Source: Scleromatobacter humisilvae
GTDB lineage: Bacteria; Pseudomonadota; Gammaproteobacteria; Burkholderiales; Burkholderiaceae_C
DNA: 64,000 nt
Reading direction: 5' to 3'
Assembly (NCBI RefSeq): GCF_023231945.1
Contig: NZ_JAJLJH010000001.1
Location: 1,674,001 to 1,738,000, forward strand
A program made the translations under genes and the position numbers. Under the pieces are notes generated by a model. That model ran no database searches. It worked only from the letters and a program-made list of their open reading frames with translations, and had not been told where the DNA came from. Below, one piece after another: positions 1-64,000 of this stretch (its first letter is position 1; each line of letters opens with the position of its first letter).

Positions 1-644
1 GTGCCGACGGCCACCGTGCCGGCGTGCACGTTGAAGCTCGCCAGCGTGAACAGGTTGTCGACCGGGTCGGTGCCGGTCGCGTGGTAGGCCGCGCCGATCG
101 GGTCGGCGACCGAGGCCGCGGGAACGCCCAGCGCCGTGTACGCGGGCTGCAGCGCGGTGGTCACGGCCTGCTCGCTCGAGGCGATGGACGCGGACGTGAT
201 GGACGCCGACGTGATCTGCGCCGCCGTCGGCGCGGTGGTCGGGACGACGCCGAGGACGCGCTGCGTCACCAGCGAGGTCAGCGGATTCAGGTTGGCGACC
301 ACGTTGACCGCCGCGCCGCCGCCGGCGGGCGCGACCACCGACGACAGCAGGGCCGGCGCGCCGTCGACATCGTTGAAGGCGGCCGTCAGCACGAACGGCG
401 CGGGGCCCTTCGTGACGATCGAGTAGCTGCCGTCGGCGCCGGTCAGCGCCGACTGCGTCGTGCCGCCCTTGCTGTCGGTCAGCGTGACGGTGGCGCCCAC
501 CAGCGGCGCGCCGGTCGCGGCCACGCCGCTGACCGTGTAGATGGGCGGCGTCGTGCTGCCGGAACTGTCGAAACAGGCGGTCACGATGGCTCCGCCGGCG
601 ACGGCCAGGGTGCCACAGGCCATGGCGATGATGCGACGCTGCAT
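1..644 (-). CDS. Lipoprotein with carboxypeptidase-regulatory-like (Ig/CNA-B-like) domain, truncated by window edge
   Basis: Reading the minus strand from an ATG at 644 gives an open frame of 214 codons that runs off the left edge, so the C-terminus is missing. The N-terminus (MQRRIIAMACGTLAVAGGAI, then VTAC) is a typical lipoprotein signal with the lipobox cysteine near residue 23, so the protein is probably anchored in a membrane. Residues about 32-90 (TVSGVAATGAPLVGATVTLT... GADGSYSI) match the repeat style of carboxypeptidase-regulatory/CNA-B-like folds. The following part is Ala/Thr/Ser/Val-rich with no motif I recognise. An AAAGGA ribosome site lies about 8 nt before the ATG. It is divergent from the ParA-like gene. 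Function unknown; cell-envelope location is inferred from the lipobox. Confidence 0.72.
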   Translation of the reverse strand, partial: MQRRIIAMACGTLAVAGGAIVTACFDSSGSTTPPIYTVSGVAATGAPLVGATVTLTDSKGGTTQSALTGADGSYSIVTKGPAPFVLTAAFNDVDGAPALLSSVVAPAGGGAAVNVVANLNPLTSLVTQRVLGVVPTTAPTAAQITSASITSASIASSEQAVTTALQPAYTALGVPAASVADPIGAAYHATGTDPVDNLFTLASFNVHAGTVAVG

Positions 645-673
645 TGAGGATCCTTTGAGATTGGGAAACGACA

Positions 674-702
674 GGGCACCGGCGCGTTGGACGCCGGTGC
701 CC
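674..702. repeat. Perfect 11-bp inverted repeat in the 5' leader of the lipoprotein gene
   Basis: GGGCACCGGCG (674-684) and CGCCGGTGCCC (692-702) are perfect complements around a 7-nt loop. The hairpin ends about 30 nt upstream of the lipoprotein start codon at 644, so in a minus-strand transcript it would sit in the 5' leader. There is no clean U tract, so it looks more like an mRNA leader hairpin or a protein site than a simple terminator. The remaining DNA between 645 and 956 has no gene I can support. Confidence 0.45.
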
Positions 703-956
703 GATTCCCGACAGCGTCGCAGACGCATGTGTCAGCGTCGTGGCGCCCCGCTGAAGCCGAGGCTCAAGATCGGCCGCAAGGTGCCGATGACGCACAGAAA
801 CGAGACGCGCGTCCGAATGGCGCTGGCTAACCAACCGTTACGCCCCTGCGTTTTCACTGACAGCAAAAAGGGGGTTGACAGGCACACAATGCGCGTGCAC
901 GCGGTCTCCCGCAATGTCGCGGACCCCCTTGATTGGCGCTGGTCGCCACCATCCCC

Positions 957-1820
957 ATGCCCGTTGTAGCAGTCATCAATCGCAAAGGCGGAAGCGGCAA
1001 GAGCACGCTGGCCACGCAGCTGGCGGGCTGCCTGGCCAATCGCGGCTCGCAGGTGATGCTGGGCGATGTCGACCGCCAGCAGTCCTCGCTCGCCTGGCTG
1101 CGCCGCCGCGCGGCCCAGCCGCTCGTCAAGTCCGCCGCAATCGTCGGTTCGGCGTTCGGCAGCCAGGGCGTGATGCGCCCGCCGGCCGGCATCGACCACG
1201 TTGTGCTGGACACCCCCGGCGGCCTGCAGGGCTACGATCTCGCCCGCCTCGCGATGACGGCCGACGCGATCCTGATGCCGGTCGGAGACTCCGTTTTCGA
1301 CCGCGAATCCGCCCTCCAATGCCACGCCGAGCTGATGACGCTGCCACGCGTGGTCAGCGGGCGTTGCAAGGTGGCCGTCGTCGGCATGCGGCTCGACGGC
1401 CGCGGCCGCAGCACCTCGCACATGCAGCAGTGGGCCGAACAGAACGGCATGCGCTACGCGGGCTCGCTGCGCGCGTCGCGGATCTACACCCGCTGCGCCG
1501 AGCAGGGGCTGTCGCTGTTCGACGTGCCTGCGGTCAAGGTCGAGAGCCACTTGGCGCAATGGCGTCCCATCGTCGAATGGATCGACCGGACCTGGGCCGC
1601 GGCCGGCAAGATGGAGGCCAGCTCCCGGACGGCGGTGCCCGTCTCCGCGCCGTCCATCTCGCCGCACGCACGCCGCCGCACGCTCGTGCGCGCGCCGTTG
1701 CCGGTGGCGATGTCCAAGAGCGGCCCGGCGTCCGAGTTCCGCGCCAGTCGCGAGACGGCGCGTGCCCCGCGCGCCCAGCGCTTCGGCTGGCTGTTCACAG
1801 TCTTCCGCGCCTGGGCCTGA
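957..1820 (+). CDS. ParA/MinD-family partitioning-type ATPase, orphan
   Basis: The 287-residue product opens with MPVVAVINRKGGSGKST, a deviant Walker A motif with the signature lysine at residue 10 (KGGSGKS), the hallmark of ParA/MinD/Soj ATPases. GDVDRQQSSLAW (Walker A') and HVVLDTPGG (Walker B region) follow in the right order. ATG 957 is chosen because it puts the P-loop at the extreme N-terminus as in the family; an upstream in-frame TTG at 933 would add 8 residues. The last roughly 80 residues are basic, Ala/Pro/Ser-rich and outside the ATPase core. No parB or parS-like site is adjacent, so a role in chromosome or plasmid segregation is not supported; orphan ParA proteins position many kinds of cargo. 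Cytosolic. Confidence 0.85.
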   Translation: MPVVAVINRKGGSGKSTLATQLAGCLANRGSQVMLGDVDRQQSSLAWLRRRAAQPLVKSAAIVGSAFGSQGVMRPPAGIDHVVLDTPGGLQGYDLARLAMTADAILMPVGDSVFDRESALQCHAELMTLPRVVSGRCKVAVVGMRLDGRGRSTSHMQQWAEQNGMRYAGSLRASRIYTRCAEQGLSLFDVPAVKVESHLAQWRPIVEWIDRTWAAAGKMEASSRTAVPVSAPSISPHARRRTLVRAPLPVAMSKSGPASEFRASRETARAPRAQRFGWLFTVFRAWA

Positions 1821-2062
1821 CGCGCCCCGCGTCCTGAGCCGCCGCGCGCCGGATCTTCAGGCCTCGTGGGCGTCGGTTCGACCGCCGCCAAGATCGTCTC
1901 GCGCACTCACGCGGATGCCGGATGAGCGCGTCGTCGAGATTTCGCAGACCGCAGTTCGACTTCGTCGATATCCACGCAACGATGCTCCGTCGATTTCATG
2001 TGCTGCACCGTGTGGCAGCCGCCGCGACGCGCTCCACCGAAGCCCGCGCCAGGTACTGCCAC

Positions 2063-2098
2063 AAAGCAAAACGCCCACTCGGGAGTGGGCGTTGCTTT
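2063..2098 (-). terminator. Strong intrinsic terminator hairpin, probably bidirectional
   Basis: On the plus strand ACGCCCACTC and GAGTGGGCGT form a 10-bp stem, extended by AAAGCAA/TTGCTTT at the base. Read on the minus strand the stem is followed by TTTTGCTTT, a good intrinsic terminator 26 nt downstream of the CCA end of the tRNA-like sequence at 2124-2176. On the plus strand it could also stop read-through from the ParA gene, which ends about 240 bp earlier. Confidence 0.75.
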
Positions 2099-2123
2099 CG
2101 AGGTTTTCACCTCGGTAATGCGG

Positions 2124-2176
2124 TGGTTGCGGGGGCTTTGGGTTATGAGCCCTCCGACGATCCGTCCTACCCCGAG
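2124..2176 (-). pseudogene. Initiator-tRNA(fMet)-like sequence lacking the T arm (tRNA relic or att scar)
   Basis: On the minus strand 2176->2124 reads CTCGGGG (acceptor 5' side), a short D-arm-like hairpin (GACG GAT CGTC), the complete fMet anticodon arm GGGCTCATAACCC (three G-C pairs, CAT anticodon at 2147-2145), four linker bases, then CCCCCGCAACCA, the fMet acceptor 3' strand with encoded CCA. The variable loop and T arm are absent and the D arm is shortened, giving 53 nt instead of 77. Two 13-nt blocks fit my memory of proteobacterial initiator tRNA exactly. It is followed by a minus-strand terminator, as tRNA genes often are. I call it a relic or attachment scar; a functional armless tRNA is unlikely but not excluded. 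Confidence 0.5.
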
Positions 2177-2840
2177 GGTTCGCAGGATTTCAGAAGGTCC
2201 GAAAAGTCGTCAATCGGAAAACTTGTTCAATGCTGACAAGCACTTAGCTCCTTTCGGTCGTGTGACAGTCGAGACCCTTTCGCTCCTTGCAACGCCGATT
2301 TCATGTCACACGCTCAGCGATTTTTCGTCGATGCCGCATTCGAGCTGCAGCGACCGTTAGGCGCGTTTCGTCACGCAGAATTCGCCCTTGCATTCATCGT
2401 ACAAGCTTGCGTTGCAACGCGCCAGCTTGACAGCGACTCGAGATCTTGATGCAATAAATCCAAGCGCTCAACGGCGCTTGCCTCGCCACGGCTTGCCGCA
2501 CGCGAGGCGCCTGGTCAGTCCCAGGCCACTACAACTGGCGTTTGATCGCAGATCAGCCGCACAGCTTGCAGGCTCTGTTCGGAGCCAGCCAAGTCGACGC
2601 CTTCGGCGTGGACTTGATCCGAACATCGAGCCGACGATCGGCTCGCCGATCGATTCGATTGAAGCTGGTCACTGACCTCGTTGTCACGCTGATCAGCCCC
2701 GGCGGAGCCCTGCGCTTCCCGCAACTTCGGCGACCGCCCCCCCCTGAGACCGCTCGTCCGCACTCGCAGACGCGTCTCTGCTTCCATCCCCGATCCGCAT
2801 TCCAGGGAACGCGTCAGCGTGCCCATTTCTGGACGCCCAC
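2177..2840. other. Gene-free stretch upstream of the giant recombinase-like gene
   Basis: I find no frame with both a ribosome site and a protein-like composition here. The only structure that stands out is a 9-bp inverted repeat, CGTGTGACA (2259-2267) and TGTCACACG (2304-2312), separated by 36 bp. By eye the stretch is less GC-rich than most of the window, as is the following gene. It presumably holds the promoter of the 2841-8925 pair, but no clear -10/-35 is visible. Confidence 0.5.
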
Positions 2841-5800
2841 ATGACTCATGACATTGGCAGCGTGCAATCGCCCGTGGAGTCCGTCGAAGCACTCCCTTCC
2901 ACCGTCGAAGAAAGCCTCGGCTCCATCCCATCATCGGGAGGCGCAGCCGTGCCCAAAGGGAATCCTCCCATCGTCATCGATGCAGTGGCTGGCTCGCTAT
3001 TCTCCGAACTCAGCCCAACGGCGGCAGACGCGCAATATCTGACCGCGCTTGGCGTCGATGCCAATTGCCGCGCGCTTCGCACGGTCACGACGTTTTTCGG
3101 AACCGTCGCAAAGGACCACGCCACTAGCCTAGCCGTCGGGCACACACCCGCATGGCTGGACGTGGCAACAGGCCGCCAATCGGCCGTGAAGTCGATCTTC
3201 GCGGACGACTCGCGCGCCGAGGCGTGCGCCCTGCTCGGCGCAGCCCTCAGCCACGATGCCTTCGAAGCACCGTTCAGCAATCTATTGTTCGCCGCCCGTT
3301 TCCAGAGCAATTCTGTACATCGGGCCATGCTCGACCGAATGAGCCTGGTGCTGGTGTTGAAGGCGGCGCAGTGTAGGACGGTGATCCCCAAGACCGTAGC
3401 GAATGGTATTCAGCAGTGCTACCGATCACTGGCATCCGCAAAGACCACCGCTTGGAGCGCCATCGCGACATGCGCTCCCATCGACATCGCGCAGATCGAC
3501 AGTCTCCTGACCGACGTCAAGCAGAACTCGGTGCGTGAGTTCCTGGTCGACTGCCGAGCCCTTCTTGCGGTCGAGTTCAGCGCGCCGGATACCGAATCGC
3601 GATCACGCCAAGAGCACAGCTCTTCGCAACCGCCGCAGCACGAGAGAGCGTCCATCGCAGACAACGACGCACCTGACCGAGCCGCCGCGGAACCGAAGGC
3701 GCCCGAATCGTCCAGCGACGACGACGAATCGGAAGCCTGTGCCAGCGCGCCAAGCGTTGTGGCTTTTGCGCGGGAGGCCCAGTTCGCGCCGCTGTCCACC
3801 AAGGCCGGGGTCGCCCTGCAATGGAATTGCTTGGCGACTCCTGAACTGAAGAGGCTGATCGAGGAGGTGACGCCTTACCTGTACAGCTCCAACCTGCGTC
3901 AGGTCAGCTGCGCTGTCCTGTTCTATATCAGCCTGCTGACCAAAGCGAACGGCAAAAGTGCTCGGCGCACGGCGACGAAGTTGGATCCCAAGGCGCCAGA
4001 CTTGGCCATCTCGATCGGTCAAGGAGGACTGCTCACCTCACACGATGCCAAGGTCCAAGCTCGTCGGCCCGATCACGTCGTCTCCCAGCACAGGATCAAT
4101 GTCGTCTACTGGCCTCAACGGATCGTCGACATCCTCCAGGACTGGGAGTCGACCTGGGGTGAGAAGTCCGAGATCGGTGAATACATCGACCTGAACGCGG
4201 GTGGCGCGGGGCTCTCCAACGCGGAGTACAACAAGTTCCTGCGCAGGTGCGGTGACAAGGCGCACATCGCTGAGCCGACCCGGGCGGCAAACGGACTGGG
4301 GCTTGCAGTGCTCGATGTCACCGGAAGCGACATGTACGCGTCCCTGGGCGCGTTGCACGTGGAAATGGCCGCTCCTTCGGCAGACTTTTACTTCAGCCCG
4401 TTAGCCTCCGAAGTTCACCGGCAGATGGACCGGGTCTACCAGGAAATCGGACTCGGGCCCGCGATTCCTTTTCCCGAAGAAGCGCGCGGAACCAGGCTGG
4501 GGCCTCAGAAGTGGGTGCCTCCCGAGACCACGCGCGATGGGTGGTCGCGGTTGGAAGCCGACATCAGACGCTTGTACAAGCGTGTTTGCCGATGGAAGAA
4601 CACGCTCGATGGCGGGTCGGCCCTGGACGCCTTGTCACGATCGTGTTGCGCAGCCCTCGTGGTTCGGGATGCAGGTCGCGGCACCAACCCTCAGCGACTG
4701 AGCGTCGCATCGCTCGCCAGCAATCCGTCCTGGTACGTGCTCGACGACAAGTTCCTGGAAGGTGTCAAGCGTGCGCGACTGCTTCCGCATACGGACGTCT
4801 CGGCAGCCCTTGTCCGCATCTTTCTTCACGCCAAGAGCATTGCCTACAAGCGCATGGGCTGGAAGGAAGACGCTACCCTCGATCCGCTGTTCGGTATGAC
4901 CGCAGCCGGGCGGAACTTCGGCCTTCGTTCGGATTGGATTCCGATCGACGCTGATGCGATCCAAGGGATCACTACGGAGTACTTCGCAGCAGACCGGAAT
5001 TTCGCGAGAAATCAGCTCGTCACGAGCATGGGCGAGAACTTGGTCGATCGATGGCTCGTCCGTGCCCTCACTGGCCACGGCACATGGCTACTGACCTCCT
5101 TCTCCTGGACGATGAGTGTCGCGCCCGACGAGGCCATGGGCCATCTCCAGCGGATTCTGACGGAGCATGCGGACCGAATGTTCGGCGATGCAACGGCGCT
5201 TGTCGCGTTGTCGAAATCGATCCCGCCATACAAGCTTCCGGACTTCCCGCTCGATATCCGCAACGACCCGGAAGGCGAAGGCGCCGGCGACCCGCTGCCC
5301 TCCATCGGCAGGCAATGCCTGGTCGATCACTCGCTTGTTGCGAGCGTTCGACGCCAGGTCACGCAGGGACGCGGACCCGCCTGTCGTTATGCAACAACCC
5401 TGCTGGCCAGGTTGGCAGTGGATGGACTGCCGACTCTCGACGCGGCCATCGACGCCACGCTTGACCAGGACGCCCTTCGCACAGTTGGGGCGACGGAGGG
5501 CGCCGCCTGGACGCGCCGTCACTATGTCCACGCATTCTGGCTGCCGACCCAGGCGCAGACGCAAGCGATCGCGACACTCGCCACACAGGCTTCGGCGCCA
5601 ACTCGTCGAAGACTTCTGCGCGAAGCGGCAGACTTCTTGAGAGGAATCTCGGGCTATTCAGGTTGGCCCGCCGATGATCTATCGGTGCTGGTCCGCTTCG
5701 CGACAGCATGTGAGCGTTGGCGCCGCCTCGAACTGCCGCCGTCCATCTGCGCGATGTCATCGCCAGAGCTCGAGTCGGCTTGCCTTTCTCCCACCTCGCT

Positions 5801-8009
5801 CGAGAGGACTGCGACTAACGGCGTCTTCCCGCCCAAACGCAAATTCAAATCGGTACGTGGTCCTGTCGCGGCAACCAGAGTGCCCGCTCAGATCGCCTCT
5901 CACAATCTGGACGAGATCACGTCGCTTCTGGGCGAGTGGTGCACCACCGACGACTCGCTCGGTGGACAAGAGCGGCGCGCGCGAAGAATCAAACTGGGGC
6001 TGGCAGACCTCGCGTCGCCGGATCGAACCGCGATCTTTCTGTTCTGCTCCGACATGCTGAACCTGCAGGCAGACGAAGTCATTGCGAACCCGCGGAACGC
6101 CCATGTCTCGACAGTGAAGACTCGGTGGAGCACCGTGCATCCAACGTTCGGTTCGTTGCCGTTGTCCGCAGATCCGGCTGACTTCGAGGACGACGAGTGG
6201 GTTGGCGTCGTTGATGCAGTGAACAAGTACTGTCTGGACGCAGCCCGAAAGGCCGGCACTACCGATGACTCATATTTGATCGGTGAGGGCAAGATTCGAT
6301 CGAGCCGCGCTCGCGACGCACTCCAGAGAATGTTCAGGATTCTGGAGGGCGACGCTTGGGAGATTCCGCAGGCGGCGTGGGACGAGATGGGCGGGGCGAC
6401 GTTGTTCCAACCGCGCCTGTCGGCGTCTTCGTCGATCTATCTCACCGAGTACGCACAGCCGATCAAAGAGGAGATCTACGCCACCTTTTCGCATGCGCTC
6501 GCTGCCGAGCGACAGGATGTGAAGGTACAGGTCATGAGCGAGGCGCCGTGTCGAATTGGGGAAGTCTCCTGCGCCGCCAGCAGATGCGTCACGCGTTCAG
6601 GCGCGATGACATTCCTCAACACGCCCTATGTCGTTCACAAAAGCAAGCATGCGCCGCGCCAGGCACCACTGACCCCAGCCACAGCCAGCGCCGTTAAGGC
6701 CCTCGAGGAACGCACTGTCTCGATCTGCCCCGACGCCCAGCGACTGTTTCGCTTCGACGCCGTGGCTCAAATGCAGGATGTGACGGCGAATGCCTTGCTT
6801 CCAGACGTTCTGCGCAATGCCATCGGCGATCCCGAGTTCCGACCTCAATCGCTGCGAGGAACTGCCTATATGGAGTCGCTATGGCCTGGATTTCGACCGG
6901 TCATGCAGCGCCTGCTGAATGGCACCCTCACCCCGCAAGAATGCATCCCATGGCTACACGGAGAGCCCATGCAAGACCGGTGGATTCGAGCCATCAGCGC
7001 AGCGACGGCCGCGGGTCACGGCGCTGTTGATCCGGGGTACAAGTTCTATGCGTCGGCTTGGCCACTGCTGCTGGCTATCTGGATGAAGGCCAAGTCGCTG
7101 GATCTGAAACCTGCCGATGCGACGTTCAAAGCTTTTGGTCGCACAGCAGCCAACTTCAGGCAAATCAAGTGTCGATCTGAAGACAAGGAAGTCGACGCTT
7201 GGCAATGGCTGCCGTCCGCGATGGTTCGCAGTCAGTCTCGACCCCTGCTGGAAAGTGTCCTTCCTTCACAGGAGCTCCCGCGACCGCCCACGACTCGGCC
7301 GGCCGACTCAACACCGAGCCAGACGATTGGCTACATCGTGCTGCGCTGTCTCGAACTCATGCCAGACGCAGCCTTACACGAAACTGGCTTGACGACGGCA
7401 CAGCAAAAGGTCGCGGAAGAGAACATTCCCCGCTCGCGCGACATTGAATGGGCGCGAAAGAGGAAGAAGGGACCGATCACCGGTGCAGCGCTCGACGGCG
7501 ACCGTTCGCTGGCATTGGATCCGTCCGGAATCGGAATCACCGAGTGGCTCAGCGGGCTGTCTACCAAGGACTTGCACGACCTCTTCGCGATTCTGCGAAG
7601 AAATCAGAAGGATCTGAGCCTGTCGCCCGAGGAGATCCAGGAGTGCGAATTCTGGCGCCGGGTGTCTCTTCACATCCCTTCGAAATTCTGTCTGACGCTC
7701 CGATTTGGTCAAGGCCATCACCTCTCGCCGGCCTCGGAGCTCCGCCTGCGGGAACTCCGGCCTCGCGTCATGGTGCAGGACGAGCGCGACCCCAACCTCG
7801 GACCTCTGCCGGACGTCATGCTGCGCCATCTTCCTGAGAACGACCGACTCGACTGTCGCAGCACGGCGATCTTCAAGCTCGCATGTCTGGTGCTGTCCAG
7901 GGCGAGCACCTCGCTGCTGTCAGAGAGTGCGGCAAACGCAAAGCGCCCTGCCGGAGAGTCGGACACGAGCGCTACCAGCACGGAATTCAAGGAGATCAAA
8001 GATGCGTGA
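2841..8009 (+). CDS. Giant (1722 aa) protein with degenerate tyrosine-recombinase-like core
   Basis: I do not recognise the full-length family. Residues about 1230-1405 carry, in order, the elements of a tyrosine recombinase catalytic core: SEAPCRIGEV with R1238; VVHKSKHAPRQAPL (K1267/K1269, beta-hairpin lysine, then the usual PL); PQSLRGTAY with R1339, the HxxR box with Gln1336 in place of His; and AAGHGAVDPGYKFY with H1393 and Y1400/Y1403 as candidate nucleophiles. The R-to-Y spacing of about 165 residues suits the family. Around 1230 residues precede and 320 follow this core without a motif I know; an acidic Ser/Asp linker lies near 288-300. Tyrosine recombinases are normally 300-450 aa, so the length is exceptional. 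Start ATG 2841 has no strong ribosome site. It overlaps the next gene by 8 bp, so the two are probably co-expressed. Likely cytosolic, DNA-acting (inference). Confidence 0.7.
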   Translation: MTHDIGSVQSPVESVEALPSTVEESLGSIPSSGGAAVPKGNPPIVIDAVAGSLFSELSPTAADAQYLTALGVDANCRALRTVTTFFGTVAKDHATSLAVGHTPAWLDVATGRQSAVKSIFADDSRAEACALLGAALSHDAFEAPFSNLLFAARFQSNSVHRAMLDRMSLVLVLKAAQCRTVIPKTVANGIQQCYRSLASAKTTAWSAIATCAPIDIAQIDSLLTDVKQNSVREFLVDCRALLAVEFSAPDTESRSRQEHSSSQPPQHERASIADNDAPDRAAAEPKAPESSSDDDESEACASAPSVVAFAREAQFAPLSTKAGVALQWNCLATPELKRLIEEVTPYLYSSNLRQVSCAVLFYISLLTKANGKSARRTATKLDPKAPDLAISIGQGGLLTSHDAKVQARRPDHVVSQHRINVVYWPQRIVDILQDWESTWGEKSEIGEYIDLNAGGAGLSNAEYNKFLRRCGDKAHIAEPTRAANGLGLAVLDVTGSDMYASLGALHVEMAAPSADFYFSPLASEVHRQMDRVYQEIGLGPAIPFPEEARGTRLGPQKWVPPETTRDGWSRLEADIRRLYKRVCRWKNTLDGGSALDALSRSCCAALVVRDAGRGTNPQRLSVASLASNPSWYVLDDKFLEGVKRARLLPHTDVSAALVRIFLHAKSIAYKRMGWKEDATLDPLFGMTAAGRNFGLRSDWIPIDADAIQGITTEYFAADRNFARNQLVTSMGENLVDRWLVRALTGHGTWLLTSFSWTMSVAPDEAMGHLQRILTEHADRMFGDATALVALSKSIPPYKLPDFPLDIRNDPEGEGAGDPLPSIGRQCLVDHSLVASVRRQVTQGRGPACRYATTLLARLAVDGLPTLDAAIDATLDQDALRTVGATEGAAWTRRHYVHAFWLPTQAQTQAIATLATQASAPTRRRLLREAADFLRGISGYSGWPADDLSVLVRFATACERWRRLELPPSICAMSSPELESACLSPTSLERTATNGVFPPKRKFKSVRGPVAATRVPAQIASHNLDEITSLLGEWCTTDDSLGGQERRARRIKLGLADLASPDRTAIFLFCSDMLNLQADEVIANPRNAHVSTVKTRWSTVHPTFGSLPLSADPADFEDDEWVGVVDAVNKYCLDAARKAGTTDDSYLIGEGKIRSSRARDALQRMFRILEGDAWEIPQAAWDEMGGATLFQPRLSASSSIYLTEYAQPIKEEIYATFSHALAAERQDVKVQVMSEAPCRIGEVSCAASRCVTRSGAMTFLNTPYVVHKSKHAPRQAPLTPATASAVKALEERTVSICPDAQRLFRFDAVAQMQDVTANALLPDVLRNAIGDPEFRPQSLRGTAYMESLWPGFRPVMQRLLNGTLTPQECIPWLHGEPMQDRWIRAISAATAAGHGAVDPGYKFYASAWPLLLAIWMKAKSLDLKPADATFKAFGRTAANFRQIKCRSEDKEVDAWQWLPSAMVRSQSRPLLESVLPSQELPRPPTTRPADSTPSQTIGYIVLRCLELMPDAALHETGLTTAQQKVAEENIPRSRDIEWARKRKKGPITGAALDGDRSLALDPSGIGITEWLSGLSTKDLHDLFAILRRNQKDLSLSPEEIQECEFWRRVSLHIPSKFCLTLRFGQGHHLSPASELRLRELRPRVMVQDERDPNLGPLPDVMLRHLPENDRLDCRSTAIFKLACLVLSRASTSLLSESAANAKRPAGESDTSATSTEFKEIKDA

Positions 8010-8925
8010 TTTCGCCTATGAAGAAGTAGTTCAAGGCAATGGCACCGAGACCATGGCAACACCGCTGACCTTCAGCCCCGGCACCTGCGTCGAGGGCAAA
8101 CCCATTCACAACACGCGAGTACTCATGAACTTCAACGACGATTTCAAGGGCGAATTCGTTCCTGCCTCCGCACTCGCGCCAGCAATTGCGGCCGCCAAGA
8201 AGCTGCTCACTCAGTTGTCTCCTCATAGTCACGAGGACTGGATCGACTGCTTCTCTCTCGAACATCTGAAACAGATTCCGCTATGCAAGGTGCAAGTGGA
8301 GAGCGCCCAGAAGAAGACTCCTCATGCCAAGCCCGAAGATTCAGCTGCGGAAGACGTGGAGCGCACCAAGAAGACTGCGAATCACCTGCGCGGCCTGTTC
8401 GAAAAGGCACAACGCGGCATGAGCGGCGAGGATTTCGTGAAAGAGCTGCACGAAAGTCCGGACATCGACCTGGCCCGACAGATGCTCAGACGCGCGAATG
8501 CCGGCGGCGCCGACGTGACGACGCCGGGCGGTGCCATTCTGTCGCCCAACACCGGCAAGCCGGTCCAGGAACTGGCGTGCGCCGAATCCCAAACTGTCAA
8601 GATCAAGGTCGGCGTTGAGCCCCCGCGAGGCGGACTCATCAGCGCAACCGTGGTCGACCCGCTGGAGCATGCAGAGTTCTGGAAGCACTTCCCCGACAAG
8701 CTCGTCGCGCTCGAAGTGGTCGATGCCGATGATCAGGAATGTCTTCTGCTCTCGCAGGTTCTCAAGGAACCGTTGATCGTGCAGATCAACGTGACAGTGG
8801 TCTCACCTCACGGGCGCATGACACGCGAGGGAGTCCAGGCCTCACTTTCGAGGTCTCTCGACCATCGAGGTTTGGCGCAACGAGTTGTCAAACGACTGAG
8901 CAGTCAGTTCGACCTCAAGTTTTAA
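8002..8925 (+). CDS. Unknown 307-aa partner of the giant recombinase-like protein
   Basis: ATG 8002 is preceded by AAGGAG (7989-7994) inside the end of the giant gene and overlaps its stop codon by 8 bp, a translational-coupling arrangement that argues for a shared function. The protein is soluble-looking and hydrophilic, with no signal peptide or membrane segment. A Lys/Glu-rich middle (residues about 98-135, KKTPHAKPEDS... ERTKKTANHLRGLFEKAQRG) may be helical. The C-terminal half (about 190-290) has alternating hydrophobic strands (KIKVGVEPPRGG, LVALEVVDADD, LIVQINVTVVS) suggesting a small beta domain. I recognise no family. After the stop at 8925 about 280 bp precede the next gene. Confidence 0.6.
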   Translation: MRDFAYEEVVQGNGTETMATPLTFSPGTCVEGKPIHNTRVLMNFNDDFKGEFVPASALAPAIAAAKKLLTQLSPHSHEDWIDCFSLEHLKQIPLCKVQVESAQKKTPHAKPEDSAAEDVERTKKTANHLRGLFEKAQRGMSGEDFVKELHESPDIDLARQMLRRANAGGADVTTPGGAILSPNTGKPVQELACAESQTVKIKVGVEPPRGGLISATVVDPLEHAEFWKHFPDKLVALEVVDADDQECLLLSQVLKEPLIVQINVTVVSPHGRMTREGVQASLSRSLDHRGLAQRVVKRLSSQFDLKF

Positions 8926-9207
8926 GCGAAGCTCCGTGATGGCGGAGTGCCGCGACGGCCCTCGGATCGCGCAAGTTACGCGGCTCTGGCGTTAAGAATA
9001 GTTATCACTATAGTGCCTTTTCTCGTGTCCCCTACCTTCCAGATCTGTGCGCGCCAGAGGGCTCCCTAAAAGCGCGCTGACAGAGGACTCCGAAATCACG
9101 CTCACCGCGGCGAGGCGCGTGCCGAGGCGCACGCTACGTGCGGGCACGGTCGCCCCCGGGGGCAGGCTCGCAGAGCATTAAGGGGAGGATGCCTCGCAGT
9201 TGCCCGC

Positions 9208-9960
9208 TCAGGCGAGAAATCCGCCGTCCACAGCCAGGTGCGCGCCCGTAATGTAGGAGGCTTCCTCGGAAAGCAGGAAACAGACTGCGGTTGCGATTTC
9301 CTCGCAGCGGCCAACGCGATGCATGGGAATACCGCGATCGACAACCGCCTGCGTGCCTTCCGGGTGCGCTTGCGTCATCTCGGTGTCGATCACGCCAGGT
9401 TGCAATTCGTTGATGCGGATGCCGCTAGCGGCGTACTCCTTGGCGGCCGCGCGCGTCAGGCCCCGAATGCCATGCTTTGCCGTCGAATAGGCGACCGTCG
9501 GACCACCTCGATCGGCAAAGACGCTGGACACATTCACGATCGCGCCGCCGCCGGCCTGCTTGATCGCCGGGATCTGATACTTGAGTCCGTAGAATATGCC
9601 GTCCAGGTTGATCCCGATGACACGCTCCCACGCCTCCAGTGGCACGTCCGCGGTCTGATCGAACTCGCCTGAGACACCTGCGTTGTTCACGGCATAGTGC
9701 AGCGCGCCGAACTCGGCCACGGTACGTGCGACGGCGTTCTCGATGTCCTCGGGCTTGCTCACATCACCGGTCACGGCAAGCGCCTTTCCACCTGCGGCGC
9801 GAATGGCCTCGACGGCTTCGTTGAGCTTGTCCAGCCGACGACCGACCACCGTCACCGCAGCGCCGCGCTGCGCCAGAAGGACGGCGATGGCGCGCCCCAT
9901 GCCGCTACCGCCTCCGGTGACGATGGCTACCTTGTTCTCAAATTGCCTGGTCATGTTCAT
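9208..9960 (-). CDS. Short-chain dehydrogenase/reductase (classical SDR)
   Basis: This 250-residue protein has TGGGSGMG (cofactor loop, near residue 15), NNAG (near 92), NVSS...YSTAK (catalytic Ser, Tyr and Lys) and a C-terminal DGGF, all as in classical SDRs that oxidise secondary alcohols or reduce ketones with NAD(P). In SDRs of this length a free Arg after beta-2 (VVGRRLDK) usually favours NADP. It is the second gene of a two-gene minus-strand unit behind the SDR at 10034-10900 (73 bp gap). Substrate unknown; the neighbourhood suggests a hydroxy- or keto-intermediate of the acyl-CoA pathway. Confidence 0.88.
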   Translation of the reverse strand: MNMTRQFENKVAIVTGGGSGMGRAIAVLLAQRGAAVTVVGRRLDKLNEAVEAIRAAGGKALAVTGDVSKPEDIENAVARTVAEFGALHYAVNNAGVSGEFDQTADVPLEAWERVIGINLDGIFYGLKYQIPAIKQAGGGAIVNVSSVFADRGGPTVAYSTAKHGIRGLTRAAAKEYAASGIRINELQPGVIDTEMTQAHPEGTQAVVDRGIPMHRVGRCEEIATAVCFLLSEEASYITGAHLAVDGGFLA

Positions 9961-10033
9961 GCCTCACTGATCGTCCAGCACCCCGACGACTCGGACTCCG
10001 TACTGACCGGTTTCGATTCGGTGGCAGCCGCTG

Positions 10034-10900
10034 TCAAGCACGGCCGGCGGGGAGATCGACGGGATACGGCTGATCGAAATTCGCCGAACTGCTGACCTGC
10101 TCCCACGCGGCAGCTTCGGCGATCTGCTGCTGAGAGTATTGCTGGGCCATCTTGACGGCGCCAGCGCCCAACAGCAGATGCGTCGGCATAGCGGGATGCT
10201 TGACGACCCGGACGAGAATTTCGCCAGCGCGCTTCGGATCGCCCGCCGACGCACGACCAGAGGCCAGGATGCGGGCGAACTCGCCCACGGTCTGGTCATA
10301 TTCAGGTGCGATGTCGGGGATCGTCATGGACGCACCCGCCCAGTCCGTAGCGAAGCCGCCCGGTTCGACGACCAGGTACTTGATGCCGAACGGAGCAGTT
10401 TCCGTCTGGAGCACGCGCGTCAGGCCATCCACCGCGAACTTTGCGGCTTGATAGGAACCGAGGCCGGCCGTACCACCCACCCGTCCACCAACCGACGAGA
10501 ACTGCATGACGATGCCGTGCCCCTGCTTTCGCAAGACCGGGAGAGCAGCCTTCGACACGTTGTAGACGCCCCAAAAATTCGTCTCGAACTGCTTCCGAAA
10601 ATCTTCTTCGCTCGTCGTTTCGATAGGAGACACGTTGGCGTAGCCGGCATTGTTGACGACCACGTCTAGACGACCGAAACGCTTGACTGCGGCCTCAACG
10701 GCGGCGGTGGCTGCTGCGGGCTCGGTCACGTCGAGGGCAACTGGAAGCACTCTGCCGCCATATTGCTTGACCAGCTCATGGAGCTGCTCGGGCCGGCGAG
10801 CGGTTGCGACCACGGAATCGCCCGCTTCCAGGGCGGCCGTCGCCAGTTCACGCCCGAAGCCGCGCGAAGAACCTGTGATAAACCAGACTTGGGTGCTCAT
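10034..10900 (-). CDS. SDR-family oxidoreductase, 288 aa
   Basis: An SDR with the GSSRGFG cofactor loop, NNAG, FSS and YQAAK catalytic motifs, and a longer C-terminal part than the 250-aa SDRs (substrate lid, residues about 190-270). The beta-2 end (ATARRPEQ) suggests NADP preference. This length and the phrase WFITGSSRGFG are common in a group of SDRs acting on bulky or cyclic substrates; the actual substrate is not known. It is first in the minus-strand unit with the SDR at 9208, and its upstream region holds a perfect copy of the shared palindrome at 11171-11189. Confidence 0.88.
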   Translation of the reverse strand: MSTQVWFITGSSRGFGRELATAALEAGDSVVATARRPEQLHELVKQYGGRVLPVALDVTEPAAATAAVEAAVKRFGRLDVVVNNAGYANVSPIETTSEEDFRKQFETNFWGVYNVSKAALPVLRKQGHGIVMQFSSVGGRVGGTAGLGSYQAAKFAVDGLTRVLQTETAPFGIKYLVVEPGGFATDWAGASMTIPDIAPEYDQTVGEFARILASGRASAGDPKRAGEILVRVVKHPAMPTHLLLGAGAVKMAQQYSQQQIAEAAAWEQVSSSANFDQPYPVDLPAGRA

Positions 10901-11170
10901 AGACAGAACCTTTCAGAATTGAGACTTCGTGCGCAGGTATGCGCGAAAGCAGTAGCAGCAAGGCCACGAGGTGGCTCCTCAAGAGTCTGCGAGCCACCCT
11001 GGCCGTCAGGTGGGAGCGCCATGGCACTCCTGCGACCGCCTCTTCATGGAACAGCCATTTGCCTTTCGGGATTGCAACGGCGAGCCGTACTTGCAAGTCA
11101 ACCCAAACTCAGACTCCACTCTGCGGAGATGCACGAGATTGAGCCCGATTCAGGACTCAAGAATACTACA

Positions 11171-11189
11171 AACTGACACACCGTCAGTT
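11171..11189. promoter_or_regulatory. Operator-like palindrome, copy 1 (perfect)
   Basis: AACTGACACACCGTCAGTT: perfect 7-bp arms around a 5-bp spacer. It lies in the 424-bp gene-free stretch 10901-11324, 270 bp upstream of the SDR start at 10900, and no other feature is visible in that stretch. Same architecture as the copies at 12258, 20028, 30598, 37959, 38076, 48845 and 48967, consistent with a TetR-type dimer site (inferred). Confidence 0.7.
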
Positions 11190-11324
11190 ATACATGCGTT
11201 CTGATGAGGGAATTCATTCGCGAGGGTGTCAGAGAAGCTGACAGCACCCTCTGCGGCTGCCGCCTCCGATGCGGGGGGCTTGCGTCTACCATGCCTTGCA
11301 CGGCGTTCGCACGAGCTGATCTTG

Positions 11325-11723
11325 CTACTTCGCGTCCGGCGACCAGACGACCTCCCACGGATTGCCGTCCGGGTCGGTGAAGTAGAAGGTATACAGGCCG
11401 CCGTCGCGAATGCGTGGCGCGCTCGTCACCGAACCGCCCGCCTTCATGACGTCGACGGCCGCCTGGTCAACCTGTTCGATGCTGTCCACGAACGTGACCA
11501 GCGTCATTCCTGACGCTGCAACCGTTGATCCGGGCAGCCCACACTCCTTGCTCAGGTACTCACGGTCGATCATCGCGACCAGTATTCCGCTCGCGGCGTA
11601 CTTGACCGAGTGGCCAGTCTGCGCGCCGCTGCGCGGCGTCCACCCAAGTCCTTGCTCGTAGAACCTCACGGCGTGAGCCCGGTCTCGCACCGGAAGCATG
11701 ACCATGTCCAGGCGTTGCTGCAT
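11325..11723 (-). CDS. VOC (glyoxalase/bleomycin-resistance/dioxygenase) superfamily protein
   Basis: This 132-residue protein has the paired beta-alpha-beta-beta-beta layout of one VOC module pair: MVMLPVRDRAHAVRFYEQGLGW at the start and FYFTDPDGNPWEVVW at the end, the second being the usual metal-ligand strand (Glu). VOC members include glyoxalases, epimerases and dioxygenases; the family alone does not give the substrate. ATG 11723 is chosen for the strong AGGAGGG ribosome site just upstream; the longer open frame to 11813 has no such site. It is probably co-transcribed with the small gene at 11848-12057. Confidence 0.82.
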   Translation of the reverse strand: MQQRLDMVMLPVRDRAHAVRFYEQGLGWTPRSGAQTGHSVKYAASGILVAMIDREYLSKECGLPGSTVAASGMTLVTFVDSIEQVDQAAVDVMKAGGSVTSAPRIRDGGLYTFYFTDPDGNPWEVVWSPDAK

Positions 11724-11847
11724 GACATTCCCTCCTTCGTGGTGATCCGACGAAGCCCGCGGGCAACTGCAGGCTCGGTGCCGAATATTTGACTGCCGCG
11801 CAACGTCCAGCACGGCAATCGCACTGCGGCACGGGTCGTCGACCGCC

Positions 11848-12057
11848 CTACGCTGCCTTCCGCCTCGCCACGGACGACGAAGCGTCGGCCGTCGAGGCGC
11901 TCGATGCTGGGCGCAGCATCAGGCGCTCGAGCTCATCGATTTCAGGAGCGACCTTTGCCAACGGGAAGGTCTTCACCGTCATGCCAACGAAGGTTCGAGT
12001 TTGCATCTCGCGCTCGCGTGCGCGCAGCGTTTCCAAGCAATGGCGAAGCAAGGCCAT
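11848..12057 (-). CDS. Small hypothetical protein, 69 aa
   Basis: I do not recognise this protein. ATG 12057 follows a clear GAGGAG ribosome site at about 10 nt, which is the main support for it being real; an in-frame TTG at 12258 would fall inside the operator and is rejected as a start. The product has a helical basic first half (LLRHCLETLRAREREMQTR), a middle (VKTFPLAKVAPEIDELERLML) and an Ala/Ser-rich tail. No signal peptide or membrane segment. It lies 200 bp downstream of a perfect operator-like palindrome and upstream of the VOC gene. Confidence 0.55.
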   Translation of the reverse strand: MALLRHCLETLRAREREMQTRTFVGMTVKTFPLAKVAPEIDELERLMLRPASSASTADASSSVARRKAA

Positions 12058-12257
12058 GATTTGTCTCCTCAGGAGGTCGCCAGTTTCCGATGGAGCCGCG
12101 CGGAAAGTTTGCGCCGCTGCGTCCGCATCGTCTTCACTGGGCGGCGACCGGCCCCAGAAAGCGTCTGCGACGAGGCGCACTTGTCGATCGTCCGAATCCT
12201 TTTGACATGGAGCGCTCGACGAAACATGTGCCCGATCGGTGAGCCGAGTATGCCACA

Positions 12258-12276
12258 AACTGACGCGTCGTCAGTT
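12258..12276. promoter_or_regulatory. Operator-like palindrome, copy 2 (perfect)
   Basis: AACTGACGCGTCGTCAGTT: perfect 7-bp arms with 5-bp spacer, extendable to 8 bp (flanking A and T). It sits in the gene-free stretch 12058-12391, upstream of the small-protein/VOC unit read on the minus strand. I see no other feature in this stretch. Confidence 0.72.
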
Positions 12277-12391
12277 TTATGATGACGAGAGGGTCTTAGG
12301 TCGCCGCTCTAGCCGCCTTCTTGCCACGTTGTCATAGTCGAGGCGATCGCCGCCACTCAGGACCGGTGCGCGGCAGGCCGTCCAATGCGCG

Positions 12392-13081
12392 TCAGCAGCG
12401 ATTTGTCACTGGAATGGAGGCGCCGGTAATTGCTGCGGCCTGCTCGGAACACAAGAAGGTGACCAACTCGGCGATGGCGCCCGGTGACACCCAGCGTCCG
12501 AAATCCGCGTCGGGCATGTCTGCGCGATTTCGGGGCGTGTCGAGGATGGAAGGAAGGACGGCATTGACGGTGATCAACCGATCCTTGACCTCCTCGGCAA
12601 GGCTCTCGGTCAGCCGAGCCACCCCCGCCTTCGACGCAGCGTAGGGGCCCATGCCGCCTGCAGCCTTTGCCGCAGCGGCTGCCCCGATGTTGACGATGCG
12701 GCCATACCCGCTCTTCAGAAGGTGCGGGAGCACACATTTCGATGCGACCACTGCGGTTCGCAGATTGGTCGCGTACATCCTGTCCCAGGTGTCCAGGCTG
12801 CCTTCCTGCAGCTTCTCCCATTCGAAGCCGCCGGCAGCGTTGATCAAGCCATCGAGATGGCCGAAGTGCCTGACGCCTCTCGCAATGGCAGCGCCGGTGC
12901 CCTCCAGATCTCCAAGGTCGACGCTGTCGAGGACGAGTTCGCTCGCGAACTCCGAACGCAACGCCTCTCCCGCCACCACCCGGTCGATCAAAATCACATG
13001 ATCGCCCGCATCCATGAACCGTCGTGTCAAGGCTCTGCCAAGCACACCAAACGCACCGGTCACCGCAAAGACTCGCTCCAT
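12392..13081 (-). CDS. SDR-fold protein lacking the catalytic serine
   Basis: A 229-residue SDR with a TGAFGVLG cofactor loop, NAAG, and PYAASKAG (Tyr and Lys present). The serine that should lie 13 residues before the Tyr is alanine (NIGAAAAAKAAGGMGPY), so the usual Ser-Tyr-Lys set is incomplete. It may act on an unusual substrate or be catalytically weak. It is the last gene of the P450-to-EtfA operon, starting 9 bp after the etfA stop, so its product probably serves the same pathway. Confidence 0.82.
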   Translation of the reverse strand: MERVFAVTGAFGVLGRALTRRFMDAGDHVILIDRVVAGEALRSEFASELVLDSVDLGDLEGTGAAIARGVRHFGHLDGLINAAGGFEWEKLQEGSLDTWDRMYATNLRTAVVASKCVLPHLLKSGYGRIVNIGAAAAAKAAGGMGPYAASKAGVARLTESLAEEVKDRLITVNAVLPSILDTPRNRADMPDADFGRWVSPGAIAELVTFLCSEQAAAITGASIPVTNRC

Positions 13082-13090
13082 GCTGACTCC

Positions 13091-14023
13091 TCAGATCTTC
13101 TCGACGAGTTCAGGTACTGCGACGAACAGGTCGGCCTCCAGGCCGTAGTCCGCGACGCCGAAGATCGGCGCCTCCGGGTCCTTGTTGATGGCGACGATGA
13201 TCTTGCTGTCCTTCATGCCGGCCAGGTGCTGGATGGCACCGCTGATGCCGCAAGCGACGTAGAGCTGCGGCGCAACGATCTTGCCTGTCTGTCCGACCTG
13301 CCAATCGTTCGGCGCGTAGCCGGCATCGACCGCGGCACGGCTGGCCCCGAGCGCCGCGCCGAGCTTGTCGGCCAGCGGAGCAAGCACCGCGGCAAATTTC
13401 TCGCTGCTGCCCATGGCGCGCCCACCGCTGACGATGACTCTTGCTGCGGTGAGCTCGGGGCGCTCAAGCGCAGCGATCTCGGCACTGACGAAGGCAGACA
13501 GGCCAGTTTCCTGCACCGCAGCGACGGCCTCTACCGGAGCAGCACTCAGGCCAGCGCCCGCAGACTCGAATGCGGTCGTGCGAACGGTAAGTACTTTGAC
13601 CCGATCGGTGCTCTGCACCGTGGCTACCGCATTGCCTGCGTAGATCGGTCTCTCGAAAGTGTCTGGTGCGAGTATCCGGGTGACCTCGCTGACCTGGGCG
13701 ACGTCGAGCAGGGCCGCGACGCGAGGAGCGATGTTCTTGCCGTGTGATGTGGCGGGAAAGAGCACGTGGGTGTAACCGGGCGCCATTGCCGCGACTTGGG
13801 CAGCGACATCCTCCGCGAGTTGGTGCTCCAAGCCCGCGCCCTTGGCGTGGATCACCTTGGCCACCCCGGCGATCCGCGAGGCGGCACTGACCGCATCGAG
13901 CGCATCTCCGGCGGCAACCAGTACGTGAACGTCACTGCCGCACAGCGACGCCGCCGTGACTGCATTCAGAGTGGCACCCTTGAGCGCGCCAAGTTCATGT
14001 TCCGCGACGACGAGTACAGACAT
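13091..14023 (-). CDS. etfA: Electron transfer flavoprotein alpha subunit
   Basis: The 310-residue product matches EtfA: an N-terminal nucleotide-fold domain ([10 protein letters not shown]...) and a C-terminal FAD-binding domain with [11 protein letters not shown], the [21 protein letters not shown] stretch (given here in part: [23 protein letters not shown]) and [11 protein letters not shown]. With EtfB it carries electrons from acyl-CoA dehydrogenases to ETF:quinone oxidoreductase. It begins at ATG 14023, overlapping the etfB stop by one base (TGATG). A dedicated ETF inside a catabolic operon suggests it serves the acyl-CoA dehydrogenases of this cluster. Confidence 0.95.
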
Positions 14024-14772
14024 CAGATCACCTTGACTTCGTTCTTGAGCATCTCGACAAGCGCGTCGACGCTTGCCACCTTCACGCCGGCGACGCGCCG
14101 CGGCGGCTCGCTGATGCGGATCGTCCTGAGCCGCGGTGCGACGTCGACCCCGAGCGCGTCGGTCGACATCGATTCGAGCGGCTTCTTTTTTGCCTTCATC
14201 AAGTTCGGTAGCGTCACGTAGCGCGGTTCGTTCAACCTCAGGTCGGTTGTGACGACAGCAGGCAAGGACAGGCTGAGCGTCTCCAGGCCGCCATCGATCT
14301 CGCGAACGACGAGCAGACGGCCATCGGCCACGGCGATCTTCGAGGCGAACGTGCCCTGCGACCATCGCGCCAGCGCTGCGACCATCTGGCCCACCTGGTT
14401 GCAATCGTCATCGATCGCCTGCTTGCCGAGGATAAGCAGTTGCGGCCGCTCGTGGTCGATCAATGCCTTGAGCAGCTTCGCGACCGCTAGCGGCTGGAGC
14501 TCCACGTCCGTCTCGACCAGGACGGCTCGGTCCGCACCGATCGCCAGCGCCGTGCGCAAGGTCTCCGCGCACGCAGCAGGGCCGCAGCTCACGGCGACGA
14601 CTTCGGTTGCCGCGCCTTTCTCCTTCAACCGGACGGCCTCCTCGACGCCGATCTCGTCGAAAGGATTCATGCTCATCTTCAAACCGGCGACATCGACGCC
14701 GGAGCCGTCCGCCTTGACGCGCACCTTGACGTTGGCGTCCACGACCCTCTTCACTGCAACCAGTACCTTCAT
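14023..14772 (-). CDS. etfB: Electron transfer flavoprotein beta subunit
   Basis: A 249-residue Etf[13 protein letters not shown] at the start, [39 protein letters not shown] (AMP/FAD-site region) and, near residue 195, [13 protein letters not shown], the recognition loop that docks on acyl-CoA dehydrogenases. It overlaps the lyase gene upstream by 4 bp (ATGA) and etfA downstream by one base, so all three are translationally coupled. Cytosolic. Confidence 0.95.
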
Positions 14773-15569
14773 GCGTTTCCTCGTTCCTTCTGAGCAAGCA
14801 GATTCCTTGCTCTGACAACAATCGCCCGATCAACCATCTGGCCATCGATCCGCGTCGCGGCCCCGTTCGATGCTGCATCGGCAGCGACAACCCGGGTCGC
14901 CCAATTCAATTCGGTCATCGTCGGCCCGAAGGCCTCGTTGACGATGGCAACCTGCCGCGGATGAATGCACAGCTTCCCGCCGAAGCCCATGCCACGTGCC
15001 CAGGTCGCGGCGCTCCTCAATCCGTTGTCGTTCTCGATCGCAACCGTCACGCCGTCGATCGGCGGCGACAGACCGGCCAGGCGCGAAGCCAAGACCAATT
15101 GGGCACGATACGGATCGAGCTCCGGGCCGTCGCCGCGAATCCCCAGGTCCGCCTGGAAGTCCATGGACCCGAAGATCAGCGCCTCGACGCCCTTCACTGC
15201 ACCGATTTCACGCGCTCGATGAAGCCCCAACGCCGACTCGATGAGCGGGTAGACAGGCCGGCCAGAGATCGCGTCGGCAACCACCGCGATCTCTTCCGGT
15301 GACTCCGCCTTCGCCACAACGACCCCGTCGACGCCCGGAAGACTCGCGACCAGCATGTCCTTGCGAAAATCCGCGGTGTTGACGGCGTTGACGCGAACCA
15401 GGACGCCCGAGCGACTGGCGAGCCACCCGGCCAGCAATCCGCGAGCATGAAGCTTGGCTTCGGGTGCGACCGCATCCTCCAGGTCGACTATCACAGCCTC
15501 GGCGCCGCTGGCACGCGCGCGTTCGAAGCGCTCCGGACGATCGCCCGGTACGAACAGCATCGACCGCAT
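14769..15569 (-). CDS. CitE/HpcH-family CoA-ester lyase
   Basis: This 266-residue TIM-barrel protein belongs to the CitE-like (citrate lyase beta / malyl-CoA / citramalyl-CoA lyase) family: [17 protein letters not shown] at the N-terminus, VDLEDAVAP (metal/acid site), PLIESALG, and [17 protein letters not shown] near residue 200. Family members split or form malyl-, citramalyl- or beta-methylmalyl-CoA with Mg2+. It sits two genes from a mesaconyl-CoA-hydratase-like protein, the same pairing as in itaconate/citramalate catabolism, which suggests a (methyl)malyl-type CoA ester as substrate (inference). It starts 2 bp after the dehydrogenase stop. Confidence 0.88.
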
Positions 15570-15571
15570 GA

Positions 15572-16765
15572 TCAGAACGAGCGAGGCATGCCAAGCACAT
15601 GCTCGGCGATGTAGCTCAGGATCAGGTTGGTCGAGATCGGTGCGACCTGGTAGAGCCGGGTCTCGCGGAACTTGCGTTCGACGTCGTATTCATTCGCGAA
15701 GCCGAACCCGCCATGGAACTGGATGCACGCATTGGCGGCCTCCCAGCTCGCCTTGGCAGCGAGGTACTTGGCCATGTTGGCTTGCGCACCGCAGGGCTGG
15801 TGCGCATCGAACAAGGAACAGGCCTGCCAGCGCATGAGATTGGCCGCCTCGACCTCGATGTAGCTCTCCGCGATCGGGAACTGCACGCCCTGGTTCTGAC
15901 CGATGGGGCGCCCGAAGACGACGCGCTCGCCGACGTATTTCGATACGCGGTCGATGAACCAGTAGCCGTCGCCGATGCACTCGGCCGCGATCAGTGTTCG
16001 CTCGGCGTTCAGTCCGTCCAGGATGTACTTGAAGCCCAGTCCCTCCTGGCCGATCAGGTTCTCCTCAGGGATCTCCAGGTTCTCGAAGAACAGCTCGTTG
16101 GTCTCATGGTTGACCATGTTCGGGATCGGGCGCACGGTCATGCCGCTCTTCTCCGCCTGCCGAAGATCGACCATGAAGATCGACATGCCTTCCGACTTCC
16201 TCGTCACTTCGGCGAGCGGCGTCGTTCGTGCCAGCAGGATCATCCAGTCCGAGTGCTGGACTCGCGAGATCCACACCTTCTGCCCGTTGACGACGTACCT
16301 GTCACCACGCTTGACGGCGGTCGTCTTGATCTTGGTCGTGTCGGTTCCCGTGCTCGGTTCCGTGACCCCCATCGACTGCAGGCGCCATTCTCCGTTGGCG
16401 ATCTTTGGCAGGTAGAGGCGCTTCTGCGCCTCGGAGCCATGCCGCAGCAGCGTCCCCATGTTGTACATCTGCCCGTGGCACGCTCCTGAATTGCCGCCGC
16501 TGCGGTTGATCTCCTCCATCACTACCGTGGCCTCGGCGAGGCCGAGGCCCGAACCGCCGTATTCGGTCGGGATCATTGCGGCCAGCCAGCCGGCCTTGGT
16601 CAGGGCATCGACGAAGGCTTCGGGATACCCACGTGCCTCGTCGATCCTGCGGTGGTAGTCATCGGGAAATTCCGCGCACAGCGCGCGGATCGCCTCGCGG
16701 ATGTCCTGGTATGAACAGTGAGCGCTCTCGGCAATCATGATTCGTTCTCTCGTGTCGGAAGCCAT
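15572..16765 (-). CDS. Acyl-CoA dehydrogenase family protein
   Basis: A full-length 397-residue acyl-CoA dehydrogenase: N-terminal helical domain, MGVTEPSTGTD and VNGQKVWIS in the beta domain, C-terminal helices ending in AEHVLGMPR. The catalytic Glu is probably E255 in NAERTLIAAE, the helix-G position used by isovaleryl-CoA dehydrogenase; the alternative MCAD-type position reads QVAPISTN and lacks Glu. FAD enzyme forming an alpha,beta-enoyl-CoA and passing electrons to ETF, whose genes lie in the same operon. Start ATG 16765 is 5 bp past the previous stop; ATG 16738 (388 aa), behind GAGAGAA, is an equally good alternative. Confidence 0.92.
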   Translation of the reverse strand: MASDTRERIMIAESAHCSYQDIREAIRALCAEFPDDYHRRIDEARGYPEAFVDALTKAGWLAAMIPTEYGGSGLGLAEATVVMEEINRSGGNSGACHGQMYNMGTLLRHGSEAQKRLYLPKIANGEWRLQSMGVTEPSTGTDTTKIKTTAVKRGDRYVVNGQKVWISRVQHSDWMILLARTTPLAEVTRKSEGMSIFMVDLRQAEKSGMTVRPIPNMVNHETNELFFENLEIPEENLIGQEGLGFKYILDGLNAERTLIAAECIGDGYWFIDRVSKYVGERVVFGRPIGQNQGVQFPIAESYIEVEAANLMRWQACSLFDAHQPCGAQANMAKYLAAKASWEAANACIQFHGGFGFANEYDVERKFRETRLYQVAPISTNLILSYIAEHVLGMPRSF

Positions 16766-16770
16766 TGGAT

Positions 16771-17634
16771 TCAGCCCAGCGAAGTCCGCGCCTCCATGCA
16801 GAGGTTGCCCGCGGCATCCGCCACCCACAGTGCGACGCCGCCGTCACCAGACGGGCGCCCGCACAGATGAAGGGGACCACCATCGAAGCAAGGACGAACC
16901 GCTCTGAATTCGAAGCCCGCAATTCGGGCAGCGGGCGCATTTCGCGCGACCAGATCAACGAGCAAGGTGGCGAGCAGCGGACCGTGCACGACCAGACCAG
17001 AGTAGCCCTCGACATCACAGGCATAGGGGCGGTCGTAGTGGATCCTGTGCCCGTTGAAGGTCAGCGCCGAGTAGCGGAACAGAAGCACCGGATCGGGCTG
17101 GATCGTGCGATGCCAAGTCGCGCCGGCCGGGGCAGGCACCGGTACCGCGACGTCGACGCCGGGACGAGGAGGCTCGCGATAGACGATGTCCTGCTCCTCG
17201 TTGATGGCGATCTGGCCGTCTTCGCCTTCGATGCGATGAGCGACCTTCACGAACACGAGCATGCCGGATGTCCCCTGCTTGACCTTCACGCCGATGATCT
17301 CGGAGCGGCGAGTGGCCACCTCCCCGATACTGAGCGCCCGGCCGAACTTCAGTCGTCCTCCCGCCCACATGCGTCGCGGCAGTGAAACGGGAGGCAGGAA
17401 GCCGCCACGATGTGGATGCCCATCGACGCCCAACTGGGCCTGCGGGACAGGCTGCTGGAAATGCAGCCAGTGGGCCAGCGGCGGCAATGGGTCGCCCTCG
17501 ACCAGCGCCTGCGCCGCACTATCCAGCAGCGCGGCGAGCGCTCGCCCCGGTGCCGGATGGATTCGGTCGACGGCCGCCTCGCTGCGACCGATCCAGGCTT
17601 GCAGCAACGCCGGCTGGGCCAACTCCTCAGTCAT
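16771..17634 (-). CDS. Mesaconyl-CoA hydratase / HTD2-like hot-dog dehydratase
   Basis: A 287-residue double hot-dog protein. The C-terminal half carries LFRYSALTFNGHRIHYDRPYA and EGYSGLVVHGPL, the conserved active-site segments of the mesaconyl-C4-CoA/itaconyl-CoA hydratase and HTD2 group; HWLHFQQPVPQAQLGVDGHPHRGGF in the N-terminal half is also typical. Such enzymes hydrate branched enoyl-CoA esters. With the CitE-like lyase two genes downstream it could generate and split a citramalyl- or methylmalyl-like CoA (inference; no CoA transferase is nearby). It overlaps the hydrolase stop by 8 bp. Confidence 0.85.
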   Translation of the reverse strand: MTEELAQPALLQAWIGRSEAAVDRIHPAPGRALAALLDSAAQALVEGDPLPPLAHWLHFQQPVPQAQLGVDGHPHRGGFLPPVSLPRRMWAGGRLKFGRALSIGEVATRRSEIIGVKVKQGTSGMLVFVKVAHRIEGEDGQIAINEEQDIVYREPPRPGVDVAVPVPAPAGATWHRTIQPDPVLLFRYSALTFNGHRIHYDRPYACDVEGYSGLVVHGPLLATLLVDLVARNAPAARIAGFEFRAVRPCFDGGPLHLCGRPSGDGGVALWVADAAGNLCMEARTSLG

Positions 17635-18568
17635 CTATGTCCACTCCTCGGTTCGATTCGTCTGTGCGACTGCCCCGGTCGCCTCGGCTGTCATCCAGCG
17701 TTTCAGCAAGGAAGGGCTCAATTGCTGCGACGAACGCGTCGTTGCGATCTCCGGCCACCATGTGCGAAGCCCCTTCGACGTCGATCCATCGTGCGTGCGG
17801 AATCAGGCGAAGCAGGTCACGCGCACCTTCGCGGCCGACCACTTCGCTGGAGCGTCCACTCACGAGCAAGGTCGGAGTCGTGAGCTGCGCGGCGCAGGCC
17901 GCCATGCGTTCGAACATTCCCCCTTTGCTTCGCTGGTCGGAGCCGGAGTGGAAGGCGGGGTCCCAATGCCAATACCAGCGGCCGTCGGCTCCTCTCCGCA
18001 GGCTGCGCTCGATTCCGCGCGTGCTCGTGGGGCGACGTCGATGGGGGAGATAGGTCGCCACCGCGTCGGATGCCTCCTGCACGCTCGCGAATCCGTTCGC
18101 ATGACCCGTCATGAAGGCCCGGATGCGGGCTAATCCTTCCGGTTCCATTCTCGGCACAACGTCCACCAGCACCAGGCCCGCGATTCGCTCGGGATGTGCG
18201 GCGGCCAGGATCAACGCAGCGATGCCGCCTAGAGACGCCCCCACCAGTACGACCGGCCGCGCCAAGCCCGCCGTCACGAGGTCCAGGTCGGCGACGAACG
18301 CATTGATCGTGTAGTTTCCGTCTGGCGCCCAGTCGCTTTCGCCATGTCCCCGCAGATCGATCGACAGGACACGGTAGCCTTGCTCAACAAGCGCCCTTGC
18401 TGCGGAACGCCATGCGCGCCGGGTCTGACCAGCGCCAGGCAGGAGCACCACGACCGGAGCCCCGGGATCGCCACCCACATCGGCTCCGAGCGACAGGCCG
18501 AATCCCTCCAGCCTGCATGCTTGCAGCGACTCGGCCGCCGCCGGCTCATGGTGCTGGCTGTCAGCCAC
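17627..18568 (-). CDS. Alpha/beta-hydrolase
   Basis: Alpha/beta-hydrolase fold protein of 313 residues: PVVVLLPGAGQTRRAW (oxyanion region), SIDLRGHGESD, VGASLGGIAALI with the nucleophile Ser in G-x-S-x-G form (GASLG), a mobile lid of about 90 residues, and GASHMVAGDRND with the catalytic His near the end. GTG 18568 is chosen: it lies 8 bp after the P450 stop with AAGGG upstream, whereas the ATG at 18679 would overlap the P450 gene by over 100 bp. Could hydrolyse an ester, lactone or CoA thioester in the pathway; the family does not tell which. Confidence 0.85.
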   Translation of the reverse strand: MADSQHHEPAAAESLQACRLEGFGLSLGADVGGDPGAPVVVLLPGAGQTRRAWRSAARALVEQGYRVLSIDLRGHGESDWAPDGNYTINAFVADLDLVTAGLARPVVLVGASLGGIAALILAAAHPERIAGLVLVDVVPRMEPEGLARIRAFMTGHANGFASVQEASDAVATYLPHRRRPTSTRGIERSLRRGADGRWYWHWDPAFHSGSDQRSKGGMFERMAACAAQLTTPTLLVSGRSSEVVGREGARDLLRLIPHARWIDVEGASHMVAGDRNDAFVAAIEPFLAETLDDSRGDRGSRTDESNRGVDIDD

Positions 18569-18576
18569 GAGCGCCC

Positions 18577-19797
18577 TTACCAGACGAGCGGAAGCGCTTC
18601 GAGGCCGAAGACGCCGCCACCATGCGCCTCCAGGGCCTGACCGTCCTTCAGACGGAACGGTGGGATGCGCTTCAGCCATTCCTCCAAGCCGATGACCAGT
18701 TCGCGCCGGGCCAGATGAGAACCGATGCAGCGATGCGGCCCATACGAGAACGCGTTGTGCAGGTTGGGGCTTCGATCCAACAACACCTCGTCAGATCGCT
18801 CGAACTCGCGCGGGTCACGCGAGGCAAGGATCGTCGAACAGGTGACGTTGTCACCCTTCTTGATCGTTACACCGGCGAGTTCCACGTCGCGCGTCGCATA
18901 GCGGGTGGTGTTGACCACGGCATAGGCGCGAAGAAGCTCCTCCACCGCCGCGGGAATCAAGCTCGGATCATCGCGCAGCCTCTGCTGCTCATTCGGGTGC
19001 TCCGCGAGATAGCGAAGTTGGAAGCCGAGCGCGCTCGTCACCGTATCAAGGCCAGCCATGAAGAGCAGCACGCAGATGCCCAGCACCTGCGCATCGCTCA
19101 GCGGCTTGCCATCGATTTCGCTCTTGACCGCAAACGTGATGAGATCGTCAGTGGGATGGACGCGCCGATCCGCGATCAGGCCACTCAGGTAGTCGCCAAC
19201 CTCCTTCATCGTCCGTGCCCGCGCACCCATGTCGTGGATGATCAGCTTCTCCCATGCCAGGAAGCGTTCCAGATCTTCGGGCGGCAGGCCCATGAGGTCG
19301 ACGAAGATGCCGATGGGCAGCGGACGAGCGAAGTCATCGATGTATTCGCTTTCGCCCTTTGCGGCGCAGTTCTCGACGAGCGCACGCGCCCGGTCGCGAA
19401 TCTTCGCCTCGAGGACCTTGATCCGGTTTGGAGAGAACAGAGGATTCATGATCGCGCGAAACGCACCGTGCTCGGGCGGGTCGAGCTCGAGCGGGATCAG
19501 CGTGAGCGCCGAGCTCGATCGCACGACCCGGCTCGAGAAGGCTTCGGCGTCCTGAAGTACTGCGCGAATGTCCTCCGCGCGAGTCGGAATCCAGCTGCCC
19601 ACACCAGCCACGTGGTGATGGTTGGTCGTCGAATAGACGATGCGCGGACCGCCGTGAAGCGCCCCGACCACCTCATGGGGTCGATCACCCAGACCGGTGC
19701 GGAAGTCGAATTCGCGGACGAGCTCCGGCGGGACGTGACCTGGCACCCCCGTGGTCCTCGATTCCGATTCGGGCAAAGCCTCGCTCCGATCTTGCAT
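18577..19797 (-). CDS. Cytochrome P450, first gene of the catabolic operon
   Basis: A soluble bacterial class I P450 of 406 residues: MAGLDTVTSA (I helix, oxygen activation), EELLRAY (ExxR), and FSYGPHRCIGSHLAR with the heme thiolate C357. No membrane anchor. Its N-terminal part (GHVPPELVREFDFRTGLGD) resembles that of the P450 at 33614, so the two are probably paralogues. Start ATG 19797 is supported by AGGAGA nine bases upstream. Electrons probably come from the ferredoxins and reductase encoded at 38808-40680. A hydroxylase acting on the hydrophobic growth substrate is the simplest reading; regiochemistry unknown. Confidence 0.93.
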   Translation of the reverse strand: MQDRSEALPESESRTTGVPGHVPPELVREFDFRTGLGDRPHEVVGALHGGPRIVYSTTNHHHVAGVGSWIPTRAEDIRAVLQDAEAFSSRVVRSSSALTLIPLELDPPEHGAFRAIMNPLFSPNRIKVLEAKIRDRARALVENCAAKGESEYIDDFARPLPIGIFVDLMGLPPEDLERFLAWEKLIIHDMGARARTMKEVGDYLSGLIADRRVHPTDDLITFAVKSEIDGKPLSDAQVLGICVLLFMAGLDTVTSALGFQLRYLAEHPNEQQRLRDDPSLIPAAVEELLRAYAVVNTTRYATRDVELAGVTIKKGDNVTCSTILASRDPREFERSDEVLLDRSPNLHNAFSYGPHRCIGSHLARRELVIGLEEWLKRIPPFRLKDGQALEAHGGGVFGLEALPLVW

Positions 19798-19895
19798 GTC
19801 GACTGTCTCCTGGCCGTTGAGTGCCACGCCGGTTGTCCGGTCGTTCCGATGCGGTGCGCCGGAAGCACACTCGCCATTTTTGGATGATAACCAAG

Positions 19896-19914
19896 AACTG
19901 ACTATCATTCAACT
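19896..19914. promoter_or_regulatory. Degenerate operator-like half-palindrome, copy 3
   Basis: AACTGACTATCATTCAACT: a perfect left arm but only a partial right arm. It lies about 100 bp upstream of the P450 start at 19797, in the 309-bp divergent promoter region 19798-20106. On its own it would not be convincing; I list it because the position fits the other copies. Confidence 0.35.
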
Positions 19915-20027
19915 ATTAGATGACACATCTTCATCTTCGACCACTGAAAAGAGACCTTGCAGACTGACTTTTACTGAGTAGAAAGACTAGCAAGGCGTCC
20001 CTACCTAGTACAAACACCATCTACTAC

Positions 20028-20046
20028 AGCTGACTATTCCTCAGTT
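20028..20046. promoter_or_regulatory. Operator-like palindrome, copy 4
   Basis: AGCTGACTATTCCTCAGTT: 7-bp arms with 5-bp spacer, two departures from AACTGAC-N5-GTCAGTT. It ends 60 bp upstream of the DUF1302 start at 20107, a good place for a repressor site controlling the plus-strand export/SDR operon. Confidence 0.55.
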
Positions 20047-20106
20047 ATTGTGAGGCCAGACTTGACGACCAAGCCCGGCTTTGACAACGACAGCAGGAGA
20101 CATCAG

Positions 20107-21846
20107 ATGAAGAGGATCGCGACACAATTCGGATGCCCGCCACCGCTGAGACGCAGCGTGGTGGCCGCCGCGATGGCCGGGGCGACGTCCCTCGGCGCGC
20201 ATGCCATCGAGATCGATACGGGGTCACCCGACTGGACTGTCCGCTGGGACAATTCGATCGCGTACACCCTGGGCATCCGCACCCAAAAGATCAACGACAA
20301 CATCGGGAACAACCCGGTCTTCGCCGAGTCGGACTACAGCGTCAAGCAGGGCGGGGTCGTCACGAACCGCTTGTCCGACCTGATGGAGCTCGACGCCGAA
20401 AGCAAAGGCGGCTTCGGCGCACGCATGAGCGCGTCGCTGTTCAACGATTTCGCGTTTCGCGACCACGTACGCACCAATCCAGGCGATCTCGCGCCCGGCA
20501 CGCCCTACTCGTCGCTCGGGGCGTACACGAACAATGAGTTCTCCAGTTACACGAAGAGGTACTACAAGGACGGCGCAGGCCTGCTGGATGCCTTCGCGTT
20601 CGCCAACTTCAAGGTCGGCGACCACGATGCATCCGTCGACGTCGGACGCCTGACGAAGTACTGGGGCAACGCCACCTTCTTCGGCACGCTCGGCATCAAC
20701 TACTCGCAGAACGCGGCCGACAACATCAAGGGCGCCTCCGCACCGGGCTCGCAGGCCAAGGAACTCGCCATCCCGCGCGAGCAGCTCTATCTGTCGACAC
20801 AGATCACGCAGGATCTGGTGGTCGAAGGACAGTACTTCCTGAAGTTCAAGGGGAACCTCCTTCCAGAGGGTGGCACCTACCTGAGCTTCGCCGACTTCCT
20901 GACTCGTGGCCCGCGAGGCGCGGCCCTGACTTCCGCCTTCGGACTGGGCCAGCACGCTCCCGACATCGCGCCGAAGAACGTCGACTCGAACTACGGCCTG
21001 AAGCTGGCTTGGGCGCCTTCGGCACTGCGCGGTGCCGTTTCGGCCTACTACCGGCAACTCGATGAGACGCAGCCGTGGATGCCATTGGTTCAGTACGATC
21101 CACAGACAGGGGAAGCCGAGAACTATCACCTGGCCTACGCCAGGCACGTCAAGCTCTACGGCCTGAGTCTCGAGAAGCAGATCGACGCGTACAGCCTGGG
21201 AGCCGAGATCTCCTATCGCCGAGGCACGGCGCTCAACAGCTCGGCGGCCAATCCGAACGATGCGCTGGGTACCGAGGGTGCTCGCGGCAATGTCACGAAC
21301 GTCATCGTCAACACCGTCGGTGGGCTGACGCCGACTCCCGTGTGGGACACCGGCATCTTCCTCGCTGAAGTCGGCTACTCCCACCTCAATTCGGTGACCA
21401 GCAACGCGGCTATGTTCAACGGAACCAGCAACGCCGCGGCCTGCCCTTCGGGTTCCGTTGCCAACGGCTGCTCCACGCGCAACGCCGTGCTGTTCGCCGG
21501 ACTCTTCAAGCCTCAATGGCTCGGCGTATTTCCGAGCGTCGACCTCGGTCTGCCGCTGTTCGCAATGTACGGCGTCAAGGGGAACACCGCGAGCATGGGA
21601 GCGCCGGTCAACGAGCATGGCGTCCTGTTCACCGCCGGCATCGAGGCGCTGGTGCAACAGAAGTGGGACATCACGCTTCAATACAACGGGTACCACTCCA
21701 AGTCCAACGGCATCACCAATGGAGGCGCCGCAGCGGGCGTCGCCAATGGCACCCCGGGATTCCCGACGTTCTATGCCGGCGGGAACGGAACCTTTATGTA
21801 CAACGACAAGGGCTGGGTTTCGCTCACGGTGCAAGCCTCGTTCTGA
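20107..21846 (+). CDS. DUF1302 outer-membrane protein
   Basis: A 579-residue protein with a signal peptide (RRSVVAAAMAGATSLGAHA, cleavage before IEID) and a C-terminal phenylalanine (VQASF), as in outer-membrane beta-barrels. The sequence style (WDNSIAYTLGIRTQKIND, VDVGRLTKYWG, LKLAWAP) is that of the DUF1302 family, found in Gram-negative degraders of steroids, terpenes and other hydrophobic compounds next to DUF1329. The molecular role is not settled; a barrel for uptake or export of a lipophilic compound is inferred. ATG 20107 follows AGGAGA. First gene of a plus-strand operon with the operator-like site at 20028 upstream. Confidence 0.9.
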   Translation: MKRIATQFGCPPPLRRSVVAAAMAGATSLGAHAIEIDTGSPDWTVRWDNSIAYTLGIRTQKINDNIGNNPVFAESDYSVKQGGVVTNRLSDLMELDAESKGGFGARMSASLFNDFAFRDHVRTNPGDLAPGTPYSSLGAYTNNEFSSYTKRYYKDGAGLLDAFAFANFKVGDHDASVDVGRLTKYWGNATFFGTLGINYSQNAADNIKGASAPGSQAKELAIPREQLYLSTQITQDLVVEGQYFLKFKGNLLPEGGTYLSFADFLTRGPRGAALTSAFGLGQHAPDIAPKNVDSNYGLKLAWAPSALRGAVSAYYRQLDETQPWMPLVQYDPQTGEAENYHLAYARHVKLYGLSLEKQIDAYSLGAEISYRRGTALNSSAANPNDALGTEGARGNVTNVIVNTVGGLTPTPVWDTGIFLAEVGYSHLNSVTSNAAMFNGTSNAAACPSGSVANGCSTRNAVLFAGLFKPQWLGVFPSVDLGLPLFAMYGVKGNTASMGAPVNEHGVLFTAGIEALVQQKWDITLQYNGYHSKSNGITNGGAAAGVANGTPGFPTFYAGGNGTFMYNDKGWVSLTVQASF

Positions 21847-21863
21847 CAGATCCGGAGACAGAC

Positions 21864-23240
21864 ATGAATTCACTCAAGAACGTCATCGCCATTGCCCTGG
21901 GCGCCTTCGCACTTGCGTCCGGCGCCGATGCCGCGGTCACTGCGGACGAGGCCAGGCAACTGGGCGTCAGCCTGACGCCCTTCGGCGCCGAGAAGGCGGC
22001 CAATGCCGACGGCTCCATCCCGGCCTACAACCCCGCACCCATCGCTCCGCCTGCCGGCTACAAGGCGGGAAGCGGGCACTATCCGGACCCGTACGCGAAC
22101 GAGAAGATCGAGGTGACGATCGATGCGAAGAACCTCGCCCAGTACAAGGACCAGGTGACTGCCGGCGTTGCGGCGACGCTCCAGCAATACCCCTCGTTCC
22201 ACCTCAACGTCTACCCGACGCATCGGAACGCACCCTATCCGCAATGGGTGCTCGACAACAGCATCAAGAACGCAACCCGGGCCGAGTTGACCGGCCAGGT
22301 GACGGGCGATGCGGTGAAGGGCGCCTACGGCGGTGTTCCTTTCCCGATCCCGAAGAACGGCTACGAGGTGATGTGGAACTTCCTGCTCCGCTACATTCCG
22401 GCGGACGTCGACAACCGCCAGGCCAGCTTCCTGTCGGACGCCTCGGGCCACCAGGTCTTCCTTGGCGACTTCGACTGCCTGTTCGCCAACACGTATTACG
22501 ACCCGAAGGCCAGCAGCCTGCCCGACCCGTACTACTTCAAGCAGCTGTGCTTCGGCAAGGCGCCCGTCTCGGCCGTCGGCTACAACATCTTGCTGACGTA
22601 CTCGGCCGACTACGCCAATGCCGACCAACTGGTGTGGGTCTACACGCCAGGCCAGCGACGTGTACGCACTGCCCCGGAGTTTTCCTACGACACGCCGTCG
22701 GCGAATTTCGGCGGGGCGCTCACCTATGACGAGGTCAACATCTACTCGGGCCGCATGGATCGCTTCGACATGAAGCTCGTCGGGAAGAAGGAGATCTTCA
22801 TCCCGTACAACAACTTCGCCATGTTCACCGCAGCCTTTTCGACGGACAAGTTCATGACGCCCAAGCATCCGAACCCCGACATGATTCGTTGGGAGAAGCA
22901 TCGGGTCTGGGTGGTGGAGGCGACCTTGAAGCCGGGCAAGCGTCACGCGCTGTCGAGACGCACCTTCTACGTCGACGAGGATTCGTGGCAGATCGTGGCC
23001 ACGGACGGATACGACCAAGGCGGCAAGCTGTACCGTGTCGGCCTGGACTTCCCGTCGGTGATCTACGGGCCGGACCAGGCGTCGTACACGATCGGCCAAC
23101 GCTACGGTTTCGTGGACCTGGCCAAGGGCGAGTACTACATGTCTGCCGCCAATGAGCACTCCGTGTCGACGGCCAACGTCAAGCTGCCGGACATGGGTAC
23201 GTTCACTTCGTCGCGCCTGGCCGCCACCGGCATCCGCTGA
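21864..23240 (+). CDS. DUF1329 periplasmic protein (LolA/LolB-like fold expected)
   Basis: A 458-residue DUF1329 protein with a clear signal peptide (VIAIALGAFALASGADA, then AVTADEARQLG). Typical family segments are LTPFGAEKAANADGSIPAYN near residue 38, YPTHRNAP, VWVYTPGQRRVRTAPEFSYDTP, and EKHRVWVVEATLKPGKRH near 345. DUF1329 is expected to bind lipophilic ligands in the periplasm. It follows DUF1302 by 17 bp, with GGAGA before the ATG, and precedes the propeller and MMPL genes, a four-gene set recurrent in degraders of hydrophobic compounds. Confidence 0.9.
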   Translation: MNSLKNVIAIALGAFALASGADAAVTADEARQLGVSLTPFGAEKAANADGSIPAYNPAPIAPPAGYKAGSGHYPDPYANEKIEVTIDAKNLAQYKDQVTAGVAATLQQYPSFHLNVYPTHRNAPYPQWVLDNSIKNATRAELTGQVTGDAVKGAYGGVPFPIPKNGYEVMWNFLLRYIPADVDNRQASFLSDASGHQVFLGDFDCLFANTYYDPKASSLPDPYYFKQLCFGKAPVSAVGYNILLTYSADYANADQLVWVYTPGQRRVRTAPEFSYDTPSANFGGALTYDEVNIYSGRMDRFDMKLVGKKEIFIPYNNFAMFTAAFSTDKFMTPKHPNPDMIRWEKHRVWVVEATLKPGKRHALSRRTFYVDEDSWQIVATDGYDQGGKLYRVGLDFPSVIYGPDQASYTIGQRYGFVDLAKGEYYMSAANEHSVSTANVKLPDMGTFTSSRLAATGIR

Positions 23241-23258
23241 TGTCGATCATCTGCTGAC

Positions 23259-23287
23259 GGGGGGCGCGACGAAAGCGCGCGCTCCCC
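23259..23287. repeat. Intercistronic GC-rich hairpin
   Basis: GGGGGGCGCG (23259-23268) can pair with CGCGCTCCCC (23278-23287), a 10-bp stem with one G-U and a 9-nt loop, in the 68-bp gap between the DUF1329 and propeller genes. No U tract, so it may stabilise or attenuate the mRNA rather than terminate it. Confidence 0.4.
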
Positions 23288-23308
23288 AACGCACGCACGG
23301 GTCCAGAC

Positions 23309-24484
23309 ATGACATCCCCTCAACGCCCATCCATCGCCGGCGTTCCTGCTCTCCTGGGCTCGCGACGCAAGCGTCGCGTACCTGCTAACACCTTCACGGC
23401 AACCGCGCTCGCGCTGTTCTGCGGCCTGTGCATCGGGCTGCCGTCGAACATCGGCAAGACGGGCTACATCGATCCACTGCTCGAGGCGGCGACGCCACTC
23501 AGCGGCGCGCTGCGGCCAGATCGCGAGCCGCTGGTGGCCATAACGACGGTGGCCAACCGGACACTGGCAGTTGGACTCCGAGGCCTCGCAATTCGCTCCA
23601 ACGACAACGGCCGGAGCTGGCAGCAATCCGTCGTACCGGTCCAGACGGACCTGGTCTCCGTACAACTCTTGAACGAGCATGACGCCTGGGCGACCGGCCA
23701 TGACGGAGTGATTCTTCACAGCACCGATGGCGGATCTTCATGGCAGAAGCAGTTTGACCACGTCGCCGCCCGCGACTCGCTACAAAAGTTCTACCTCGAC
23801 AGGGTCCGCAGCGGCGAGAGCGGCATGCAGCGCTACGCCGACGAGCTGAAGCTCAACACCGAAGGCGACGTCTCGCTGCCGTTTCTTGGCGTGTGGTTCA
23901 CCGACGAAATGAACGGATTCGCCGTCGGCTCGTTCGGAATGATCGTTGCGACCCACGATGGCGGGAAGTCGTGGTTGCCCTGGCTGCACCAGATCGACAA
24001 TCCCGACTTCCTGAACCTCAACGCCGTCCGTGGCATCGGAGGCGAGGTCTACATCACAGGCGAAAAGGGGTTCGTCTACAAGCTCGATCGCGAGACCGGG
24101 CGATTCGTCTCGTCCAGCACCGGATGCCGGGGAACGCTGTTCGACATCGTGGGAACGGCGCAGTTCCTCGTCGCCTTCGGCCTGCGCGGCGCGGCCTACC
24201 GGAGCGTCGATGGCGGCGCGTCATGGACCCAGATCTCGACCGGCACCGAGGCCAGCATCACGGCCGGTGCCGTGCTGGATGACGGAAAGAGCGTCGTGCT
24301 CGTGAGCGATACAGGCCTGGCACTGCGCAGCGAGGACGAGGGATTGTCGTTCCACCGCGTCGAACTGAGCCATCGAATTCCGGTGTACGGCGCGACTGAA
24401 ACCGCCAAGGGAACACTGGCGTTGGTCGGCTACCTGGGCGTCGACACTGCCGGGCTGCGACCCGCTCAAGCGACAAATCAATAG
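23309..24484 (+). CDS. Ycf48-like/BNR beta-propeller protein
   Basis: A 391-residue protein with an N-terminal hydrophobic segment (about 28-46, TATALALFCGLCIGL) that acts as signal peptide or anchor, then repeated propeller blades with Asp-box motifs: SNDNGRSWQQS, STDGGSSWQKQ, THDGGKSWLPW, SVDGGASWTQI and SEDEGLSFHRV. This is the Ycf48/BNR-repeat pattern. The family is named after photosystem II assembly factors, but non-photosynthetic members like this one accompany MMPL permeases and DUF1302/DUF1329 genes, probably as periplasmic partners. It ends 11 bp before the permease. Confidence 0.88.
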   Translation: MTSPQRPSIAGVPALLGSRRKRRVPANTFTATALALFCGLCIGLPSNIGKTGYIDPLLEAATPLSGALRPDREPLVAITTVANRTLAVGLRGLAIRSNDNGRSWQQSVVPVQTDLVSVQLLNEHDAWATGHDGVILHSTDGGSSWQKQFDHVAARDSLQKFYLDRVRSGESGMQRYADELKLNTEGDVSLPFLGVWFTDEMNGFAVGSFGMIVATHDGGKSWLPWLHQIDNPDFLNLNAVRGIGGEVYITGEKGFVYKLDRETGRFVSSSTGCRGTLFDIVGTAQFLVAFGLRGAAYRSVDGGASWTQISTGTEASITAGAVLDDGKSVVLVSDTGLALRSEDEGLSFHRVELSHRIPVYGATETAKGTLALVGYLGVDTAGLRPAQATNQ

Positions 24485-24495
24485 GACTCCGCCAG

Positions 24496-26937
24496 ATGGT
24501 ACACAGCACGCATGGTCGCGATGCGATGGAAGTCGTCTCCGATTCGGCCACGTTCAATCATCGCTCCGGCAACGGCCTGGAGCGCCTGATCTTCAATCAT
24601 CGCGCGACCATCGTCGTCCTCTGCGCGCTGATCACGGCCATTCTTGGCTGGGAGATGTCGCGACTGACGGTCAACGCCAATTTCGAAGACACGCTTCCCC
24701 GCTCACACCCGTTCGTCCAGAACTACCTGGCCAACAAGGCGGCCCTCGGCGGATTCGGAAGCTCCGTGAGAGTCGCCGTCGAGAACACGCAAGGGGATAT
24801 CTACGATCCGCGCTATCTCAAGGCACTGCAGGAGATCAACGACACGGTCTTCCTGATCCCGGGAGTCGATCGCACTTTCATGCGATCCCTGTGGACGCCG
24901 TCCGTGCGATGGACGCAGATCACCGAAGAGGGTTACCGAGGCGGCCCCGTAATGCCCCCGAACTACGACGGATCGCCCGCGACGGTGGAACGCTTGAAAC
25001 GCAACGTCGAGACCGCCGGCATCGTCGGCAGCCTCGTGGCCAACGATCAACGCTCCAGCCTGGTCTTCGTTCCACTGGTGGACACCGATCCGGCAACCGG
25101 CAAGCCCCTCGACTACGCCGCGTTCTCACATGCCTTGGAAGAGAAGATCCGCTCGCACCAGTCCGGCAACGTGAGGATTCATATCATCGGCTTCGCCAAG
25201 CTGGTCGGCGATCTCATCGACAGCGTCATCCAGGTGATGGCGTACTTCGCGATCGCGGGCTGCGTCGCTGCGCTCGCGATCTACGCGTACACGCGCTGCC
25301 TTCGAAGCGCGACGCTGGTGCTGACCTGTTCCGTCATCGCGGCAATCTGGCAACTGGGGATCGTCCATCTGCTGGGCTCCGTGCTCAACCCCTATTCGAT
25401 CCTGGTGCCGTTCCTGGTTTTCGCGATCGGAGTCTCGCACGGCGCGCAGAAGATGAACGGCATCCTGCAGGACGTCGGCCGTGGCACGCATCGCTACGTC
25501 GCCGCACGCTATACGTTCCGCCGACTCTTCCTCGCCGGCCTCACGGCCCTCCTGGCCGATGCCGTGGGATTCGGCGTGCTGATGACGATCGACATCCCAG
25601 CCATTCGCGAGTTGGCGATGACCGCCAGCATCGGCGTGGCCGTGCTCATCTTCACAAACCTCGTGCTGCTGCCAGTGCTGTTGTCGTATCTTGGCGTGAA
25701 CCAGAAGGCCGCGCTGCGTAGTCTGCAATCCGAGCGGTCCGATACGACGCGAACTTCGGTGCTCTCGCACATGTGGAACACGCTCGATCGCTTCACGGAG
25801 CGCCGCTGGGCCCTCGTCACGATCCTGGCCTTCCTGCTGCTGGCCACCGGCGCGTTCGAGGTGAGTCGAGGACTGCAGACCGGCGACCTTGATGCCGGCG
25901 CCCCCGAGCTACGCGCGAATTCGCGCTACAACCGGGACAACGCCTTCATCACGAGCCACTATGGATTGTCGAGCGACGTCTTTGCCATGATCATCAAGAC
26001 GCCCGTCGACGGCATCAGCAGCTTCGAGACGCTCACCGAACTCGATCGGCTGGAGCAGCGCCTACGCAGCCTGAGTGAAGTGCAAGCGACTTCTTCTGCG
26101 GCCCGCCTGGCGCGCTTCGCGACCGCTGGCAACAACGAGGGCAATCCGAAGTGGCTCACGCTCAATCGCGATCCATCCGTGACCGCGCAGGCAACCTTCG
26201 ACCTGAAGACCAATGATCCGGAGTACATGAATGGTGACGGCACGACGGGCGCCGTCGTGGCCTACCTGACGGACCACAAGGCGACGACATTGGCGGACGT
26301 GGTCGATGTAGCCAGTCAATTCGCACAGGTGCACTCCACGAAGGACAGGCAGATCATGCTGGCAGCGGGGTCCGCGGGCATGGAGGCCGCGACGAACAGC
26401 TCGGTGGCCGCTTCGAACAACCGCATGCTGTTGATGGTCTATTCCGCGGTCATCGTGCTCTGCCTCGTGACGTTCCGTTCGTGGCGTGCCGTGGTGGTCG
26501 CCGTCGTTCCGTTGGCGATCACCTCGATCTGCTGCGAGGCGTTGATGGTCATGCTGGGGATCGGGGTCAAGGTTGCGACGCTGCCGGTCGTCGCGCTCGG
26601 TGTGGGAATCGGCGTGGACTATGCGCTGTATCTCCTCAGCGTCCAGTTGAGCCTGCAGCGCTCGGGCCTGCCGTTGCGCCAAGCGTATCGGCGCGCCATC
26701 GCGTTCACCGGCAAGGTCGTCGGGCTGGTTGGCATCACACTGGCCGCGGGCGTCATCACCTGGGCGTTCTCACCCATCAAGTTCCAGGCTGACATGGGCA
26801 TCCTGCTGACCTTCATGTTCCTCTGGAACATGTTGGGCGCGCTCGTGTTGATCCCCGCCCTGTCCCACTTCCTTCTGCAGACCGAGTCGTTGATCGGACG
26901 AGCCGTTCCAGCATCGCCGGAGCCTGCCCATGCCTGA
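24496..26937 (+). CDS. MMPL/RND-family transporter permease
   Basis: An 813-residue inner-membrane permease with the duplicated RND layout: one TM helix near residue 36-52, a periplasmic loop (about 55-225), a five-helix bundle (about 235-400, including VFAIGVSHGAQKMN), a second TM1-like helix at about 438-455, second loop, and a second bundle (about 640-800, including VVALGVGIGVDYALYLLS). The polar residues in these helix-4 segments fit a proton-driven pump. Such permeases move lipids and sterol-like molecules. Together with the preceding three genes it probably forms an envelope-spanning transport system; direction of transport is not evident. Confidence 0.92.
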   Translation: MVHSTHGRDAMEVVSDSATFNHRSGNGLERLIFNHRATIVVLCALITAILGWEMSRLTVNANFEDTLPRSHPFVQNYLANKAALGGFGSSVRVAVENTQGDIYDPRYLKALQEINDTVFLIPGVDRTFMRSLWTPSVRWTQITEEGYRGGPVMPPNYDGSPATVERLKRNVETAGIVGSLVANDQRSSLVFVPLVDTDPATGKPLDYAAFSHALEEKIRSHQSGNVRIHIIGFAKLVGDLIDSVIQVMAYFAIAGCVAALAIYAYTRCLRSATLVLTCSVIAAIWQLGIVHLLGSVLNPYSILVPFLVFAIGVSHGAQKMNGILQDVGRGTHRYVAARYTFRRLFLAGLTALLADAVGFGVLMTIDIPAIRELAMTASIGVAVLIFTNLVLLPVLLSYLGVNQKAALRSLQSERSDTTRTSVLSHMWNTLDRFTERRWALVTILAFLLLATGAFEVSRGLQTGDLDAGAPELRANSRYNRDNAFITSHYGLSSDVFAMIIKTPVDGISSFETLTELDRLEQRLRSLSEVQATSSAARLARFATAGNNEGNPKWLTLNRDPSVTAQATFDLKTNDPEYMNGDGTTGAVVAYLTDHKATTLADVVDVASQFAQVHSTKDRQIMLAAGSAGMEAATNSSVAASNNRMLLMVYSAVIVLCLVTFRSWRAVVVAVVPLAITSICCEALMVMLGIGVKVATLPVVALGVGIGVDYALYLLSVQLSLQRSGLPLRQAYRRAIAFTGKVVGLVGITLAAGVITWAFSPIKFQADMGILLTFMFLWNMLGALVLIPALSHFLLQTESLIGRAVPASPEPAHA

Positions 26938-26970
26938 GCTCTCGACAACGCTGAATACCGGAGACCCGTC

Positions 26971-27717
26971 GTGACCGGCCGCCTGCAAGGCAAGGTGGTC
27001 GTTGTGACCGGCGCTTCGCGCGGGCTCGGCTACCGCGTGTGCGAGTCCTTCCGGGACGAAGGAGCGCAGGTAGGGCTTCTGGCACGGGAGAGCAACGAGC
27101 TCACTGCCGCGGTGGCGGCACTCGGACCGTCGGCGTTCGCGCTACCAGCAGACGTTTCGGATCCCTCGGCCGTCCGGCGTGCGTTTGCCGCGGTCGAGTC
27201 GCGCGGCAAAGGGCTGCACGTGCTCGTCAACAATGCAGCCGTGGGCTGCCCACAGCCGATTGCCGAGGCCGACGACGCGCTGCTTCAACGCGAAATCGGC
27301 GTGAACCTGCTGGGGCCGATCTACTGCATGCGCGAAGCGGCGCGCCTCATGCGGCATACCGGCGGCGACATCGTCAACGTCAGTTCGGAGTCGGTGCGCG
27401 CGCCCTACCCGTTCTTGGCCGTCTACGCAGCGACGAAGAGTGCGCTGGAGACGCTGTCGGAAGGGCTCCGGGCCGAACTGAGGTCGGTTGGAATCCGCGT
27501 GAGCGTCCTGCGCTCGGGTCGTCTCGCGGAGAGCGGATTCAACCGCGATTGGTCGCCCCAAGTGCGGCAACGACACCGTGAACAGGCCCAGATCCAGGGA
27601 TTTTACGCAGCATCAGGCGAACCGATATCGCCTCGCGTCGCCGCGGACATGATCGTCGAGCTGGTGTGTATGCCCCGCGCTGCACACGGCAGCCTGATCG
27701 AACTGCGGCCAGCGTAG
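26971..27717 (+). CDS. SDR-family oxidoreductase
   Basis: A 248-residue classical SDR: TGASRGLG, NNAA in place of NNAG, NVSSESV...YAATK with the catalytic Ser 13 residues before Tyr. GTG 26971 is preceded by CGGAGA. It departs from its neighbours in the C-terminus, which lacks the usual DGG motif and ends SLIELRPA, so it may belong to a reductase subgroup with a different substrate-binding lid. First of three tandem SDRs behind the MMPL gene. Confidence 0.85.
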   Translation: MTGRLQGKVVVVTGASRGLGYRVCESFRDEGAQVGLLARESNELTAAVAALGPSAFALPADVSDPSAVRRAFAAVESRGKGLHVLVNNAAVGCPQPIAEADDALLQREIGVNLLGPIYCMREAARLMRHTGGDIVNVSSESVRAPYPFLAVYAATKSALETLSEGLRAELRSVGIRVSVLRSGRLAESGFNRDWSPQVRQRHREQAQIQGFYAASGEPISPRVAADMIVELVCMPRAAHGSLIELRPA

Positions 27718-27768
27718 AGACAACAGGTTTCAGAGTCACCCAATTTGCATTGACTGGAGATCGATCCC

Positions 27769-28518
27769 ATGCGTTTCCCGAACAAAGTCGCCATCGTCAC
27801 TGGAGCAGGTCAAGGGATCGGAGAGGCCTATGCCAAGGCGCTCGCCACGGAAGGCGCAGCCGTGTGCGTCGCGGACATCAATGTCGGCGCGGGCAGCCGC
27901 GTCGCTGCGGACATCAACGCCTCCGGCGGCAAGGCACGGTTCATCAAGGTCGACGTCGCCTCGCCGGAATCCGCCGAGAGTCTTGCACGCGAGGTCGTGG
28001 ACACGTTCGGCGGAATCGACTTCTTGCTGAACAACGCCGCGATCTTCGCCGGCATGCGCCGCGAGAGCCTGCTCAACGTCGAGTACGCCTATTACCAGCG
28101 CTTCATGGAAGTCAACATGAATGGCGCGCTGATCGTGACACGGGCGGTCTACAAGAGCATGGTGGCGCGCGGCGGCGGTGCGATCGTGAACCAGTCATCG
28201 ACGGCTGCGTACCAGGCGGGCAACTACTACAGCATCGCCAAGACTGGCCTCAACGCGCTGACGATCGGCCTTGCCAAGGAGCTGGGACCCATGAACATTC
28301 GCGTCAACGGCATCGCACCCGGGCCCACTGACACCATGGCCACGCAGACCAGCGTCCCGGCCGAGCGCCTCCAGGGGCTGCTCGCCGCCTTGCCGTTGAA
28401 GCGCATCGGGCAACCGCAGGACATCGTCAACACGTGCTTGTTCCTGCTGTCCGACGAGGCGAGCTGGGTCACCGGTCAGACCTGGTGCGTCGACGGCGGA
28501 CAAGTCCTCAAGATCTGA
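27769..28518 (+). CDS. SDR-family oxidoreductase
   Basis: A 249-residue classical SDR with TGAGQGIG, an Asp at the end of beta-2 (VCVADINV, NAD preference), NNAA, NQSSTAAYQAGNYYSIAK (Ser, Tyr, Lys) and C-terminal CVDGGQ. The segment between Ser and Tyr is two residues shorter than usual, as in several alicyclic-alcohol dehydrogenases. ATG 27769. It ends 4 bp before the next SDR gene. Confidence 0.88.
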   Translation: MRFPNKVAIVTGAGQGIGEAYAKALATEGAAVCVADINVGAGSRVAADINASGGKARFIKVDVASPESAESLAREVVDTFGGIDFLLNNAAIFAGMRRESLLNVEYAYYQRFMEVNMNGALIVTRAVYKSMVARGGGAIVNQSSTAAYQAGNYYSIAKTGLNALTIGLAKELGPMNIRVNGIAPGPTDTMATQTSVPAERLQGLLAALPLKRIGQPQDIVNTCLFLLSDEASWVTGQTWCVDGGQVLKI

Positions 28519-28522
28519 CGCC

Positions 28523-29317
28523 GTGGATCTGCACCTGCGCGATCGCGTCATGCTCGTCATCGGGGCGAGCGATGGGATCGGCGCAGCCACCGCGAAATTG
28601 CTGGCGAGGGAAGGGGCGCGCGTAGCGCTCGCGGCGCGTCGCGGCGATGCGCTCGATCGGGTAGTGGACGAGATGCGGCTTCAAAATGCGCCTGATCCGC
28701 TGCCGTTGATCCTGGACGCCGCATCGGAGGGGGCAGCTGACCTGGCCGTCGACAGGACGGTCGAGCGGTTTGGCGCCTTGCACGGTCTCGTGGTGATCGC
28801 GAGCCCGATGGGGCCGCGCATGCCTCTGCACGAATCAAGCAACGCGGACTGGCGGCACTATATCGACAACGGCCTGATGATCGCCGTCCAGGCTTGCCGA
28901 GCGGCACTCGCGCCCATGCGCAGGCAGCGCGACGGCGCGATCGTCACGACAGCGGCATATTCGATGCGCGCACAGAAGGGCTCGTTGGCAGCCTACACCG
29001 CAGCCAAGGCGGCCGTCGCCAGCCTGACCAAGAACATTGCAAAGACCTATGGCGCCGATGGCATCCGTGCCAATTGCATTGCCCCGGGCGTCGTTGAAAA
29101 GGATGCCGCTTCGAGCGTGGAGCTTGCCGCGCGCTACGGCGTTCCGCCCGAGCGCGCGCGGTACGAATTCGTCCACCGGGAGTTCGGCATGAACGTGGCG
29201 TTGGAGCGTGCCGGAAGGCACGAGGAGTTCGCCGACATGATCGTCTTCCTCCTGTCACGGAGGGCGTCCTACGTGACCGGCTCGACGATCAACATCGACG
29301 GCGGTACCGACTTCTGA
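28523..29317 (+). CDS. Atypical SDR lacking NNAG and the catalytic serine
   Basis: A 264-residue SDR with GASDGIG and YTAAK, and a C-terminal NIDGGTDF, but two core motifs are altered: NNAG reads IASPMG, and the residue 13 before the Tyr is Ala (VTTAAYSMRAQ), with a Ser two positions later. Similar changes occur in SDR-like proteins that act on CoA esters or cyclic substrates, but activity cannot be assumed. GTG 28523 lies 4 bp after the previous stop. Translational coupling with the preceding SDR is likely. Confidence 0.83.
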   Translation: MDLHLRDRVMLVIGASDGIGAATAKLLAREGARVALAARRGDALDRVVDEMRLQNAPDPLPLILDAASEGAADLAVDRTVERFGALHGLVVIASPMGPRMPLHESSNADWRHYIDNGLMIAVQACRAALAPMRRQRDGAIVTTAAYSMRAQKGSLAAYTAAKAAVASLTKNIAKTYGADGIRANCIAPGVVEKDAASSVELAARYGVPPERARYEFVHREFGMNVALERAGRHEEFADMIVFLLSRRASYVTGSTINIDGGTDF

Positions 29318-29334
29318 GTATTGAGGAGCATCAC

Positions 29335-29574
29335 ATGCAGCAGGAGAGATGTCCTTTCGATTTCAACTTCGATCCGCTGACGTTCAAGGTCGGCGACACC
29401 GTGAGCTATCGGGTGCCCGAGGAGTTCGGCGACATGCCCTTCGTGGGTACCCTTCTCGCGGTGGAGCCAGACTCGGTACTCATCACGAACAACGATCCCA
29501 GCGATCCCGGCCGCAGGATGCGTGGCACGCGGGAGAGCCGGCCGGTCGTCTCGTCGCGCGAAGCCCTGGGCTGA
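29335..29574 (+). CDS. Small hypothetical protein, 79 aa
   Basis: An excellent ribosome site (TTGAGGAGCATCAC before the ATG) and a position 17 bp behind the SDR operon support this short gene. The product (FDFNFDPLTFKVGDTVSYRV... GTLLAVEPDSVLITNNDPSDPG) looks like a small beta-barrel, SH3/OB-like, without signal peptide or cysteines. I recognise no family. It is the last gene of the 20107-29574 unit and converges on the thioesterase gene 49 bp away. Confidence 0.68.
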   Translation: MQQERCPFDFNFDPLTFKVGDTVSYRVPEEFGDMPFVGTLLAVEPDSVLITNNDPSDPGRRMRGTRESRPVVSSREALG

Positions 29575-29623
29575 CGGACCATCGACCGCGCTGCACGTCG
29601 TCGATGCGTGCGTGACGCGCAAG

Positions 29624-30520
29624 CTATCGACGCGGAACGCCGCGACGGATCAGCGCTTCCTGTGCGGCCGAGGCGACCAGGCGGCCGTTGCGGTCGTAGA
29701 ACCGGCCCTGGAGCAAGGCGTGTCCATCGCCCGCCCATGGGCTCTCGGATTCGAACAGCAACCATTCCCGTGGATCGCAAGGCCGGTGGAACCAGATCGC
29801 ATGGTTGAGGCTGGCCACGAACATCCGTTCCGCCGGGAGTTCCTGGACGTGCGGTATCAGCGCGGCGTTGACGAACAGGTAGTCCGACAGGAACGCCAGT
29901 GCGGCGGCATTCGTCGCGGCGTCGGCAGCTGACTCCAGCACGCCGCGTATCCAGAATTGCGCTCGCGCCGGACCCGGCGCCATGAGCAGATGCGTCTCTG
30001 GATCGACGGGGCGCAATTCGACTTGTGCATAGGACGCAAGCCTGCCTCGTCCATGCGCACCCACCTCGCTGCCGTAGCGAACATCCAGTTCCGTCAACGA
30101 TTGCAGCGACTCCGGCGGGGGCGGCATCGCGCTCCACGGTCGTTCATGAACCAACCCCTCGGCTGCCCCGCGAAAGGACGCGACAGCGAAGACGAGCGCC
30201 GTTCCAGATTGCGATCCCGAGACGCGGCGCGTCGAGAGGCTGCCTCCGTCGCGCGAGCGCTCGACCTGGTAGCTGACGCTCATGTCAGGCGCACCGGGCC
30301 CCTGGAAATTTACGTTCAGCGAGTGCACGAATCGCGCGTCGATTGTCCGCTGGGCCGCCACCAATGCTTGTGCGATGAGCTGTCCGCCAAACAGGCTGCC
30401 GTTGCGATTGCGCTGGTTCACTGTTGATTCAAAGCGGTCTTCGTCGCTGCGAACCACGGTCAACAGGCGCGCGAGCGGGGCCGAGTCGTCCTGGATCCTG
30501 GTGGATCCGCTGACCTCCAT
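29624..30520 (-). CDS. tesB: Acyl-CoA thioesterase II
   Basis: A 298-residue TesB-type double hot-dog thioesterase: NGSLFGGQLIAQALVAAQRTI near residue 50, GGSLSTRRVSGSQSG, and near the end FVASLNHAIWFHRPCDPREWLLFESESPWAGDGHALLQGRFYDRNGRLVASAAQE, listed in parts and typical of TesB. It hydrolyses medium- to long-chain acyl-CoAs and may free CoA when catabolic intermediates accumulate. ATG 30520 is favoured by GAGGAG 10 bases upstream over the TTG at 30553. It is divergent from the crotonase at 30662 with an operator-like palindrome between. Confidence 0.88.
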   Translation of the reverse strand: MEVSGSTRIQDDSAPLARLLTVVRSDEDRFESTVNQRNRNGSLFGGQLIAQALVAAQRTIDARFVHSLNVNFQGPGAPDMSVSYQVERSRDGGSLSTRRVSGSQSGTALVFAVASFRGAAEGLVHERPWSAMPPPPESLQSLTELDVRYGSEVGAHGRGRLASYAQVELRPVDPETHLLMAPGPARAQFWIRGVLESAADAATNAAALAFLSDYLFVNAALIPHVQELPAERMFVASLNHAIWFHRPCDPREWLLFESESPWAGDGHALLQGRFYDRNGRLVASAAQEALIRRGVPRR

Positions 30521-30597
30521 CGCTTCGTCGCTCCTCGTTCCTTCGCGTGTCAATTGAGAAGCCCTCTCTTGCCGCCAGAGTTCCAGGCGCCAACTAT

Positions 30598-30616
30598 AAC
30601 TGATAGAGTGTCAGTT
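30598..30616. promoter_or_regulatory. Operator-like palindrome, copy 5
   Basis: AACTGATAGAGTGTCAGTT, extendable by one base on each side (T...A), with one departure from the consensus. It lies in the 141-bp divergent region between the thioesterase (start 30520) and the crotonase (start 30662) and could control both. Confidence 0.68.
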
Positions 30617-30661
30617 AAACGTTTATCGATGCACGGCTCGCATCACTCACCGAGGAATTCC

Positions 30662-31459
30662 ATGTCGCTACTCCAGCTCGAACGTCACGGCTCCATCGCC
30701 CTCCTCACGCTCAATCGACCGCAGGCGATGAACGCGCTCGGCGCGCCAGGAGACGGCGAAGCCATTCGGAGCGTGTGCGAGGAGGTAGGCCGCGACGCCA
30801 GTCTTCGCTGCGCCGTGCTGACGGGATCAGGCCGTGCGTTCTCCGCCGGTGGTGATATCAAGGCGATGCAGGCCCGCGAGGGCGTCTTCGGAGGGGCGGG
30901 CACGGTGATCCGCGAAAACTACCGACGCGAGATCCACATGCTGAGCCGTGCGCTCTATGAACTCGAGATTCCGCTGATCGCCGCCGTCAACGGGCCCGCG
31001 ATCGGGCTGGGTTGCGATGTGGCATGCCTCGCCGACATGCGAATTGCCTCGACCGAGGCTCGCTTCGGAGTGACCTTCCTGAAGGTCGGACTGATCCCGG
31101 GCGATGGCGGCGCCTGGCTGCTGCAGAAGGTGATCGGCTTCAGTCGCACCGCGGAATTGCTGTACACCGGGGACGTCATCGATGCGCAGACCGCGGCGGA
31201 CTGGGGCCTGGTCAGCCGCGTCGTCCCGGCCGACGAATTGCTCGCCGAAGCCATGAAACTCGCCGGCCGCGTCGCAGCGCAACCGCCTCACGCGCTGAGG
31301 CTGACGAAGAGCGTCATGCGACAAGGTCGCACTGCTGCGTACGACGGTGTGATGGAACTCTCGGCAGCGGCACAGGGGCTGTGCCACCTCACTGCGGATC
31401 ACATCGAGGGCGTGACGGCCGTGCTCGAGAAGCGTGCGCCGGCCTTCCGAGGATGCTAG
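30662..31459 (+). CDS. Enoyl-CoA hydratase/isomerase (crotonase) family protein
   Basis: A 265-residue crotonase: NRPQAMNAL, SAGGDI (first oxyanion-hole segment), GPAIGLGCDVACLADMRIAS (second), then FLKVGLIPGDGGAWLL, where hydratases carry a pair of glutamates; here the first Glu is not evident and the second position is Asp, a pattern seen in isomerases and hydrolases of the family. So hydratase activity is not certain. ATG 30662 follows GAGGAA. A single-gene plus-strand unit, its end only 30 bp from the converging aldehyde dehydrogenase gene. Confidence 0.87.
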   Translation: MSLLQLERHGSIALLTLNRPQAMNALGAPGDGEAIRSVCEEVGRDASLRCAVLTGSGRAFSAGGDIKAMQAREGVFGGAGTVIRENYRREIHMLSRALYELEIPLIAAVNGPAIGLGCDVACLADMRIASTEARFGVTFLKVGLIPGDGGAWLLQKVIGFSRTAELLYTGDVIDAQTAADWGLVSRVVPADELLAEAMKLAGRVAAQPPHALRLTKSVMRQGRTAAYDGVMELSAAAQGLCHLTADHIEGVTAVLEKRAPAFRGC

Positions 31460-31489
31460 TGCATCCCCGAGGTCGCGGCGCCCCTGCGA

Positions 31490-32923
31490 TCACAGGAAGA
31501 TCGACTTGTGTTCCAGGTACACGGACAGGCCTTCAGCGCCGAACTCGCGGCCGATGCCGCTCTGCTTGTAGCCCCCGAACGGTGCCCGGAAGTCGGGCCA
31601 CTGTCCGTTCACCGCGATGCCGCCAGTCTTGAGCTGCCGCGCAACCTGGATGGCCGCCGTCGGATCGCTACTCCACACTCCACCGGCCAGCCCGTACGGC
31701 GAGTCGTTGGCAATCGCGATCGCTTGCTCGACCGTGTCGTAGGGAATGACGCAGACGACCGGACCGAAGATTTCTTCCTGGGCGATGCGCATCCTGTTGT
31801 CGACGTTCGAGAACAGGGTGGGTCGCACGAAAGAGCCCTGGTTCATGCCCGCCGGCATGCCCAGTCCGCCGGCGGCCAACGTCGCGCCGGCGGAGATGCC
31901 GCTGTCGATGTAACCCCAGACACGCTCCTGCTGCCGCTTGGCCACCAGCGGGCCCTGGAAGGTCGCCGGATCGCTCGGGTCGCCGACCTTGATCGCGTTG
32001 ACCACCTCGGCGAGCGCCGCCACGAAGCGATCGTGCTGGCCAGACTGCACCAGCACGCGGGTGTGGGCGATGCAGGCCTGCCCGTTGTTGAAGTACGAGG
32101 TGAACTGGGTTCCGGCGGCTGCCGCCGCGAGATCGGCGTCCGGCATGATGATCGAGGCTGACTTGCCGCCGAGCTCCAGGCTCACTCGCTTCAGGCTCTC
32201 CCCCGCCAGACTCGCGATACGCTTGCCGGCTGCGGTGGAACCGGTGAAGGCGATCTTGTCGACGCCCGGATGCTTGACGAGGTATTCGCTGGTCTCGCGC
32301 TCCGCGGTCACGATGCTCAGCACTCCTTCCGGGAGTCCCGCCTCGTTGAACATCTCTCCGAGCAGGTGGCCGTCGAGACCAGTTTCGGGTGCGAGCTTGA
32401 GGATGACCGTGCATCCAGCCAGCAAGGCCGGAAAGAGCTTCACGAGCGCCGACTGGTGCGGTGCGTTCCAGGGAATGATCGCGGCGACCACGCCGAGCGG
32501 CTCACGGCGCCACACGGTCTCGCCCTTGTAGAACGCCGGCCGGCGCTCTTCCCAGGCGAACGTCGCGGCGGCTTCCAGGTAGGCCTGGTTCTGCGGGGCG
32601 ACGCCCTGCTGAAGGCCGATGGCCTGGCTGATAGGTGTGCCATTCTCGCGGCTGACAAGCGCTGCGATCTCGTTCGCGCGCGCTGCATGCAGCTCCGCGA
32701 ACTTCTTGAGGATCAGTTGCCGCTCCTGAGGCGCCATGTGGGGCCAAGGCCCGTTGTCAAACGCCTTGCGGGCGGCGGCGACGGCCAGATCGATATCGGC
32801 CGGCACCGCGGCGGGCACGGTACCAACCAGGGCACCGTCGAATGGTGAACGCACTTCGAAGCGTTCGGCGCCCAGCGGCGCGACACGGCGACCGCCGATG
32901 AAATGATGGGTGACATTGCTCAT
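31490..32923 (-). CDS. NAD(P)-dependent aldehyde dehydrogenase
   Basis: A 477-residue aldehyde dehydrogenase: PWNAP (cofactor site), FTGSTAAGKRI, LELGGKS with the general-base Glu, FNNGQACIAHTRV with nucleophile C284, and EEIFGPVVCVIPYD. It oxidises an aldehyde to the acid. ATG 32923 is preceded by AAAGGAG. Divergent from the TetR gene at 33023, with two AACCAACC/GGTTGGTT palindromes between them, so almost certainly repressed by that TetR protein. Confidence 0.92.
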   Translation of the reverse strand: MSNVTHHFIGGRRVAPLGAERFEVRSPFDGALVGTVPAAVPADIDLAVAAARKAFDNGPWPHMAPQERQLILKKFAELHAARANEIAALVSRENGTPISQAIGLQQGVAPQNQAYLEAAATFAWEERRPAFYKGETVWRREPLGVVAAIIPWNAPHQSALVKLFPALLAGCTVILKLAPETGLDGHLLGEMFNEAGLPEGVLSIVTAERETSEYLVKHPGVDKIAFTGSTAAGKRIASLAGESLKRVSLELGGKSASIIMPDADLAAAAAGTQFTSYFNNGQACIAHTRVLVQSGQHDRFVAALAEVVNAIKVGDPSDPATFQGPLVAKRQQERVWGYIDSGISAGATLAAGGLGMPAGMNQGSFVRPTLFSNVDNRMRIAQEEIFGPVVCVIPYDTVEQAIAIANDSPYGLAGGVWSSDPTAAIQVARQLKTGGIAVNGQWPDFRAPFGGYKQSGIGREFGAEGLSVYLEHKSIFL

Positions 32924-32939
32924 GATGATCTCCTTTAGC

Positions 32940-32955
32940 AACCAACCGGTTGGTT
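32940..32955. promoter_or_regulatory. TetR-type operator, perfect 16-bp palindrome
   Basis: AACCAACCGGTTGGTT, a perfect palindrome 16 bp upstream of the aldehyde dehydrogenase start codon. A second near-copy lies 48 bp further. This sequence type (AACCAACCGGTTGGTT) is typical of TetR-family autoregulated divergent promoters. Confidence 0.85.
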
Positions 32956-32987
32956 TACTAATTGTGATTCCCTGAGGTACACTTGTC

Positions 32988-33003
32988 AACCAACCAGTTG
33001 GTT
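32988..33003. promoter_or_regulatory. Second TetR-type operator copy
   Basis: AACCAACCAGTTGGTT, identical to the copy at 32940 except at one central base, located 19 bp before the TetR start codon. Centre-to-centre distance to the first copy is 48 bp, so the two sites lie on slightly different helical faces. Confidence 0.83.
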
Positions 33004-33022
33004 TTATTTTTCGAGTTCAAAG

Positions 33023-33571
33023 ATGAGAGACGCAGAAGCTACCCGTCGTCGACTGCTCGAGGCAGGCGCTGCCGAGTTCGCCCAGTACGGGATCGCAGGA
33101 GCGCGGGTCGACCGCATTGCAGACGCAGCTGGCTGCAACAAGCAGTCGATCTATGCACACTTCGGCAGCAAGGACGGGCTGTTCGACGCCGTGTTCGATG
33201 CGATGGTGACGCAGGTCGTCTCGAACGTCCCCTTCGATCCCAGCGATCTGCCGACGTACGCGTCTCAGACCTTTGACTGGTCGCAGGCCCATCCCGAAAT
33301 GCTTCGACTGACAACATGGCAGCAACTCGAGCGAGGCGGCATCAGCGAGATGGTGGGTTTCGCGGCGGAAGTCAACACAGAGAAGACAGAAAGGCTTCGT
33401 CGCGCTCAGGAGGCCGGCAAAGTCACGCGGGCGATACCGGCCAAGCACCTCCTCACACTCATCTACCAGCTCGCCACCGTTCAGCTCGATCGCACGCGGA
33501 TGAACCCTGGTGAAGCCGCATCGATCAGGAGCGCACTGGTCGAGGCGGTTCGTCGGCTGGTGGCGCCCTGA
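33023..33571 (+). CDS. TetR-family repressor controlling the divergent aldehyde dehydrogenase
   Basis: A 182-residue TetR protein with the N-terminal helix-turn-helix (residues about 8-52: RRRLLEAGAAEFAQYGIAGARVDRIADAAGCNKQSIYAHFGSKDGLF, given here only for location). The C-terminal ligand domain (about 60-180) is short. ATG 33023 is close to the operator at 32988-33003, implying autorepression. The ligand is probably the aldehyde or its precursor (inference from the neighbour). Confidence 0.9.
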   Translation: MRDAEATRRRLLEAGAAEFAQYGIAGARVDRIADAAGCNKQSIYAHFGSKDGLFDAVFDAMVTQVVSNVPFDPSDLPTYASQTFDWSQAHPEMLRLTTWQQLERGGISEMVGFAAEVNTEKTERLRRAQEAGKVTRAIPAKHLLTLIYQLATVQLDRTRMNPGEAASIRSALVEAVRRLVAP

Positions 33572-33613
33572 AGGCCGGCGGTATTCGCTCCTGTTTTGTC
33601 TCGGTACTACGCC

Positions 33614-34885
33614 TCAGCCAAAGGTCGCAGGACAACTTCCGCGATCGGCCCAGGCAAGCGGCAGCGTCGACAACACGAGCGCCTCAGAGTTGACGGCGCG
33701 AATCTCACTGCCCGCGGGAATCCAGAATTCAGGCAGCCGCTTGAGCCACTCCTCCAGCGTGACGCGCATCTGCAGACGTGCGATGTTCGAGCCGATGCAG
33801 CGGTGCGGCCCGGCACCGAAGGCCACGTGGAGGTTGGGGTTGCGGGTGATGTCGACCTCCAGAGGCCGGTCTACGGATTGCGGGTCGAGGTTGGCCAGCA
33901 CCAGGGAACAAAATACATGATCGCCCGCTTTCAGGGCAACGCCGCCGATCTCCACGTCCTTCTTCACGAAGCGGTTGGTAGTGATCTGCGAATGGCGGCG
34001 CAGGCTATCCTCGATTGCATCGGGGATGAGTGTGGGGTCCGAAGCCAGCTTTCGGCGAACCTCCGAGTGTTCCGCCAGATACCGGAACATGAAGCCGGTG
34101 GCACCCGCGATCGTGTCCAGCCCGGCCAGCAGGAAGAAGAAGAACATCCCCAACATCTCCTTCTCTGTGAGTGGGCGGCCGTCGATCGTAGCGTCCAGCG
34201 CGATGCTGACCAGGTCGTGCCCTCGCTGCCTGCGCCGCTTCTCGACGAGGTCCTTCTCGATTGCCATGATCCCGCGGACACCGGCGCGTCGTTTCTCCAC
34301 ATCGTAGCCACTGTGCAAGACCAGCTTGACCTGGTCGATGACCCCCAGCGTTTCGTCGACGGTCAACCCGAGAAGCTGACTGAAGATGCCCGCAGGCAGC
34401 TTGCGAGCGAGCAGGACGAAGTCCACCGAGCCCGCCCCGGCCGAAGACTCGATCACCTCGATAACGTGGGCGCGGATGTTGGCTTCATACGCCTTGATCC
34501 GCGCGGGCGAGAACAAAGGATTCAGCAGCGCCCGGTACTTGCCGTGGTCCGGCGGATCGGCTTCCGCCGGAAGCGCAAGCCAGGTGTCTCCGGTACCGGA
34601 GAGTTGGTCGAATCCGGCGACCCCATGATTCGAGAAGTGCTCGGTATCCTGCATGATGGCCCGGATATCGTGCCCCCGTTTGAACACCCAGCTTCCCCAA
34701 TCGGGAAAGCGTAAGCTGCGCGGCATGTAGAAGATCGGCGGCGCAGCCGATAGATCGCGAATGATTGCGGCCTGCGGATCGTCGCCCACGTCGATGGCAA
34801 AGATGTCGAGGTCGCGCACCAGGTCAGGCGGCACATGCGGGGGGATCGCCGGCCGTGCGTGGGCGGGAGTCGCAGAAGAAGTCAT
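33614..34885 (-). CDS. Cytochrome P450 (paralogue of the 18577 P450)
   Basis: A 423-residue soluble P450: LLAGLDTIAGAT (I helix), EDSLRRH (ExxR) and VAFGAGPHRCIGSNIAR with heme thiolate C363. The N-terminus (PHVPPDLVRDLDIFAIDVGDDP) parallels that of the P450 at 18577. It is the last gene of the aldehyde dehydrogenase/P450/P450 operon; ATG 34885 follows GGAGA. Hydroxylation of the hydrophobic substrate or of its side chain is likely; substrate unknown. Its end converges on the TetR gene 42 bp away. Confidence 0.93.
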   Translation of the reverse strand: MTSSATPAHARPAIPPHVPPDLVRDLDIFAIDVGDDPQAAIIRDLSAAPPIFYMPRSLRFPDWGSWVFKRGHDIRAIMQDTEHFSNHGVAGFDQLSGTGDTWLALPAEADPPDHGKYRALLNPLFSPARIKAYEANIRAHVIEVIESSAGAGSVDFVLLARKLPAGIFSQLLGLTVDETLGVIDQVKLVLHSGYDVEKRRAGVRGIMAIEKDLVEKRRRQRGHDLVSIALDATIDGRPLTEKEMLGMFFFFLLAGLDTIAGATGFMFRYLAEHSEVRRKLASDPTLIPDAIEDSLRRHSQITTNRFVKKDVEIGGVALKAGDHVFCSLVLANLDPQSVDRPLEVDITRNPNLHVAFGAGPHRCIGSNIARLQMRVTLEEWLKRLPEFWIPAGSEIRAVNSEALVLSTLPLAWADRGSCPATFG

Positions 34886-34989
34886 CGCGTCAGTCTCCGG
34901 ATGAAATAGTTCGAAGCAACAAACGACTCCACGGCACGGGCTGGGCTCAGACGCATCGAGGTCGCCCGGCCCGAACTACCGGAGGGCGC

Positions 34990-36297
34990 TCAGTTCGCCA
35001 CTTCCACAGTCTCTCTGGGCACCATCGCCACGACGAGCCTCTTCAGCCCCATGAAGATCGGCGCCTGGATGTACTCGATGTCGCGCTCCGCGTCCACGAT
35101 GGACATCTTGTCGACCAGCGTGGCGAACATCCTGAAGGAGGTCGACAGCTCTATGCGCGCCAGCGTCGCTCCCTGGCACTTGTGGGGTCCATGGCCGAAC
35201 GTGAGGTGCTGGTGCGAGTTGGGCCGCGACAGGTCGAGTTCCTCGGCATTGACGAACAGGTCGTCGTCAGTGTTCCCCGCGCCCCAGCGCAGCATGACCC
35301 GGGACCCTTTGGGAATCGGCGTCCCGCCAAGTTCCGTGTCCCGGGTGGCCGTGCGGAAGAGCCCTTGCGCCGGCGCGAACAGGCGCAGGACTTCCTCCGC
35401 AAAAGCCTCGGAGGCGTCGCGATCCGCACGGAGGCGCGTCATCAGGTCGCTTCGGCGAGCCAGCGTCAGCAGGCCCATGGTCAGCGTGTTCGTCGTGGTC
35501 TCCGCGCCCGCGACGATGAACTGCTCGATCATCGCGAGGACCTCGACCATCGGCAACAACGAGCCGTCGTCCTTGCGGGCCAGCGCGATGCAGGTCACCA
35601 GGTCGTCGTGAGGATTCGATTGCGCCCGGCAGTTCTCGACCCGCTCTGCGAAATAGCGGTGGTACTCGACGTACATGTTCGCGCACTCGACCTGCCGATC
35701 CTCGGAACCGCGCCCGATGAGCTGATCCTGGTACGCCCCGGCCCACTTTCGCACCTTCGGGGCCATGTCGCCAGGCAGCCCCATCATCTCCGTGATCAGA
35801 GCGAACGGAAGCGCCACCGCAAACTCCTCCACGAGGTCGCCCCCCTTCTTCGTCAGCAACCTGTCGAGAAACTCGGTCACCAGTCGTTCGATCGCGGGCC
35901 GCGCGGCGCGCATGCGCGGAATCGACAGCGCGCTGTTCATGATCTTGCGGTACTGCGTGTGCACCGGCGGATCGAGGATGATGGTCAGCGGCTCGGTCGC
36001 GTAAGTCGTATCACGAACGGCCGCCGCTGCCGGACAGAGAGGACGCTCGCGTGGGAAGTCCAGGCTTCCGACACTCGAGAAGCGTTCGGTATCCTCCGCC
36101 GCCTCACGGATCAGGGCCGCTTTCGAGACGATGAACATCTGCATCGTGTCGTCCCAGTGCACCGGATCTGTGGTCCTCAACCAACGATAGAACTCGTTGG
36201 GTTCGCGCTGCACGGCCGGATCGAACAGGCTCGATACGCTGCCCGCGAACGGACACTTCCCTCCGGCTGCGCCCTGCGCTTGGGTGTTGGCTTCCAT
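34990..36297 (-). CDS. Cytochrome P450
   Basis: A 435-residue soluble P450 different from the other two: VAGAETTTNTL (I helix with the acid-Thr pair), EEVLRLF (ExxR), and FGHGPHKCQGATLAR with heme thiolate C374. The Gln after the Cys is less common than the usual Ile/Val/Leu. The N-terminus has KCPFAGSV, a small motif found in several bacterial P450s. ATG 36297 is preceded by AGGAGA. It lies between the aldehyde dehydrogenase (21 bp upstream) and the other P450 (104 bp downstream). Confidence 0.92.
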   Translation of the reverse strand: MEANTQAQGAAGGKCPFAGSVSSLFDPAVQREPNEFYRWLRTTDPVHWDDTMQMFIVSKAALIREAAEDTERFSSVGSLDFPRERPLCPAAAAVRDTTYATEPLTIILDPPVHTQYRKIMNSALSIPRMRAARPAIERLVTEFLDRLLTKKGGDLVEEFAVALPFALITEMMGLPGDMAPKVRKWAGAYQDQLIGRGSEDRQVECANMYVEYHRYFAERVENCRAQSNPHDDLVTCIALARKDDGSLLPMVEVLAMIEQFIVAGAETTTNTLTMGLLTLARRSDLMTRLRADRDASEAFAEEVLRLFAPAQGLFRTATRDTELGGTPIPKGSRVMLRWGAGNTDDDLFVNAEELDLSRPNSHQHLTFGHGPHKCQGATLARIELSTSFRMFATLVDKMSIVDAERDIEYIQAPIFMGLKRLVVAMVPRETVEVAN

Positions 36298-36318
36298 GGC
36301 ATGTCTCCTTGTGGCGGC

Positions 36319-37866
36319 TCAATGCCGCATGACGAACGGCTGATTGGTATCCGGCTTTCCGCAGAGCCAGACCGTCTTGGTCTGTACCCATTCCTTGATG
36401 GCTTCGACGCCGCCCTCCCGACCCAGGCCGCTGTGCTTGTAGCCTCCGAACGGCGTCGAACAGCCGCCCGTGCGGTAGGTGTTGATCCAGACCGTCCCGG
36501 CTTGCAGGCGCTCGGAAGCGCGCAGCGCGCGGGCCATGTCGGACGTCCACACGCCGGCGGCCAATCCGAAAGGCGTGTCGTTGGCGATCTGGAAGGCTTC
36601 TTCTTCGCTGTCGAACGGGATGATGGCCAGCACCGGCCCGAAGACCTCTTCGCGCGCGATCCTCATCCGGTTGTCGACGCCGGTGAAGATCGTCGGCAAG
36701 ACAAAGCGTCCGCCGCTGGTTCCGGAGCCGGCATACGGTCCTCCGCCGAGCACACACCGCGCACCCTCCTCCTTCGCAATGGCGATGTATTCCAGTACCT
36801 TCGCATACTGGGGCGGCGTCGCGATCGGGCCGACGTGGGTTTCCGGCAGCATCGGGTCGCCGATGCGCGCCTGGCCGGCCAAGTCCACCAGTTGCCCGAC
36901 GAAGCCATCATGGATCGAGCGCTGGAGCAAAAGCCTGGAACCCGCGATGCAGGTCTGTCCGCTCGCAGCGAAGATGCCGGCGATCGCGCCGACGACGGCC
37001 GCGTCGATCTGGGCATCCTCGAACACGATGTTGGGGGACTTTCCTCCGAGCTCCAGCGCGACATGCTTGAAGTCGGCCGCCGCGCCCTGGTTGATGCGGC
37101 GTCCGCCCTCTTCCGAACCGGTGAAGGCGACCTTGGCGACGTCGGGATGCGCGACCAGTGCCGCGCCGGCTTCGCTTCCGAATCCGGTCACGACGTTCAC
37201 CACTCCGTGCGGGAAGCCCGCCTGCGCGAACAACTCGGCAAACTCCAGGGTCGAGGCCGATGTGAACTCCGACGGCTTGATGACCACTGTATTGCCGGCC
37301 GCCAGCGCCGTCGGCAGCTTGTGGGCGAGCAGGAGCAGCGGTGAATTCCAGGGCGTGATCAACGCCACGACGCCCAAGGGCTCGAGCCGGGTGAACGTCA
37401 GCATGTCAGGGCGACCAGTCGGAATGACGGCCCCTTCCAGCTTGTCGGCGAGGCCCGCGTAATAGCGGAACCAGTCGGCGGCCGACCGCATCTGCGGCAG
37501 CATCTCCGCATAGAGCTTGCCGTTGTCGCGAACTTCGGAAGCCGCCAGCGCCGGTGCGTGCGTGTCGATGAGCTCCGCCATCTTCAGCATTAGCTTGCCG
37601 CGTTCGCTCGGCTTCAGGCCATTCCAGGTTGACAGGGCCTCGCGAGCCGCCGCCACGGCCTCGTCGACGTCGGCGGCCGTACCGCGCGCCACGCGCGCCC
37701 AGACCTCACCGGTGCAAGGGTTGTCGCAGTCGAAGTACTGACCTCCATTGGCCGGCCGACGGCGCCCGGCGATGTAGAGGTCGTAGGTCTTGCGTCCGGC
37801 ATCCGCCACGAGGGTCGTCTCCTTGTTCAACGCGGCGACGTATGCAGACGGTACCTGCATGGACAT
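36319..37866 (-). CDS. NAD(P)-dependent aldehyde dehydrogenase
   Basis: Aldehyde dehydrogenase of 515 residues: PWNSPLLLLAHKL, FTGSEEGGRRI, LELGGKSPNIVF, AASGQTCIAGSR with nucleophile C306, EEVFGPVLAIIPFD. In a P450 operon it probably oxidises an aldehyde produced by terminal hydroxylation and alcohol oxidation. ATG 37866 is chosen; the open frame continues to 37965 but that would run through the operator at 37959. The ribosome site is weak and ATG 37860 is possible. Confidence 0.9.
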   Translation of the reverse strand: MSMQVPSAYVAALNKETTLVADAGRKTYDLYIAGRRRPANGGQYFDCDNPCTGEVWARVARGTAADVDEAVAAAREALSTWNGLKPSERGKLMLKMAELIDTHAPALAASEVRDNGKLYAEMLPQMRSAADWFRYYAGLADKLEGAVIPTGRPDMLTFTRLEPLGVVALITPWNSPLLLLAHKLPTALAAGNTVVIKPSEFTSASTLEFAELFAQAGFPHGVVNVVTGFGSEAGAALVAHPDVAKVAFTGSEEGGRRINQGAAADFKHVALELGGKSPNIVFEDAQIDAAVVGAIAGIFAASGQTCIAGSRLLLQRSIHDGFVGQLVDLAGQARIGDPMLPETHVGPIATPPQYAKVLEYIAIAKEEGARCVLGGGPYAGSGTSGGRFVLPTIFTGVDNRMRIAREEVFGPVLAIIPFDSEEEAFQIANDTPFGLAAGVWTSDMARALRASERLQAGTVWINTYRTGGCSTPFGGYKHSGLGREGGVEAIKEWVQTKTVWLCGKPDTNQPFVMRH

Positions 37867-37958
37867 GCCGAAAGGGCCGTTTCGAACGTGGAGCGACTCG
37901 AGCAGCAACACGTCAATCGAGCATCGCCGTTGCCGCGCTCCTGGCTTGATCTCAATAT

Positions 37959-37977
37959 AACTCACTAGCTGTCAGTT
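37959..37977. promoter_or_regulatory. Operator-like palindrome, copy 6
   Basis: AACTCACTAGCTGTCAGTT: one departure from AACTGAC-N5-GTCAGTT. Lies 93 bp upstream of the aldehyde dehydrogenase start, in the AT-rich 370-bp divergent region 37867-38236 which holds no gene. Confidence 0.65.
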
Positions 37978-38075
37978 TTTCAAGCAGCTCCAAAACCCTA
38001 GGCTTCATCAGTGATTCTCATAGCTGCAAAGACTCCTGAAAAACCCTTATCCAACGAAAATCTTCTTATATTTCT

Positions 38076-38094
38076 AACTGATCCTCTTTCAGTT
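38076..38094. promoter_or_regulatory. Operator-like palindrome, copy 7
   Basis: AACTGATCCTCTTTCAGTT: AACTGA and TCAGTT arms are perfect, spacer as in the other copies. It lies 142 bp upstream of the DUF35 gene start at 38237. Two separate copies in one divergent region suggest one per direction of transcription. Confidence 0.65.
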
Positions 38095-38236
38095 TTTATG
38101 GCTTTGATGTAGCCTGACGACAAGCACTACCCAGACGCGACCACCCAATGAATTGCCATCTCTCGACCAGGAACCAGGCGTCGCGCGAAGCATCGCGGGC
38201 TCGGTCCAGCGACGGTCCCGATGCAAGGAGTGCGCC

Positions 38237-38704
38237 GTGAAGTCGCAAGGAGCCGCCTCACCTTGCTCGAGCGCGGACGCGTTCCCGCGCAACCACCTTC
38301 CAGCACTGACGCCTGAGAACACCTTCTTCTGGCAAAGCGGCAAGGAAGGCCGTCTTGCATTCATGCGCTGTCCCGCATGCAGCTTCTATGTACACCCACC
38401 CCTGCCGATCTGCCCTCGGTGCCAGTCACGCGACGTGACACCACAGATCGTCAGCGGAGATGCCACGGTCGTCAGCGTCACGATCAACCGACAAGCCTGG
38501 GAAAAGGGTCTCGAGCGCCCCTACGTGATCGCCATCGTCGAACTCGCGGAGCAATCCGGCCTGCGGCTCACGACCAACGTGATCAATTGCCCGATCGAGG
38601 CGGTGCACATTGGAATGAAGGTGCGCGTTCTCTTCGACCAGCGCGAGGACGTCTGGCTCCCCTTGTTCGAGCCCGCGCCACCTCGCTTCGGTACCTCCGC
38701 ATGA
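38237..38704 (+). CDS. DUF35 Zn-ribbon/OB-fold protein, partner of Ltp2-type aldolase
   Basis: A 155-residue protein with a rubredoxin-like zinc ribbon (MRCPACSFYV...PICPRCQSR, four Cys near residues 45-63) followed by an OB fold (VVSVTINRQAW, RPYVIAIVELAEQSGLRLTTNVI). DUF35 proteins bind CoA thioesters and form complexes with thiolase-fold proteins; in steroid side-chain degradation DUF35 domains partner Ltp2 aldolases. The Ltp2-like gene at 41545 in the same operon is the likely partner. GTG 38237 lies 6 nt after AAGGAG. Confidence 0.85.
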   Translation: MKSQGAASPCSSADAFPRNHLPALTPENTFFWQSGKEGRLAFMRCPACSFYVHPPLPICPRCQSRDVTPQIVSGDATVVSVTINRQAWEKGLERPYVIAIVELAEQSGLRLTTNVINCPIEAVHIGMKVRVLFDQREDVWLPLFEPAPPRFGTSA

Positions 38705-38807
38705 TTGCCGAGATCGCCAGTGTGGGAGTCAACGACAACTCGATGAGGCTTGCGTGCGGACAATCGTCGTCGCGCATTTCTCGCGACAGCGCTGAGGTGA
38801 AGCCAGC

Positions 38808-40073
38808 ATGACATCCCCAGACCAGCAGCAGCTCATCCTGATCGTGGGGGCCGGCCAGGCCGGCGCAGAGCTCGCGTTCGCCTTGAGACAAACCGGATCG
38901 ACCGCGCGGATCGTGATCGTCGGCGACGAGCCGTTCGCACCGTACCAGCGGCCACCCTTGTCCAAGTCGTACCTGGCAGGCAAGGTCGACCTCGCCGCGT
39001 TGTACGTCAAGCCGAAGGAGGCCTACGACACTGCCAACATCGAGCTTCGTACCGCAGTCAGGGCCGAACACGTGGATCGCAGTGCCAAGGTCGTCAGGCT
39101 CTCGGACGGTTCGACAATGCTCTACGACAAGCTGGTGTTCGCCACGGGAGGCCGCCCGAGGCCGCTGCAGGCGAAGGGTGTCCAGGACGCCCCAAGGCTA
39201 GGCAACCTGCACTATCTGCGCACGGTCGGCGATGTCGATAGGATCCACAGGCAGTTCCAGCCCGGCTTCCGCATGGTGCTGATCGGCGGAGGCTACGTGG
39301 GCCTGGAAGTCGCTGCGGCTGCGCGTGAGCACGGCATGCATGTCACGGTGCTCGAGGCCATGCCGCGCGTGTTGGCGCGCGTGACTGTCCCGGAGATCTC
39401 GGCCTTTTACGAGCGCGTGCACCGCGAGGCCGGCGTCGAAATCCGCACGAGCGCTGTCGTGTCGTCCATCGTGACCGACGAATCGGGCGATGCGGTGACC
39501 GCAATTGTTTGCAGCGATGGTTCGACGACGCCGGCTGACGTGGTAGTCGTGGGCATCGGCCTGCTGCCCAACACCGAGTTGGCCGAACGATCGGGACTCG
39601 AAGTCAAGGACGGCATCGTCGTCGACGAGTTGACACGCACCGCCGATCCGGATGTCCTGGCGATCGGCGATTGCACGCGACACCCGAACGTCATGTACGG
39701 GCGCCACGTGCGGCTGGAGTCGGTGCCCAACGCACTCGAGCAGGCGCGCACCGCTGCAGCTACCCTGTGCGGGCAGCACCGCCCGCACCATGCGGTGCCC
39801 TGGTTCTGGTCGGATCAATTCGATCTCAAGCTTCAGATGGTGGGCCTCGCCGACGGCCACGACCGCCTTGTCCTTCGGGGCTCGACGTCGACCCGATCGT
39901 TCTCGGCCTTCTACATGAAGGAAGGTCGCGTGATCGCCGCGGATGCAGTCAATCGCCCTCAGGACTTCATGATCGCCAAGCGCCTGGTTGCCCAGCAGTC
40001 CATGGTGGATCCTTCGCGACTAGCCGATGAATCCCAGCCGCTGAAGACGCTTGCGAGCGCGCCGCCGGTCTGA
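38808..40073 (+). CDS. FAD-dependent ferredoxin reductase (P450 electron supply)
   Basis: A 421-residue pyridine-nucleotide-disulphide-type reductase: VGAGQAGAELAFAL (FAD site), PYQRPPLSKSYL, VLIGGGYVGLEVAA (NADH site), and AIGDCTRHPN; the C-terminal YMKEGRVIAADAVNRPQDFMIAKRLV is typical of putidaredoxin/rhodocoxin-reductase types. It passes electrons from NAD(P)H to a ferredoxin for P450s. Two ferredoxin genes follow directly. ATG 38808 after GAGGTGA. Confidence 0.92.
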   Translation: MTSPDQQQLILIVGAGQAGAELAFALRQTGSTARIVIVGDEPFAPYQRPPLSKSYLAGKVDLAALYVKPKEAYDTANIELRTAVRAEHVDRSAKVVRLSDGSTMLYDKLVFATGGRPRPLQAKGVQDAPRLGNLHYLRTVGDVDRIHRQFQPGFRMVLIGGGYVGLEVAAAAREHGMHVTVLEAMPRVLARVTVPEISAFYERVHREAGVEIRTSAVVSSIVTDESGDAVTAIVCSDGSTTPADVVVVGIGLLPNTELAERSGLEVKDGIVVDELTRTADPDVLAIGDCTRHPNVMYGRHVRLESVPNALEQARTAAATLCGQHRPHHAVPWFWSDQFDLKLQMVGLADGHDRLVLRGSTSTRSFSAFYMKEGRVIAADAVNRPQDFMIAKRLVAQQSMVDPSRLADESQPLKTLASAPPV

Positions 40074-40100
40074 CACCGCACTTCTTTGCCCCCTCTTCCC

Positions 40101-40421
40101 ATGCCAAAAATCACCTTCATCGAACACAACGGCAAGCAGCACGACGTCCACGAACAGGTCGGGCGCAGTCTCATGCAGGCCGCGGTCGACCATCTCGTTC
40201 CGGGGATCGTGGCGGACTGTGGCGGCAGCTGCAGCTGTGCCACGTGCCACGGGTACGTCGACACCGCCTGGGTCGATCGTGTCCCACCCGCAGACCTGGG
40301 CGAACAGTCGATGCTCGAATGCGTCATCGATGGCGCCGTCAACAGTCGCCTGACCTGCCAGATCAAGATCACGCCGGCGATGGATGGACTGATTGTTCGG
40401 CTTCCCAAGACGCAATTCTGA
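40101..40421 (+). CDS. [2Fe-2S] ferredoxin of adrenodoxin/putidaredoxin type
   Basis: A 106-residue ferredoxin: MPKITFIEHNGKQHDV at the start and ADCGGSCSCATCHGYV (C-x5-C-x2-C) with the fourth ligand in RLTCQI, the vertebrate/ISC-type [2Fe-2S] layout. Directly follows its reductase (27 bp). A probable electron donor for one or more of the three P450s. Cytosolic. Confidence 0.93.
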   Translation: MPKITFIEHNGKQHDVHEQVGRSLMQAAVDHLVPGIVADCGGSCSCATCHGYVDTAWVDRVPPADLGEQSMLECVIDGAVNSRLTCQIKITPAMDGLIVRLPKTQF

Positions 40422-40434
40422 GGAGCACACATCC

Positions 40435-40680
40435 ATGAAAGTCCTTGCCGACAAGGGAAAGTGCTGCGGTCATGCGCGCTGCAACGCGGTCGCGCCCGAC
40501 ATCTTCACGCTGGACGACAACGGCTACATCGCCGTCGCTGAGATCATCGTTCCGGCCGAGATGGAGGGGCAGGCTCGCCGCGGGGTGCGCGCGTGCCCAG
40601 AGCGAGTACTCGCGCTTGACGACGATGGCATGGCGGCCACTCACGGGCAAGCCTCTGCGCCGTCGCCCGGGAATCGATGA
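40435..40680 (+). CDS. P450-type 3Fe-4S/4Fe-4S ferredoxin with CxxHxxC motif
   Basis: An 81-residue ferredoxin: KCCGHARC near residues 9-16 gives C10-x2-H13-x2-C16, and ACPERVL supplies the distal Cys-Pro. Replacement of the middle ligand by His is known in actinobacterial P450 ferredoxins, where it tunes the cluster. Having this type next to a [2Fe-2S] ferredoxin and one reductase suggests that different P450s use different donors. ATG 40435 follows GAGGAG. Confidence 0.88.
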   Translation: MKVLADKGKCCGHARCNAVAPDIFTLDDNGYIAVAEIIVPAEMEGQARRGVRACPERVLALDDDGMAATHGQASAPSPGNR

Positions 40681-40725
40681 ACACAGGCGCAGTCCAGCGA
40701 GCCCCTTGTTGTTCCTACCCATCCC

Positions 40726-41454
40726 ATGAAGCATCAAGATCCATCGCCCGCCCGCCCGCGTGAGAACCTGTATGGCCAGAAGATGGGCCGCAAAGGCGCC
40801 GAGACCCGCGCACGACTGATGAAGGCTACGACGAACCTTCTCGAGAAGCGGTCTATCCGGGACCTCAGCGTCTCGGAGATCGCAGCCGTGGCCGGGACAT
40901 CGTCCTCCGCGTTCTATGTCTACTTCGACGACGTCAACGAGATCGCCCTGGCCATCGCGGAGTCCGTCCAGCAGATCACGCCCGAGATCGAGGCCTTGCT
41001 CACCCAGCACTGGTCGCACTCCGACGCGAAGGCCAAGGCAACTGCGCTGATCAAGGCCTACGCGGCGTTCTGGCATGAGCATCACGCCATCCTGCGCGTG
41101 CGCAACCTGGCAGCGGACGAGGGCGAGAAGCGATTCGAGGATGTTCGACACGCTTCCGTTTCGCGCATTCACGAACTGCTGTGCAAGCGCATCGCCGCCG
41201 CCGACAACGGCCTCGACCCCGCCTCTGGCGCTTCGGCGGTGCTCGTCGTCGTGGAACGTGTGGCGACGATCGCGCGCCTGCCTCTACGCACCCGCCGATC
41301 GTCGCGCGCTCAGTTGATCCAGTCGGCCGCGTTCATGGTGGCCCATTCACTGACGCCGCCCGAGGGCGCGCCAGTCGCCGTCGAGGTGCCCCCGCCAGCC
41401 CAGCCGAGGCGCATCAAGAGCGACGGGGCGGCCAGCGCATCGTCGACGTCATGA
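40726..41454 (+). CDS. TetR-family regulator, candidate master repressor of the cluster
   Basis: A 242-residue TetR protein: N-terminal helix-turn-helix (residues about 22-70, with LSVSEIAAVAGTSSSAFYVYFDDVNEIAL) and a C-terminal ligand domain. A Pro/Ala-rich tail follows (about 215-242). It lies inside the operon that has operator-like copies 6 and 7 upstream, so if it is their regulator it would be autoregulated. The assignment as the regulon repressor is an inference from position; the other TetR in the window has its own distinct palindromes. Confidence 0.88.
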   Translation: MKHQDPSPARPRENLYGQKMGRKGAETRARLMKATTNLLEKRSIRDLSVSEIAAVAGTSSSAFYVYFDDVNEIALAIAESVQQITPEIEALLTQHWSHSDAKAKATALIKAYAAFWHEHHAILRVRNLAADEGEKRFEDVRHASVSRIHELLCKRIAAADNGLDPASGASAVLVVVERVATIARLPLRTRRSSRAQLIQSAAFMVAHSLTPPEGAPVAVEVPPPAQPRRIKSDGAASASSTS

Positions 41455-41544
41455 GGGCGAGCCCGGATTCACCCCTGTGTCGAAACGGCGGCTTCGAGAA
41501 CCAAGCCATAGACAAGCAGACCCCAGCCATTCAAGGCCAAGTGC

Positions 41545-42738
41545 ATGCAGATTCTTGAAAGACAGGCAGCGATCACCGGCATCGGCATGTCCGGCCCATC
41601 GCGACGAGCGGATCGCTCGCCCTTGCAGCTGACGCTCGATGCCACCCTGGAGGCCCTGGCCGACGCCGGCTTGAAGCGCGAGGACATCGACGGCCTGAGC
41701 TCGTGGCCCGGCATGTCGACGACACCCGGCATGGCCCCGGTGCCGCTGCGGGAGATCAAGGAATCGCTCGGGCTCAAGCTGAACTGGTCGGCTGCCGCAG
41801 CGGAGGCGCCCGGGCAACTCGGCGCCATCCTGAACGCCGCAATGGCTGTGGCATCGGGACAGGCACGTCATGTTCTGTGCTTTCGCAGCCTCAGCCAGTA
41901 CACCGAGCAGGTCAAGAGCCGGGGCAAGGCACCGTCCGACGGAGCTCTCGGCAAGGCAGCGCGCGTCGACGGCCTGATGAGCTGGATTCGTCCCTTCAAT
42001 GGCCTGTCCGCAGCGCACCCCATCGCCCTGGTTGCCGCACGCCACATGCACGAGTACGGCACGACGCGCGAGCAAATGGGTGCCATCGCGCTCAACGGCC
42101 GCCGTAACGCAATGCTCAACCCGCGGGCGCTCTACCGTGAGCCGCTCACGATGGCCGACTACCTGTCGGCGCGCATGGTAAGCGACCCGCTTTGCCTGTA
42201 CGACTGCGACGCTCCCATCGACGGCGCAACCGCGATCATCGTGTCTCACATCGACGCCGCCAGGGACCTGCGCAAGCCTCCGCTCCGCATCGAGGCCATG
42301 AGCGGCGCACTGCACGGCCGCAGCAGTTGGGATCAATTCGACGACCTGACAAGCATGGCCGCCCGGGACGCGGGTCGACATCTCTGGGAACGCACGGACC
42401 TGAAACCCACTGACGTCGACGTGGCGAACCTGTATGACGGCTTCAGCGTGCTGACGATGATCTGGCTGGAGGCACTCGGCTTCTGCAAGAAGGGCGAGAG
42501 CGGCGCGTTCGTCGAAGGCGGCCGCAGGATTGCGCTGGAGGGCGAACTACCGCTCAACACCGGTGGTGGCCAGCTCTCGGCGGGTCGGCTGCATGGGTTT
42601 GGCCTGCTCTGGGAGTCGTGCACTCAGCTCTGGGGCGAAGGTGGCGACCGGCAAGTTGCCGGCGCGCCGCGTGTCGCGCTGACCGCCGCGGGCGGCGGCC
42701 CACTTGCGGGCTGCCTGCTTCTCACGCGCGACACCTGA
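41545..42738 (+). CDS. Ltp2-like thiolase-fold aldolase lacking the catalytic Cys
   Basis: A 397-residue thiolase-fold protein of the SCP-x/lipid-transfer group. The nucleophile Cys of thiolases is absent: its loop reads AAAAEAPGQLGA instead of NACATG. HDCF is replaced by LYDGFS and GHPLGATG by GGGQLSAGRLHG. These changes are those of Ltp2-type retro-aldolases, which cleave a beta-hydroxy-acyl-CoA with a tertiary alcohol in sterol side-chain degradation and need a DUF35 partner. The DUF35 protein at 38237 is in the same operon. Retro-aldol cleavage here is inferred from these motifs. Confidence 0.86.
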   Translation: MQILERQAAITGIGMSGPSRRADRSPLQLTLDATLEALADAGLKREDIDGLSSWPGMSTTPGMAPVPLREIKESLGLKLNWSAAAAEAPGQLGAILNAAMAVASGQARHVLCFRSLSQYTEQVKSRGKAPSDGALGKAARVDGLMSWIRPFNGLSAAHPIALVAARHMHEYGTTREQMGAIALNGRRNAMLNPRALYREPLTMADYLSARMVSDPLCLYDCDAPIDGATAIIVSHIDAARDLRKPPLRIEAMSGALHGRSSWDQFDDLTSMAARDAGRHLWERTDLKPTDVDVANLYDGFSVLTMIWLEALGFCKKGESGAFVEGGRRIALEGELPLNTGGGQLSAGRLHGFGLLWESCTQLWGEGGDRQVAGAPRVALTAAGGGPLAGCLLLTRDT

Positions 42739-42739
42739 A

Positions 42740-42772
42740 GCGCCGGCGATCGACGCCGATCGCTGGCGGCGC
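42740..42772. terminator. Hairpin between converging operons
   Basis: GCGCCGGCGATCG pairs with CGATCGC(TGG)CGGCGC: a 13-bp stem with a 3-nt bulge and 4-nt loop, in the 58-bp gap between the Ltp2-like gene and the hydratase gene on the opposite strand. There is no U tract, but the position and strength fit a bidirectional transcription stop. Confidence 0.5.
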
Positions 42773-42796
42773 CCTGCACCGCCAGCGTGTCGTTGT

Positions 42797-44080
42797 TCAG
42801 CGCCCAGCGCGCGCGCGGGCCAGGTCCGCCGCGGCCTGCATCATGCGGGCACCGCGCCGCGCATCCGCCTGCGGCGCCTGCGGCAGGACAACGGGGCCGT
42901 GCTCGCGGCTGGGCAGCATGACGACGGCTGTGCCAGGCACCGTGATGTCGCCGCGCTGGTTGGTGCCAGCCAGGCGCAGCTCCACGACCGGCCGGCCTTC
43001 CTCGAGACGCTTGTCGACCACCTCGCCTGAACAGATCGTCGCATCGCCCATGAAGTTGAAGGCACGGGACTGGCAGCCGAGCCTCCACAACCAAGCGTCG
43101 TCACCCATCCAGTTCGTCACGAGGTGCACCAGCCAGCTGGTGCGCATCTGCCCGTAGTCGTAGGAGGTCGGCAGGCCGAGTTCCTGGGCTCGATCGTGAT
43201 CCCAGTGCACGCGCTGGACGACGTCCGGCACGCCGAAGCGGTCGGGCGTGAAGAACGCGGGCATGCGCTGGCGCTGGCGCCAGTTGTAGCGCAAGGGCCC
43301 GATGCCGCTGCTCGACAGCCCTAACCCCATGTGCATGGAGATGACGTCGACCATTGTCAGCGGACCCTTCGCGACAGGCGTGAGGAGGTCGCCGATCGAA
43401 ACGTCCTCCCACCAGCGCGGTTCGGACGCGCGGCGCTGCTCTGCGGCGTACACCTCGTCGATGCGAGCGATGTCATCGGGCGTGTAGGTCTGCCGCCGGA
43501 TGTCCGCGTAGCGTCCAGTCTTCTTGCTGCCTTCGCGCTCGGCACTCAAGTACGCCTCCTCGCGGCGTCCCACCGGAAGGCCCGCCCGGTCGACCCACAG
43601 GTCACTGTAGATCTCGGTCACCGAAACGCCGCCGCTGAACGAGGATTTCTCGTTGACCTTCACTTCGGAGGTGAAGCGCTCGACGAACAGCTCCAGATCC
43701 GGATAGATGGGCTGCCACCACGTCCATTCGACACCCGTGTAGTACTTGCCCACGCCGCGGAACAGGCCCTTGAACAGCGCCTTGCTGTCGGCGTCGGGCT
43801 TGGGCGTGAGATTGGTCCCCGTCGCATGCAGGAACTGCGGAAAGGCGATCTGGTCGCGCCAGCGCGTCTTCGCGCCATAAGCGCGGTCGTGCCAGAGCGG
43901 ATTGTCGTCGCCGCACGCCCACGCGAAATGAGCCAGCGCGTCCGTTCCGGTGCGAGCGTTGTAGGGCTTGTTGTACGCGAACTTGGGCACGCCAATTTGC
44001 TGGCGGGCCCGCGCGATGTCCTCCGGCGTGATGCGGCCTTCGGTGCTTTCTGCTTCGATACTCGTCTCTTCCGCTGTCAT
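42797..44080 (-). CDS. FAS1-like dehydratase / MaoC-type hydratase, 427 aa
   Basis: A large hot-dog protein with an N-terminal FAS1-like dehydratase domain (about 15-200: AYNKPYNARTGTDALAHFAWACGDDNPLW) and a second hot-dog/MaoC-like domain (about 220-400: WEDVSIGDLLTPVAKGPLTMVDV). The two-domain fusion resembles ChsH-like enoyl-CoA hydratases that act on steroid side chains with tertiary double bonds; that role is inferred from the Ltp2/DUF35 neighbour. ATG 44080 is behind GGAGA; ATG 44104 (4-bp overlap with the crotonase stop) is also possible. Confidence 0.8.
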   Translation of the reverse strand: MTAEETSIEAESTEGRITPEDIARARQQIGVPKFAYNKPYNARTGTDALAHFAWACGDDNPLWHDRAYGAKTRWRDQIAFPQFLHATGTNLTPKPDADSKALFKGLFRGVGKYYTGVEWTWWQPIYPDLELFVERFTSEVKVNEKSSFSGGVSVTEIYSDLWVDRAGLPVGRREEAYLSAEREGSKKTGRYADIRRQTYTPDDIARIDEVYAAEQRRASEPRWWEDVSIGDLLTPVAKGPLTMVDVISMHMGLGLSSSGIGPLRYNWRQRQRMPAFFTPDRFGVPDVVQRVHWDHDRAQELGLPTSYDYGQMRTSWLVHLVTNWMGDDAWLWRLGCQSRAFNFMGDATICSGEVVDKRLEEGRPVVELRLAGTNQRGDITVPGTAVVMLPSREHGPVVLPQAPQADARRGARMMQAAADLARARAGR

Positions 44081-44100
44081 GTCGTCTCCAGTCCTTGTCT

Positions 44101-44913
44101 TCATGAACCCGTGAAGTTCGGCGGCCGCTTCTCCCGGAACGCGAGGGCCGCCTCCTTGATGTCCTGCGTCCTGCCACAGCGCGCCATGCCGAACGCCTCC
44201 GCGCCGATGACCGTGTCCAGCGATTCGTCGCTCGCCAAGTTCACGTGGCGCTTCATGTATCGCAACGCGACCGCTGGGCCTCGCGCCAGTCGATGCGCCA
44301 GTTCCATCGTCACGGACTGCAGCGCCTCCGGCGACTCGAGACGATTCAGCAGACCCAGTTGCAGCGCCTGCCCAGGCTGGATCCTGTCGCCGAAGAACAG
44401 CAACTCCTTCGCGCGGGACGGACCGACCAGCCGGGTGAGGAACCAGCTGATGCCGAGGTCGCCCGACAGCGCGACGCTCGAGTACGCGGTCTTCAAGACG
44501 GCCTCCGTCGACCCGATGCGGATGTCGCAGGCCAGCGCGAGCGCCATCCCGGCGCCCGCCGCCGGACCGTTGACCATCGCGATGGTCGGCTTGGGCATGC
44601 CGTGCAGCAGCTTGACGGTCTCCCCGTGGTGCATGAGCTCGTCGGCACGCTGTTCGAGCGTCGGACGCGGCTCGTCAGCGCTGCGCCGGCCACTGTTCAT
44701 GTCACCGCCGGCGCAGAAGCCGCGTCCGGCGCCTGTGAGCACGACCGCGCCGACGCCCGGATCGTGTGCGGCCTGTTCGATGACCGCCCGCAGTTGCTCA
44801 TGCAGTTCGGTCGTCAAGGCGTTGAGTCGTTCGGGCCGCGCCATCGTCACGAGCGCGACGCGTTCATTGACGCTGTAGCCCACCAGGGGAGTCGTGGTCT
44901 CTTCGGGTGTCAT
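44101..44913 (-). CDS. Enoyl-CoA hydratase/isomerase family protein
   Basis: A 270-residue crotonase: ARPERLNAL, FCAGGDMNSGRR (first oxyanion segment) and NGPAAGAGMALALACDIRIGS (second). The usual Glu pair reads SSVALSGDLG, so one or both Glu are replaced (Asp present), as in isomerase/hydrolase-type members. The C-terminus ends FREKRPPNFTGS, a common ending. ATG 44913 behind AAAGAGA. It follows the MFS gene and precedes the hydratase in a minus-strand operon. Confidence 0.87.
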   Translation of the reverse strand: MTPEETTTPLVGYSVNERVALVTMARPERLNALTTELHEQLRAVIEQAAHDPGVGAVVLTGAGRGFCAGGDMNSGRRSADEPRPTLEQRADELMHHGETVKLLHGMPKPTIAMVNGPAAGAGMALALACDIRIGSTEAVLKTAYSSVALSGDLGISWFLTRLVGPSRAKELLFFGDRIQPGQALQLGLLNRLESPEALQSVTMELAHRLARGPAVALRYMKRHVNLASDESLDTVIGAEAFGMARCGRTQDIKEAALAFREKRPPNFTGS

Positions 44914-44935
44914 CGAATCTCTTTCATGGATGCAG

Positions 44936-46453
44936 TCAGGCAGTGCCACGCATGTGCTCGCCAACTTGCGGATGCAGTCGGGCATACGCTGGGATCGTCA
45001 ACAGCGCGCCCGCGGCCAGCGCGAGGAATGCCGGCGCGAAGCTCGATGTCGTGAGTACGCCATCCGCCGGCCGGGCCCAGGCCAGGGCGAGCCCGGCGAT
45101 GCTGATGCCCATGCTCAAGCCCAGTTGCTGGATGACGGTGGAGAGCGTCGACGCGCGGCTCACTTCCTCGGGCGCCACTTCCGCGAAGGTCATGGGAGAG
45201 GCGGCAACGAAGTGGGCTGCGCGCGCGAAGCCGAGGACGGCCAGCGCAATGACGATCCAGACCGTCGCGGTGTCGGCTCGGAAGAACACCGGCGTCACGC
45301 TCAGGGCCGACGCGCCGATTCCGGTGGCGATCAAGGTCGGCCTGAACCCGAACTGGCGCACGAACCGGGTGGCCGCGAAGCGGGCGACGATCGAGCCGGC
45401 CATCATGGCCACCAGCATCGAGCCGGACCGCAAGGCCGACCAGCCGAACGCGATCTGCATCAGCATCGGCATCAGCAAGGGCGTGGCGCCGAAGCCAAGC
45501 CGCAAGGCCGTCGTGCCGACCATGCAGGCCAGATACGTTGGCTTGGCGAACAGCCGAAGTTCAAGCATCGGTCGCTGGGTGCGTCGGGCGTGACGGACGA
45601 ACAGCGCCGCGCTGACGGCTGCGATGATGGCCACTGCGATCGACACCTTCCAGGACACGGACTGCGAGGTGACCAGTTCCGCCAAGCTGACGAAGGACGT
45701 GATCGCTACCGCGGCGATCGCGAAGCCGGACACGTCGAAGGGCCCGGGGTGAGGATGCCGCAGCCGTGGCACGAGTCGCATCACGGCCCACATGCCGATC
45801 AGGCCCACCGGCAGGTTGATGAAGAAGATCCAGCGCCAGCTCGCGACGGACAGCAGCAGGCCGGCGAGCGGCGGCCCCATCAACGGGCCGATGATGGCCG
45901 GAATCGTGAATCCGTTCAGTGCCTGGATGAGTCGCTCACGCGGCGTCGTGGCAACGACGATCAGCCGGGCGACCGGTGTCATCATCGCGCCGCCCATCCC
46001 CTGGATCACGCGCCCGACGACGATCATCGTCACGGACTGGGAGAGTCCGCAGATGATCGAACCCAGCAGGTAGACGCGGACCGCATTCATGAACACGCGG
46101 CGCGGTCCCCAGCGATCCGCGAGCCAGCCGCTCGTCGGGACGAGCACTGCCATCGTCAGCATATAGGCGGTCAGCGCGAACTTCAGATTGAGCGGATCCG
46201 TGCCGAACTCACGCGCCAGCGTCGGCAGTGCGGTGCCGAGCGCGGAGGTATCGAGCAGGTCCATGAACAGCGCGCTCGCCAGCGCGACGGGCAACCAGCG
46301 CGAGACGTCTGCCCTGGCCCCTTCCACATGGGTGGAACTGGCGGTCTTCTCCAACTGCATTTCCGCGGCGCCGGGCAGATTGGAGTCGCCGCCAACGAGC
46401 GACCGGTCTGCGGGAGACGCCTCCCGGGCGGGACGATGACGACGTGGATTCAC
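44936..46453 (-). CDS. MFS drug-resistance (DHA2/EmrB-QacA type) transporter
   Basis: A 505-residue integral membrane protein with about 14 hydrophobic helices, MDLLDTSALGTALPTLAREFG in helix 1, GWLADRWGPRRVFM (MFS motif A), and the antiporter motif near ALNGFTIPAIIGPLMGPPLAGLL. Proton-coupled export of a hydrophobic compound is the family role. In a catabolic operon it may export an intermediate or take up a substrate. GTG 46453 is chosen (weak ribosome site); ATG 46360 would give a shorter N-terminus. Confidence 0.9.
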   Translation of the reverse strand: MNPRRHRPAREASPADRSLVGGDSNLPGAAEMQLEKTASSTHVEGARADVSRWLPVALASALFMDLLDTSALGTALPTLAREFGTDPLNLKFALTAYMLTMAVLVPTSGWLADRWGPRRVFMNAVRVYLLGSIICGLSQSVTMIVVGRVIQGMGGAMMTPVARLIVVATTPRERLIQALNGFTIPAIIGPLMGPPLAGLLLSVASWRWIFFINLPVGLIGMWAVMRLVPRLRHPHPGPFDVSGFAIAAVAITSFVSLAELVTSQSVSWKVSIAVAIIAAVSAALFVRHARRTQRPMLELRLFAKPTYLACMVGTTALRLGFGATPLLMPMLMQIAFGWSALRSGSMLVAMMAGSIVARFAATRFVRQFGFRPTLIATGIGASALSVTPVFFRADTATVWIVIALAVLGFARAAHFVAASPMTFAEVAPEEVSRASTLSTVIQQLGLSMGISIAGLALAWARPADGVLTTSSFAPAFLALAAGALLTIPAYARLHPQVGEHMRGTA

Positions 46454-46472
46454 GATGAGCTCGCCGTTGGCT

Positions 46473-47261
46473 TCAGCGGAGCACCCACTCGCCGCCCTTG
46501 ACCGTCGCAGGCTTGACGTCCGTGGCGATCGGCTTGCCGATCTGGATGTACTTCAGCGCGTTGCTGACAGCTTGCGCGTGCGGCAAGCTCTGAGCCTCCC
46601 AGATCGCGCGGATCGATCCCTGCACGGCGACGGGGTGGCGCGCTGCGACCATTGCAGCGAGTTCCGCCGCCCGCGCCCACAGGCGCTCCAGCGTCGTCAC
46701 CTCGGTCACCAGGCTGATGCGCAACGCCGTCTGCGCGCCGATGCGCTCGCTGTCGGCCAGCAACACCATGCGCGTGATTTCCTGCATCGGAATGCGTCCC
46801 ATCGCGCCGATGGGCTCCACCGCGGAGATCTTGCCGAACTTCAGGTGCGGGTCGAAAAAGGTCGCGTCCTCCGAGCAGAGGACGATGTCCGCCTCGTTGA
46901 GCCAATAGAAGGCCCCGCCCGCCGCCATGCCGTGCACTGCGACGATCAACGGCTTCCAGACCTTGTTGCTCTTGGGCCCGAGCCACTCACCGGGGTCGTC
47001 CTGGTCGAACGGCCGCTGCTCCTCGCCTTCGGCGCGCCAGCCTTCCTTGACGTCGACGCCCGAGCAGAAGGCTCGCCCCGGCGCCGCGCGCAGCACGCAG
47101 ACCCGGACACGGTCATCCGAGCGCAACTCGTTCCAGAGTCGGCGGAACTCGATCACCATCGTCCGATTGAAGCAGTTCAGGCGCTCGGGCCGATTGAGCG
47201 TGATGGTCGCGACGCCATCGGCGATCTCGACGAGCAGAGTTTCGTAAGCCAAGATCGTCAT
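46473..47261 (-). CDS. Enoyl-CoA hydratase/isomerase family protein
   Basis: A 262-residue crotonase: NRPERLNCF, FCSGVDVKEG (oxyanion 1), HGMAAGGAFYWLNEADIVLCS (oxyanion 2), and FGKISAVEPIGAMGRIP with a Glu in the usual second position. Large aromatic residues in the second oxyanion segment suggest a wide pocket. ATG 47261 is chosen because it fits the family N-terminus; a GTG at 47288 overlapping the ligase stop is an alternative with little ribosome-site support. Confidence 0.86.
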   Translation of the reverse strand: MTILAYETLLVEIADGVATITLNRPERLNCFNRTMVIEFRRLWNELRSDDRVRVCVLRAAPGRAFCSGVDVKEGWRAEGEEQRPFDQDDPGEWLGPKSNKVWKPLIVAVHGMAAGGAFYWLNEADIVLCSEDATFFDPHLKFGKISAVEPIGAMGRIPMQEITRMVLLADSERIGAQTALRISLVTEVTTLERLWARAAELAAMVAARHPVAVQGSIRAIWEAQSLPHAQAVSNALKYIQIGKPIATDVKPATVKGGEWVLR

Positions 47262-47280
47262 CTCCTCTCGGATGTGCGGT

Positions 47281-48810
47281 TCAGACACCGAGCAACGCCT
47301 TCAGGTCGGGGCGGCTGACCTTCATCGAGGCCGTCCTGGGCAACGCAGGGAGCATGACGAAGCGCGTCGGGATCATGTAAGCCGCCAGGTGCTTGCGCAT
47401 GAAGACCTCGAGCGCGGCGGCATCCGGCGCCTGCACGTCGGACTTCATCTCGATCGCCGCCACCGGTACCTGTCCGAGCCGCGCATCGGGTGCCCCCACG
47501 ACGGCTGCATCGGCGACGCCCGGATAGCGTCGCAACACGGCCGCGACTTCGTCGGGCAGGATCTTGAAGCCGCCGCGGTTGATCGCGTCATCCGCCCGGC
47601 CATGCAGGAACAGGAAGCCGTCGGCATCGATCAGCGCCAGGTCGTTGGTGCGAATCCAATCGGGGCCGAACCGGTCGCACTTGATGTGGAGGATCCCGAT
47701 CTGTCCCGATTCGAGCGGCTCGCCGGACTCCTGCGACACGACGCGCAAGAAGACGTCGGCACGCGGCCGCCCTACGCTCTGGCGCTTCGTCTTCGAGAAC
47801 GCCTGGTGATCAGCGAGTGTCCAGCCGGCGATGCCGCCGATGAACTCCGCCGCGCCGTAGTCGACCAGGATCGGCACGCCGTAGCGCTCCTCGAACTCGA
47901 CCTGCATCTGCGGGTCGAGGGGCGCCGTGCCCGAGCGGATTGCTCGCAGCGATTTCAGCCATTCGGGCTCGACATTCGCATCCATGATCATGCGGATCAT
48001 CGCGGGCACCAGGCTCGCCGACTTGGGACGGTAGCGCCGCACCGCGTCGGCCCAGTCCTCCGCCACGAACTTCTCGAACAAGACGATCGGCCGCGCCTGG
48101 TACAGCGCGAGCATCAAGCCGAAAAGTCCGCCCGCATGGCTGAAGGGCTTGAATAGCAGGGCCGGCGACGTCTTGAGCGCGAGCGCATCTTCGACGTCAC
48201 GCTCGCCCTTGCGCTGCTCGCCCGAACGAAGTGAAGGCACCAGCACGTTCTCGAGCACCGGGATGCGCTTCGGCGCGCCGGTGGTGCCGCTCGTGAGGCG
48301 CTCCAGCACGTAGCCCGGCATCGGTGCACGGTGCGGGGGCGACCCGACCTTGTCGAGTCCTTCGACCGGCGCGACGGTCAGCGAAGTCTCGCCGGTCACG
48401 ACGAAGCCGGCGCTGCCGGCTTCGCGGGCCGCCGCCACCGCGCCCGGCACTCGCCAATCGTCCGCATCCGCGATCACGGCCTGCAGCCGCTGAGCGCGCA
48501 GTTCATCGCAGAACGTCTCCGGAGCCAGGTTCGGCCTGAGCGGGACGACCATGCGACCGTGCCGCACCAGCGAAGAGAAAGCCGCAACCGAGGCGACCCG
48601 ATTGCGCGCGACCCATCCGATCGGGGCATCACCCTCAACGCCCGCAGCGACGAGTGCACGATCGATCTCGTCACCGGCCGAGGCGAGCTGGCCCCAACTG
48701 GCGCGACCGGTGCGCGATTCGACCGCCAGCGCTTCCGGCATCAACGCGAATACGGCGTCGAGTCGATCGCGAAGACTGCTGGAACTCTCTGGCATGGACT
48801 TGGCCGACAC
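47281..48810 (-). CDS. AMP-dependent acyl-CoA synthetase/ligase
   Basis: A 509-residue ANL-family enzyme: LTSGTTGAPKRIP (A3 P-loop-type motif, near residue 175), VDYGAAEF (A5), TNDLALIDADGF (A7/A8 with the AMP ribose Asp) and GGFKILPDEVAAVL with the hinge. C-terminal Lys in RTASMKVSRPDL. It activates a carboxylic acid to its CoA thioester. GTG 48810 follows GAGG; ATG 48795 is the alternative. First gene of the minus-strand operon; two operator-like palindromes lie just upstream. Confidence 0.9.
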   Translation of the reverse strand: MSAKSMPESSSSLRDRLDAVFALMPEALAVESRTGRASWGQLASAGDEIDRALVAAGVEGDAPIGWVARNRVASVAAFSSLVRHGRMVVPLRPNLAPETFCDELRAQRLQAVIADADDWRVPGAVAAAREAGSAGFVVTGETSLTVAPVEGLDKVGSPPHRAPMPGYVLERLTSGTTGAPKRIPVLENVLVPSLRSGEQRKGERDVEDALALKTSPALLFKPFSHAGGLFGLMLALYQARPIVLFEKFVAEDWADAVRRYRPKSASLVPAMIRMIMDANVEPEWLKSLRAIRSGTAPLDPQMQVEFEERYGVPILVDYGAAEFIGGIAGWTLADHQAFSKTKRQSVGRPRADVFLRVVSQESGEPLESGQIGILHIKCDRFGPDWIRTNDLALIDADGFLFLHGRADDAINRGGFKILPDEVAAVLRRYPGVADAAVVGAPDARLGQVPVAAIEMKSDVQAPDAAALEVFMRKHLAAYMIPTRFVMLPALPRTASMKVSRPDLKALLGV

Positions 48811-48844
48811 ACGAACCTCGAAGCAGTGGTTGACGCCAAATCAT

Positions 48845-48863
48845 AACTTACACATCATCAGTT
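48845..48863. promoter_or_regulatory. Operator-like palindrome, copy 8
   Basis: AACTTACACATCATCAGTT: two departures from the consensus; 35 bp upstream of the ligase start codon at 48810, so it would overlap or follow the promoter, suitable for repression. Confidence 0.6.
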
Positions 48864-48966
48864 TTCAACCGATCAACCATGCGGGCACAGGTGCGAGCTC
48901 CATCAATTCTTTTGCTAGTAGAAACCCGCTGAAATGATCATTGGATGTCAACTAAGCTACCATATA

Positions 48967-48985
48967 AACTGACATGTTTTCAGTT
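48967..48985. promoter_or_regulatory. Operator-like palindrome, copy 9
   Basis: AACTGACATGTTTTCAGTT, with flanking A and T extending the symmetry; one departure from consensus. It ends 28 bp before the dehydrogenase start at 49013. With copy 8 it gives one site per direction in this 202-bp divergent region. Confidence 0.7.
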
Positions 48986-49012
48986 TTCTGAGACTTTAGA
49001 AAGTTGACGGCG

Positions 49013-50170
49013 ATGGATCTGACATTCACGAATGACGATGCGAACTTTCGCGAGGACGCGCGGACATGGCTCCGGCAAAACTTGCCGACGGAGCGACGGC
49101 CGCATTCGGGGCAGGCCTTGCGGGACTTCGACACCGACTGGCAGCGCCGGCAGTTCGAGGGCGGCTGGGCCGGCGTGTCCTGGCCCAAGGAATACGGCGG
49201 CCTGGGCCTTCCGCTCGTTCGTCAGCTCATCTGGTACGAGGAATACGCCCGCTCCGGCGCACCCGACAACCATCTCTGTTTCGTGGCCCTGAACCACGGC
49301 GGTCCTACGCTGATCGCCCGCGGTAACGACGACCAGAAGCGCTACCACCTTCCGAAGATCCTCAGCGGCGAGGTGATCTGGTGCCAGGGCTTCTCGGAGC
49401 CCAACGCCGGGTCCGACCTGGCAAGCCTGAAGACACGCGCACGGATCGATGGCGATCACCTCGTGGTGAACGGCTCGAAGATCTGGACCAGTCACGGCCA
49501 CCTCTCCGACTGGCAGGAACTGCTCGTCCGCACCGACCCCGATGCGCCCAAGCACAAGGGCATCAGCTGGGTGATCTGCGACATGAAGACGCCGGGCATC
49601 ACCCTGCGTCCCATCGAGATCATGACGTCGCCGAACCAGGTGCACTTCGTGCAGTGCTTCTACGACGACGTGCGCATCCCGCTGGCGAATGTCGTCGGGG
49701 AGCTGAACGACGGGTGGAACGTCGCGATGTCGACGCTCGGATTCGAACGCGGCACCGCGCAGATCAAGGACCAGATCCGCTATGCGTTCCTGGTCGAACA
49801 CATGATCCAGGAAGCGCGCAAGCGCCTCGGCTCGGACTGCCCGCTCTCGCGCGACGAGATCGGTGCCCGCCTTGCTCAGCTGCGCGCCGACATGGCCGCC
49901 GCTCGCGCCATGACGTACATGGTCGTATCGCGCGCCGAGGCCGGACTGCAGGGTTCGGAATCGTCGCTGATGCGGGCCATGGTTGGCGAAGTGCAGCAGC
50001 GCGCCCGCCGCCTGGCCCTCGACGTCCTCGGCCCCGACATGCTTGAGAACCCCGAAGACAACGACTGGGTCTACTACTACCTGCGCTCGTTCTCCATCAC
50101 GATCGCCGCGGGTACGGCGCAGATCCAGCGCAACATCATAGGCGAACGCGTGCTCGGCCTGCCGCGCTGA
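49013..50170 (+). CDS. Acyl-CoA dehydrogenase, catalytic-type subunit
   Basis: A 385-residue acyl-CoA dehydrogenase: WCQGFSEPNAGSDLASLKT (FAD/substrate site), VNGSKIWTS, and TLGFERGTAQI, where E245 occupies the helix-G position of the catalytic Glu of isovaleryl-CoA dehydrogenase. The C-terminal IAAGTAQIQRNIIGERVLGLPR lacks the alternative Glu. The next gene encodes a shorter ACAD without any evident catalytic Glu, so the two probably form an alpha2beta2 enzyme as in steroid side-chain oxidation (inference). ATG 49013 chosen; TTG 49004 is possible. Confidence 0.93.
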   Translation: MDLTFTNDDANFREDARTWLRQNLPTERRPHSGQALRDFDTDWQRRQFEGGWAGVSWPKEYGGLGLPLVRQLIWYEEYARSGAPDNHLCFVALNHGGPTLIARGNDDQKRYHLPKILSGEVIWCQGFSEPNAGSDLASLKTRARIDGDHLVVNGSKIWTSHGHLSDWQELLVRTDPDAPKHKGISWVICDMKTPGITLRPIEIMTSPNQVHFVQCFYDDVRIPLANVVGELNDGWNVAMSTLGFERGTAQIKDQIRYAFLVEHMIQEARKRLGSDCPLSRDEIGARLAQLRADMAAARAMTYMVVSRAEAGLQGSESSLMRAMVGEVQQRARRLALDVLGPDMLENPEDNDWVYYYLRSFSITIAAGTAQIQRNIIGERVLGLPR

Positions 50171-50199
50171 CGAACGACAAGAATCACCAGGAGCGTGAC

Positions 50200-51231
50200 T
50201 TGAACCTTCTTCCTTCGGCCGAGCAGGCCCAGATCATCGACAGCCTGCGGAGCTTCCTCGTCGAGCAGGTCCCCGTATCGCGATTCCGGCCCCCTGCGGC
50301 CCAGATCGGAAATTCCGATGCGGCCCTTTGGTCGCAGATCGGCGAACTCGGATTCCTCGGCGTGTCGGTGGCCGAATCTCAGGGTGGCATCGGACTGGGC
50401 GCCAAGGAAGACCTGCTCGTGCATCGAGAATTCGGGCGTCACCTGCTGTCTCCGTCGATCCTCGCGATATCGCTCGCAGCGCGCCTCGCTGCGGCTTGCG
50501 ACGCAACGACGTTGCTGGCGGGCCTCCTTGCTGGCAGCACCCACGTCGCGCTGGCCAACCCGCGCGGTCTGGTGAAGTTCGGCGCTGCGTGCAGCGGCGA
50601 CTTCCACCTCTTCGACTCCCACGACGCGCCGTTCGTGCTGTCCTGCTCGGACCAGGGTCTCGCGCTCTTCGAGCGCGGCCAGTTCAAGGGCATCGCCAAT
50701 GTGCTGGGAACCGACAACGTGGTCGCCCTGGAGCGGGCGACGCTCGAGTCCGCGAAGCCGCTCATCTGGCGCCCCGCGAGCGAGGGCAGGCTTTATGACC
50801 ACGCGCTGCTGCTCGCGGCCGCTTACGCCGTCGGCATTGCGGAAGCGACGCGCGACATGGCCGTCGACTATGCCAAGGTCCGCGAGCAATTCGGCAAGCC
50901 GATCGGCTCATTCCAGGCGGTGAAGCACCTCTGTGCGGACATGGCGATCCGCGCGGAAGCCGCGATGTGCCAGGCGGCGTTCGCGGCGTCCACCCTCGCG
51001 GAGGACAAGGTCGGTGCCGAATTCCAGGCGACGTCCGCCAAGATCGTCGCGACCAAGGCTGCTCTGGAGAACGCCGCACAGAACATCCAGGTCCACGGCG
51101 CCATCGGCTTCACCTCCGAGGCCGATGCACACCTGTACCTGAAGCGTGCGCACGTCGTCGATCAGCTCTTCGGCGACCAGCGCACGCAACGCGTGCGCTT
51201 GATCGACCTGCCGTTTCCCGAAGCTGCATGA
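50200..51231 (+). CDS. Acyl-CoA dehydrogenase, partner subunit lacking catalytic Glu
   Basis: A 343-residue ACAD-fold protein with GELGFLGVSVAESQGGIGLG and REQFGKPIGSFQAVKHLCADM, but a reduced middle domain and no Glu at helix G (LYDHALLLAAAYAVG) or in the C-terminal segment. This is the pattern of the second subunit in heterotetrameric acyl-CoA dehydrogenases. TTG 50200 is the start, after CAGGAG; a stop codon precedes and no ATG lies nearby. It overlaps nothing and is followed by a crotonase within 8 bp. Confidence 0.88.
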   Translation: MNLLPSAEQAQIIDSLRSFLVEQVPVSRFRPPAAQIGNSDAALWSQIGELGFLGVSVAESQGGIGLGAKEDLLVHREFGRHLLSPSILAISLAARLAAACDATTLLAGLLAGSTHVALANPRGLVKFGAACSGDFHLFDSHDAPFVLSCSDQGLALFERGQFKGIANVLGTDNVVALERATLESAKPLIWRPASEGRLYDHALLLAAAYAVGIAEATRDMAVDYAKVREQFGKPIGSFQAVKHLCADMAIRAEAAMCQAAFAASTLAEDKVGAEFQATSAKIVATKAALENAAQNIQVHGAIGFTSEADAHLYLKRAHVVDQLFGDQRTQRVRLIDLPFPEAA

Positions 51232-51239
51232 GGTCGGCC

Positions 51240-52025
51240 ATGGATCGCCACGCAACCCTCTTCCGGATCGAAGACGGCATCGCCCGCCTGACGCTGGCGC
51301 GGCCGGAACAGCTGAACTCGTTCACCGTGCAGATGCATGCCGAGGTCGCGTCGGCGCTCGAAGCCGTCGCCGAGGATGCATCGGTACGCGTGCTGCTCAT
51401 CACGGGCGCGGGACGCGGCTTCTGCGCCGGCCAGGACCTGGGCGAACGCAAGGTCGACGCGGGCCCGCTGGACCTGGGGGTGAACATCGAGAAGTACTAC
51501 AACCCGCTGATCCGGCGTCTTGTGGCCGTCCGCGTTCCGGTGGTGTGTGCGGTCAATGGCGTTGCCGCGGGCGCGGGCGTCAACATCGCGCTGGCCTGCG
51601 ACATCGTCATCGCGCGGCGATCGGCGAAGTTCGTCCAGGCGTTCTCGTCCATCGGGCTCGTGCCCGACGCCGGCGGCACCTGGAACCTGCCGCGCGCCAT
51701 CGGACAGGCGCGGGCGCTCGGTTTCACCCTCACCGGCGAACCAGTGAGCGCCGAACGCGCCGAGTCCTGGGGCCTGATCTGGAAGGCCGTCGACGACGAC
51801 CGCTTCGACGACGAAGTGGAAAACCTGGTGCGCCGTCTGGCGAGCGCGCCCACGCGCGGCCTCGAGCTGGCGAAGCGCGCCATCCGCGGCGCTCAGCTCA
51901 GGACGCTCGATGCGCAGCTCGACGTCGAACGCGACTCGCAACGCGAGTGCGGGTTGACCGACGACTACCGCGAAGGGGTCACGGCATTCAAGGAGAAGCG
52001 TCCGGCACGCTTCACGGGGAGCTGA
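51240..52025 (+). CDS. Enoyl-CoA hydratase/isomerase, PaaG-like
   Basis: A 261-residue crotonase: ARPEQLNSF, FCAGQDLGERKV, NGVAAGAGVNIALACDIVIA, SSIGLVPDAGGTWNLPRAIG and the tail FKEKRPARFTGS. The Asp in VPDAGG and AGQDLG are found in PaaG-type isomerases and 2,3-dehydroadipyl hydratases. Reaction not fixed by sequence. ATG 51240 has GAGG at a good distance; ATG 51228, overlapping the previous stop, is also possible. Confidence 0.88.
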   Translation: MDRHATLFRIEDGIARLTLARPEQLNSFTVQMHAEVASALEAVAEDASVRVLLITGAGRGFCAGQDLGERKVDAGPLDLGVNIEKYYNPLIRRLVAVRVPVVCAVNGVAAGAGVNIALACDIVIARRSAKFVQAFSSIGLVPDAGGTWNLPRAIGQARALGFTLTGEPVSAERAESWGLIWKAVDDDRFDDEVENLVRRLASAPTRGLELAKRAIRGAQLRTLDAQLDVERDSQRECGLTDDYREGVTAFKEKRPARFTGS

Positions 52026-53039
<1,014 letters not shown>

Positions 53040-53157
53040 ACGCAAGCCGCGTGCGCCGGCCGCTCACCCGCTCCGCGCCGATCGGTCAACGTCGACCTCC
53101 AAGCGCGCCGACGCCACTCCGTCTTCCTTCACCGCACAAAACCTCACATTTGATGGC

Positions 53158-54795
53158 ATGACCAAGATGAACCACTCGATTCAAGAGCCTCCGGTGTGGC
53201 AACCGGGCACCCAGGACACGGTCACCGCGGCGCTGGCCCGTTCCGCCGCGAGCTTCTCCGATCGCGTCTTTCTGGACTTCAGCGGCACCACTTACACCTA
53301 TGCCGACATCGATCGCGAGTCCACCAGGCTGGCCCATGGCCTGGCGGAGCGCGGAGTCGCGAAGGGCGATCGGGTCGGCACGGTGCTCGACAACAACGTC
53401 GATGCCATCCTCGCCTGGTTCGCGATCAACAAGCTGGGCGCGATCAGCGTACCGGTCAACACGGCGTACAAGGGCGAGTTCCTGCGCCACCAACTCGACG
53501 ACTGTGGGGCCCAGGTCCTGATTGCGGAGGCCGACTACGCGCAACGCATCGTCGAGATCGAAGCCGGCCTGCCGCATGCCCGCCGGCTCCTGCAGCGCGG
53601 CGACGCCACGGTACGGAGCTCCCGCCTGCAGGTCGAACGCATGGCGGACGCCTTCGGCTCGACCGAACCAATTCCTGATACGAACCAGCCGTCGGACCTG
53701 GCGATGTTCATCTACACGGCGGGGACGACAGGCCCCTCCAAGGGCTGCATGATCAGCCACAACTACGTCTGCAACCTTGGTCGCCAGGTCGTCCAGATGG
53801 AACACCGGGTGAAGGAGGACTGCAACTGGACGGCGCTACCCCTGTTCCACATGAATGCGACTGGCGGCAGCGTCCTCTCGTGCATGTTCGTCGGCGCGCG
53901 AGTCGCCATCTATCCGCGCTTTTCGGTGTCGCGCTTCTGGCCGGAGATCGAGCGCAGCGGAGCGACAGTCGCGAGCCTGCTGGGTTCGATGATCGCCTTC
54001 GTCGCCGAGGCCGATGAATCCGAAGTCTCGAAACGCTGCTTCGGCCAATTGCACACCGTCCGAGGATCGCCGTTCCCGGCCTCCCTGCAGGAAAAGTGGC
54101 AGCAGCGCTTCGGCGTCAGGACCGCCGGTTCGAATTCCTACGGCCTGACAGAGGCCGCGCGCGTGACCACGCTGCCCTCGGGCGAGGTCGCGCCGCCGGG
54201 GTCGTCGGGGCGTCGCAACGAAGACTTCGACGTCCGCATCGTCGATGACAACGACGTCGAGGTTCCTCCCGGAACCGCCGGCGAGATCGTCGTGCGGCCG
54301 CGGCGCCCGCACGTGATGTTCGAGGGGTACTGGAACCGACCGGCCGATACCCTGAGGATCATGCGGAACATGTGGCTGCACTCCGGCGACATCGGCAAGT
54401 TCGACGAGCAAGGCTTCTTCTACTTCGTCGACCGCAAGAAGGACTACCTGCGGCGTCGCGGCGAGAACATCTCGAGCTACGAGGTGGAGACCGGCCTGCG
54501 CGGACACCCTGCCGTCCACGATGTTGCCGTGCACGCGGTCTTCTCCGAATCGGGCGAAGACGACGTCAAGGCGACCCTCGTGCTCAAGCCGGGCCAGAAC
54601 CTCAGCGAAGAGGAACTGTGTCGCTGGGCCGCCGACCGGCTCCCGTACTTCACCGTGCCGCGCTACTTCGAATTCCGCCCCGATCTGCCGCGCAACCCCG
54701 TCGGCCGGGTGCTGAAGTACCAGCTCCGCGAAGAGGGTTGCACACCGACGACCTGGGATCGTGACCGCGCCGGGTTCCAACTGGCCAAGCGATAG
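53158..54795 (+). CDS. AMP-dependent acyl-CoA synthetase/ligase
   Basis: A 545-residue ANL enzyme: FIYTAGTTGPSKGCMISH (P-loop, near residue 185), NSYGLTEAAR (A5), HSGDIGKFDEQGFFYFVDRKKDYLRRRGENISSYEVE (A7-A8) and the C-terminal Lys in NPVGRVLKYQL. Resembles crotonobetaine/carnitine-CoA ligase-like and fatty-acid-type ligases. ATG 53158 is chosen (ATG 53167 possible); the longer frame to 52975 overlaps the previous gene. Ends the plus-strand operon. Confidence 0.9.
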   Translation: MTKMNHSIQEPPVWQPGTQDTVTAALARSAASFSDRVFLDFSGTTYTYADIDRESTRLAHGLAERGVAKGDRVGTVLDNNVDAILAWFAINKLGAISVPVNTAYKGEFLRHQLDDCGAQVLIAEADYAQRIVEIEAGLPHARRLLQRGDATVRSSRLQVERMADAFGSTEPIPDTNQPSDLAMFIYTAGTTGPSKGCMISHNYVCNLGRQVVQMEHRVKEDCNWTALPLFHMNATGGSVLSCMFVGARVAIYPRFSVSRFWPEIERSGATVASLLGSMIAFVAEADESEVSKRCFGQLHTVRGSPFPASLQEKWQQRFGVRTAGSNSYGLTEAARVTTLPSGEVAPPGSSGRRNEDFDVRIVDDNDVEVPPGTAGEIVVRPRRPHVMFEGYWNRPADTLRIMRNMWLHSGDIGKFDEQGFFYFVDRKKDYLRRRGENISSYEVETGLRGHPAVHDVAVHAVFSESGEDDVKATLVLKPGQNLSEEELCRWAADRLPYFTVPRYFEFRPDLPRNPVGRVLKYQLREEGCTPTTWDRDRAGFQLAKR

Positions 54796-54808
54796 CGGGC
54801 GCGCGGCG

Positions 54809-54830
54809 GGCTGCGGCATTCACCGCAACC
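54809..54830. terminator. Small hairpin between converging operons
   Basis: GGCTGCGG and CCGCAACC form an 8-bp stem with one mismatch and a 6-nt loop in the 101-bp gap between the ligase and SDR genes that converge here. Weak and without a U tract; listed for its position. Confidence 0.3.
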
Positions 54831-54896
54831 CGAGCCTGGAAGCCTTCCTGCCGCCACTCGCCGCGGGAGATCAGCGGTGCAACGGGGACGCTGCGC

Positions 54897-55799
54897 TCAG
54901 ATCGGATCCCAGGGCGTCACGGCCATGGACGGCACGTTGGCGAAGAAGCTGGGCTCCATCGCCGGGATGGCGTGCTCTTCGATCGTCTGCGGCGTCCAGC
55001 CTTCGCCTCGATGCAGGGATCGCAGGATCCGCGGCTGGCTGAACAGGTAGATCTCGTTGGCACGAACGCCGAAGATCTGTCCCGACACCTTCGAGCCCGC
55101 ATCGCTCGCCAGGTAGACCGCCAGCGGGGCGATCTTGTGGCTCTCCATCTTCTTCAGCTTCTCGATACGGGCGATGGCCTCGGGGGAATCCGCCGGGATG
55201 TTGGCGGTCATCGCCGTCCACGCCCAGGGGGCGATGCAGTTCGAGCGCACGTTGAACTTGGCCATGTCCATCGCGATGGATTTCGACAGACCCACGACGC
55301 CCATCTTGGCGGCTGCGTAGTTGCCCTGACCGAGGTTGCCGATCAAGCCGCTCGTCGACGTCATATGGATGTAGCTGCCACCGGCCTGCGACTTGAAGTG
55401 CGGCGCCGCGGCGCGCGCGACGTAGAACGAGCCATTGAGATGGACGTCGACGACCGTCTTCCATTCGTCGATGCTCATGTTGAAGAAGAAGCGGTCGCGC
55501 GTGACGCCGGCGTTGTTGACCACGCAATCGACGCGCCCGAAGCTGTCCAGCGCCGCCTGCACGATGCGCTGGGCGCTGTCCCATTCCGCGACGCTCTCTA
55601 CCGCGGCCACGGCCTCACCGCCCTCGTCACGGATCTGTTCGACGACCGCATCGGCCGCGAGGCGCCCTTCGGCATTTTTCGCGAGATCGTTGACCACCAC
55701 CTTCGCCCCGTGCGCCGCAAAGGCGCGCGCGAAATCGCGCCCGATGCCGGCGCCAGCGCCAGTGACAATCACGACCTTGCCTTCCATTCGTCGATCCAT
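54897..55799 (-). CDS. SDR of MFE-2 type (3-hydroxyacyl-CoA dehydrogenase-like)
   Basis: A 300-residue SDR like the dehydrogenase domain of peroxisomal multifunctional enzyme type 2: TGAGAGIGRDFARAFAAHGAKVVVNDLA, NNAGVTRDRFFFNMS, TSTSGLIGNLGQGNYAAAK (Ser, Tyr, Lys) and a C-terminal extension of about 60 residues. The RD after NNAG is a known MFE-2 feature. With the hydratase-2 gene 28 bp upstream (55828-56709) it forms a split MFE-2. Last gene of the long minus-strand operon. Confidence 0.9.
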   Translation of the reverse strand: MDRRMEGKVVIVTGAGAGIGRDFARAFAAHGAKVVVNDLAKNAEGRLAADAVVEQIRDEGGEAVAAVESVAEWDSAQRIVQAALDSFGRVDCVVNNAGVTRDRFFFNMSIDEWKTVVDVHLNGSFYVARAAAPHFKSQAGGSYIHMTSTSGLIGNLGQGNYAAAKMGVVGLSKSIAMDMAKFNVRSNCIAPWAWTAMTANIPADSPEAIARIEKLKKMESHKIAPLAVYLASDAGSKVSGQIFGVRANEIYLFSQPRILRSLHRGEGWTPQTIEEHAIPAMEPSFFANVPSMAVTPWDPI

Positions 55800-55827
55800 G
55801 TTCGAGCTCCTCGATAGTTAGAAACAG

Positions 55828-56709
55828 TCAATCCGTGCGTGGATCGATCTCGACGACACCGTTGTCGATTGCCACCACATCACGTTCGCGGACGCGACCG
55901 CGAAGGCGAACCAGAGCCGCGGACTCGCGCCACAATTCGAATTGCAGCGTCTCGCCGGGATAGACAGGCGCAGTGAATCGAAGCCCCAGCGACCGCAGCC
56001 GGATCGAGTCGTAGCCCAGCGCGTCGCGCAGCACGGCGTGCGCGGCCATCCCATAGGCCACCAGGCCATGCAGGATGGGTCTCGCGAATCCCGCCTTGTC
56101 CGCCACCGCCGGATCTGCATGCAGCGGGTTGTAGTCGCCGGAGAGCCGGTAGATCAGCGCACCCTGCGTCAAGGTGGGCAACTCCAGCACCGAATCGGCC
56201 GAGCGCTGCGGGATGGGCGGCAGCGGCGCAGGTGGCGGGTCTGTCCTTCCATGCGCCGTACTGAAACCGCCATCGCCGCGCAGGACGCTGACGTTGCGGC
56301 TCTCCGCATGGAGCTCGCCGGTCTCGGCGTCGCGGATCTCGCGCAGAACGACACCGATGGCACCCTTTCCGGCGCCCTTGTCGCTCAACGAGAGGACTCG
56401 ATTGCTCACGCGCATCGAGCCGCGCGCCGGCATGGGTCGATGAAAGCGCAGATGCTGTTCGCCGTGCACCAGGCGCAACGCGTCAGCGCCCGTCCGCGGA
56501 TCCTTCCACCAAGCTCCGGGGGCACCCATGATGGCCGCCATGGTGGGCATGACCTGCAGGCCGTCTTCGTACACGTAGCGCAACTGTCCCTTGTCGAGCG
56601 GGTCCTGACCCAGCCCGATTCCCAGCGCATAGAGCATGACGTCGCGTTCCGCGTAGTCGTAGCGCACGTCTTCGAAGATCCAGTTCTTCACGACGTCATA
56701 GTCGATCAT
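55828..56709 (-). CDS. Hydratase-2 (MaoC-like, MFE-2 type) enoyl-CoA hydratase
   Basis: A 293-residue double hot-dog enzyme with the hydratase-2 motif YRLSGDYNPLHADPAVADKAGF (catalytic Asp and His) and PILHGL. The N-terminal half (RDVMLYALGIGLGQDP, HGEQHLRFHRP) is the substrate-binding non-catalytic hot-dog. Converts (2E)-enoyl-CoA to (3R)-hydroxyacyl-CoA. ATG 56709 is second of two tandem ATGs and has better spacing to GAGGAG. The gene at 59117 is a paralogue. Confidence 0.9.
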   Translation of the reverse strand: MIDYDVVKNWIFEDVRYDYAERDVMLYALGIGLGQDPLDKGQLRYVYEDGLQVMPTMAAIMGAPGAWWKDPRTGADALRLVHGEQHLRFHRPMPARGSMRVSNRVLSLSDKGAGKGAIGVVLREIRDAETGELHAESRNVSVLRGDGGFSTAHGRTDPPPAPLPPIPQRSADSVLELPTLTQGALIYRLSGDYNPLHADPAVADKAGFARPILHGLVAYGMAAHAVLRDALGYDSIRLRSLGLRFTAPVYPGETLQFELWRESAALVRLRGRVRERDVVAIDNGVVEIDPRTD

Positions 56710-56719
56710 CATTCTCTCC

Positions 56720-57496
56720 TCAGCGTCCCAGCCAATCGGGCCTTCGGCGCTCGGCGAACGCGCGGGGCCCTTCCAACGCATCGGCCGAGTCGCGCATCGC
56801 ATGCACCGCGGCGTTGCGCTCCTGCGCTTGCATCGCCGCATCGGGCTCGGAGATCTCGAGTCCTTGGAGCAACGTGGCCTTCGTCGCACGAACCGCGAGC
56901 GGTGCGGCATCGAGGATGGTGCGCGCCCAGGCGAAGGCGCCGGACAGTTCCGCGCCACGGGCGACGACCTGGTTGACCAGTCCCAGCTGCAGTGCCTCGG
57001 CTGCATCGACGCGTCGTCCGGTCAGGGCGATTCCCATGGCGACCTTGAGACCGACATGCCGCGGCAGTCGATGCAGGCCACCCGCAAGCGCCGCCAGGCC
57101 GACCTGCACTTCCGGCAGGCTGAAGGTCGCGTGTTCGCCTGCAACGACGATGTCGCAGGCGAGCGCCAGCTCGAAGCCACCACCGGCCGCAAGCCCGTTC
57201 ACGGCCGCGATGACCGGCTTGTTGAGGTCGAAGCGCGAAGTCAGCCCCCCGAAGCCCGAAGCCGGCATCGGGTGGCGGCCGTGCTCGGCGCGGAAGCGCA
57301 GGTCGTTGCCGGCGCAGAACGCCCGGTCGCCGCTCGCCGTGAGAACGGCGACCCACTGGTCGGGATCCCGCGCGAATTCGTCGAAGACCGCAGCGAGCTC
57401 GTGATGGCCAGGCGGATGCAGCGCATTCAGCCGATCTGGCCGATCGATAGTGACGATCGTCATCGCCCCTTCGCGCCGTACGTGGACGTGCTCCAT
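56720..57496 (-). CDS. Enoyl-CoA hydratase/isomerase family protein
   Basis: A 258-residue crotonase: DRPDRLNALHPPGH, FCAGNDLRFRAE, NGLAAGGGFELALACDIVVAG and SLPEVQVGLAALAGGLHRLP with the first catalytic Glu (LPEV); the second Glu position reads LAGG. ATG 57496 is chosen; the ribosome site is weak. Between the SCP-x thiolase and hydratase-2 genes of the long minus-strand operon. Confidence 0.88.
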   Translation of the reverse strand: MEHVHVRREGAMTIVTIDRPDRLNALHPPGHHELAAVFDEFARDPDQWVAVLTASGDRAFCAGNDLRFRAEHGRHPMPASGFGGLTSRFDLNKPVIAAVNGLAAGGGFELALACDIVVAGEHATFSLPEVQVGLAALAGGLHRLPRHVGLKVAMGIALTGRRVDAAEALQLGLVNQVVARGAELSGAFAWARTILDAAPLAVRATKATLLQGLEISEPDAAMQAQERNAAVHAMRDSADALEGPRAFAERRRPDWLGR

Positions 57497-57509
57497 CGCG
57501 GTTCCGGCT

Positions 57510-58649
57510 TCAGGCCTTCTCGAGGATGTGCACCGCGCACGCACTGCCGAGGCCGACGACGTGGGTCATGCCGATGCGCGCCCCCTGCACCTGGCGCGCG
57601 CCTGCTTCGCCGCGCAGATGCGTCGCGATCTCGTAGACGTTCGCGATGCCGGTGGCGCCGAGCGGATGGCCCTTCGAGAGCAGGCCGCCCGAGACGTTGA
57701 CCGGGATGCGCCCGCCAAGCGCGGTGTCGCGGCTGTCGATCAGCCGGCCGCCTTCACCGTCGGCGCACAGCCCCAGGTTTTCATAGTGCAGGATTTCCGC
57801 GGTCGCAAAGCAATCGTGGAGTTCCACGAGGTCGATGTCCTTCGGTCCCAGACCGGCCATCGCGTACGCGGTCTCCGCTGCAAGGCGGGTGACGGCGTTC
57901 ACATCCTGCATGACGAGGTTGCGCTCGGTGAACGGATCGCTGGCCAGCGCCGAGGCGCGCACGCGCACCGCGCGCGACATGAGGCCCAGTTCACGCGCCT
58001 TCTTCTCCGACATCAGAACGGCTGCTGCAGCGCCGTCGACATTGACCGAGCACATCAGCTTCGTGTTGGGGTAGGCGATCATCTCGGAACCCATCACTTC
58101 CTCCAGCGGCGTCTCCTTCTGGTACATCGCTTTCGGATTCAGCGTCGAGTGATGGTGGTTCTTCACCGAGACCTGCGCGAACTGCTCGAGCGTCGTGCCG
58201 TACGTGCGCATGTGTTCCATGCCCACCATCGCGAACACGGCTGGCATGGTTTCGGAGCCGATCAGCCCCTCGGCAGGCAGCGGCTCGTTGCCGACCTTCT
58301 TCTTGACGATCATGCCGGCCGCCATCTTCTCGACGCCGATGCAGAGCACCGTGTCGTAGAGCCCGGCCTTGATCGCCGTCCATCCCTCACGCAGCGCCGT
58401 CGCCCCGGTGGCGCAGGCGTTCGTGCAATTGACCACCGGGATGCCGGTCTGGCCGATGAGCTGCAGCGTGCGCTGGCCCGTCATCGTCTCGCCAATGTTG
58501 CCGCTGTAGAGCGCCTGCACGTCCCGCATCCCGAGCTTGCAATCGTCGAGCGCGCCGATGGCCGCTTGGGCGGCCAGCTGCACGACGGTTCGGTCCGGAT
58601 AGCGCCCGAACTTGAGCATGTCGATACCGACCACGTAGACATCAGTCAT
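57510..58649 (-). CDS. SCP-x/acetoacetyl-type thiolase with catalytic Cys
   Basis: A 379-residue thiolase: NCTNACATGATAL with nucleophile C79, VNVDGAAAAVLMSEKKA, VELHDCFATAEI, and GGLLSKGHPLGATGIANVYEI with the second active-site Cys/His in HVVGLGSACAVHIL. The sequence is complete for thiolysis, unlike the Ltp2-like protein at 41545. SCP-x-type thiolases act on branched and sterol-derived beta-keto-acyl-CoA. The next upstream gene (58670) encodes a DUF35 protein, the usual partner. Confidence 0.9.
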   Translation of the reverse strand: MTDVYVVGIDMLKFGRYPDRTVVQLAAQAAIGALDDCKLGMRDVQALYSGNIGETMTGQRTLQLIGQTGIPVVNCTNACATGATALREGWTAIKAGLYDTVLCIGVEKMAAGMIVKKKVGNEPLPAEGLIGSETMPAVFAMVGMEHMRTYGTTLEQFAQVSVKNHHHSTLNPKAMYQKETPLEEVMGSEMIAYPNTKLMCSVNVDGAAAAVLMSEKKARELGLMSRAVRVRASALASDPFTERNLVMQDVNAVTRLAAETAYAMAGLGPKDIDLVELHDCFATAEILHYENLGLCADGEGGRLIDSRDTALGGRIPVNVSGGLLSKGHPLGATGIANVYEIATHLRGEAGARQVQGARIGMTHVVGLGSACAVHILEKA

Positions 58650-58669
58650 GGAGTTCCTCTCGTCGACTT

Positions 58670-59095
58670 TCAGGCGGGGACGAAGAAATGCGCGAGATAG
58701 CCCGCGCCTTCGGAGTTGGCGAGCTCAGCGCCGCGGAACACCATCCGCACGGGCATGTCGAACCGCAGATTGGCGGGATCCGCCTCGATGTCGATCAGGT
58801 TGCCCTTGACGGTGCCCCCGCAGTCGAGGTCGACGATCGCGGACACGAACGGCACACGGATGCCGGGGTAGCTGCGATACACGATGGTGTAGTTGTAGAG
58901 GCGCCCGTTGCCGCTCAGCCGGACCGGTTCCATCGCGTCGCGGGTCGTGCAGCGGCCGCAGTGGTCGCGTACGCCGAGAAACGTGGCGCCGCAGTGGCGG
59001 CAACGGCTCGCCGTGAGAAAAGGCTCGCCCGCAGGCGGGATGACGGTGTACGAGGTGGCCGGCTTCGGCCCCCCCTCGATCGCGGCAGTGTTCAT
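58670..59095 (-). CDS. DUF35 Zn-ribbon/OB-fold protein, thiolase partner
   Basis: A 141-residue DUF35 protein: SRCRHCGATFLGVRDHCGRC (four zinc-ligand Cys at about 32-49) followed by an OB fold (GNGRLYNYTIVYRSYPGI, PFVSAIVDLDCGGTVKGNLID). Directly precedes the SCP-x thiolase, 20 bp apart. It is distantly related to the DUF35 protein at 38237. ATG 59095. Confidence 0.87.
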   Translation of the reverse strand: MNTAAIEGGPKPATSYTVIPPAGEPFLTASRCRHCGATFLGVRDHCGRCTTRDAMEPVRLSGNGRLYNYTIVYRSYPGIRVPFVSAIVDLDCGGTVKGNLIDIEADPANLRFDMPVRMVFRGAELANSEGAGYLAHFFVPA

Positions 59096-59116
59096 TGCTG
59101 GATGTCCGGTCGGGTT

Positions 59117-59971
59117 TCAGGAAAGCTTGGCGTGGCCGTTCTTCATGACGACAGAGTCGCGCGCCTCGACGCGGCCCTCGAAGAAGACGTCGTCACCGTC
59201 GCGCCAGAGGTCGAAGCGGATGGTGTCGCCGGGCACCACAGGCGCCGAGAACCGCGCGCCGATGCCTGCAAGGGCGGATGGGTCGTAGTCACAGAAGGCG
59301 CGCAGCACGGCGCGGCAGGCCAGGCCGTAGGTGCAGAGCCCGTGCAAGATAGGCCGCTCGAAGCCGGCCGCCCTCGCGACACCCGGATCGGCATGCAGCG
59401 GATTGCGGTCGCCGCTCAGGCGATAGAGCAACGCGAGGTCCGGCCGCGTGGACAGTTCGACCATGATGTCAGGCGCTCGGGATGGCCGCATCGGCGCCAG
59501 CGCACTCTCGACGGCCGGGCCGCCGAAGCCGCCATCTCCGCGCGCGAACGCGGTGCGCGTGATCGTCGCGATCGGCTCGCGGTCGACGGCATCGAACAGG
59601 GTCGTCTGCCGCTCTACCACTGCGCCCTTGTCGGCGCCCTTGTCGATGACCGAGACGACTCGGCTGTCCGCCACGATGCTGGCGCTGGGGGGCATCGGCC
59701 GATGGAATCGCGTGTGCTCCTCGCCGTGCAGGGTACGGCGTCGATCGAGGCCGATCTGTTCGGCGGAGATGCCAGCGCCCCAAGCAGCAACGGTGGCGAA
59801 CGTGGGGACGACGCGGAGGCCACGCTCATAGACGAAGCGCAGTTCGGCTTCGTCCATCGGATCGGAACCCATGCCGACGCCCAGGGCGTACAGCATCGTG
59901 TCGCGCTCGTCCCATGCGAAAGCCCGGTTCTCCTCGCGCAAGGACATCACGGCGGGATAGTTGATCGGCAT
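59117..59971 (-). CDS. Hydratase-2 (MaoC-like, MFE-2 type) enoyl-CoA hydratase, paralogue
   Basis: A 284-residue double hot-dog hydratase with YRLSGDRNPLHADPGVARAAGF and PILHGL (catalytic Asp/His motif of hydratase-2) and the N-terminal RDTMLYALGVGMGSDP. Clearly paralogous to the 55828 gene. The two probably act on different ring- or side-chain-derived enoyl-CoAs. Starts 1 bp after the SDR stop at 59973. Confidence 0.9.
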   Translation of the reverse strand: MPINYPAVMSLREENRAFAWDERDTMLYALGVGMGSDPMDEAELRFVYERGLRVVPTFATVAAWGAGISAEQIGLDRRRTLHGEEHTRFHRPMPPSASIVADSRVVSVIDKGADKGAVVERQTTLFDAVDREPIATITRTAFARGDGGFGGPAVESALAPMRPSRAPDIMVELSTRPDLALLYRLSGDRNPLHADPGVARAAGFERPILHGLCTYGLACRAVLRAFCDYDPSALAGIGARFSAPVVPGDTIRFDLWRDGDDVFFEGRVEARDSVVMKNGHAKLS

Positions 59972-59972
59972 G

Positions 59973-60854
59973 TCAGGCCTTCGCCGTCGGACCGTAGGCG
60001 TTGACGTACTTCAGGTCGCGCTCGGGCATCAGCACCTTGCCGGCCTCGATCGCCGCAGCGAGGTCTTCGGCGGTGAAGGACTCCGGCGGCGTGAAGCCGC
60101 TGCCCATCTCCATGCGGATCTCGCTGACGTATCCACCGCCCGCGAGAAGCGTCTTGCCGGTCGCAGCGCCCGAGAGCGCGCTCACCATGTACAGGACGAC
60201 GGGGGCAACGCGCTCCGGCGTGAAGGTGCGCTTGTACTCCTCCGACGTGGTGGCGTCCGTGAGCTGGCTCGCCGCCGCCGGTGCGATCGTCCACACGCGC
60301 ACGCCGTACTTCTGGCCCTCGATCGCGAGGGAGTTGGAAAAGCCCCAGATGCCCGCCTTTGCGGACCCGTAGTTGGTCTGGCCGAAATTGCCGCGCAAAC
60401 CCGACGTCGATGTCGTATTGACGATCACCCCGCCGCGGCCGCTGTCCTTCATGTGCGCGAACACGGGCTTGGTCACGCAGTACGTACCCTTCAGGTGCAC
60501 CCGGACCACGATGTCGAAGTCGCCCTCCTCCATCTTGACCAGGCTCTTGTCGCGCAGGATGCCGGCGTTGTTGACGAGGATATGCACCTCGCCGAACGCA
60601 TCCAGCGCATCCTTCAGGATCGCCTCCCCGCCGGCCACGGTACCCACGTCCCAATGACTGGCGACAGCCCGGCCTCCCGCCGACCGGATCTCGGCAACCA
60701 CGCGTTGCGCCGGAGTCATGCCGTCCGCACCGACTCCCGCGAAGTCGTTGACGACGATCGCCGCGCCCTCCTGGGCCAGCAGCATCGCATAGGCGCGCCC
60801 GAGGCCCGCTCCAGCGCCGGTGATCACGGCAACCTTGCCGTCCAGCAGTCCCAT
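59973..60854 (-). CDS. SDR of MFE-2 type, paralogue of 54897
   Basis: A 293-residue SDR: TGAGAGLGRAYAMLLAQEGAAIVVNDFA, NNAGILRDKSLVKM, TTSTSGLRGNFGQTNYGSAK and a long C-terminal tail (about 240-293). The RD after NNAG and the GNFGQTNY block are typical of MFE-2 dehydrogenase domains. Pairs with the hydratase-2 gene at 59117. ATG 60854; the dehydrogenase gene upstream ends 12 bp earlier. Confidence 0.9.
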   Translation of the reverse strand: MGLLDGKVAVITGAGAGLGRAYAMLLAQEGAAIVVNDFAGVGADGMTPAQRVVAEIRSAGGRAVASHWDVGTVAGGEAILKDALDAFGEVHILVNNAGILRDKSLVKMEEGDFDIVVRVHLKGTYCVTKPVFAHMKDSGRGGVIVNTTSTSGLRGNFGQTNYGSAKAGIWGFSNSLAIEGQKYGVRVWTIAPAAASQLTDATTSEEYKRTFTPERVAPVVLYMVSALSGAATGKTLLAGGGYVSEIRMEMGSGFTPPESFTAEDLAAAIEAGKVLMPERDLKYVNAYGPTAKA

Positions 60855-60866
60855 GTCGTTCTTCCT

Positions 60867-62084
60867 TCAGCGAGTCAATTGATTGAACGGAACGTCCTTG
60901 TCGACGCGCACGTCCGGTGGCATGCCGAGCACGCGCTCGGCGATGATGTTCTTGAGCACCTCGTCGGTGCCGCCTGCAATGCGCAGCCCCGCCGAATGCA
61001 GCAGGTCGTGCTGCAGCGAGGCACCGAGCGCGGCCACGGCCGGATCGCTGCAAAGTCCGAACAGGCCCTGTTCCTCGACCATCTGGTGACAGAGGTCCTG
61101 CAGGCGATTGGCCGCGACGAGCTTTCCGATCGCAGCCTCAGGCCCGGGCGTCTCGCCACGAGAAAGTGCGGTCATGGTTCGGAAGCGCGTGTACTTCAGC
61201 CCTTCGCTTTGAACGAACCAGTCCGCGAGCCGCTCGCGAAAGGCAATGTCTTCCATGACGGACTGGTTGCCGGCGGGCACGTCGGAGGCCAGCCTCATGA
61301 TCGTCTCGATTTCAGGACCTCGCGACTTGCCGCCCTCGACCCGCTCGTTCATGAGCGTGTACAGCGCGACCTTCCAGCCTTCGCCGACGGCGCCAAGGCG
61401 CTGCGAGTCGCTTACGCGAACGTCGTCCAGATAGACCTCGTTGAAGTCCGAGCCTCCGCTCATCTGGTGGATGGGACGGACGGACACGCCAGGCGCATGC
61501 ATGTCGATCCAGAACATCGTGAGACCACGATGCTTGGGCACACTCGGGTCGGTACGCGCCAGCAGCAATCCATGATCGGCGTAGTGCGCGCCCGTCGTCC
61601 AGACCTTTTGACCACTGACCCGCCATCCGTCCTCCTCGAGAACCGCGCGTGTGCGCACGGCGGCCACGTCCGAGCCCGCGGATGGCTCGGAGAACAGTTG
61701 GCACCAGATCTCTTCGCCTCGCAGGGCCGGGCCGACGAAGCGAAGGCGCGTTGGGTCGTCCGCGTATTTCATGACGGTCGGCACGCACATTCCCAGTCCG
61801 ATGCCGAAGAAGCCAACGGGCAGATCGTCGAAACGCGACTCTTCCTGGTTGAAGATGACCTGCTGCATGGCGGTTCCGCCGGCCCCGCCCCACTCTCGTG
61901 GCCAGGTGATGCGGGCGTAGCGGGCCTCGGCCTTGAGTGCCTGCCAGACACGAGCCCGCGCAAGCCGTGATGCCTCGTCGGACGGATCGCCGCCATTGCC
62001 AACGAACGCCGGCGCGTGCTGCTGAAGCCAGCGTCGCGCCTCTGCACGGTAGGCGGCCTCTTCGGGGCTGTCTTGGAAGTCCAT
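60867..62084 (-). CDS. Acyl-CoA dehydrogenase, catalytic-type subunit
   Basis: A 405-residue ACAD: WCQLFSEPSAGSDVAAVRT, VSGQKVWTTGAHYADHG, YTLMNERVEGGKS with E247 at the helix-G catalytic position, and C-terminal IAGGTDEVLKNIIAERVLGMP. Starts at ATG 62084, 2 bp after the partner subunit's stop. Together with the product of 62087 it probably forms a second heteromeric acyl-CoA dehydrogenase like the 49013/50200 pair. Confidence 0.93.
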   Translation of the reverse strand: MDFQDSPEEAAYRAEARRWLQQHAPAFVGNGGDPSDEASRLARARVWQALKAEARYARITWPREWGGAGGTAMQQVIFNQEESRFDDLPVGFFGIGLGMCVPTVMKYADDPTRLRFVGPALRGEEIWCQLFSEPSAGSDVAAVRTRAVLEEDGWRVSGQKVWTTGAHYADHGLLLARTDPSVPKHRGLTMFWIDMHAPGVSVRPIHQMSGGSDFNEVYLDDVRVSDSQRLGAVGEGWKVALYTLMNERVEGGKSRGPEIETIMRLASDVPAGNQSVMEDIAFRERLADWFVQSEGLKYTRFRTMTALSRGETPGPEAAIGKLVAANRLQDLCHQMVEEQGLFGLCSDPAVAALGASLQHDLLHSAGLRIAGGTDEVLKNIIAERVLGMPPDVRVDKDVPFNQLTR

Positions 62085-62086
62085 GG

Positions 62087-63202
62087 TCAGTGCGCCTTGC
62101 GCAGTTCCAACTCAGACACCAGGCGATGCTTCCAGTAGCGCGGCGCACCGACTGCCAGGGCAAGTTGCTGGGCGCGCCGATAGTGCAGATGCGCGTCAAC
62201 CTCCCAGGTGAAGCCCATGCCGCCGTGCGTCTGCACGTTCTCCTTCGCAGCCTGCCAGTGGGCGTCGCACGCCGCGATTCGAGCTGCAGCCGCAGCGATC
62301 GGCAGTTCCGCACTGTCGTTGTCGAGGGCCCACGCCGCGTAGTAGGCGTTCGAACGCGCGAGCTGCGTTCGCACGTAGACGTCCGCCAGCTTGTGCTTGA
62401 TCGCCTGGTAGCTGGCAACGGAACGCCCGAAGGCCTTGCGCTCCAGCGCGAAGTCCCTCGCCATCTCGAGGCACCGCTCGGCGCCCCCGATCTGCTCGAA
62501 GGACAGAAGCGCCGCCGCGCGGCAGTGAATGCCTTCTGCCAGGATCCTGCCTTCGCCGTCTGCTCCCAATTGCTCCGCGCGCGCACCGGAGAAGTCGAGC
62601 CGAGCGAGGCCGCGTGTCGGATCCAGCGATTCGAGGCGGGCACGGGCAACGCCTTCGCCCTGGAGAGCGACGAGAAACATCGTCGGGCCGGCGTCGGCCT
62701 CTGCGAGCACCAGCGCCACGTCTGCGACATCCGCGTCGACGACGGGACATTTCGACCCGGTCAGGCGCCCACCATGCGCGCGGACGCGCAGCTCGCGCGG
62801 CAGGATCTCTCCTGGCCCTTCGGCCGTGGCCATGCACCCGATCGCGGCACCTTGCGCCACCAGCGGCAGCCAGTGGGCGCGCTGAGATTCCGAACCCGCG
62901 AGCTGCAGTCCCTGCGCGAACGCGTACAGCGTGGATGCAAACGGGACCGGCGCGAGCGCTCGTCCCATCTCCTCCGCGATGGCGCAGAGCTCGACGTGCG
63001 AGAGTCCGAGCCCACCGTAGGCCTCAGGGATGACGGTGGCGAGCCAGCCCATTTCCGCGACCTTCGACCACAGCGTCGCGTCGTGGGTCCGGCCATCGTC
63101 GTCCAGAACGGCACGCACCGTCGCGATGGGGCATTCGGCCGCGAGGAACTTGCGCACCTCATCCTTGAGCAGGCGCTGGTCAGGTGAATAGTCGAAGTTC
63201 AC
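62087..63202 (-). CDS. Acyl-CoA dehydrogenase, partner subunit lacking catalytic Glu
   Basis: A 371-residue ACAD-fold protein: SKVAEMGWLATVIPEAYGGLGLS, ERKAFGRSVASYQAIKHKLADV and QTHGGMGFTWEVDAHLHYRRAQ. The helix-G region reads HCRAAALLSFEQIGGAER, without Glu at the catalytic position, and no Glu lies in the C-terminal segment. Typical of the non-catalytic chain of an alpha2beta2 ACAD. ATG 63202. Confidence 0.88.
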   Translation of the reverse strand: MNFDYSPDQRLLKDEVRKFLAAECPIATVRAVLDDDGRTHDATLWSKVAEMGWLATVIPEAYGGLGLSHVELCAIAEEMGRALAPVPFASTLYAFAQGLQLAGSESQRAHWLPLVAQGAAIGCMATAEGPGEILPRELRVRAHGGRLTGSKCPVVDADVADVALVLAEADAGPTMFLVALQGEGVARARLESLDPTRGLARLDFSGARAEQLGADGEGRILAEGIHCRAAALLSFEQIGGAERCLEMARDFALERKAFGRSVASYQAIKHKLADVYVRTQLARSNAYYAAWALDNDSAELPIAAAAARIAACDAHWQAAKENVQTHGGMGFTWEVDAHLHYRRAQQLALAVGAPRYWKHRLVSELELRKAH

Positions 63203-63218
63203 GGTCTGGTGCGCGCGA

Positions 63219-64000
63219 TCAGGCCGCGTGGATCTCGATCAGCTTCTGCTGCGTGTACTCGTGCAGGCCTTCGTCGCCAAGTTCCCGCCCGTAGCCCGAC
63301 CGCTTCATGCCACCGAACGGCCCGTTGGACAGCTGCGTGCCTGCGCCACCGTTGAGCGTGACGCCACCCGTGCGGATCTGCAGCGCCATCTCCCAAGAGC
63401 GCCCCACGTCCTTGCTGATGATCCCGCCGCGAAGACCGAACTTCGAATCGTTGGCGATCGCGATCGCTTCGTCGTCCGATTCGAATCCGATGACGACACC
63501 GACGGGCCCGAAGATCTCCTCCTGCGCCAAGGGCGACTTGCTGTCGACGTCGCCGAACAGGGTCGGTTCATGGAAGAAGCCGCGCGACAGGTGTGCCGGC
63601 CGGCGCCCGCCGGCGAGCAGCGCCGCCTTGGTGTCCTGGCCGATCTCGACGAAGCGCTCGGTTCGTGCGCGGGCCGCCTCGCGAATCAGCGGGCCCATCT
63701 GCGTGGCCGGATCGAGCGTGTCGCCGACCGTCACCGCCTTCGTCTTCTCGACCAGGCGCCGCGTGAATTCCGCACGCACGGCGTTGTGAACGACCGCGCG
63801 CGTGTTCATGGCACAACCCTGCCCAGCGTGACTCGTGAATCCACGCAGCGCGGTGTTCACGGCCAGGTCGATGTCGGCGTCCTCTCGAACAATGAGCGCC
63901 GACTTGCCGCCAAGCTCGAGCAGCACGCGCTTGAGGCTCGGCGCACATTGCGCAGCGATAGCCGCACCGACAGTGTCTGAGCCGGTGAATGTGACCAGGT
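63219..64000 (-). CDS. Aldehyde dehydrogenase, N-terminus beyond the window
   Basis: The minus-strand frame is open from 64000 to the stop at 63219 (about 260 residues visible). It begins LVTFTGSDTVGAAIA, then LLELGGKSALIVRED, SHAGQGCAMNTRAVV with the nucleophile Cys, EEIFGPVGVVIGFESDD and the C-terminal FGGMKRSGYGRELGDEGL. The true start lies outside. It is the most upstream gene of the 54897-64000 operon that I can see, so its promoter is also outside. Confidence 0.92.
   Translation of the reverse strand, partial: LVTFTGSDTVGAAIAAQCAPSLKRVLLELGGKSALIVREDADIDLAVNTALRGFTSHAGQGCAMNTRAVVHNAVRAEFTRRLVEKTKAVTVGDTLDPATQMGPLIREAARARTERFVEIGQDTKAALLAGGRRPAHLSRGFFHEPTLFGDVDSKSPLAQEEIFGPVGVVIGFESDDEAIAIANDSKFGLRGGIISKDVGRSWEMALQIRTGGVTLNGGAGTQLSNGPFGGMKRSGYGRELGDEGLHEYTQQKLIEIHAA

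Follow-up and report, generated by a model that had tools for sequence, protein, structure and literature searches.

The question raised by this locus of Scleromatobacter humisilvae is whether a palindrome, AACTGAC-N5-GTCAGTT, that recurs in the promoter regions of a large catabolic cluster is the operator of one regulatory system and, if so, which protein binds it and which genes it controls. The window, the whole stretch of DNA that was analysed, is 64 kb long, and plain coordinates follow its numbering, also where they lie beyond its right end. A TetR-type regulon is strongly supported by the sequence comparisons described below, and the palindrome is very probably the operator of a TetR_C_38 repressor, represented by the paralogues TetR-B and TetR-C, which would shut about 16 promoters and would be released by a metabolite.

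Palindrome copies within the window

A mismatch scan of the window recovered nine copies of the palindrome (Table 1), each at the position and with the number of changes that had been given in the preliminary description. Shuffled sequences yielded a mean of 1.36 and a maximum of 4 matches at up to three mismatches, and none of 100 shuffles reached nine. The sites had been described as non-coding, with no in-gene copy retaining both arms; by independent gene calls all nine are intergenic, and no in-gene copy was present in the window at up to three mismatches. They had also been assigned to eight operons, a number that must be revised to ten transcription units, with the site at 30598 serving two.

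Intergenic, palindromic copies could in principle be produced by a repeated structural element, such as a REP-like repeat or a terminator, or by chance arising from base composition. This explanation is scarcely credible, because the 5-bp centre varies while the arms and flanks are held, each intergenic site of the cluster faces at least one gene start, the copies are confined to one cluster, and neither shuffled sequences nor permuted matrices reproduce them.

Table 1. Candidate operators, TetR genes and one further operon of the cluster; site scores are from a matrix trained on other genera only
Feature	Position	Strand	Mismatches	Context	Matrix score
Candidate operator, perfect	11171..11189	.	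0	before SDR pair 10900-9208 (-)	30.0
Candidate operator, perfect	12258..12276	.	0	before 68-aa ORF (ATG 12057) and glyoxalase-fold gene 11325-11723 (-)	27.2
Candidate operator, degenerate	19896..19914	.	3	before P450 operon 19746-12392 (-)	22.5
Second, weaker candidate copy	19918			beside 19896	16.3
Candidate operator	20028..20046	.	2	before DUF1302/DUF1329/YCF48-like/MMPL operon 20107-29574 (+)	22.3
Candidate operator	30598..30616	.	1	between divergent thioesterase 30520-29624 (-) and enoyl-CoA hydratase 30662-31459 (+)	31.9
Candidate operator	37959..37977	.	1	before aldehyde dehydrogenase/two P450 operon 37911-33614 (-)	26.5
Candidate operator	38076..38094	.	2	before ChsH2-like OB-fold/ferredoxin reductase/ferredoxins/TetR-B/thiolase operon 38153-42738 (+)	23.6
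Candidate operator	48845..48863	.	2	before acyl-CoA ligase operon 48741-42797 (-)	30.1
Candidate operator	48967..48985	.	1	before acyl-CoA dehydrogenase operon 49013-54795 (+)	29.0
TetR-A	33023..33571	+		a TetR of another type (TetR_C_21), not preceded by an operator	
TetR-B	40726..41454	+		predicted regulator, TetR_N and TetR_C_38, 242 aa	
TetR-C	70993-71640			sister of TetR-B, predicted regulator, TetR_C_38; just outside window	
Nine genes of putative 11-gene side-chain-type beta-oxidation operon	54897..63202	-		candidate operator at 66102, outside window	

Confinement to one cluster

Further sites lie beyond the right end of the window, at 66102, 67400 (perfect), 70616, 70719 and 76230. Confinement across the genome was assessed from mismatch counts, together with matrix scores at the two outside places that have two mismatches. 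All seven places with up to one mismatch, and 12 of the 14 with up to two, lie within C1:1685171-1750248, a single 65 kb stretch that makes up about 1% of the genome. The two outside places are C2:784889 and C4:355374. Their scores come to 5.2 and 5.3 when a 23-bp matrix of 40 sites is used, and 16 cluster sites score at least 16.3 on a 27-site matrix that was built in the same way from fewer sites. When three mismatches are allowed, the genome holds 74 places versus 57 for a backwards control, so the three-mismatch places outside the cluster are approximately background. Two other three-mismatch places near the cluster, 65277 (in a gene) and 79565, fell outside the top 40 of the independent matrix and were rejected as operators. 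The preliminary description had named two patterns that would speak against a regulon, namely a motif as frequent inside genes and one with similar scores at unrelated promoters; there was no in-gene enrichment, and no good site was found outside the cluster at up to two mismatches.

A 23-bp candidate operator over putative core promoters

The palindrome forms the core of a 23-bp candidate operator, AWAACTGAY-RRWYY-RTCAGTTWT. Its flanks, which had no part in the selection of sites, are conserved: among 42 sites read on both strands, 71% have A at -2 and 83% have A/T at -1, and the operator centre is A/T in 84% of the same sites. A 27-site matrix derived from Massilia and from G312, a genome of a second genus of the same family as the present one, ranked 16 sites of the cluster at the top, with scores from 33.3 to 16.3 and the next match at 12.2; all 16 are intergenic and they include all nine window copies. 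Five in-gene places with three mismatches (one in the present genome, three in G312 and one in Massilia) were omitted from the sequence logo and from this matrix, and the 40-site matrix omits in addition 79565 and Massilia 63970. No published operator of the same sequence was found in the literature among the matches listed, and the letters, where checked, were those of oligonucleotides.

At most sites of the present genome the palindrome overlaps a plausible -35 box, a plausible -10 box, or both. A -10-like hexamer begins at the last operator base in 12 of 15 sites, so that its first T belongs to the operator itself; the overlap with -10 is weak elsewhere, being seen at 3 of 12 G312 sites and 3 of 15 Massilia sites. 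A dimer bound in such a position would block polymerase, which argues against a TetR protein that activates or that switches between activation and repression. This mode of action is improbable, even though the next gene start is 100 to 440 bp away from some of the sites that precede it, and it also runs against the general behaviour of TetR-family proteins, which are mostly repressors. The overlap of the operators with core promoters makes it likely that repression would be relieved by a CoA-ester of the pathway.

Co-occurrence with a TetR_C_38 protein in other genomes

Comparison loci were picked by TetR homology and not by motif. The operator is also present at TetR-homologue loci of Massilia, G312, Azospirillum and several sphingomonads. 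The G312 and Massilia loci have 11 distinct places each at up to two mismatches, and seven of eight control palindromes gave none in these loci (the eighth gave 5 and 1); by gene calls, Massilia 63970 (two mismatches) and G312 95122 (one mismatch) lie within genes. Outside the training set, matrix matches scoring at least 15 numbered four each in Azospirillum and the Sphingomonadaceae MAG L011, three in N. resinovorum, two each in S. paeninsulae and S. turrisvirgatae, and one each in N. aquimarinum and G1484; between 0 and 8 of 200 permuted matrices gave as many. Among 150 genomes of the family, the two with a TetR_C_38 regulator hold 7 and 6 places at up to one mismatch, and the other 148 hold 0 to 3.

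The association has limits. No match of at least 15 was found in 14 of 24 TetR-homologue stretches. In the wider group, 7 of 26 TetR genes have such a match within 450 bp upstream (TetR-C, both Massilia copies and the genes of G312, S. paeninsulae, S. turrisvirgatae and N. resinovorum), and the remaining 19, including TetR-B and the Azospirillum TetR, have none directly upstream (best score, 8.5). A TetR_C_38 protein was detected at 1e-25 in 59 of 299 genomes of one family of the same phylum, yet 30 of these loci (3.6 kb each) showed no place at up to two mismatches; most of the homologues in that family are taken to be a more distant subgroup. Thus, only some members of the TetR_C_38 family are accompanied by the operator, and the motif holders do not group as one clade in the TetR tree. 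Loci L013 and L015-L018, with weak and mostly actinobacterial TetR matches, and L014 likewise showed no place at up to three mismatches.

A regulator other than TetR-B or TetR-C, whether TetR-A or a protein encoded elsewhere, might instead bind the palindrome and leave these two proteins as mere members of the regulon, as the location of TetR-B within the operator-preceded operon 38153-42738 would allow. TetR-A occupies a central position in the cluster, its helix-turn-helix weakly matches KstR2 (2.3e-5, among 85 TetR chains), and this part is matched in one Massilia stretch (46% over 63 aa). TetR-A was nevertheless rejected as the binder, as its gene is not preceded by an operator and its sequence matched none of the G312 or Massilia proteins at 1e-15. 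Binding by any such regulator is quite unlikely given that the operator occurs at loci of TetR-B/C homologues in two classes of bacteria, and that a matrix score of 15 is not reached in any of six clusters that share the transporter module and whose stretches contain no such TetR.

Two paralogous candidate repressors

Binding of the operator by the TetR_C_38 type would, in this genome, fall to two proteins. TetR-B and TetR-C are 66-67% identical and have the same recognition helix, TSSSAFYVYFDDV. The TetR_N helix-turn-helix (PF00440) is over the cut-off in both, as is PF19352 (TetR_C_38) for the C-terminal domain of the predicted regulator; no literature on this C-terminal domain was found. 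Three TetR genes were identified in the cluster, and TetR-B alone has a reciprocal best match in the two related clusters. Operators stand directly before the gene in the case of TetR-C and not of TetR-B, and the C-terminal tail of TetR-B is longer. These two differences would fit a situation in which one paralogue alone represses here and the other has a different task or acts only in a mixed dimer. Such a division is possible but doubtful, since the recognition helix is identical in the two proteins, and Massilia carries its own TetR pair (support 100/100), which points to some benefit of a second copy.

A single TetR-type repressor answering to one signal had been proposed for this regulon. 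The TetR-type assignment holds, with the operator accompanying a TetR-B-type protein in several genera, but a paralogue pair is likely in place of a single repressor, and the proposal of one signal is unsupported, as the sequence data show no sensed compound.

Predicted target genes and the proposed switch

The putative regulon comprises about 60 genes in 16 predicted units, with 49 genes inside the window (one 11-gene run being counted once), and so exceeds the figure of more than 35 genes originally suggested. A side-chain beta-oxidation module is present, including paired acyl-CoA dehydrogenases, MaoC, OB-fold/ChsH2, an SCP2-type thiolase and a CYP125-like P450. The best PDB relatives of cluster enzymes are SCP2-thiolase, CYP125MRCA and the acyl-CoA dehydrogenase 4x28_D, the last presumably a steroid enzyme. 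OB_ChsH2_C was assigned by Pfam, and the best solved relatives of this protein are other thiolase partners, with ChsH2 fourth of five. No PF19298 (KshA_C) match, the mark of 3-ketosteroid 9-alpha-hydroxylase (KshA), was found in the present genome at E up to 0.001; G312 has such matches, one of them inside its cluster. With side-chain-type enzymes present and KshA_C not found, the cluster may serve a steroid-like breakdown. A related DUF1302/DUF1329/YCF48-like/MMPL operon sits behind the operator in G312 and Massilia too, and no literature linking DUF1302 and DUF1329 with steroid was found.

In the proposed switch, a TetR dimer would bind the two AAACTGAY half-sites of the 23-bp palindrome and, seated over core promoters, would silence a single catabolic cluster at about 16 promoters, those that precede the regulators' own genes among them. 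It would be released by a metabolite of the pathway, for which a CoA-ester or a lipid-like acid is the most likely class, and the approximately 60 genes would come on together. A bolder and rather unlikely extension starts from one 23-bp operator shared across Beta- and Alphaproteobacteria. Two sister repressors, which would have arisen by independent duplications in this genome and in Massilia at the least, would read it and would answer different pathway intermediates. If true, the cluster of about 60 genes would open only in the right metabolic state, through a two-input switch written in one DNA code.

Regulator, operator and gene list are thereby predicted jointly for a group of related proteobacterial clusters, in a form that is directly testable at the bench. 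The operator also flags unknown genes of the pathway, such as that for a 427-aa protein at 42797-44080, for which Pfam gave nothing at 1e-4. A repressor whose operator is defined might also be of use in building a sensor of sterol-like compounds.

Comparison with known TetR systems

According to PMC3068626, KstR and KstR2 of mycobacteria and rhodococci are TetR repressors with palindromes in divergent promoters of steroid clusters; the operator of KstR2, AnCAAGnnCTTGnT, is palindromic over 14 bp, one site adjoins kstR2 itself, and the proposed regulon has 15 genes. TetR-type palindromes in divergent promoters of a catabolic cluster are thus common to KstR2 and the present system, but the operators differ (AnCAAGnnCTTGnT versus AACTGAC-N5-GTCAGTT), in a comparison that covers the KstR2 operator sequence. 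TetR-C matches 36 solved chains at E up to 0.01, and KstR and KstR2 are both absent from them. EdcR of Caenibius tardaugens, which acts in oestradiol degradation, is described in PMC8700777 as a TetR repressor of a steroid cluster, and its operator is a palindrome that covers the -10 box. It resembles the present regulators as a proteobacterial TetR protein with an operator so placed, and differs from them in its operator, TnnCnnTACnAnTnGTAnnGnnA, and in its C-terminal domain, which is TetR_C_11 (PF16859) rather than TetR_C_38 (PF19352).

By sequence, the best solved relative of TetR-C is EthR of Mycobacterium tuberculosis, matched mainly in the helix-turn-helix half (approximately 3e-6), and EthR is also the nearest PDB fold of the AlphaFold model of TetR-B (10 helices; pLDDT 85.5). 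It differs in its target genes, with an identity of 17-20%, and its operator is longer and is occupied by several dimers. Further fold neighbours of the TetR-B model are FadR (Bacillus), FasR and DesT, which sense lipids or acyl-CoA and control lipid genes, and which are 14-18% identical in fold alignments.

Predicted operator sites and their confinement

The nine palindromes of the form AACTGAC-N5-GTCAGTT that the preliminary description had reported from the window lie exactly where it placed them, and its claim that all are in non-coding DNA was borne out by our own gene calls, which put 9/9 between genes. With at most three mismatches the window has just these 9 places, whereas 100 dinucleotide shuffles of it averaged 1.36 and never exceeded 4. 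Intergenic DNA was also favored over coding DNA across 123 kb (window plus flanks), of which 14% is non-coding: 15 of 16 places with at most three mismatches, and 12 of 12 with at most two, were intergenic. The genome has 6.27 Mb in 28 contigs, and the window is C1:1674001-1738000. Of 527 records matching its 16S gene, the 15 listed all carry Burkholderiales names; identity is 95.0% to a copy on a plasmid record of Mitsuaria sp. 7 and at most 91.9% to the remaining 14, so that the source is probably a betaproteobacterium of that order. Throughout the genome, 7/7 places with at most one mismatch and 12/14 with at most two fell within C1:1685171-1750248. Allowing three mismatches gave 74 places versus 57 for the backwards pattern, so that the rest of the genome is at about background at that level. 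Similar copies with two or three mismatches (CGCTGACGACCAGCCAGTT and variants), repeated over ~10 kb of contig C2 in what looks like a repeat-rich gene, contribute to this background count.

Sites were pooled from this genome, G312 (a relative in another genus of the same family) and a Massilia putida plasmid stretch; the 47 with at most three mismatches, minus five in-gene, left 42. Bases flanking the 19-mer were conserved though unused in selection (A at -2 in 71%, A/T at -1 in 83%), the center of the palindrome was A or T in 84%, and the 23-bp consensus was AWAACTGAY-RRWYY-RTCAGTTWT. When a 23-bp matrix was built from G312 and Massilia sites alone, which had been located with the 19-bp pattern, sites of the catabolic cluster in this genome came out on top: 16 matches, every one of them intergenic and within the cluster, scored 33.3 to 16.3, and the next scored 12.2 and lower. 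The nine window sites, the degenerate 19896 included, each scored at least 22.3, and two weaker sites were added (Table). Two other candidates, 65277 and 79565, dropped out. Conversely, with a matrix from this genome, 11 of the top 12 matches in G312 and all top 16 in Massilia were between genes; the G312 exception, 95122, lies 46 bp inside a called gene, the start of which may have been called too early.

Features of the cluster and related loci (window numbering unless a contig or locus is named; positions above 64000 lie to the right of the window)
Feature	Position	Remarks
Window operators	11171, 12258, 19896, 20028, 30598, 37959, 38076, 48845, 48967	11171 and 12258 perfect
Operators right of window	66102, 67400, 70616, 70719, 76230	67400 perfect
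Weaker operators	76299, 19918	matrix scores 18.1 and 16.3
TetR-A	33023-33571	TetR_C_21
TetR-B	40726-41454	TetR_C_38; in operon behind 38076
TetR-C	70993-71640	TetR_C_38; behind 70616/70719
Aldehyde dehydrogenase/TetR-A island	31490-33571	divergent genes
Thioesterase	29624-30520	directly behind an operator
Amidohydrolase	64738-66030	directly behind an operator
SDR	54897-55787	last gene of 66102 operon
OB-fold gene	38153
427-aa protein	42797-44080	last gene of 48845 operon
68-aa ORF	12057-11848 (- strand)	behind perfect 12258 operator
ParA-like ATPase (TTG start) and ~1,700-aa ORF	933-8925	left of cluster
Repeated palindrome copies	C2:775345-784889
G312 Rieske/KshA_C oxygenase	L023:14282-15304 (C90)	in gene run behind perfect operator

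TetR proteins and the operator in relatives

Three TetR genes were found among the cluster proteins scanned for domains, which are a part of all. TetR-B and TetR-C, the predicted regulators, share 66-67% identity and an identical helix, TSSSAFYVYFDDV, and TetR-A is akin to them in the helix-turn-helix only. TetR-B alone among these proteins has a reciprocal best hit in both G312 and Massilia; TetR-A has a match in a Massilia stretch (46% over 63 aa), beside which the list of mapped sites contains no operator. In a tree of 22 homologues, TetR-B groups with TetR-C (93/78), as does one Massilia copy with the other (100/100), so the duplications look separate. An aldehyde dehydrogenase gene and the divergent TetR-A gene form an island within the cluster; no operator lies between them, and the island is perhaps controlled by TetR-A itself.

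The TetR survey and palindrome counts were made on 150 family genomes each, drawn by the same specification and with equal genus tallies. G312 was the only other TetR holder at 1e-25, and was so again in 399 family genomes. At up to one mismatch, the two holders had 7 and 6 places, compared with 0 to 3 in the other 148; a same-genus genome without the TetR had 0. The TetR was missing from three same-genus genomes examined; with this and the ParA-like ATPase gene and ~1,700-aa ORF beside the cluster in view, horizontal transfer may have brought the cluster in. Six clusters carrying the DUF1302/DUF1329/YCF48/MMPL transporter operon without a TetR-B/TetR-C relative in the stretch had no match scoring at least 15 (best, 14.5). 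From these clusters and the TetR-holder counts, the operator tracks the TetR and not the transporter genes behind it.

Around the G312 TetR gene, 98 kb contained 11 places with at most two mismatches, and of eight control palindromes, seven gave 0 and the eighth 5. On the Massilia plasmid (NZ_CP019037), which has two TetR copies, 110 kb contained 11 such places, each counted once. The three-genome matrix was scanned over stretches outside the training set, from relatives collected, as G312 and Massilia had been, by protein homology to TetR-C or TetR-B, and found matches scoring at least 15 in Azospirillum sp. B510 and a Sphingomonadaceae MAG, L011 (4 each), N. resinovorum (3), S. paeninsulae and S. 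turrisvirgatae (2 each), and N. aquimarinum and genome G1484 (1 each). Permuted matrices averaged 0.01 to 0.27 on these stretches and matched the real count in 0 to 8 of 200 cases. Such a match was absent from 14 of the 24 stretches examined. Within 450 bp upstream, 7 of 26 TetR genes had one (scores 16.0 to 33.1): TetR-C, the G312 gene, both Massilia copies, and those of S. paeninsulae, S. turrisvirgatae and N. resinovorum. The best upstream score for the remaining 19, TetR-B included, was 8.5. Seven loci with more distant TetR_C_38 proteins (L041, L052, L054, L056, L057, L058 and L061) share CCAGTTT-TGT-AAACTGG ~55-265 bp before the TetR match; its half-site AAACTG is that of the cluster operator, but in everted order.

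Predicted regulon and possible substrate

Operators in this genome face 16 units comprising ~60 genes, with a unit defined as a run of same-strand genes no more than 200 bp apart, one 11-gene run counted once and the 68-aa ORF left out. Ten units and 40 genes stand behind the nine window sites, and nine further window genes behind 66102. All three clusters have an operator in front of the transporter operon, whose divergent neighbor in G312 and Massilia is the TetR gene. The thioesterase and amidohydrolase have reciprocal best hits in G312 that are likewise directly behind an operator, as is the SDR gene there. For the OB-fold gene, the Massilia reciprocal best hit follows an operator, but no operator lies near the G312 counterpart (79912-80352). 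The 427-aa protein, for which Pfam gave no match at 1e-4, is tied to the pathway by the operator at 48845. The 68-aa ORF, missed by the gene caller, has a good ribosome site. To the left of the cluster, the ~1,700-aa ORF has a codon score low for its length and matches nothing in NCBIfam at 1e-10.

By gene content, the cluster looks like one for sterol side-chain breakdown: the best solved relative of its P450 is CYP125MRCA, and it holds an SCP2-type thiolase, paired acyl-CoA dehydrogenases, and MaoC and ChsH2-like OB-fold proteins. Among solved structures, the OB-fold protein is closest to other thiolase partners, and ChsH2 ranks fourth of the five. Because a KshA_C oxygenase is encoded behind a G312 operator, G312 probably opens steroid rings, an ability that this genome, in which no KshA_C protein was found, may lack. 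G312 is likely to use a steroid substrate, and the present cluster may do so as well.

Promoter overlap and proposed mechanism

A -10-like hexamer (at most two mismatches to TATAAT, better strand) begins at the final palindrome base at 12 of 15 sites in this genome, the dropped 79565 being among the misses, so that the operator would fill the -35/-10 spacer. The first T of the hexamer is itself an operator base. In the three genomes pooled, a hexamer occurs at that offset in 18/42 sites versus 0 to 10 at other offsets tested, the pattern being weak in G312 (3/12) and Massilia (3/15). Elsewhere, on the minus strand at 67400 and 19896, the left arm could act as a -35 element. At three divergent promoters in the window, each direction has an operator of its own (19896/20028, 37959/38076 and 48845/48967). 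The simplest reading of these arrangements is that a TetR dimer on the operator would block polymerase, and that the repressor's own gene would be controlled by the same operator. The nearest fold to a TetR-B model (pLDDT 85.5) is EthR. The neighbors include FasR, FadR and DesT, and since some of these three were crystallized with acyl-CoA, a CoA-ester or lipid-like ligand is our guess.

Relation to known systems

Among the matches listed in a search of full-text literature, which mostly excludes subscription papers, no title or abstract start points to this operator. In the portions of the sources available, the operators of KstR2, AnCAAGnnCTTGnT (PMC3068626), and EdcR, TnnCnnTACnAnTnGTAnnGnnA (PMC8700777), differ from the cluster operator; so too do the candidate palindromes of the bsd I TetR from C. 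tardaugens (PMC12882949). The predicted regulator-operator pair is new, and the kind of system is well known.
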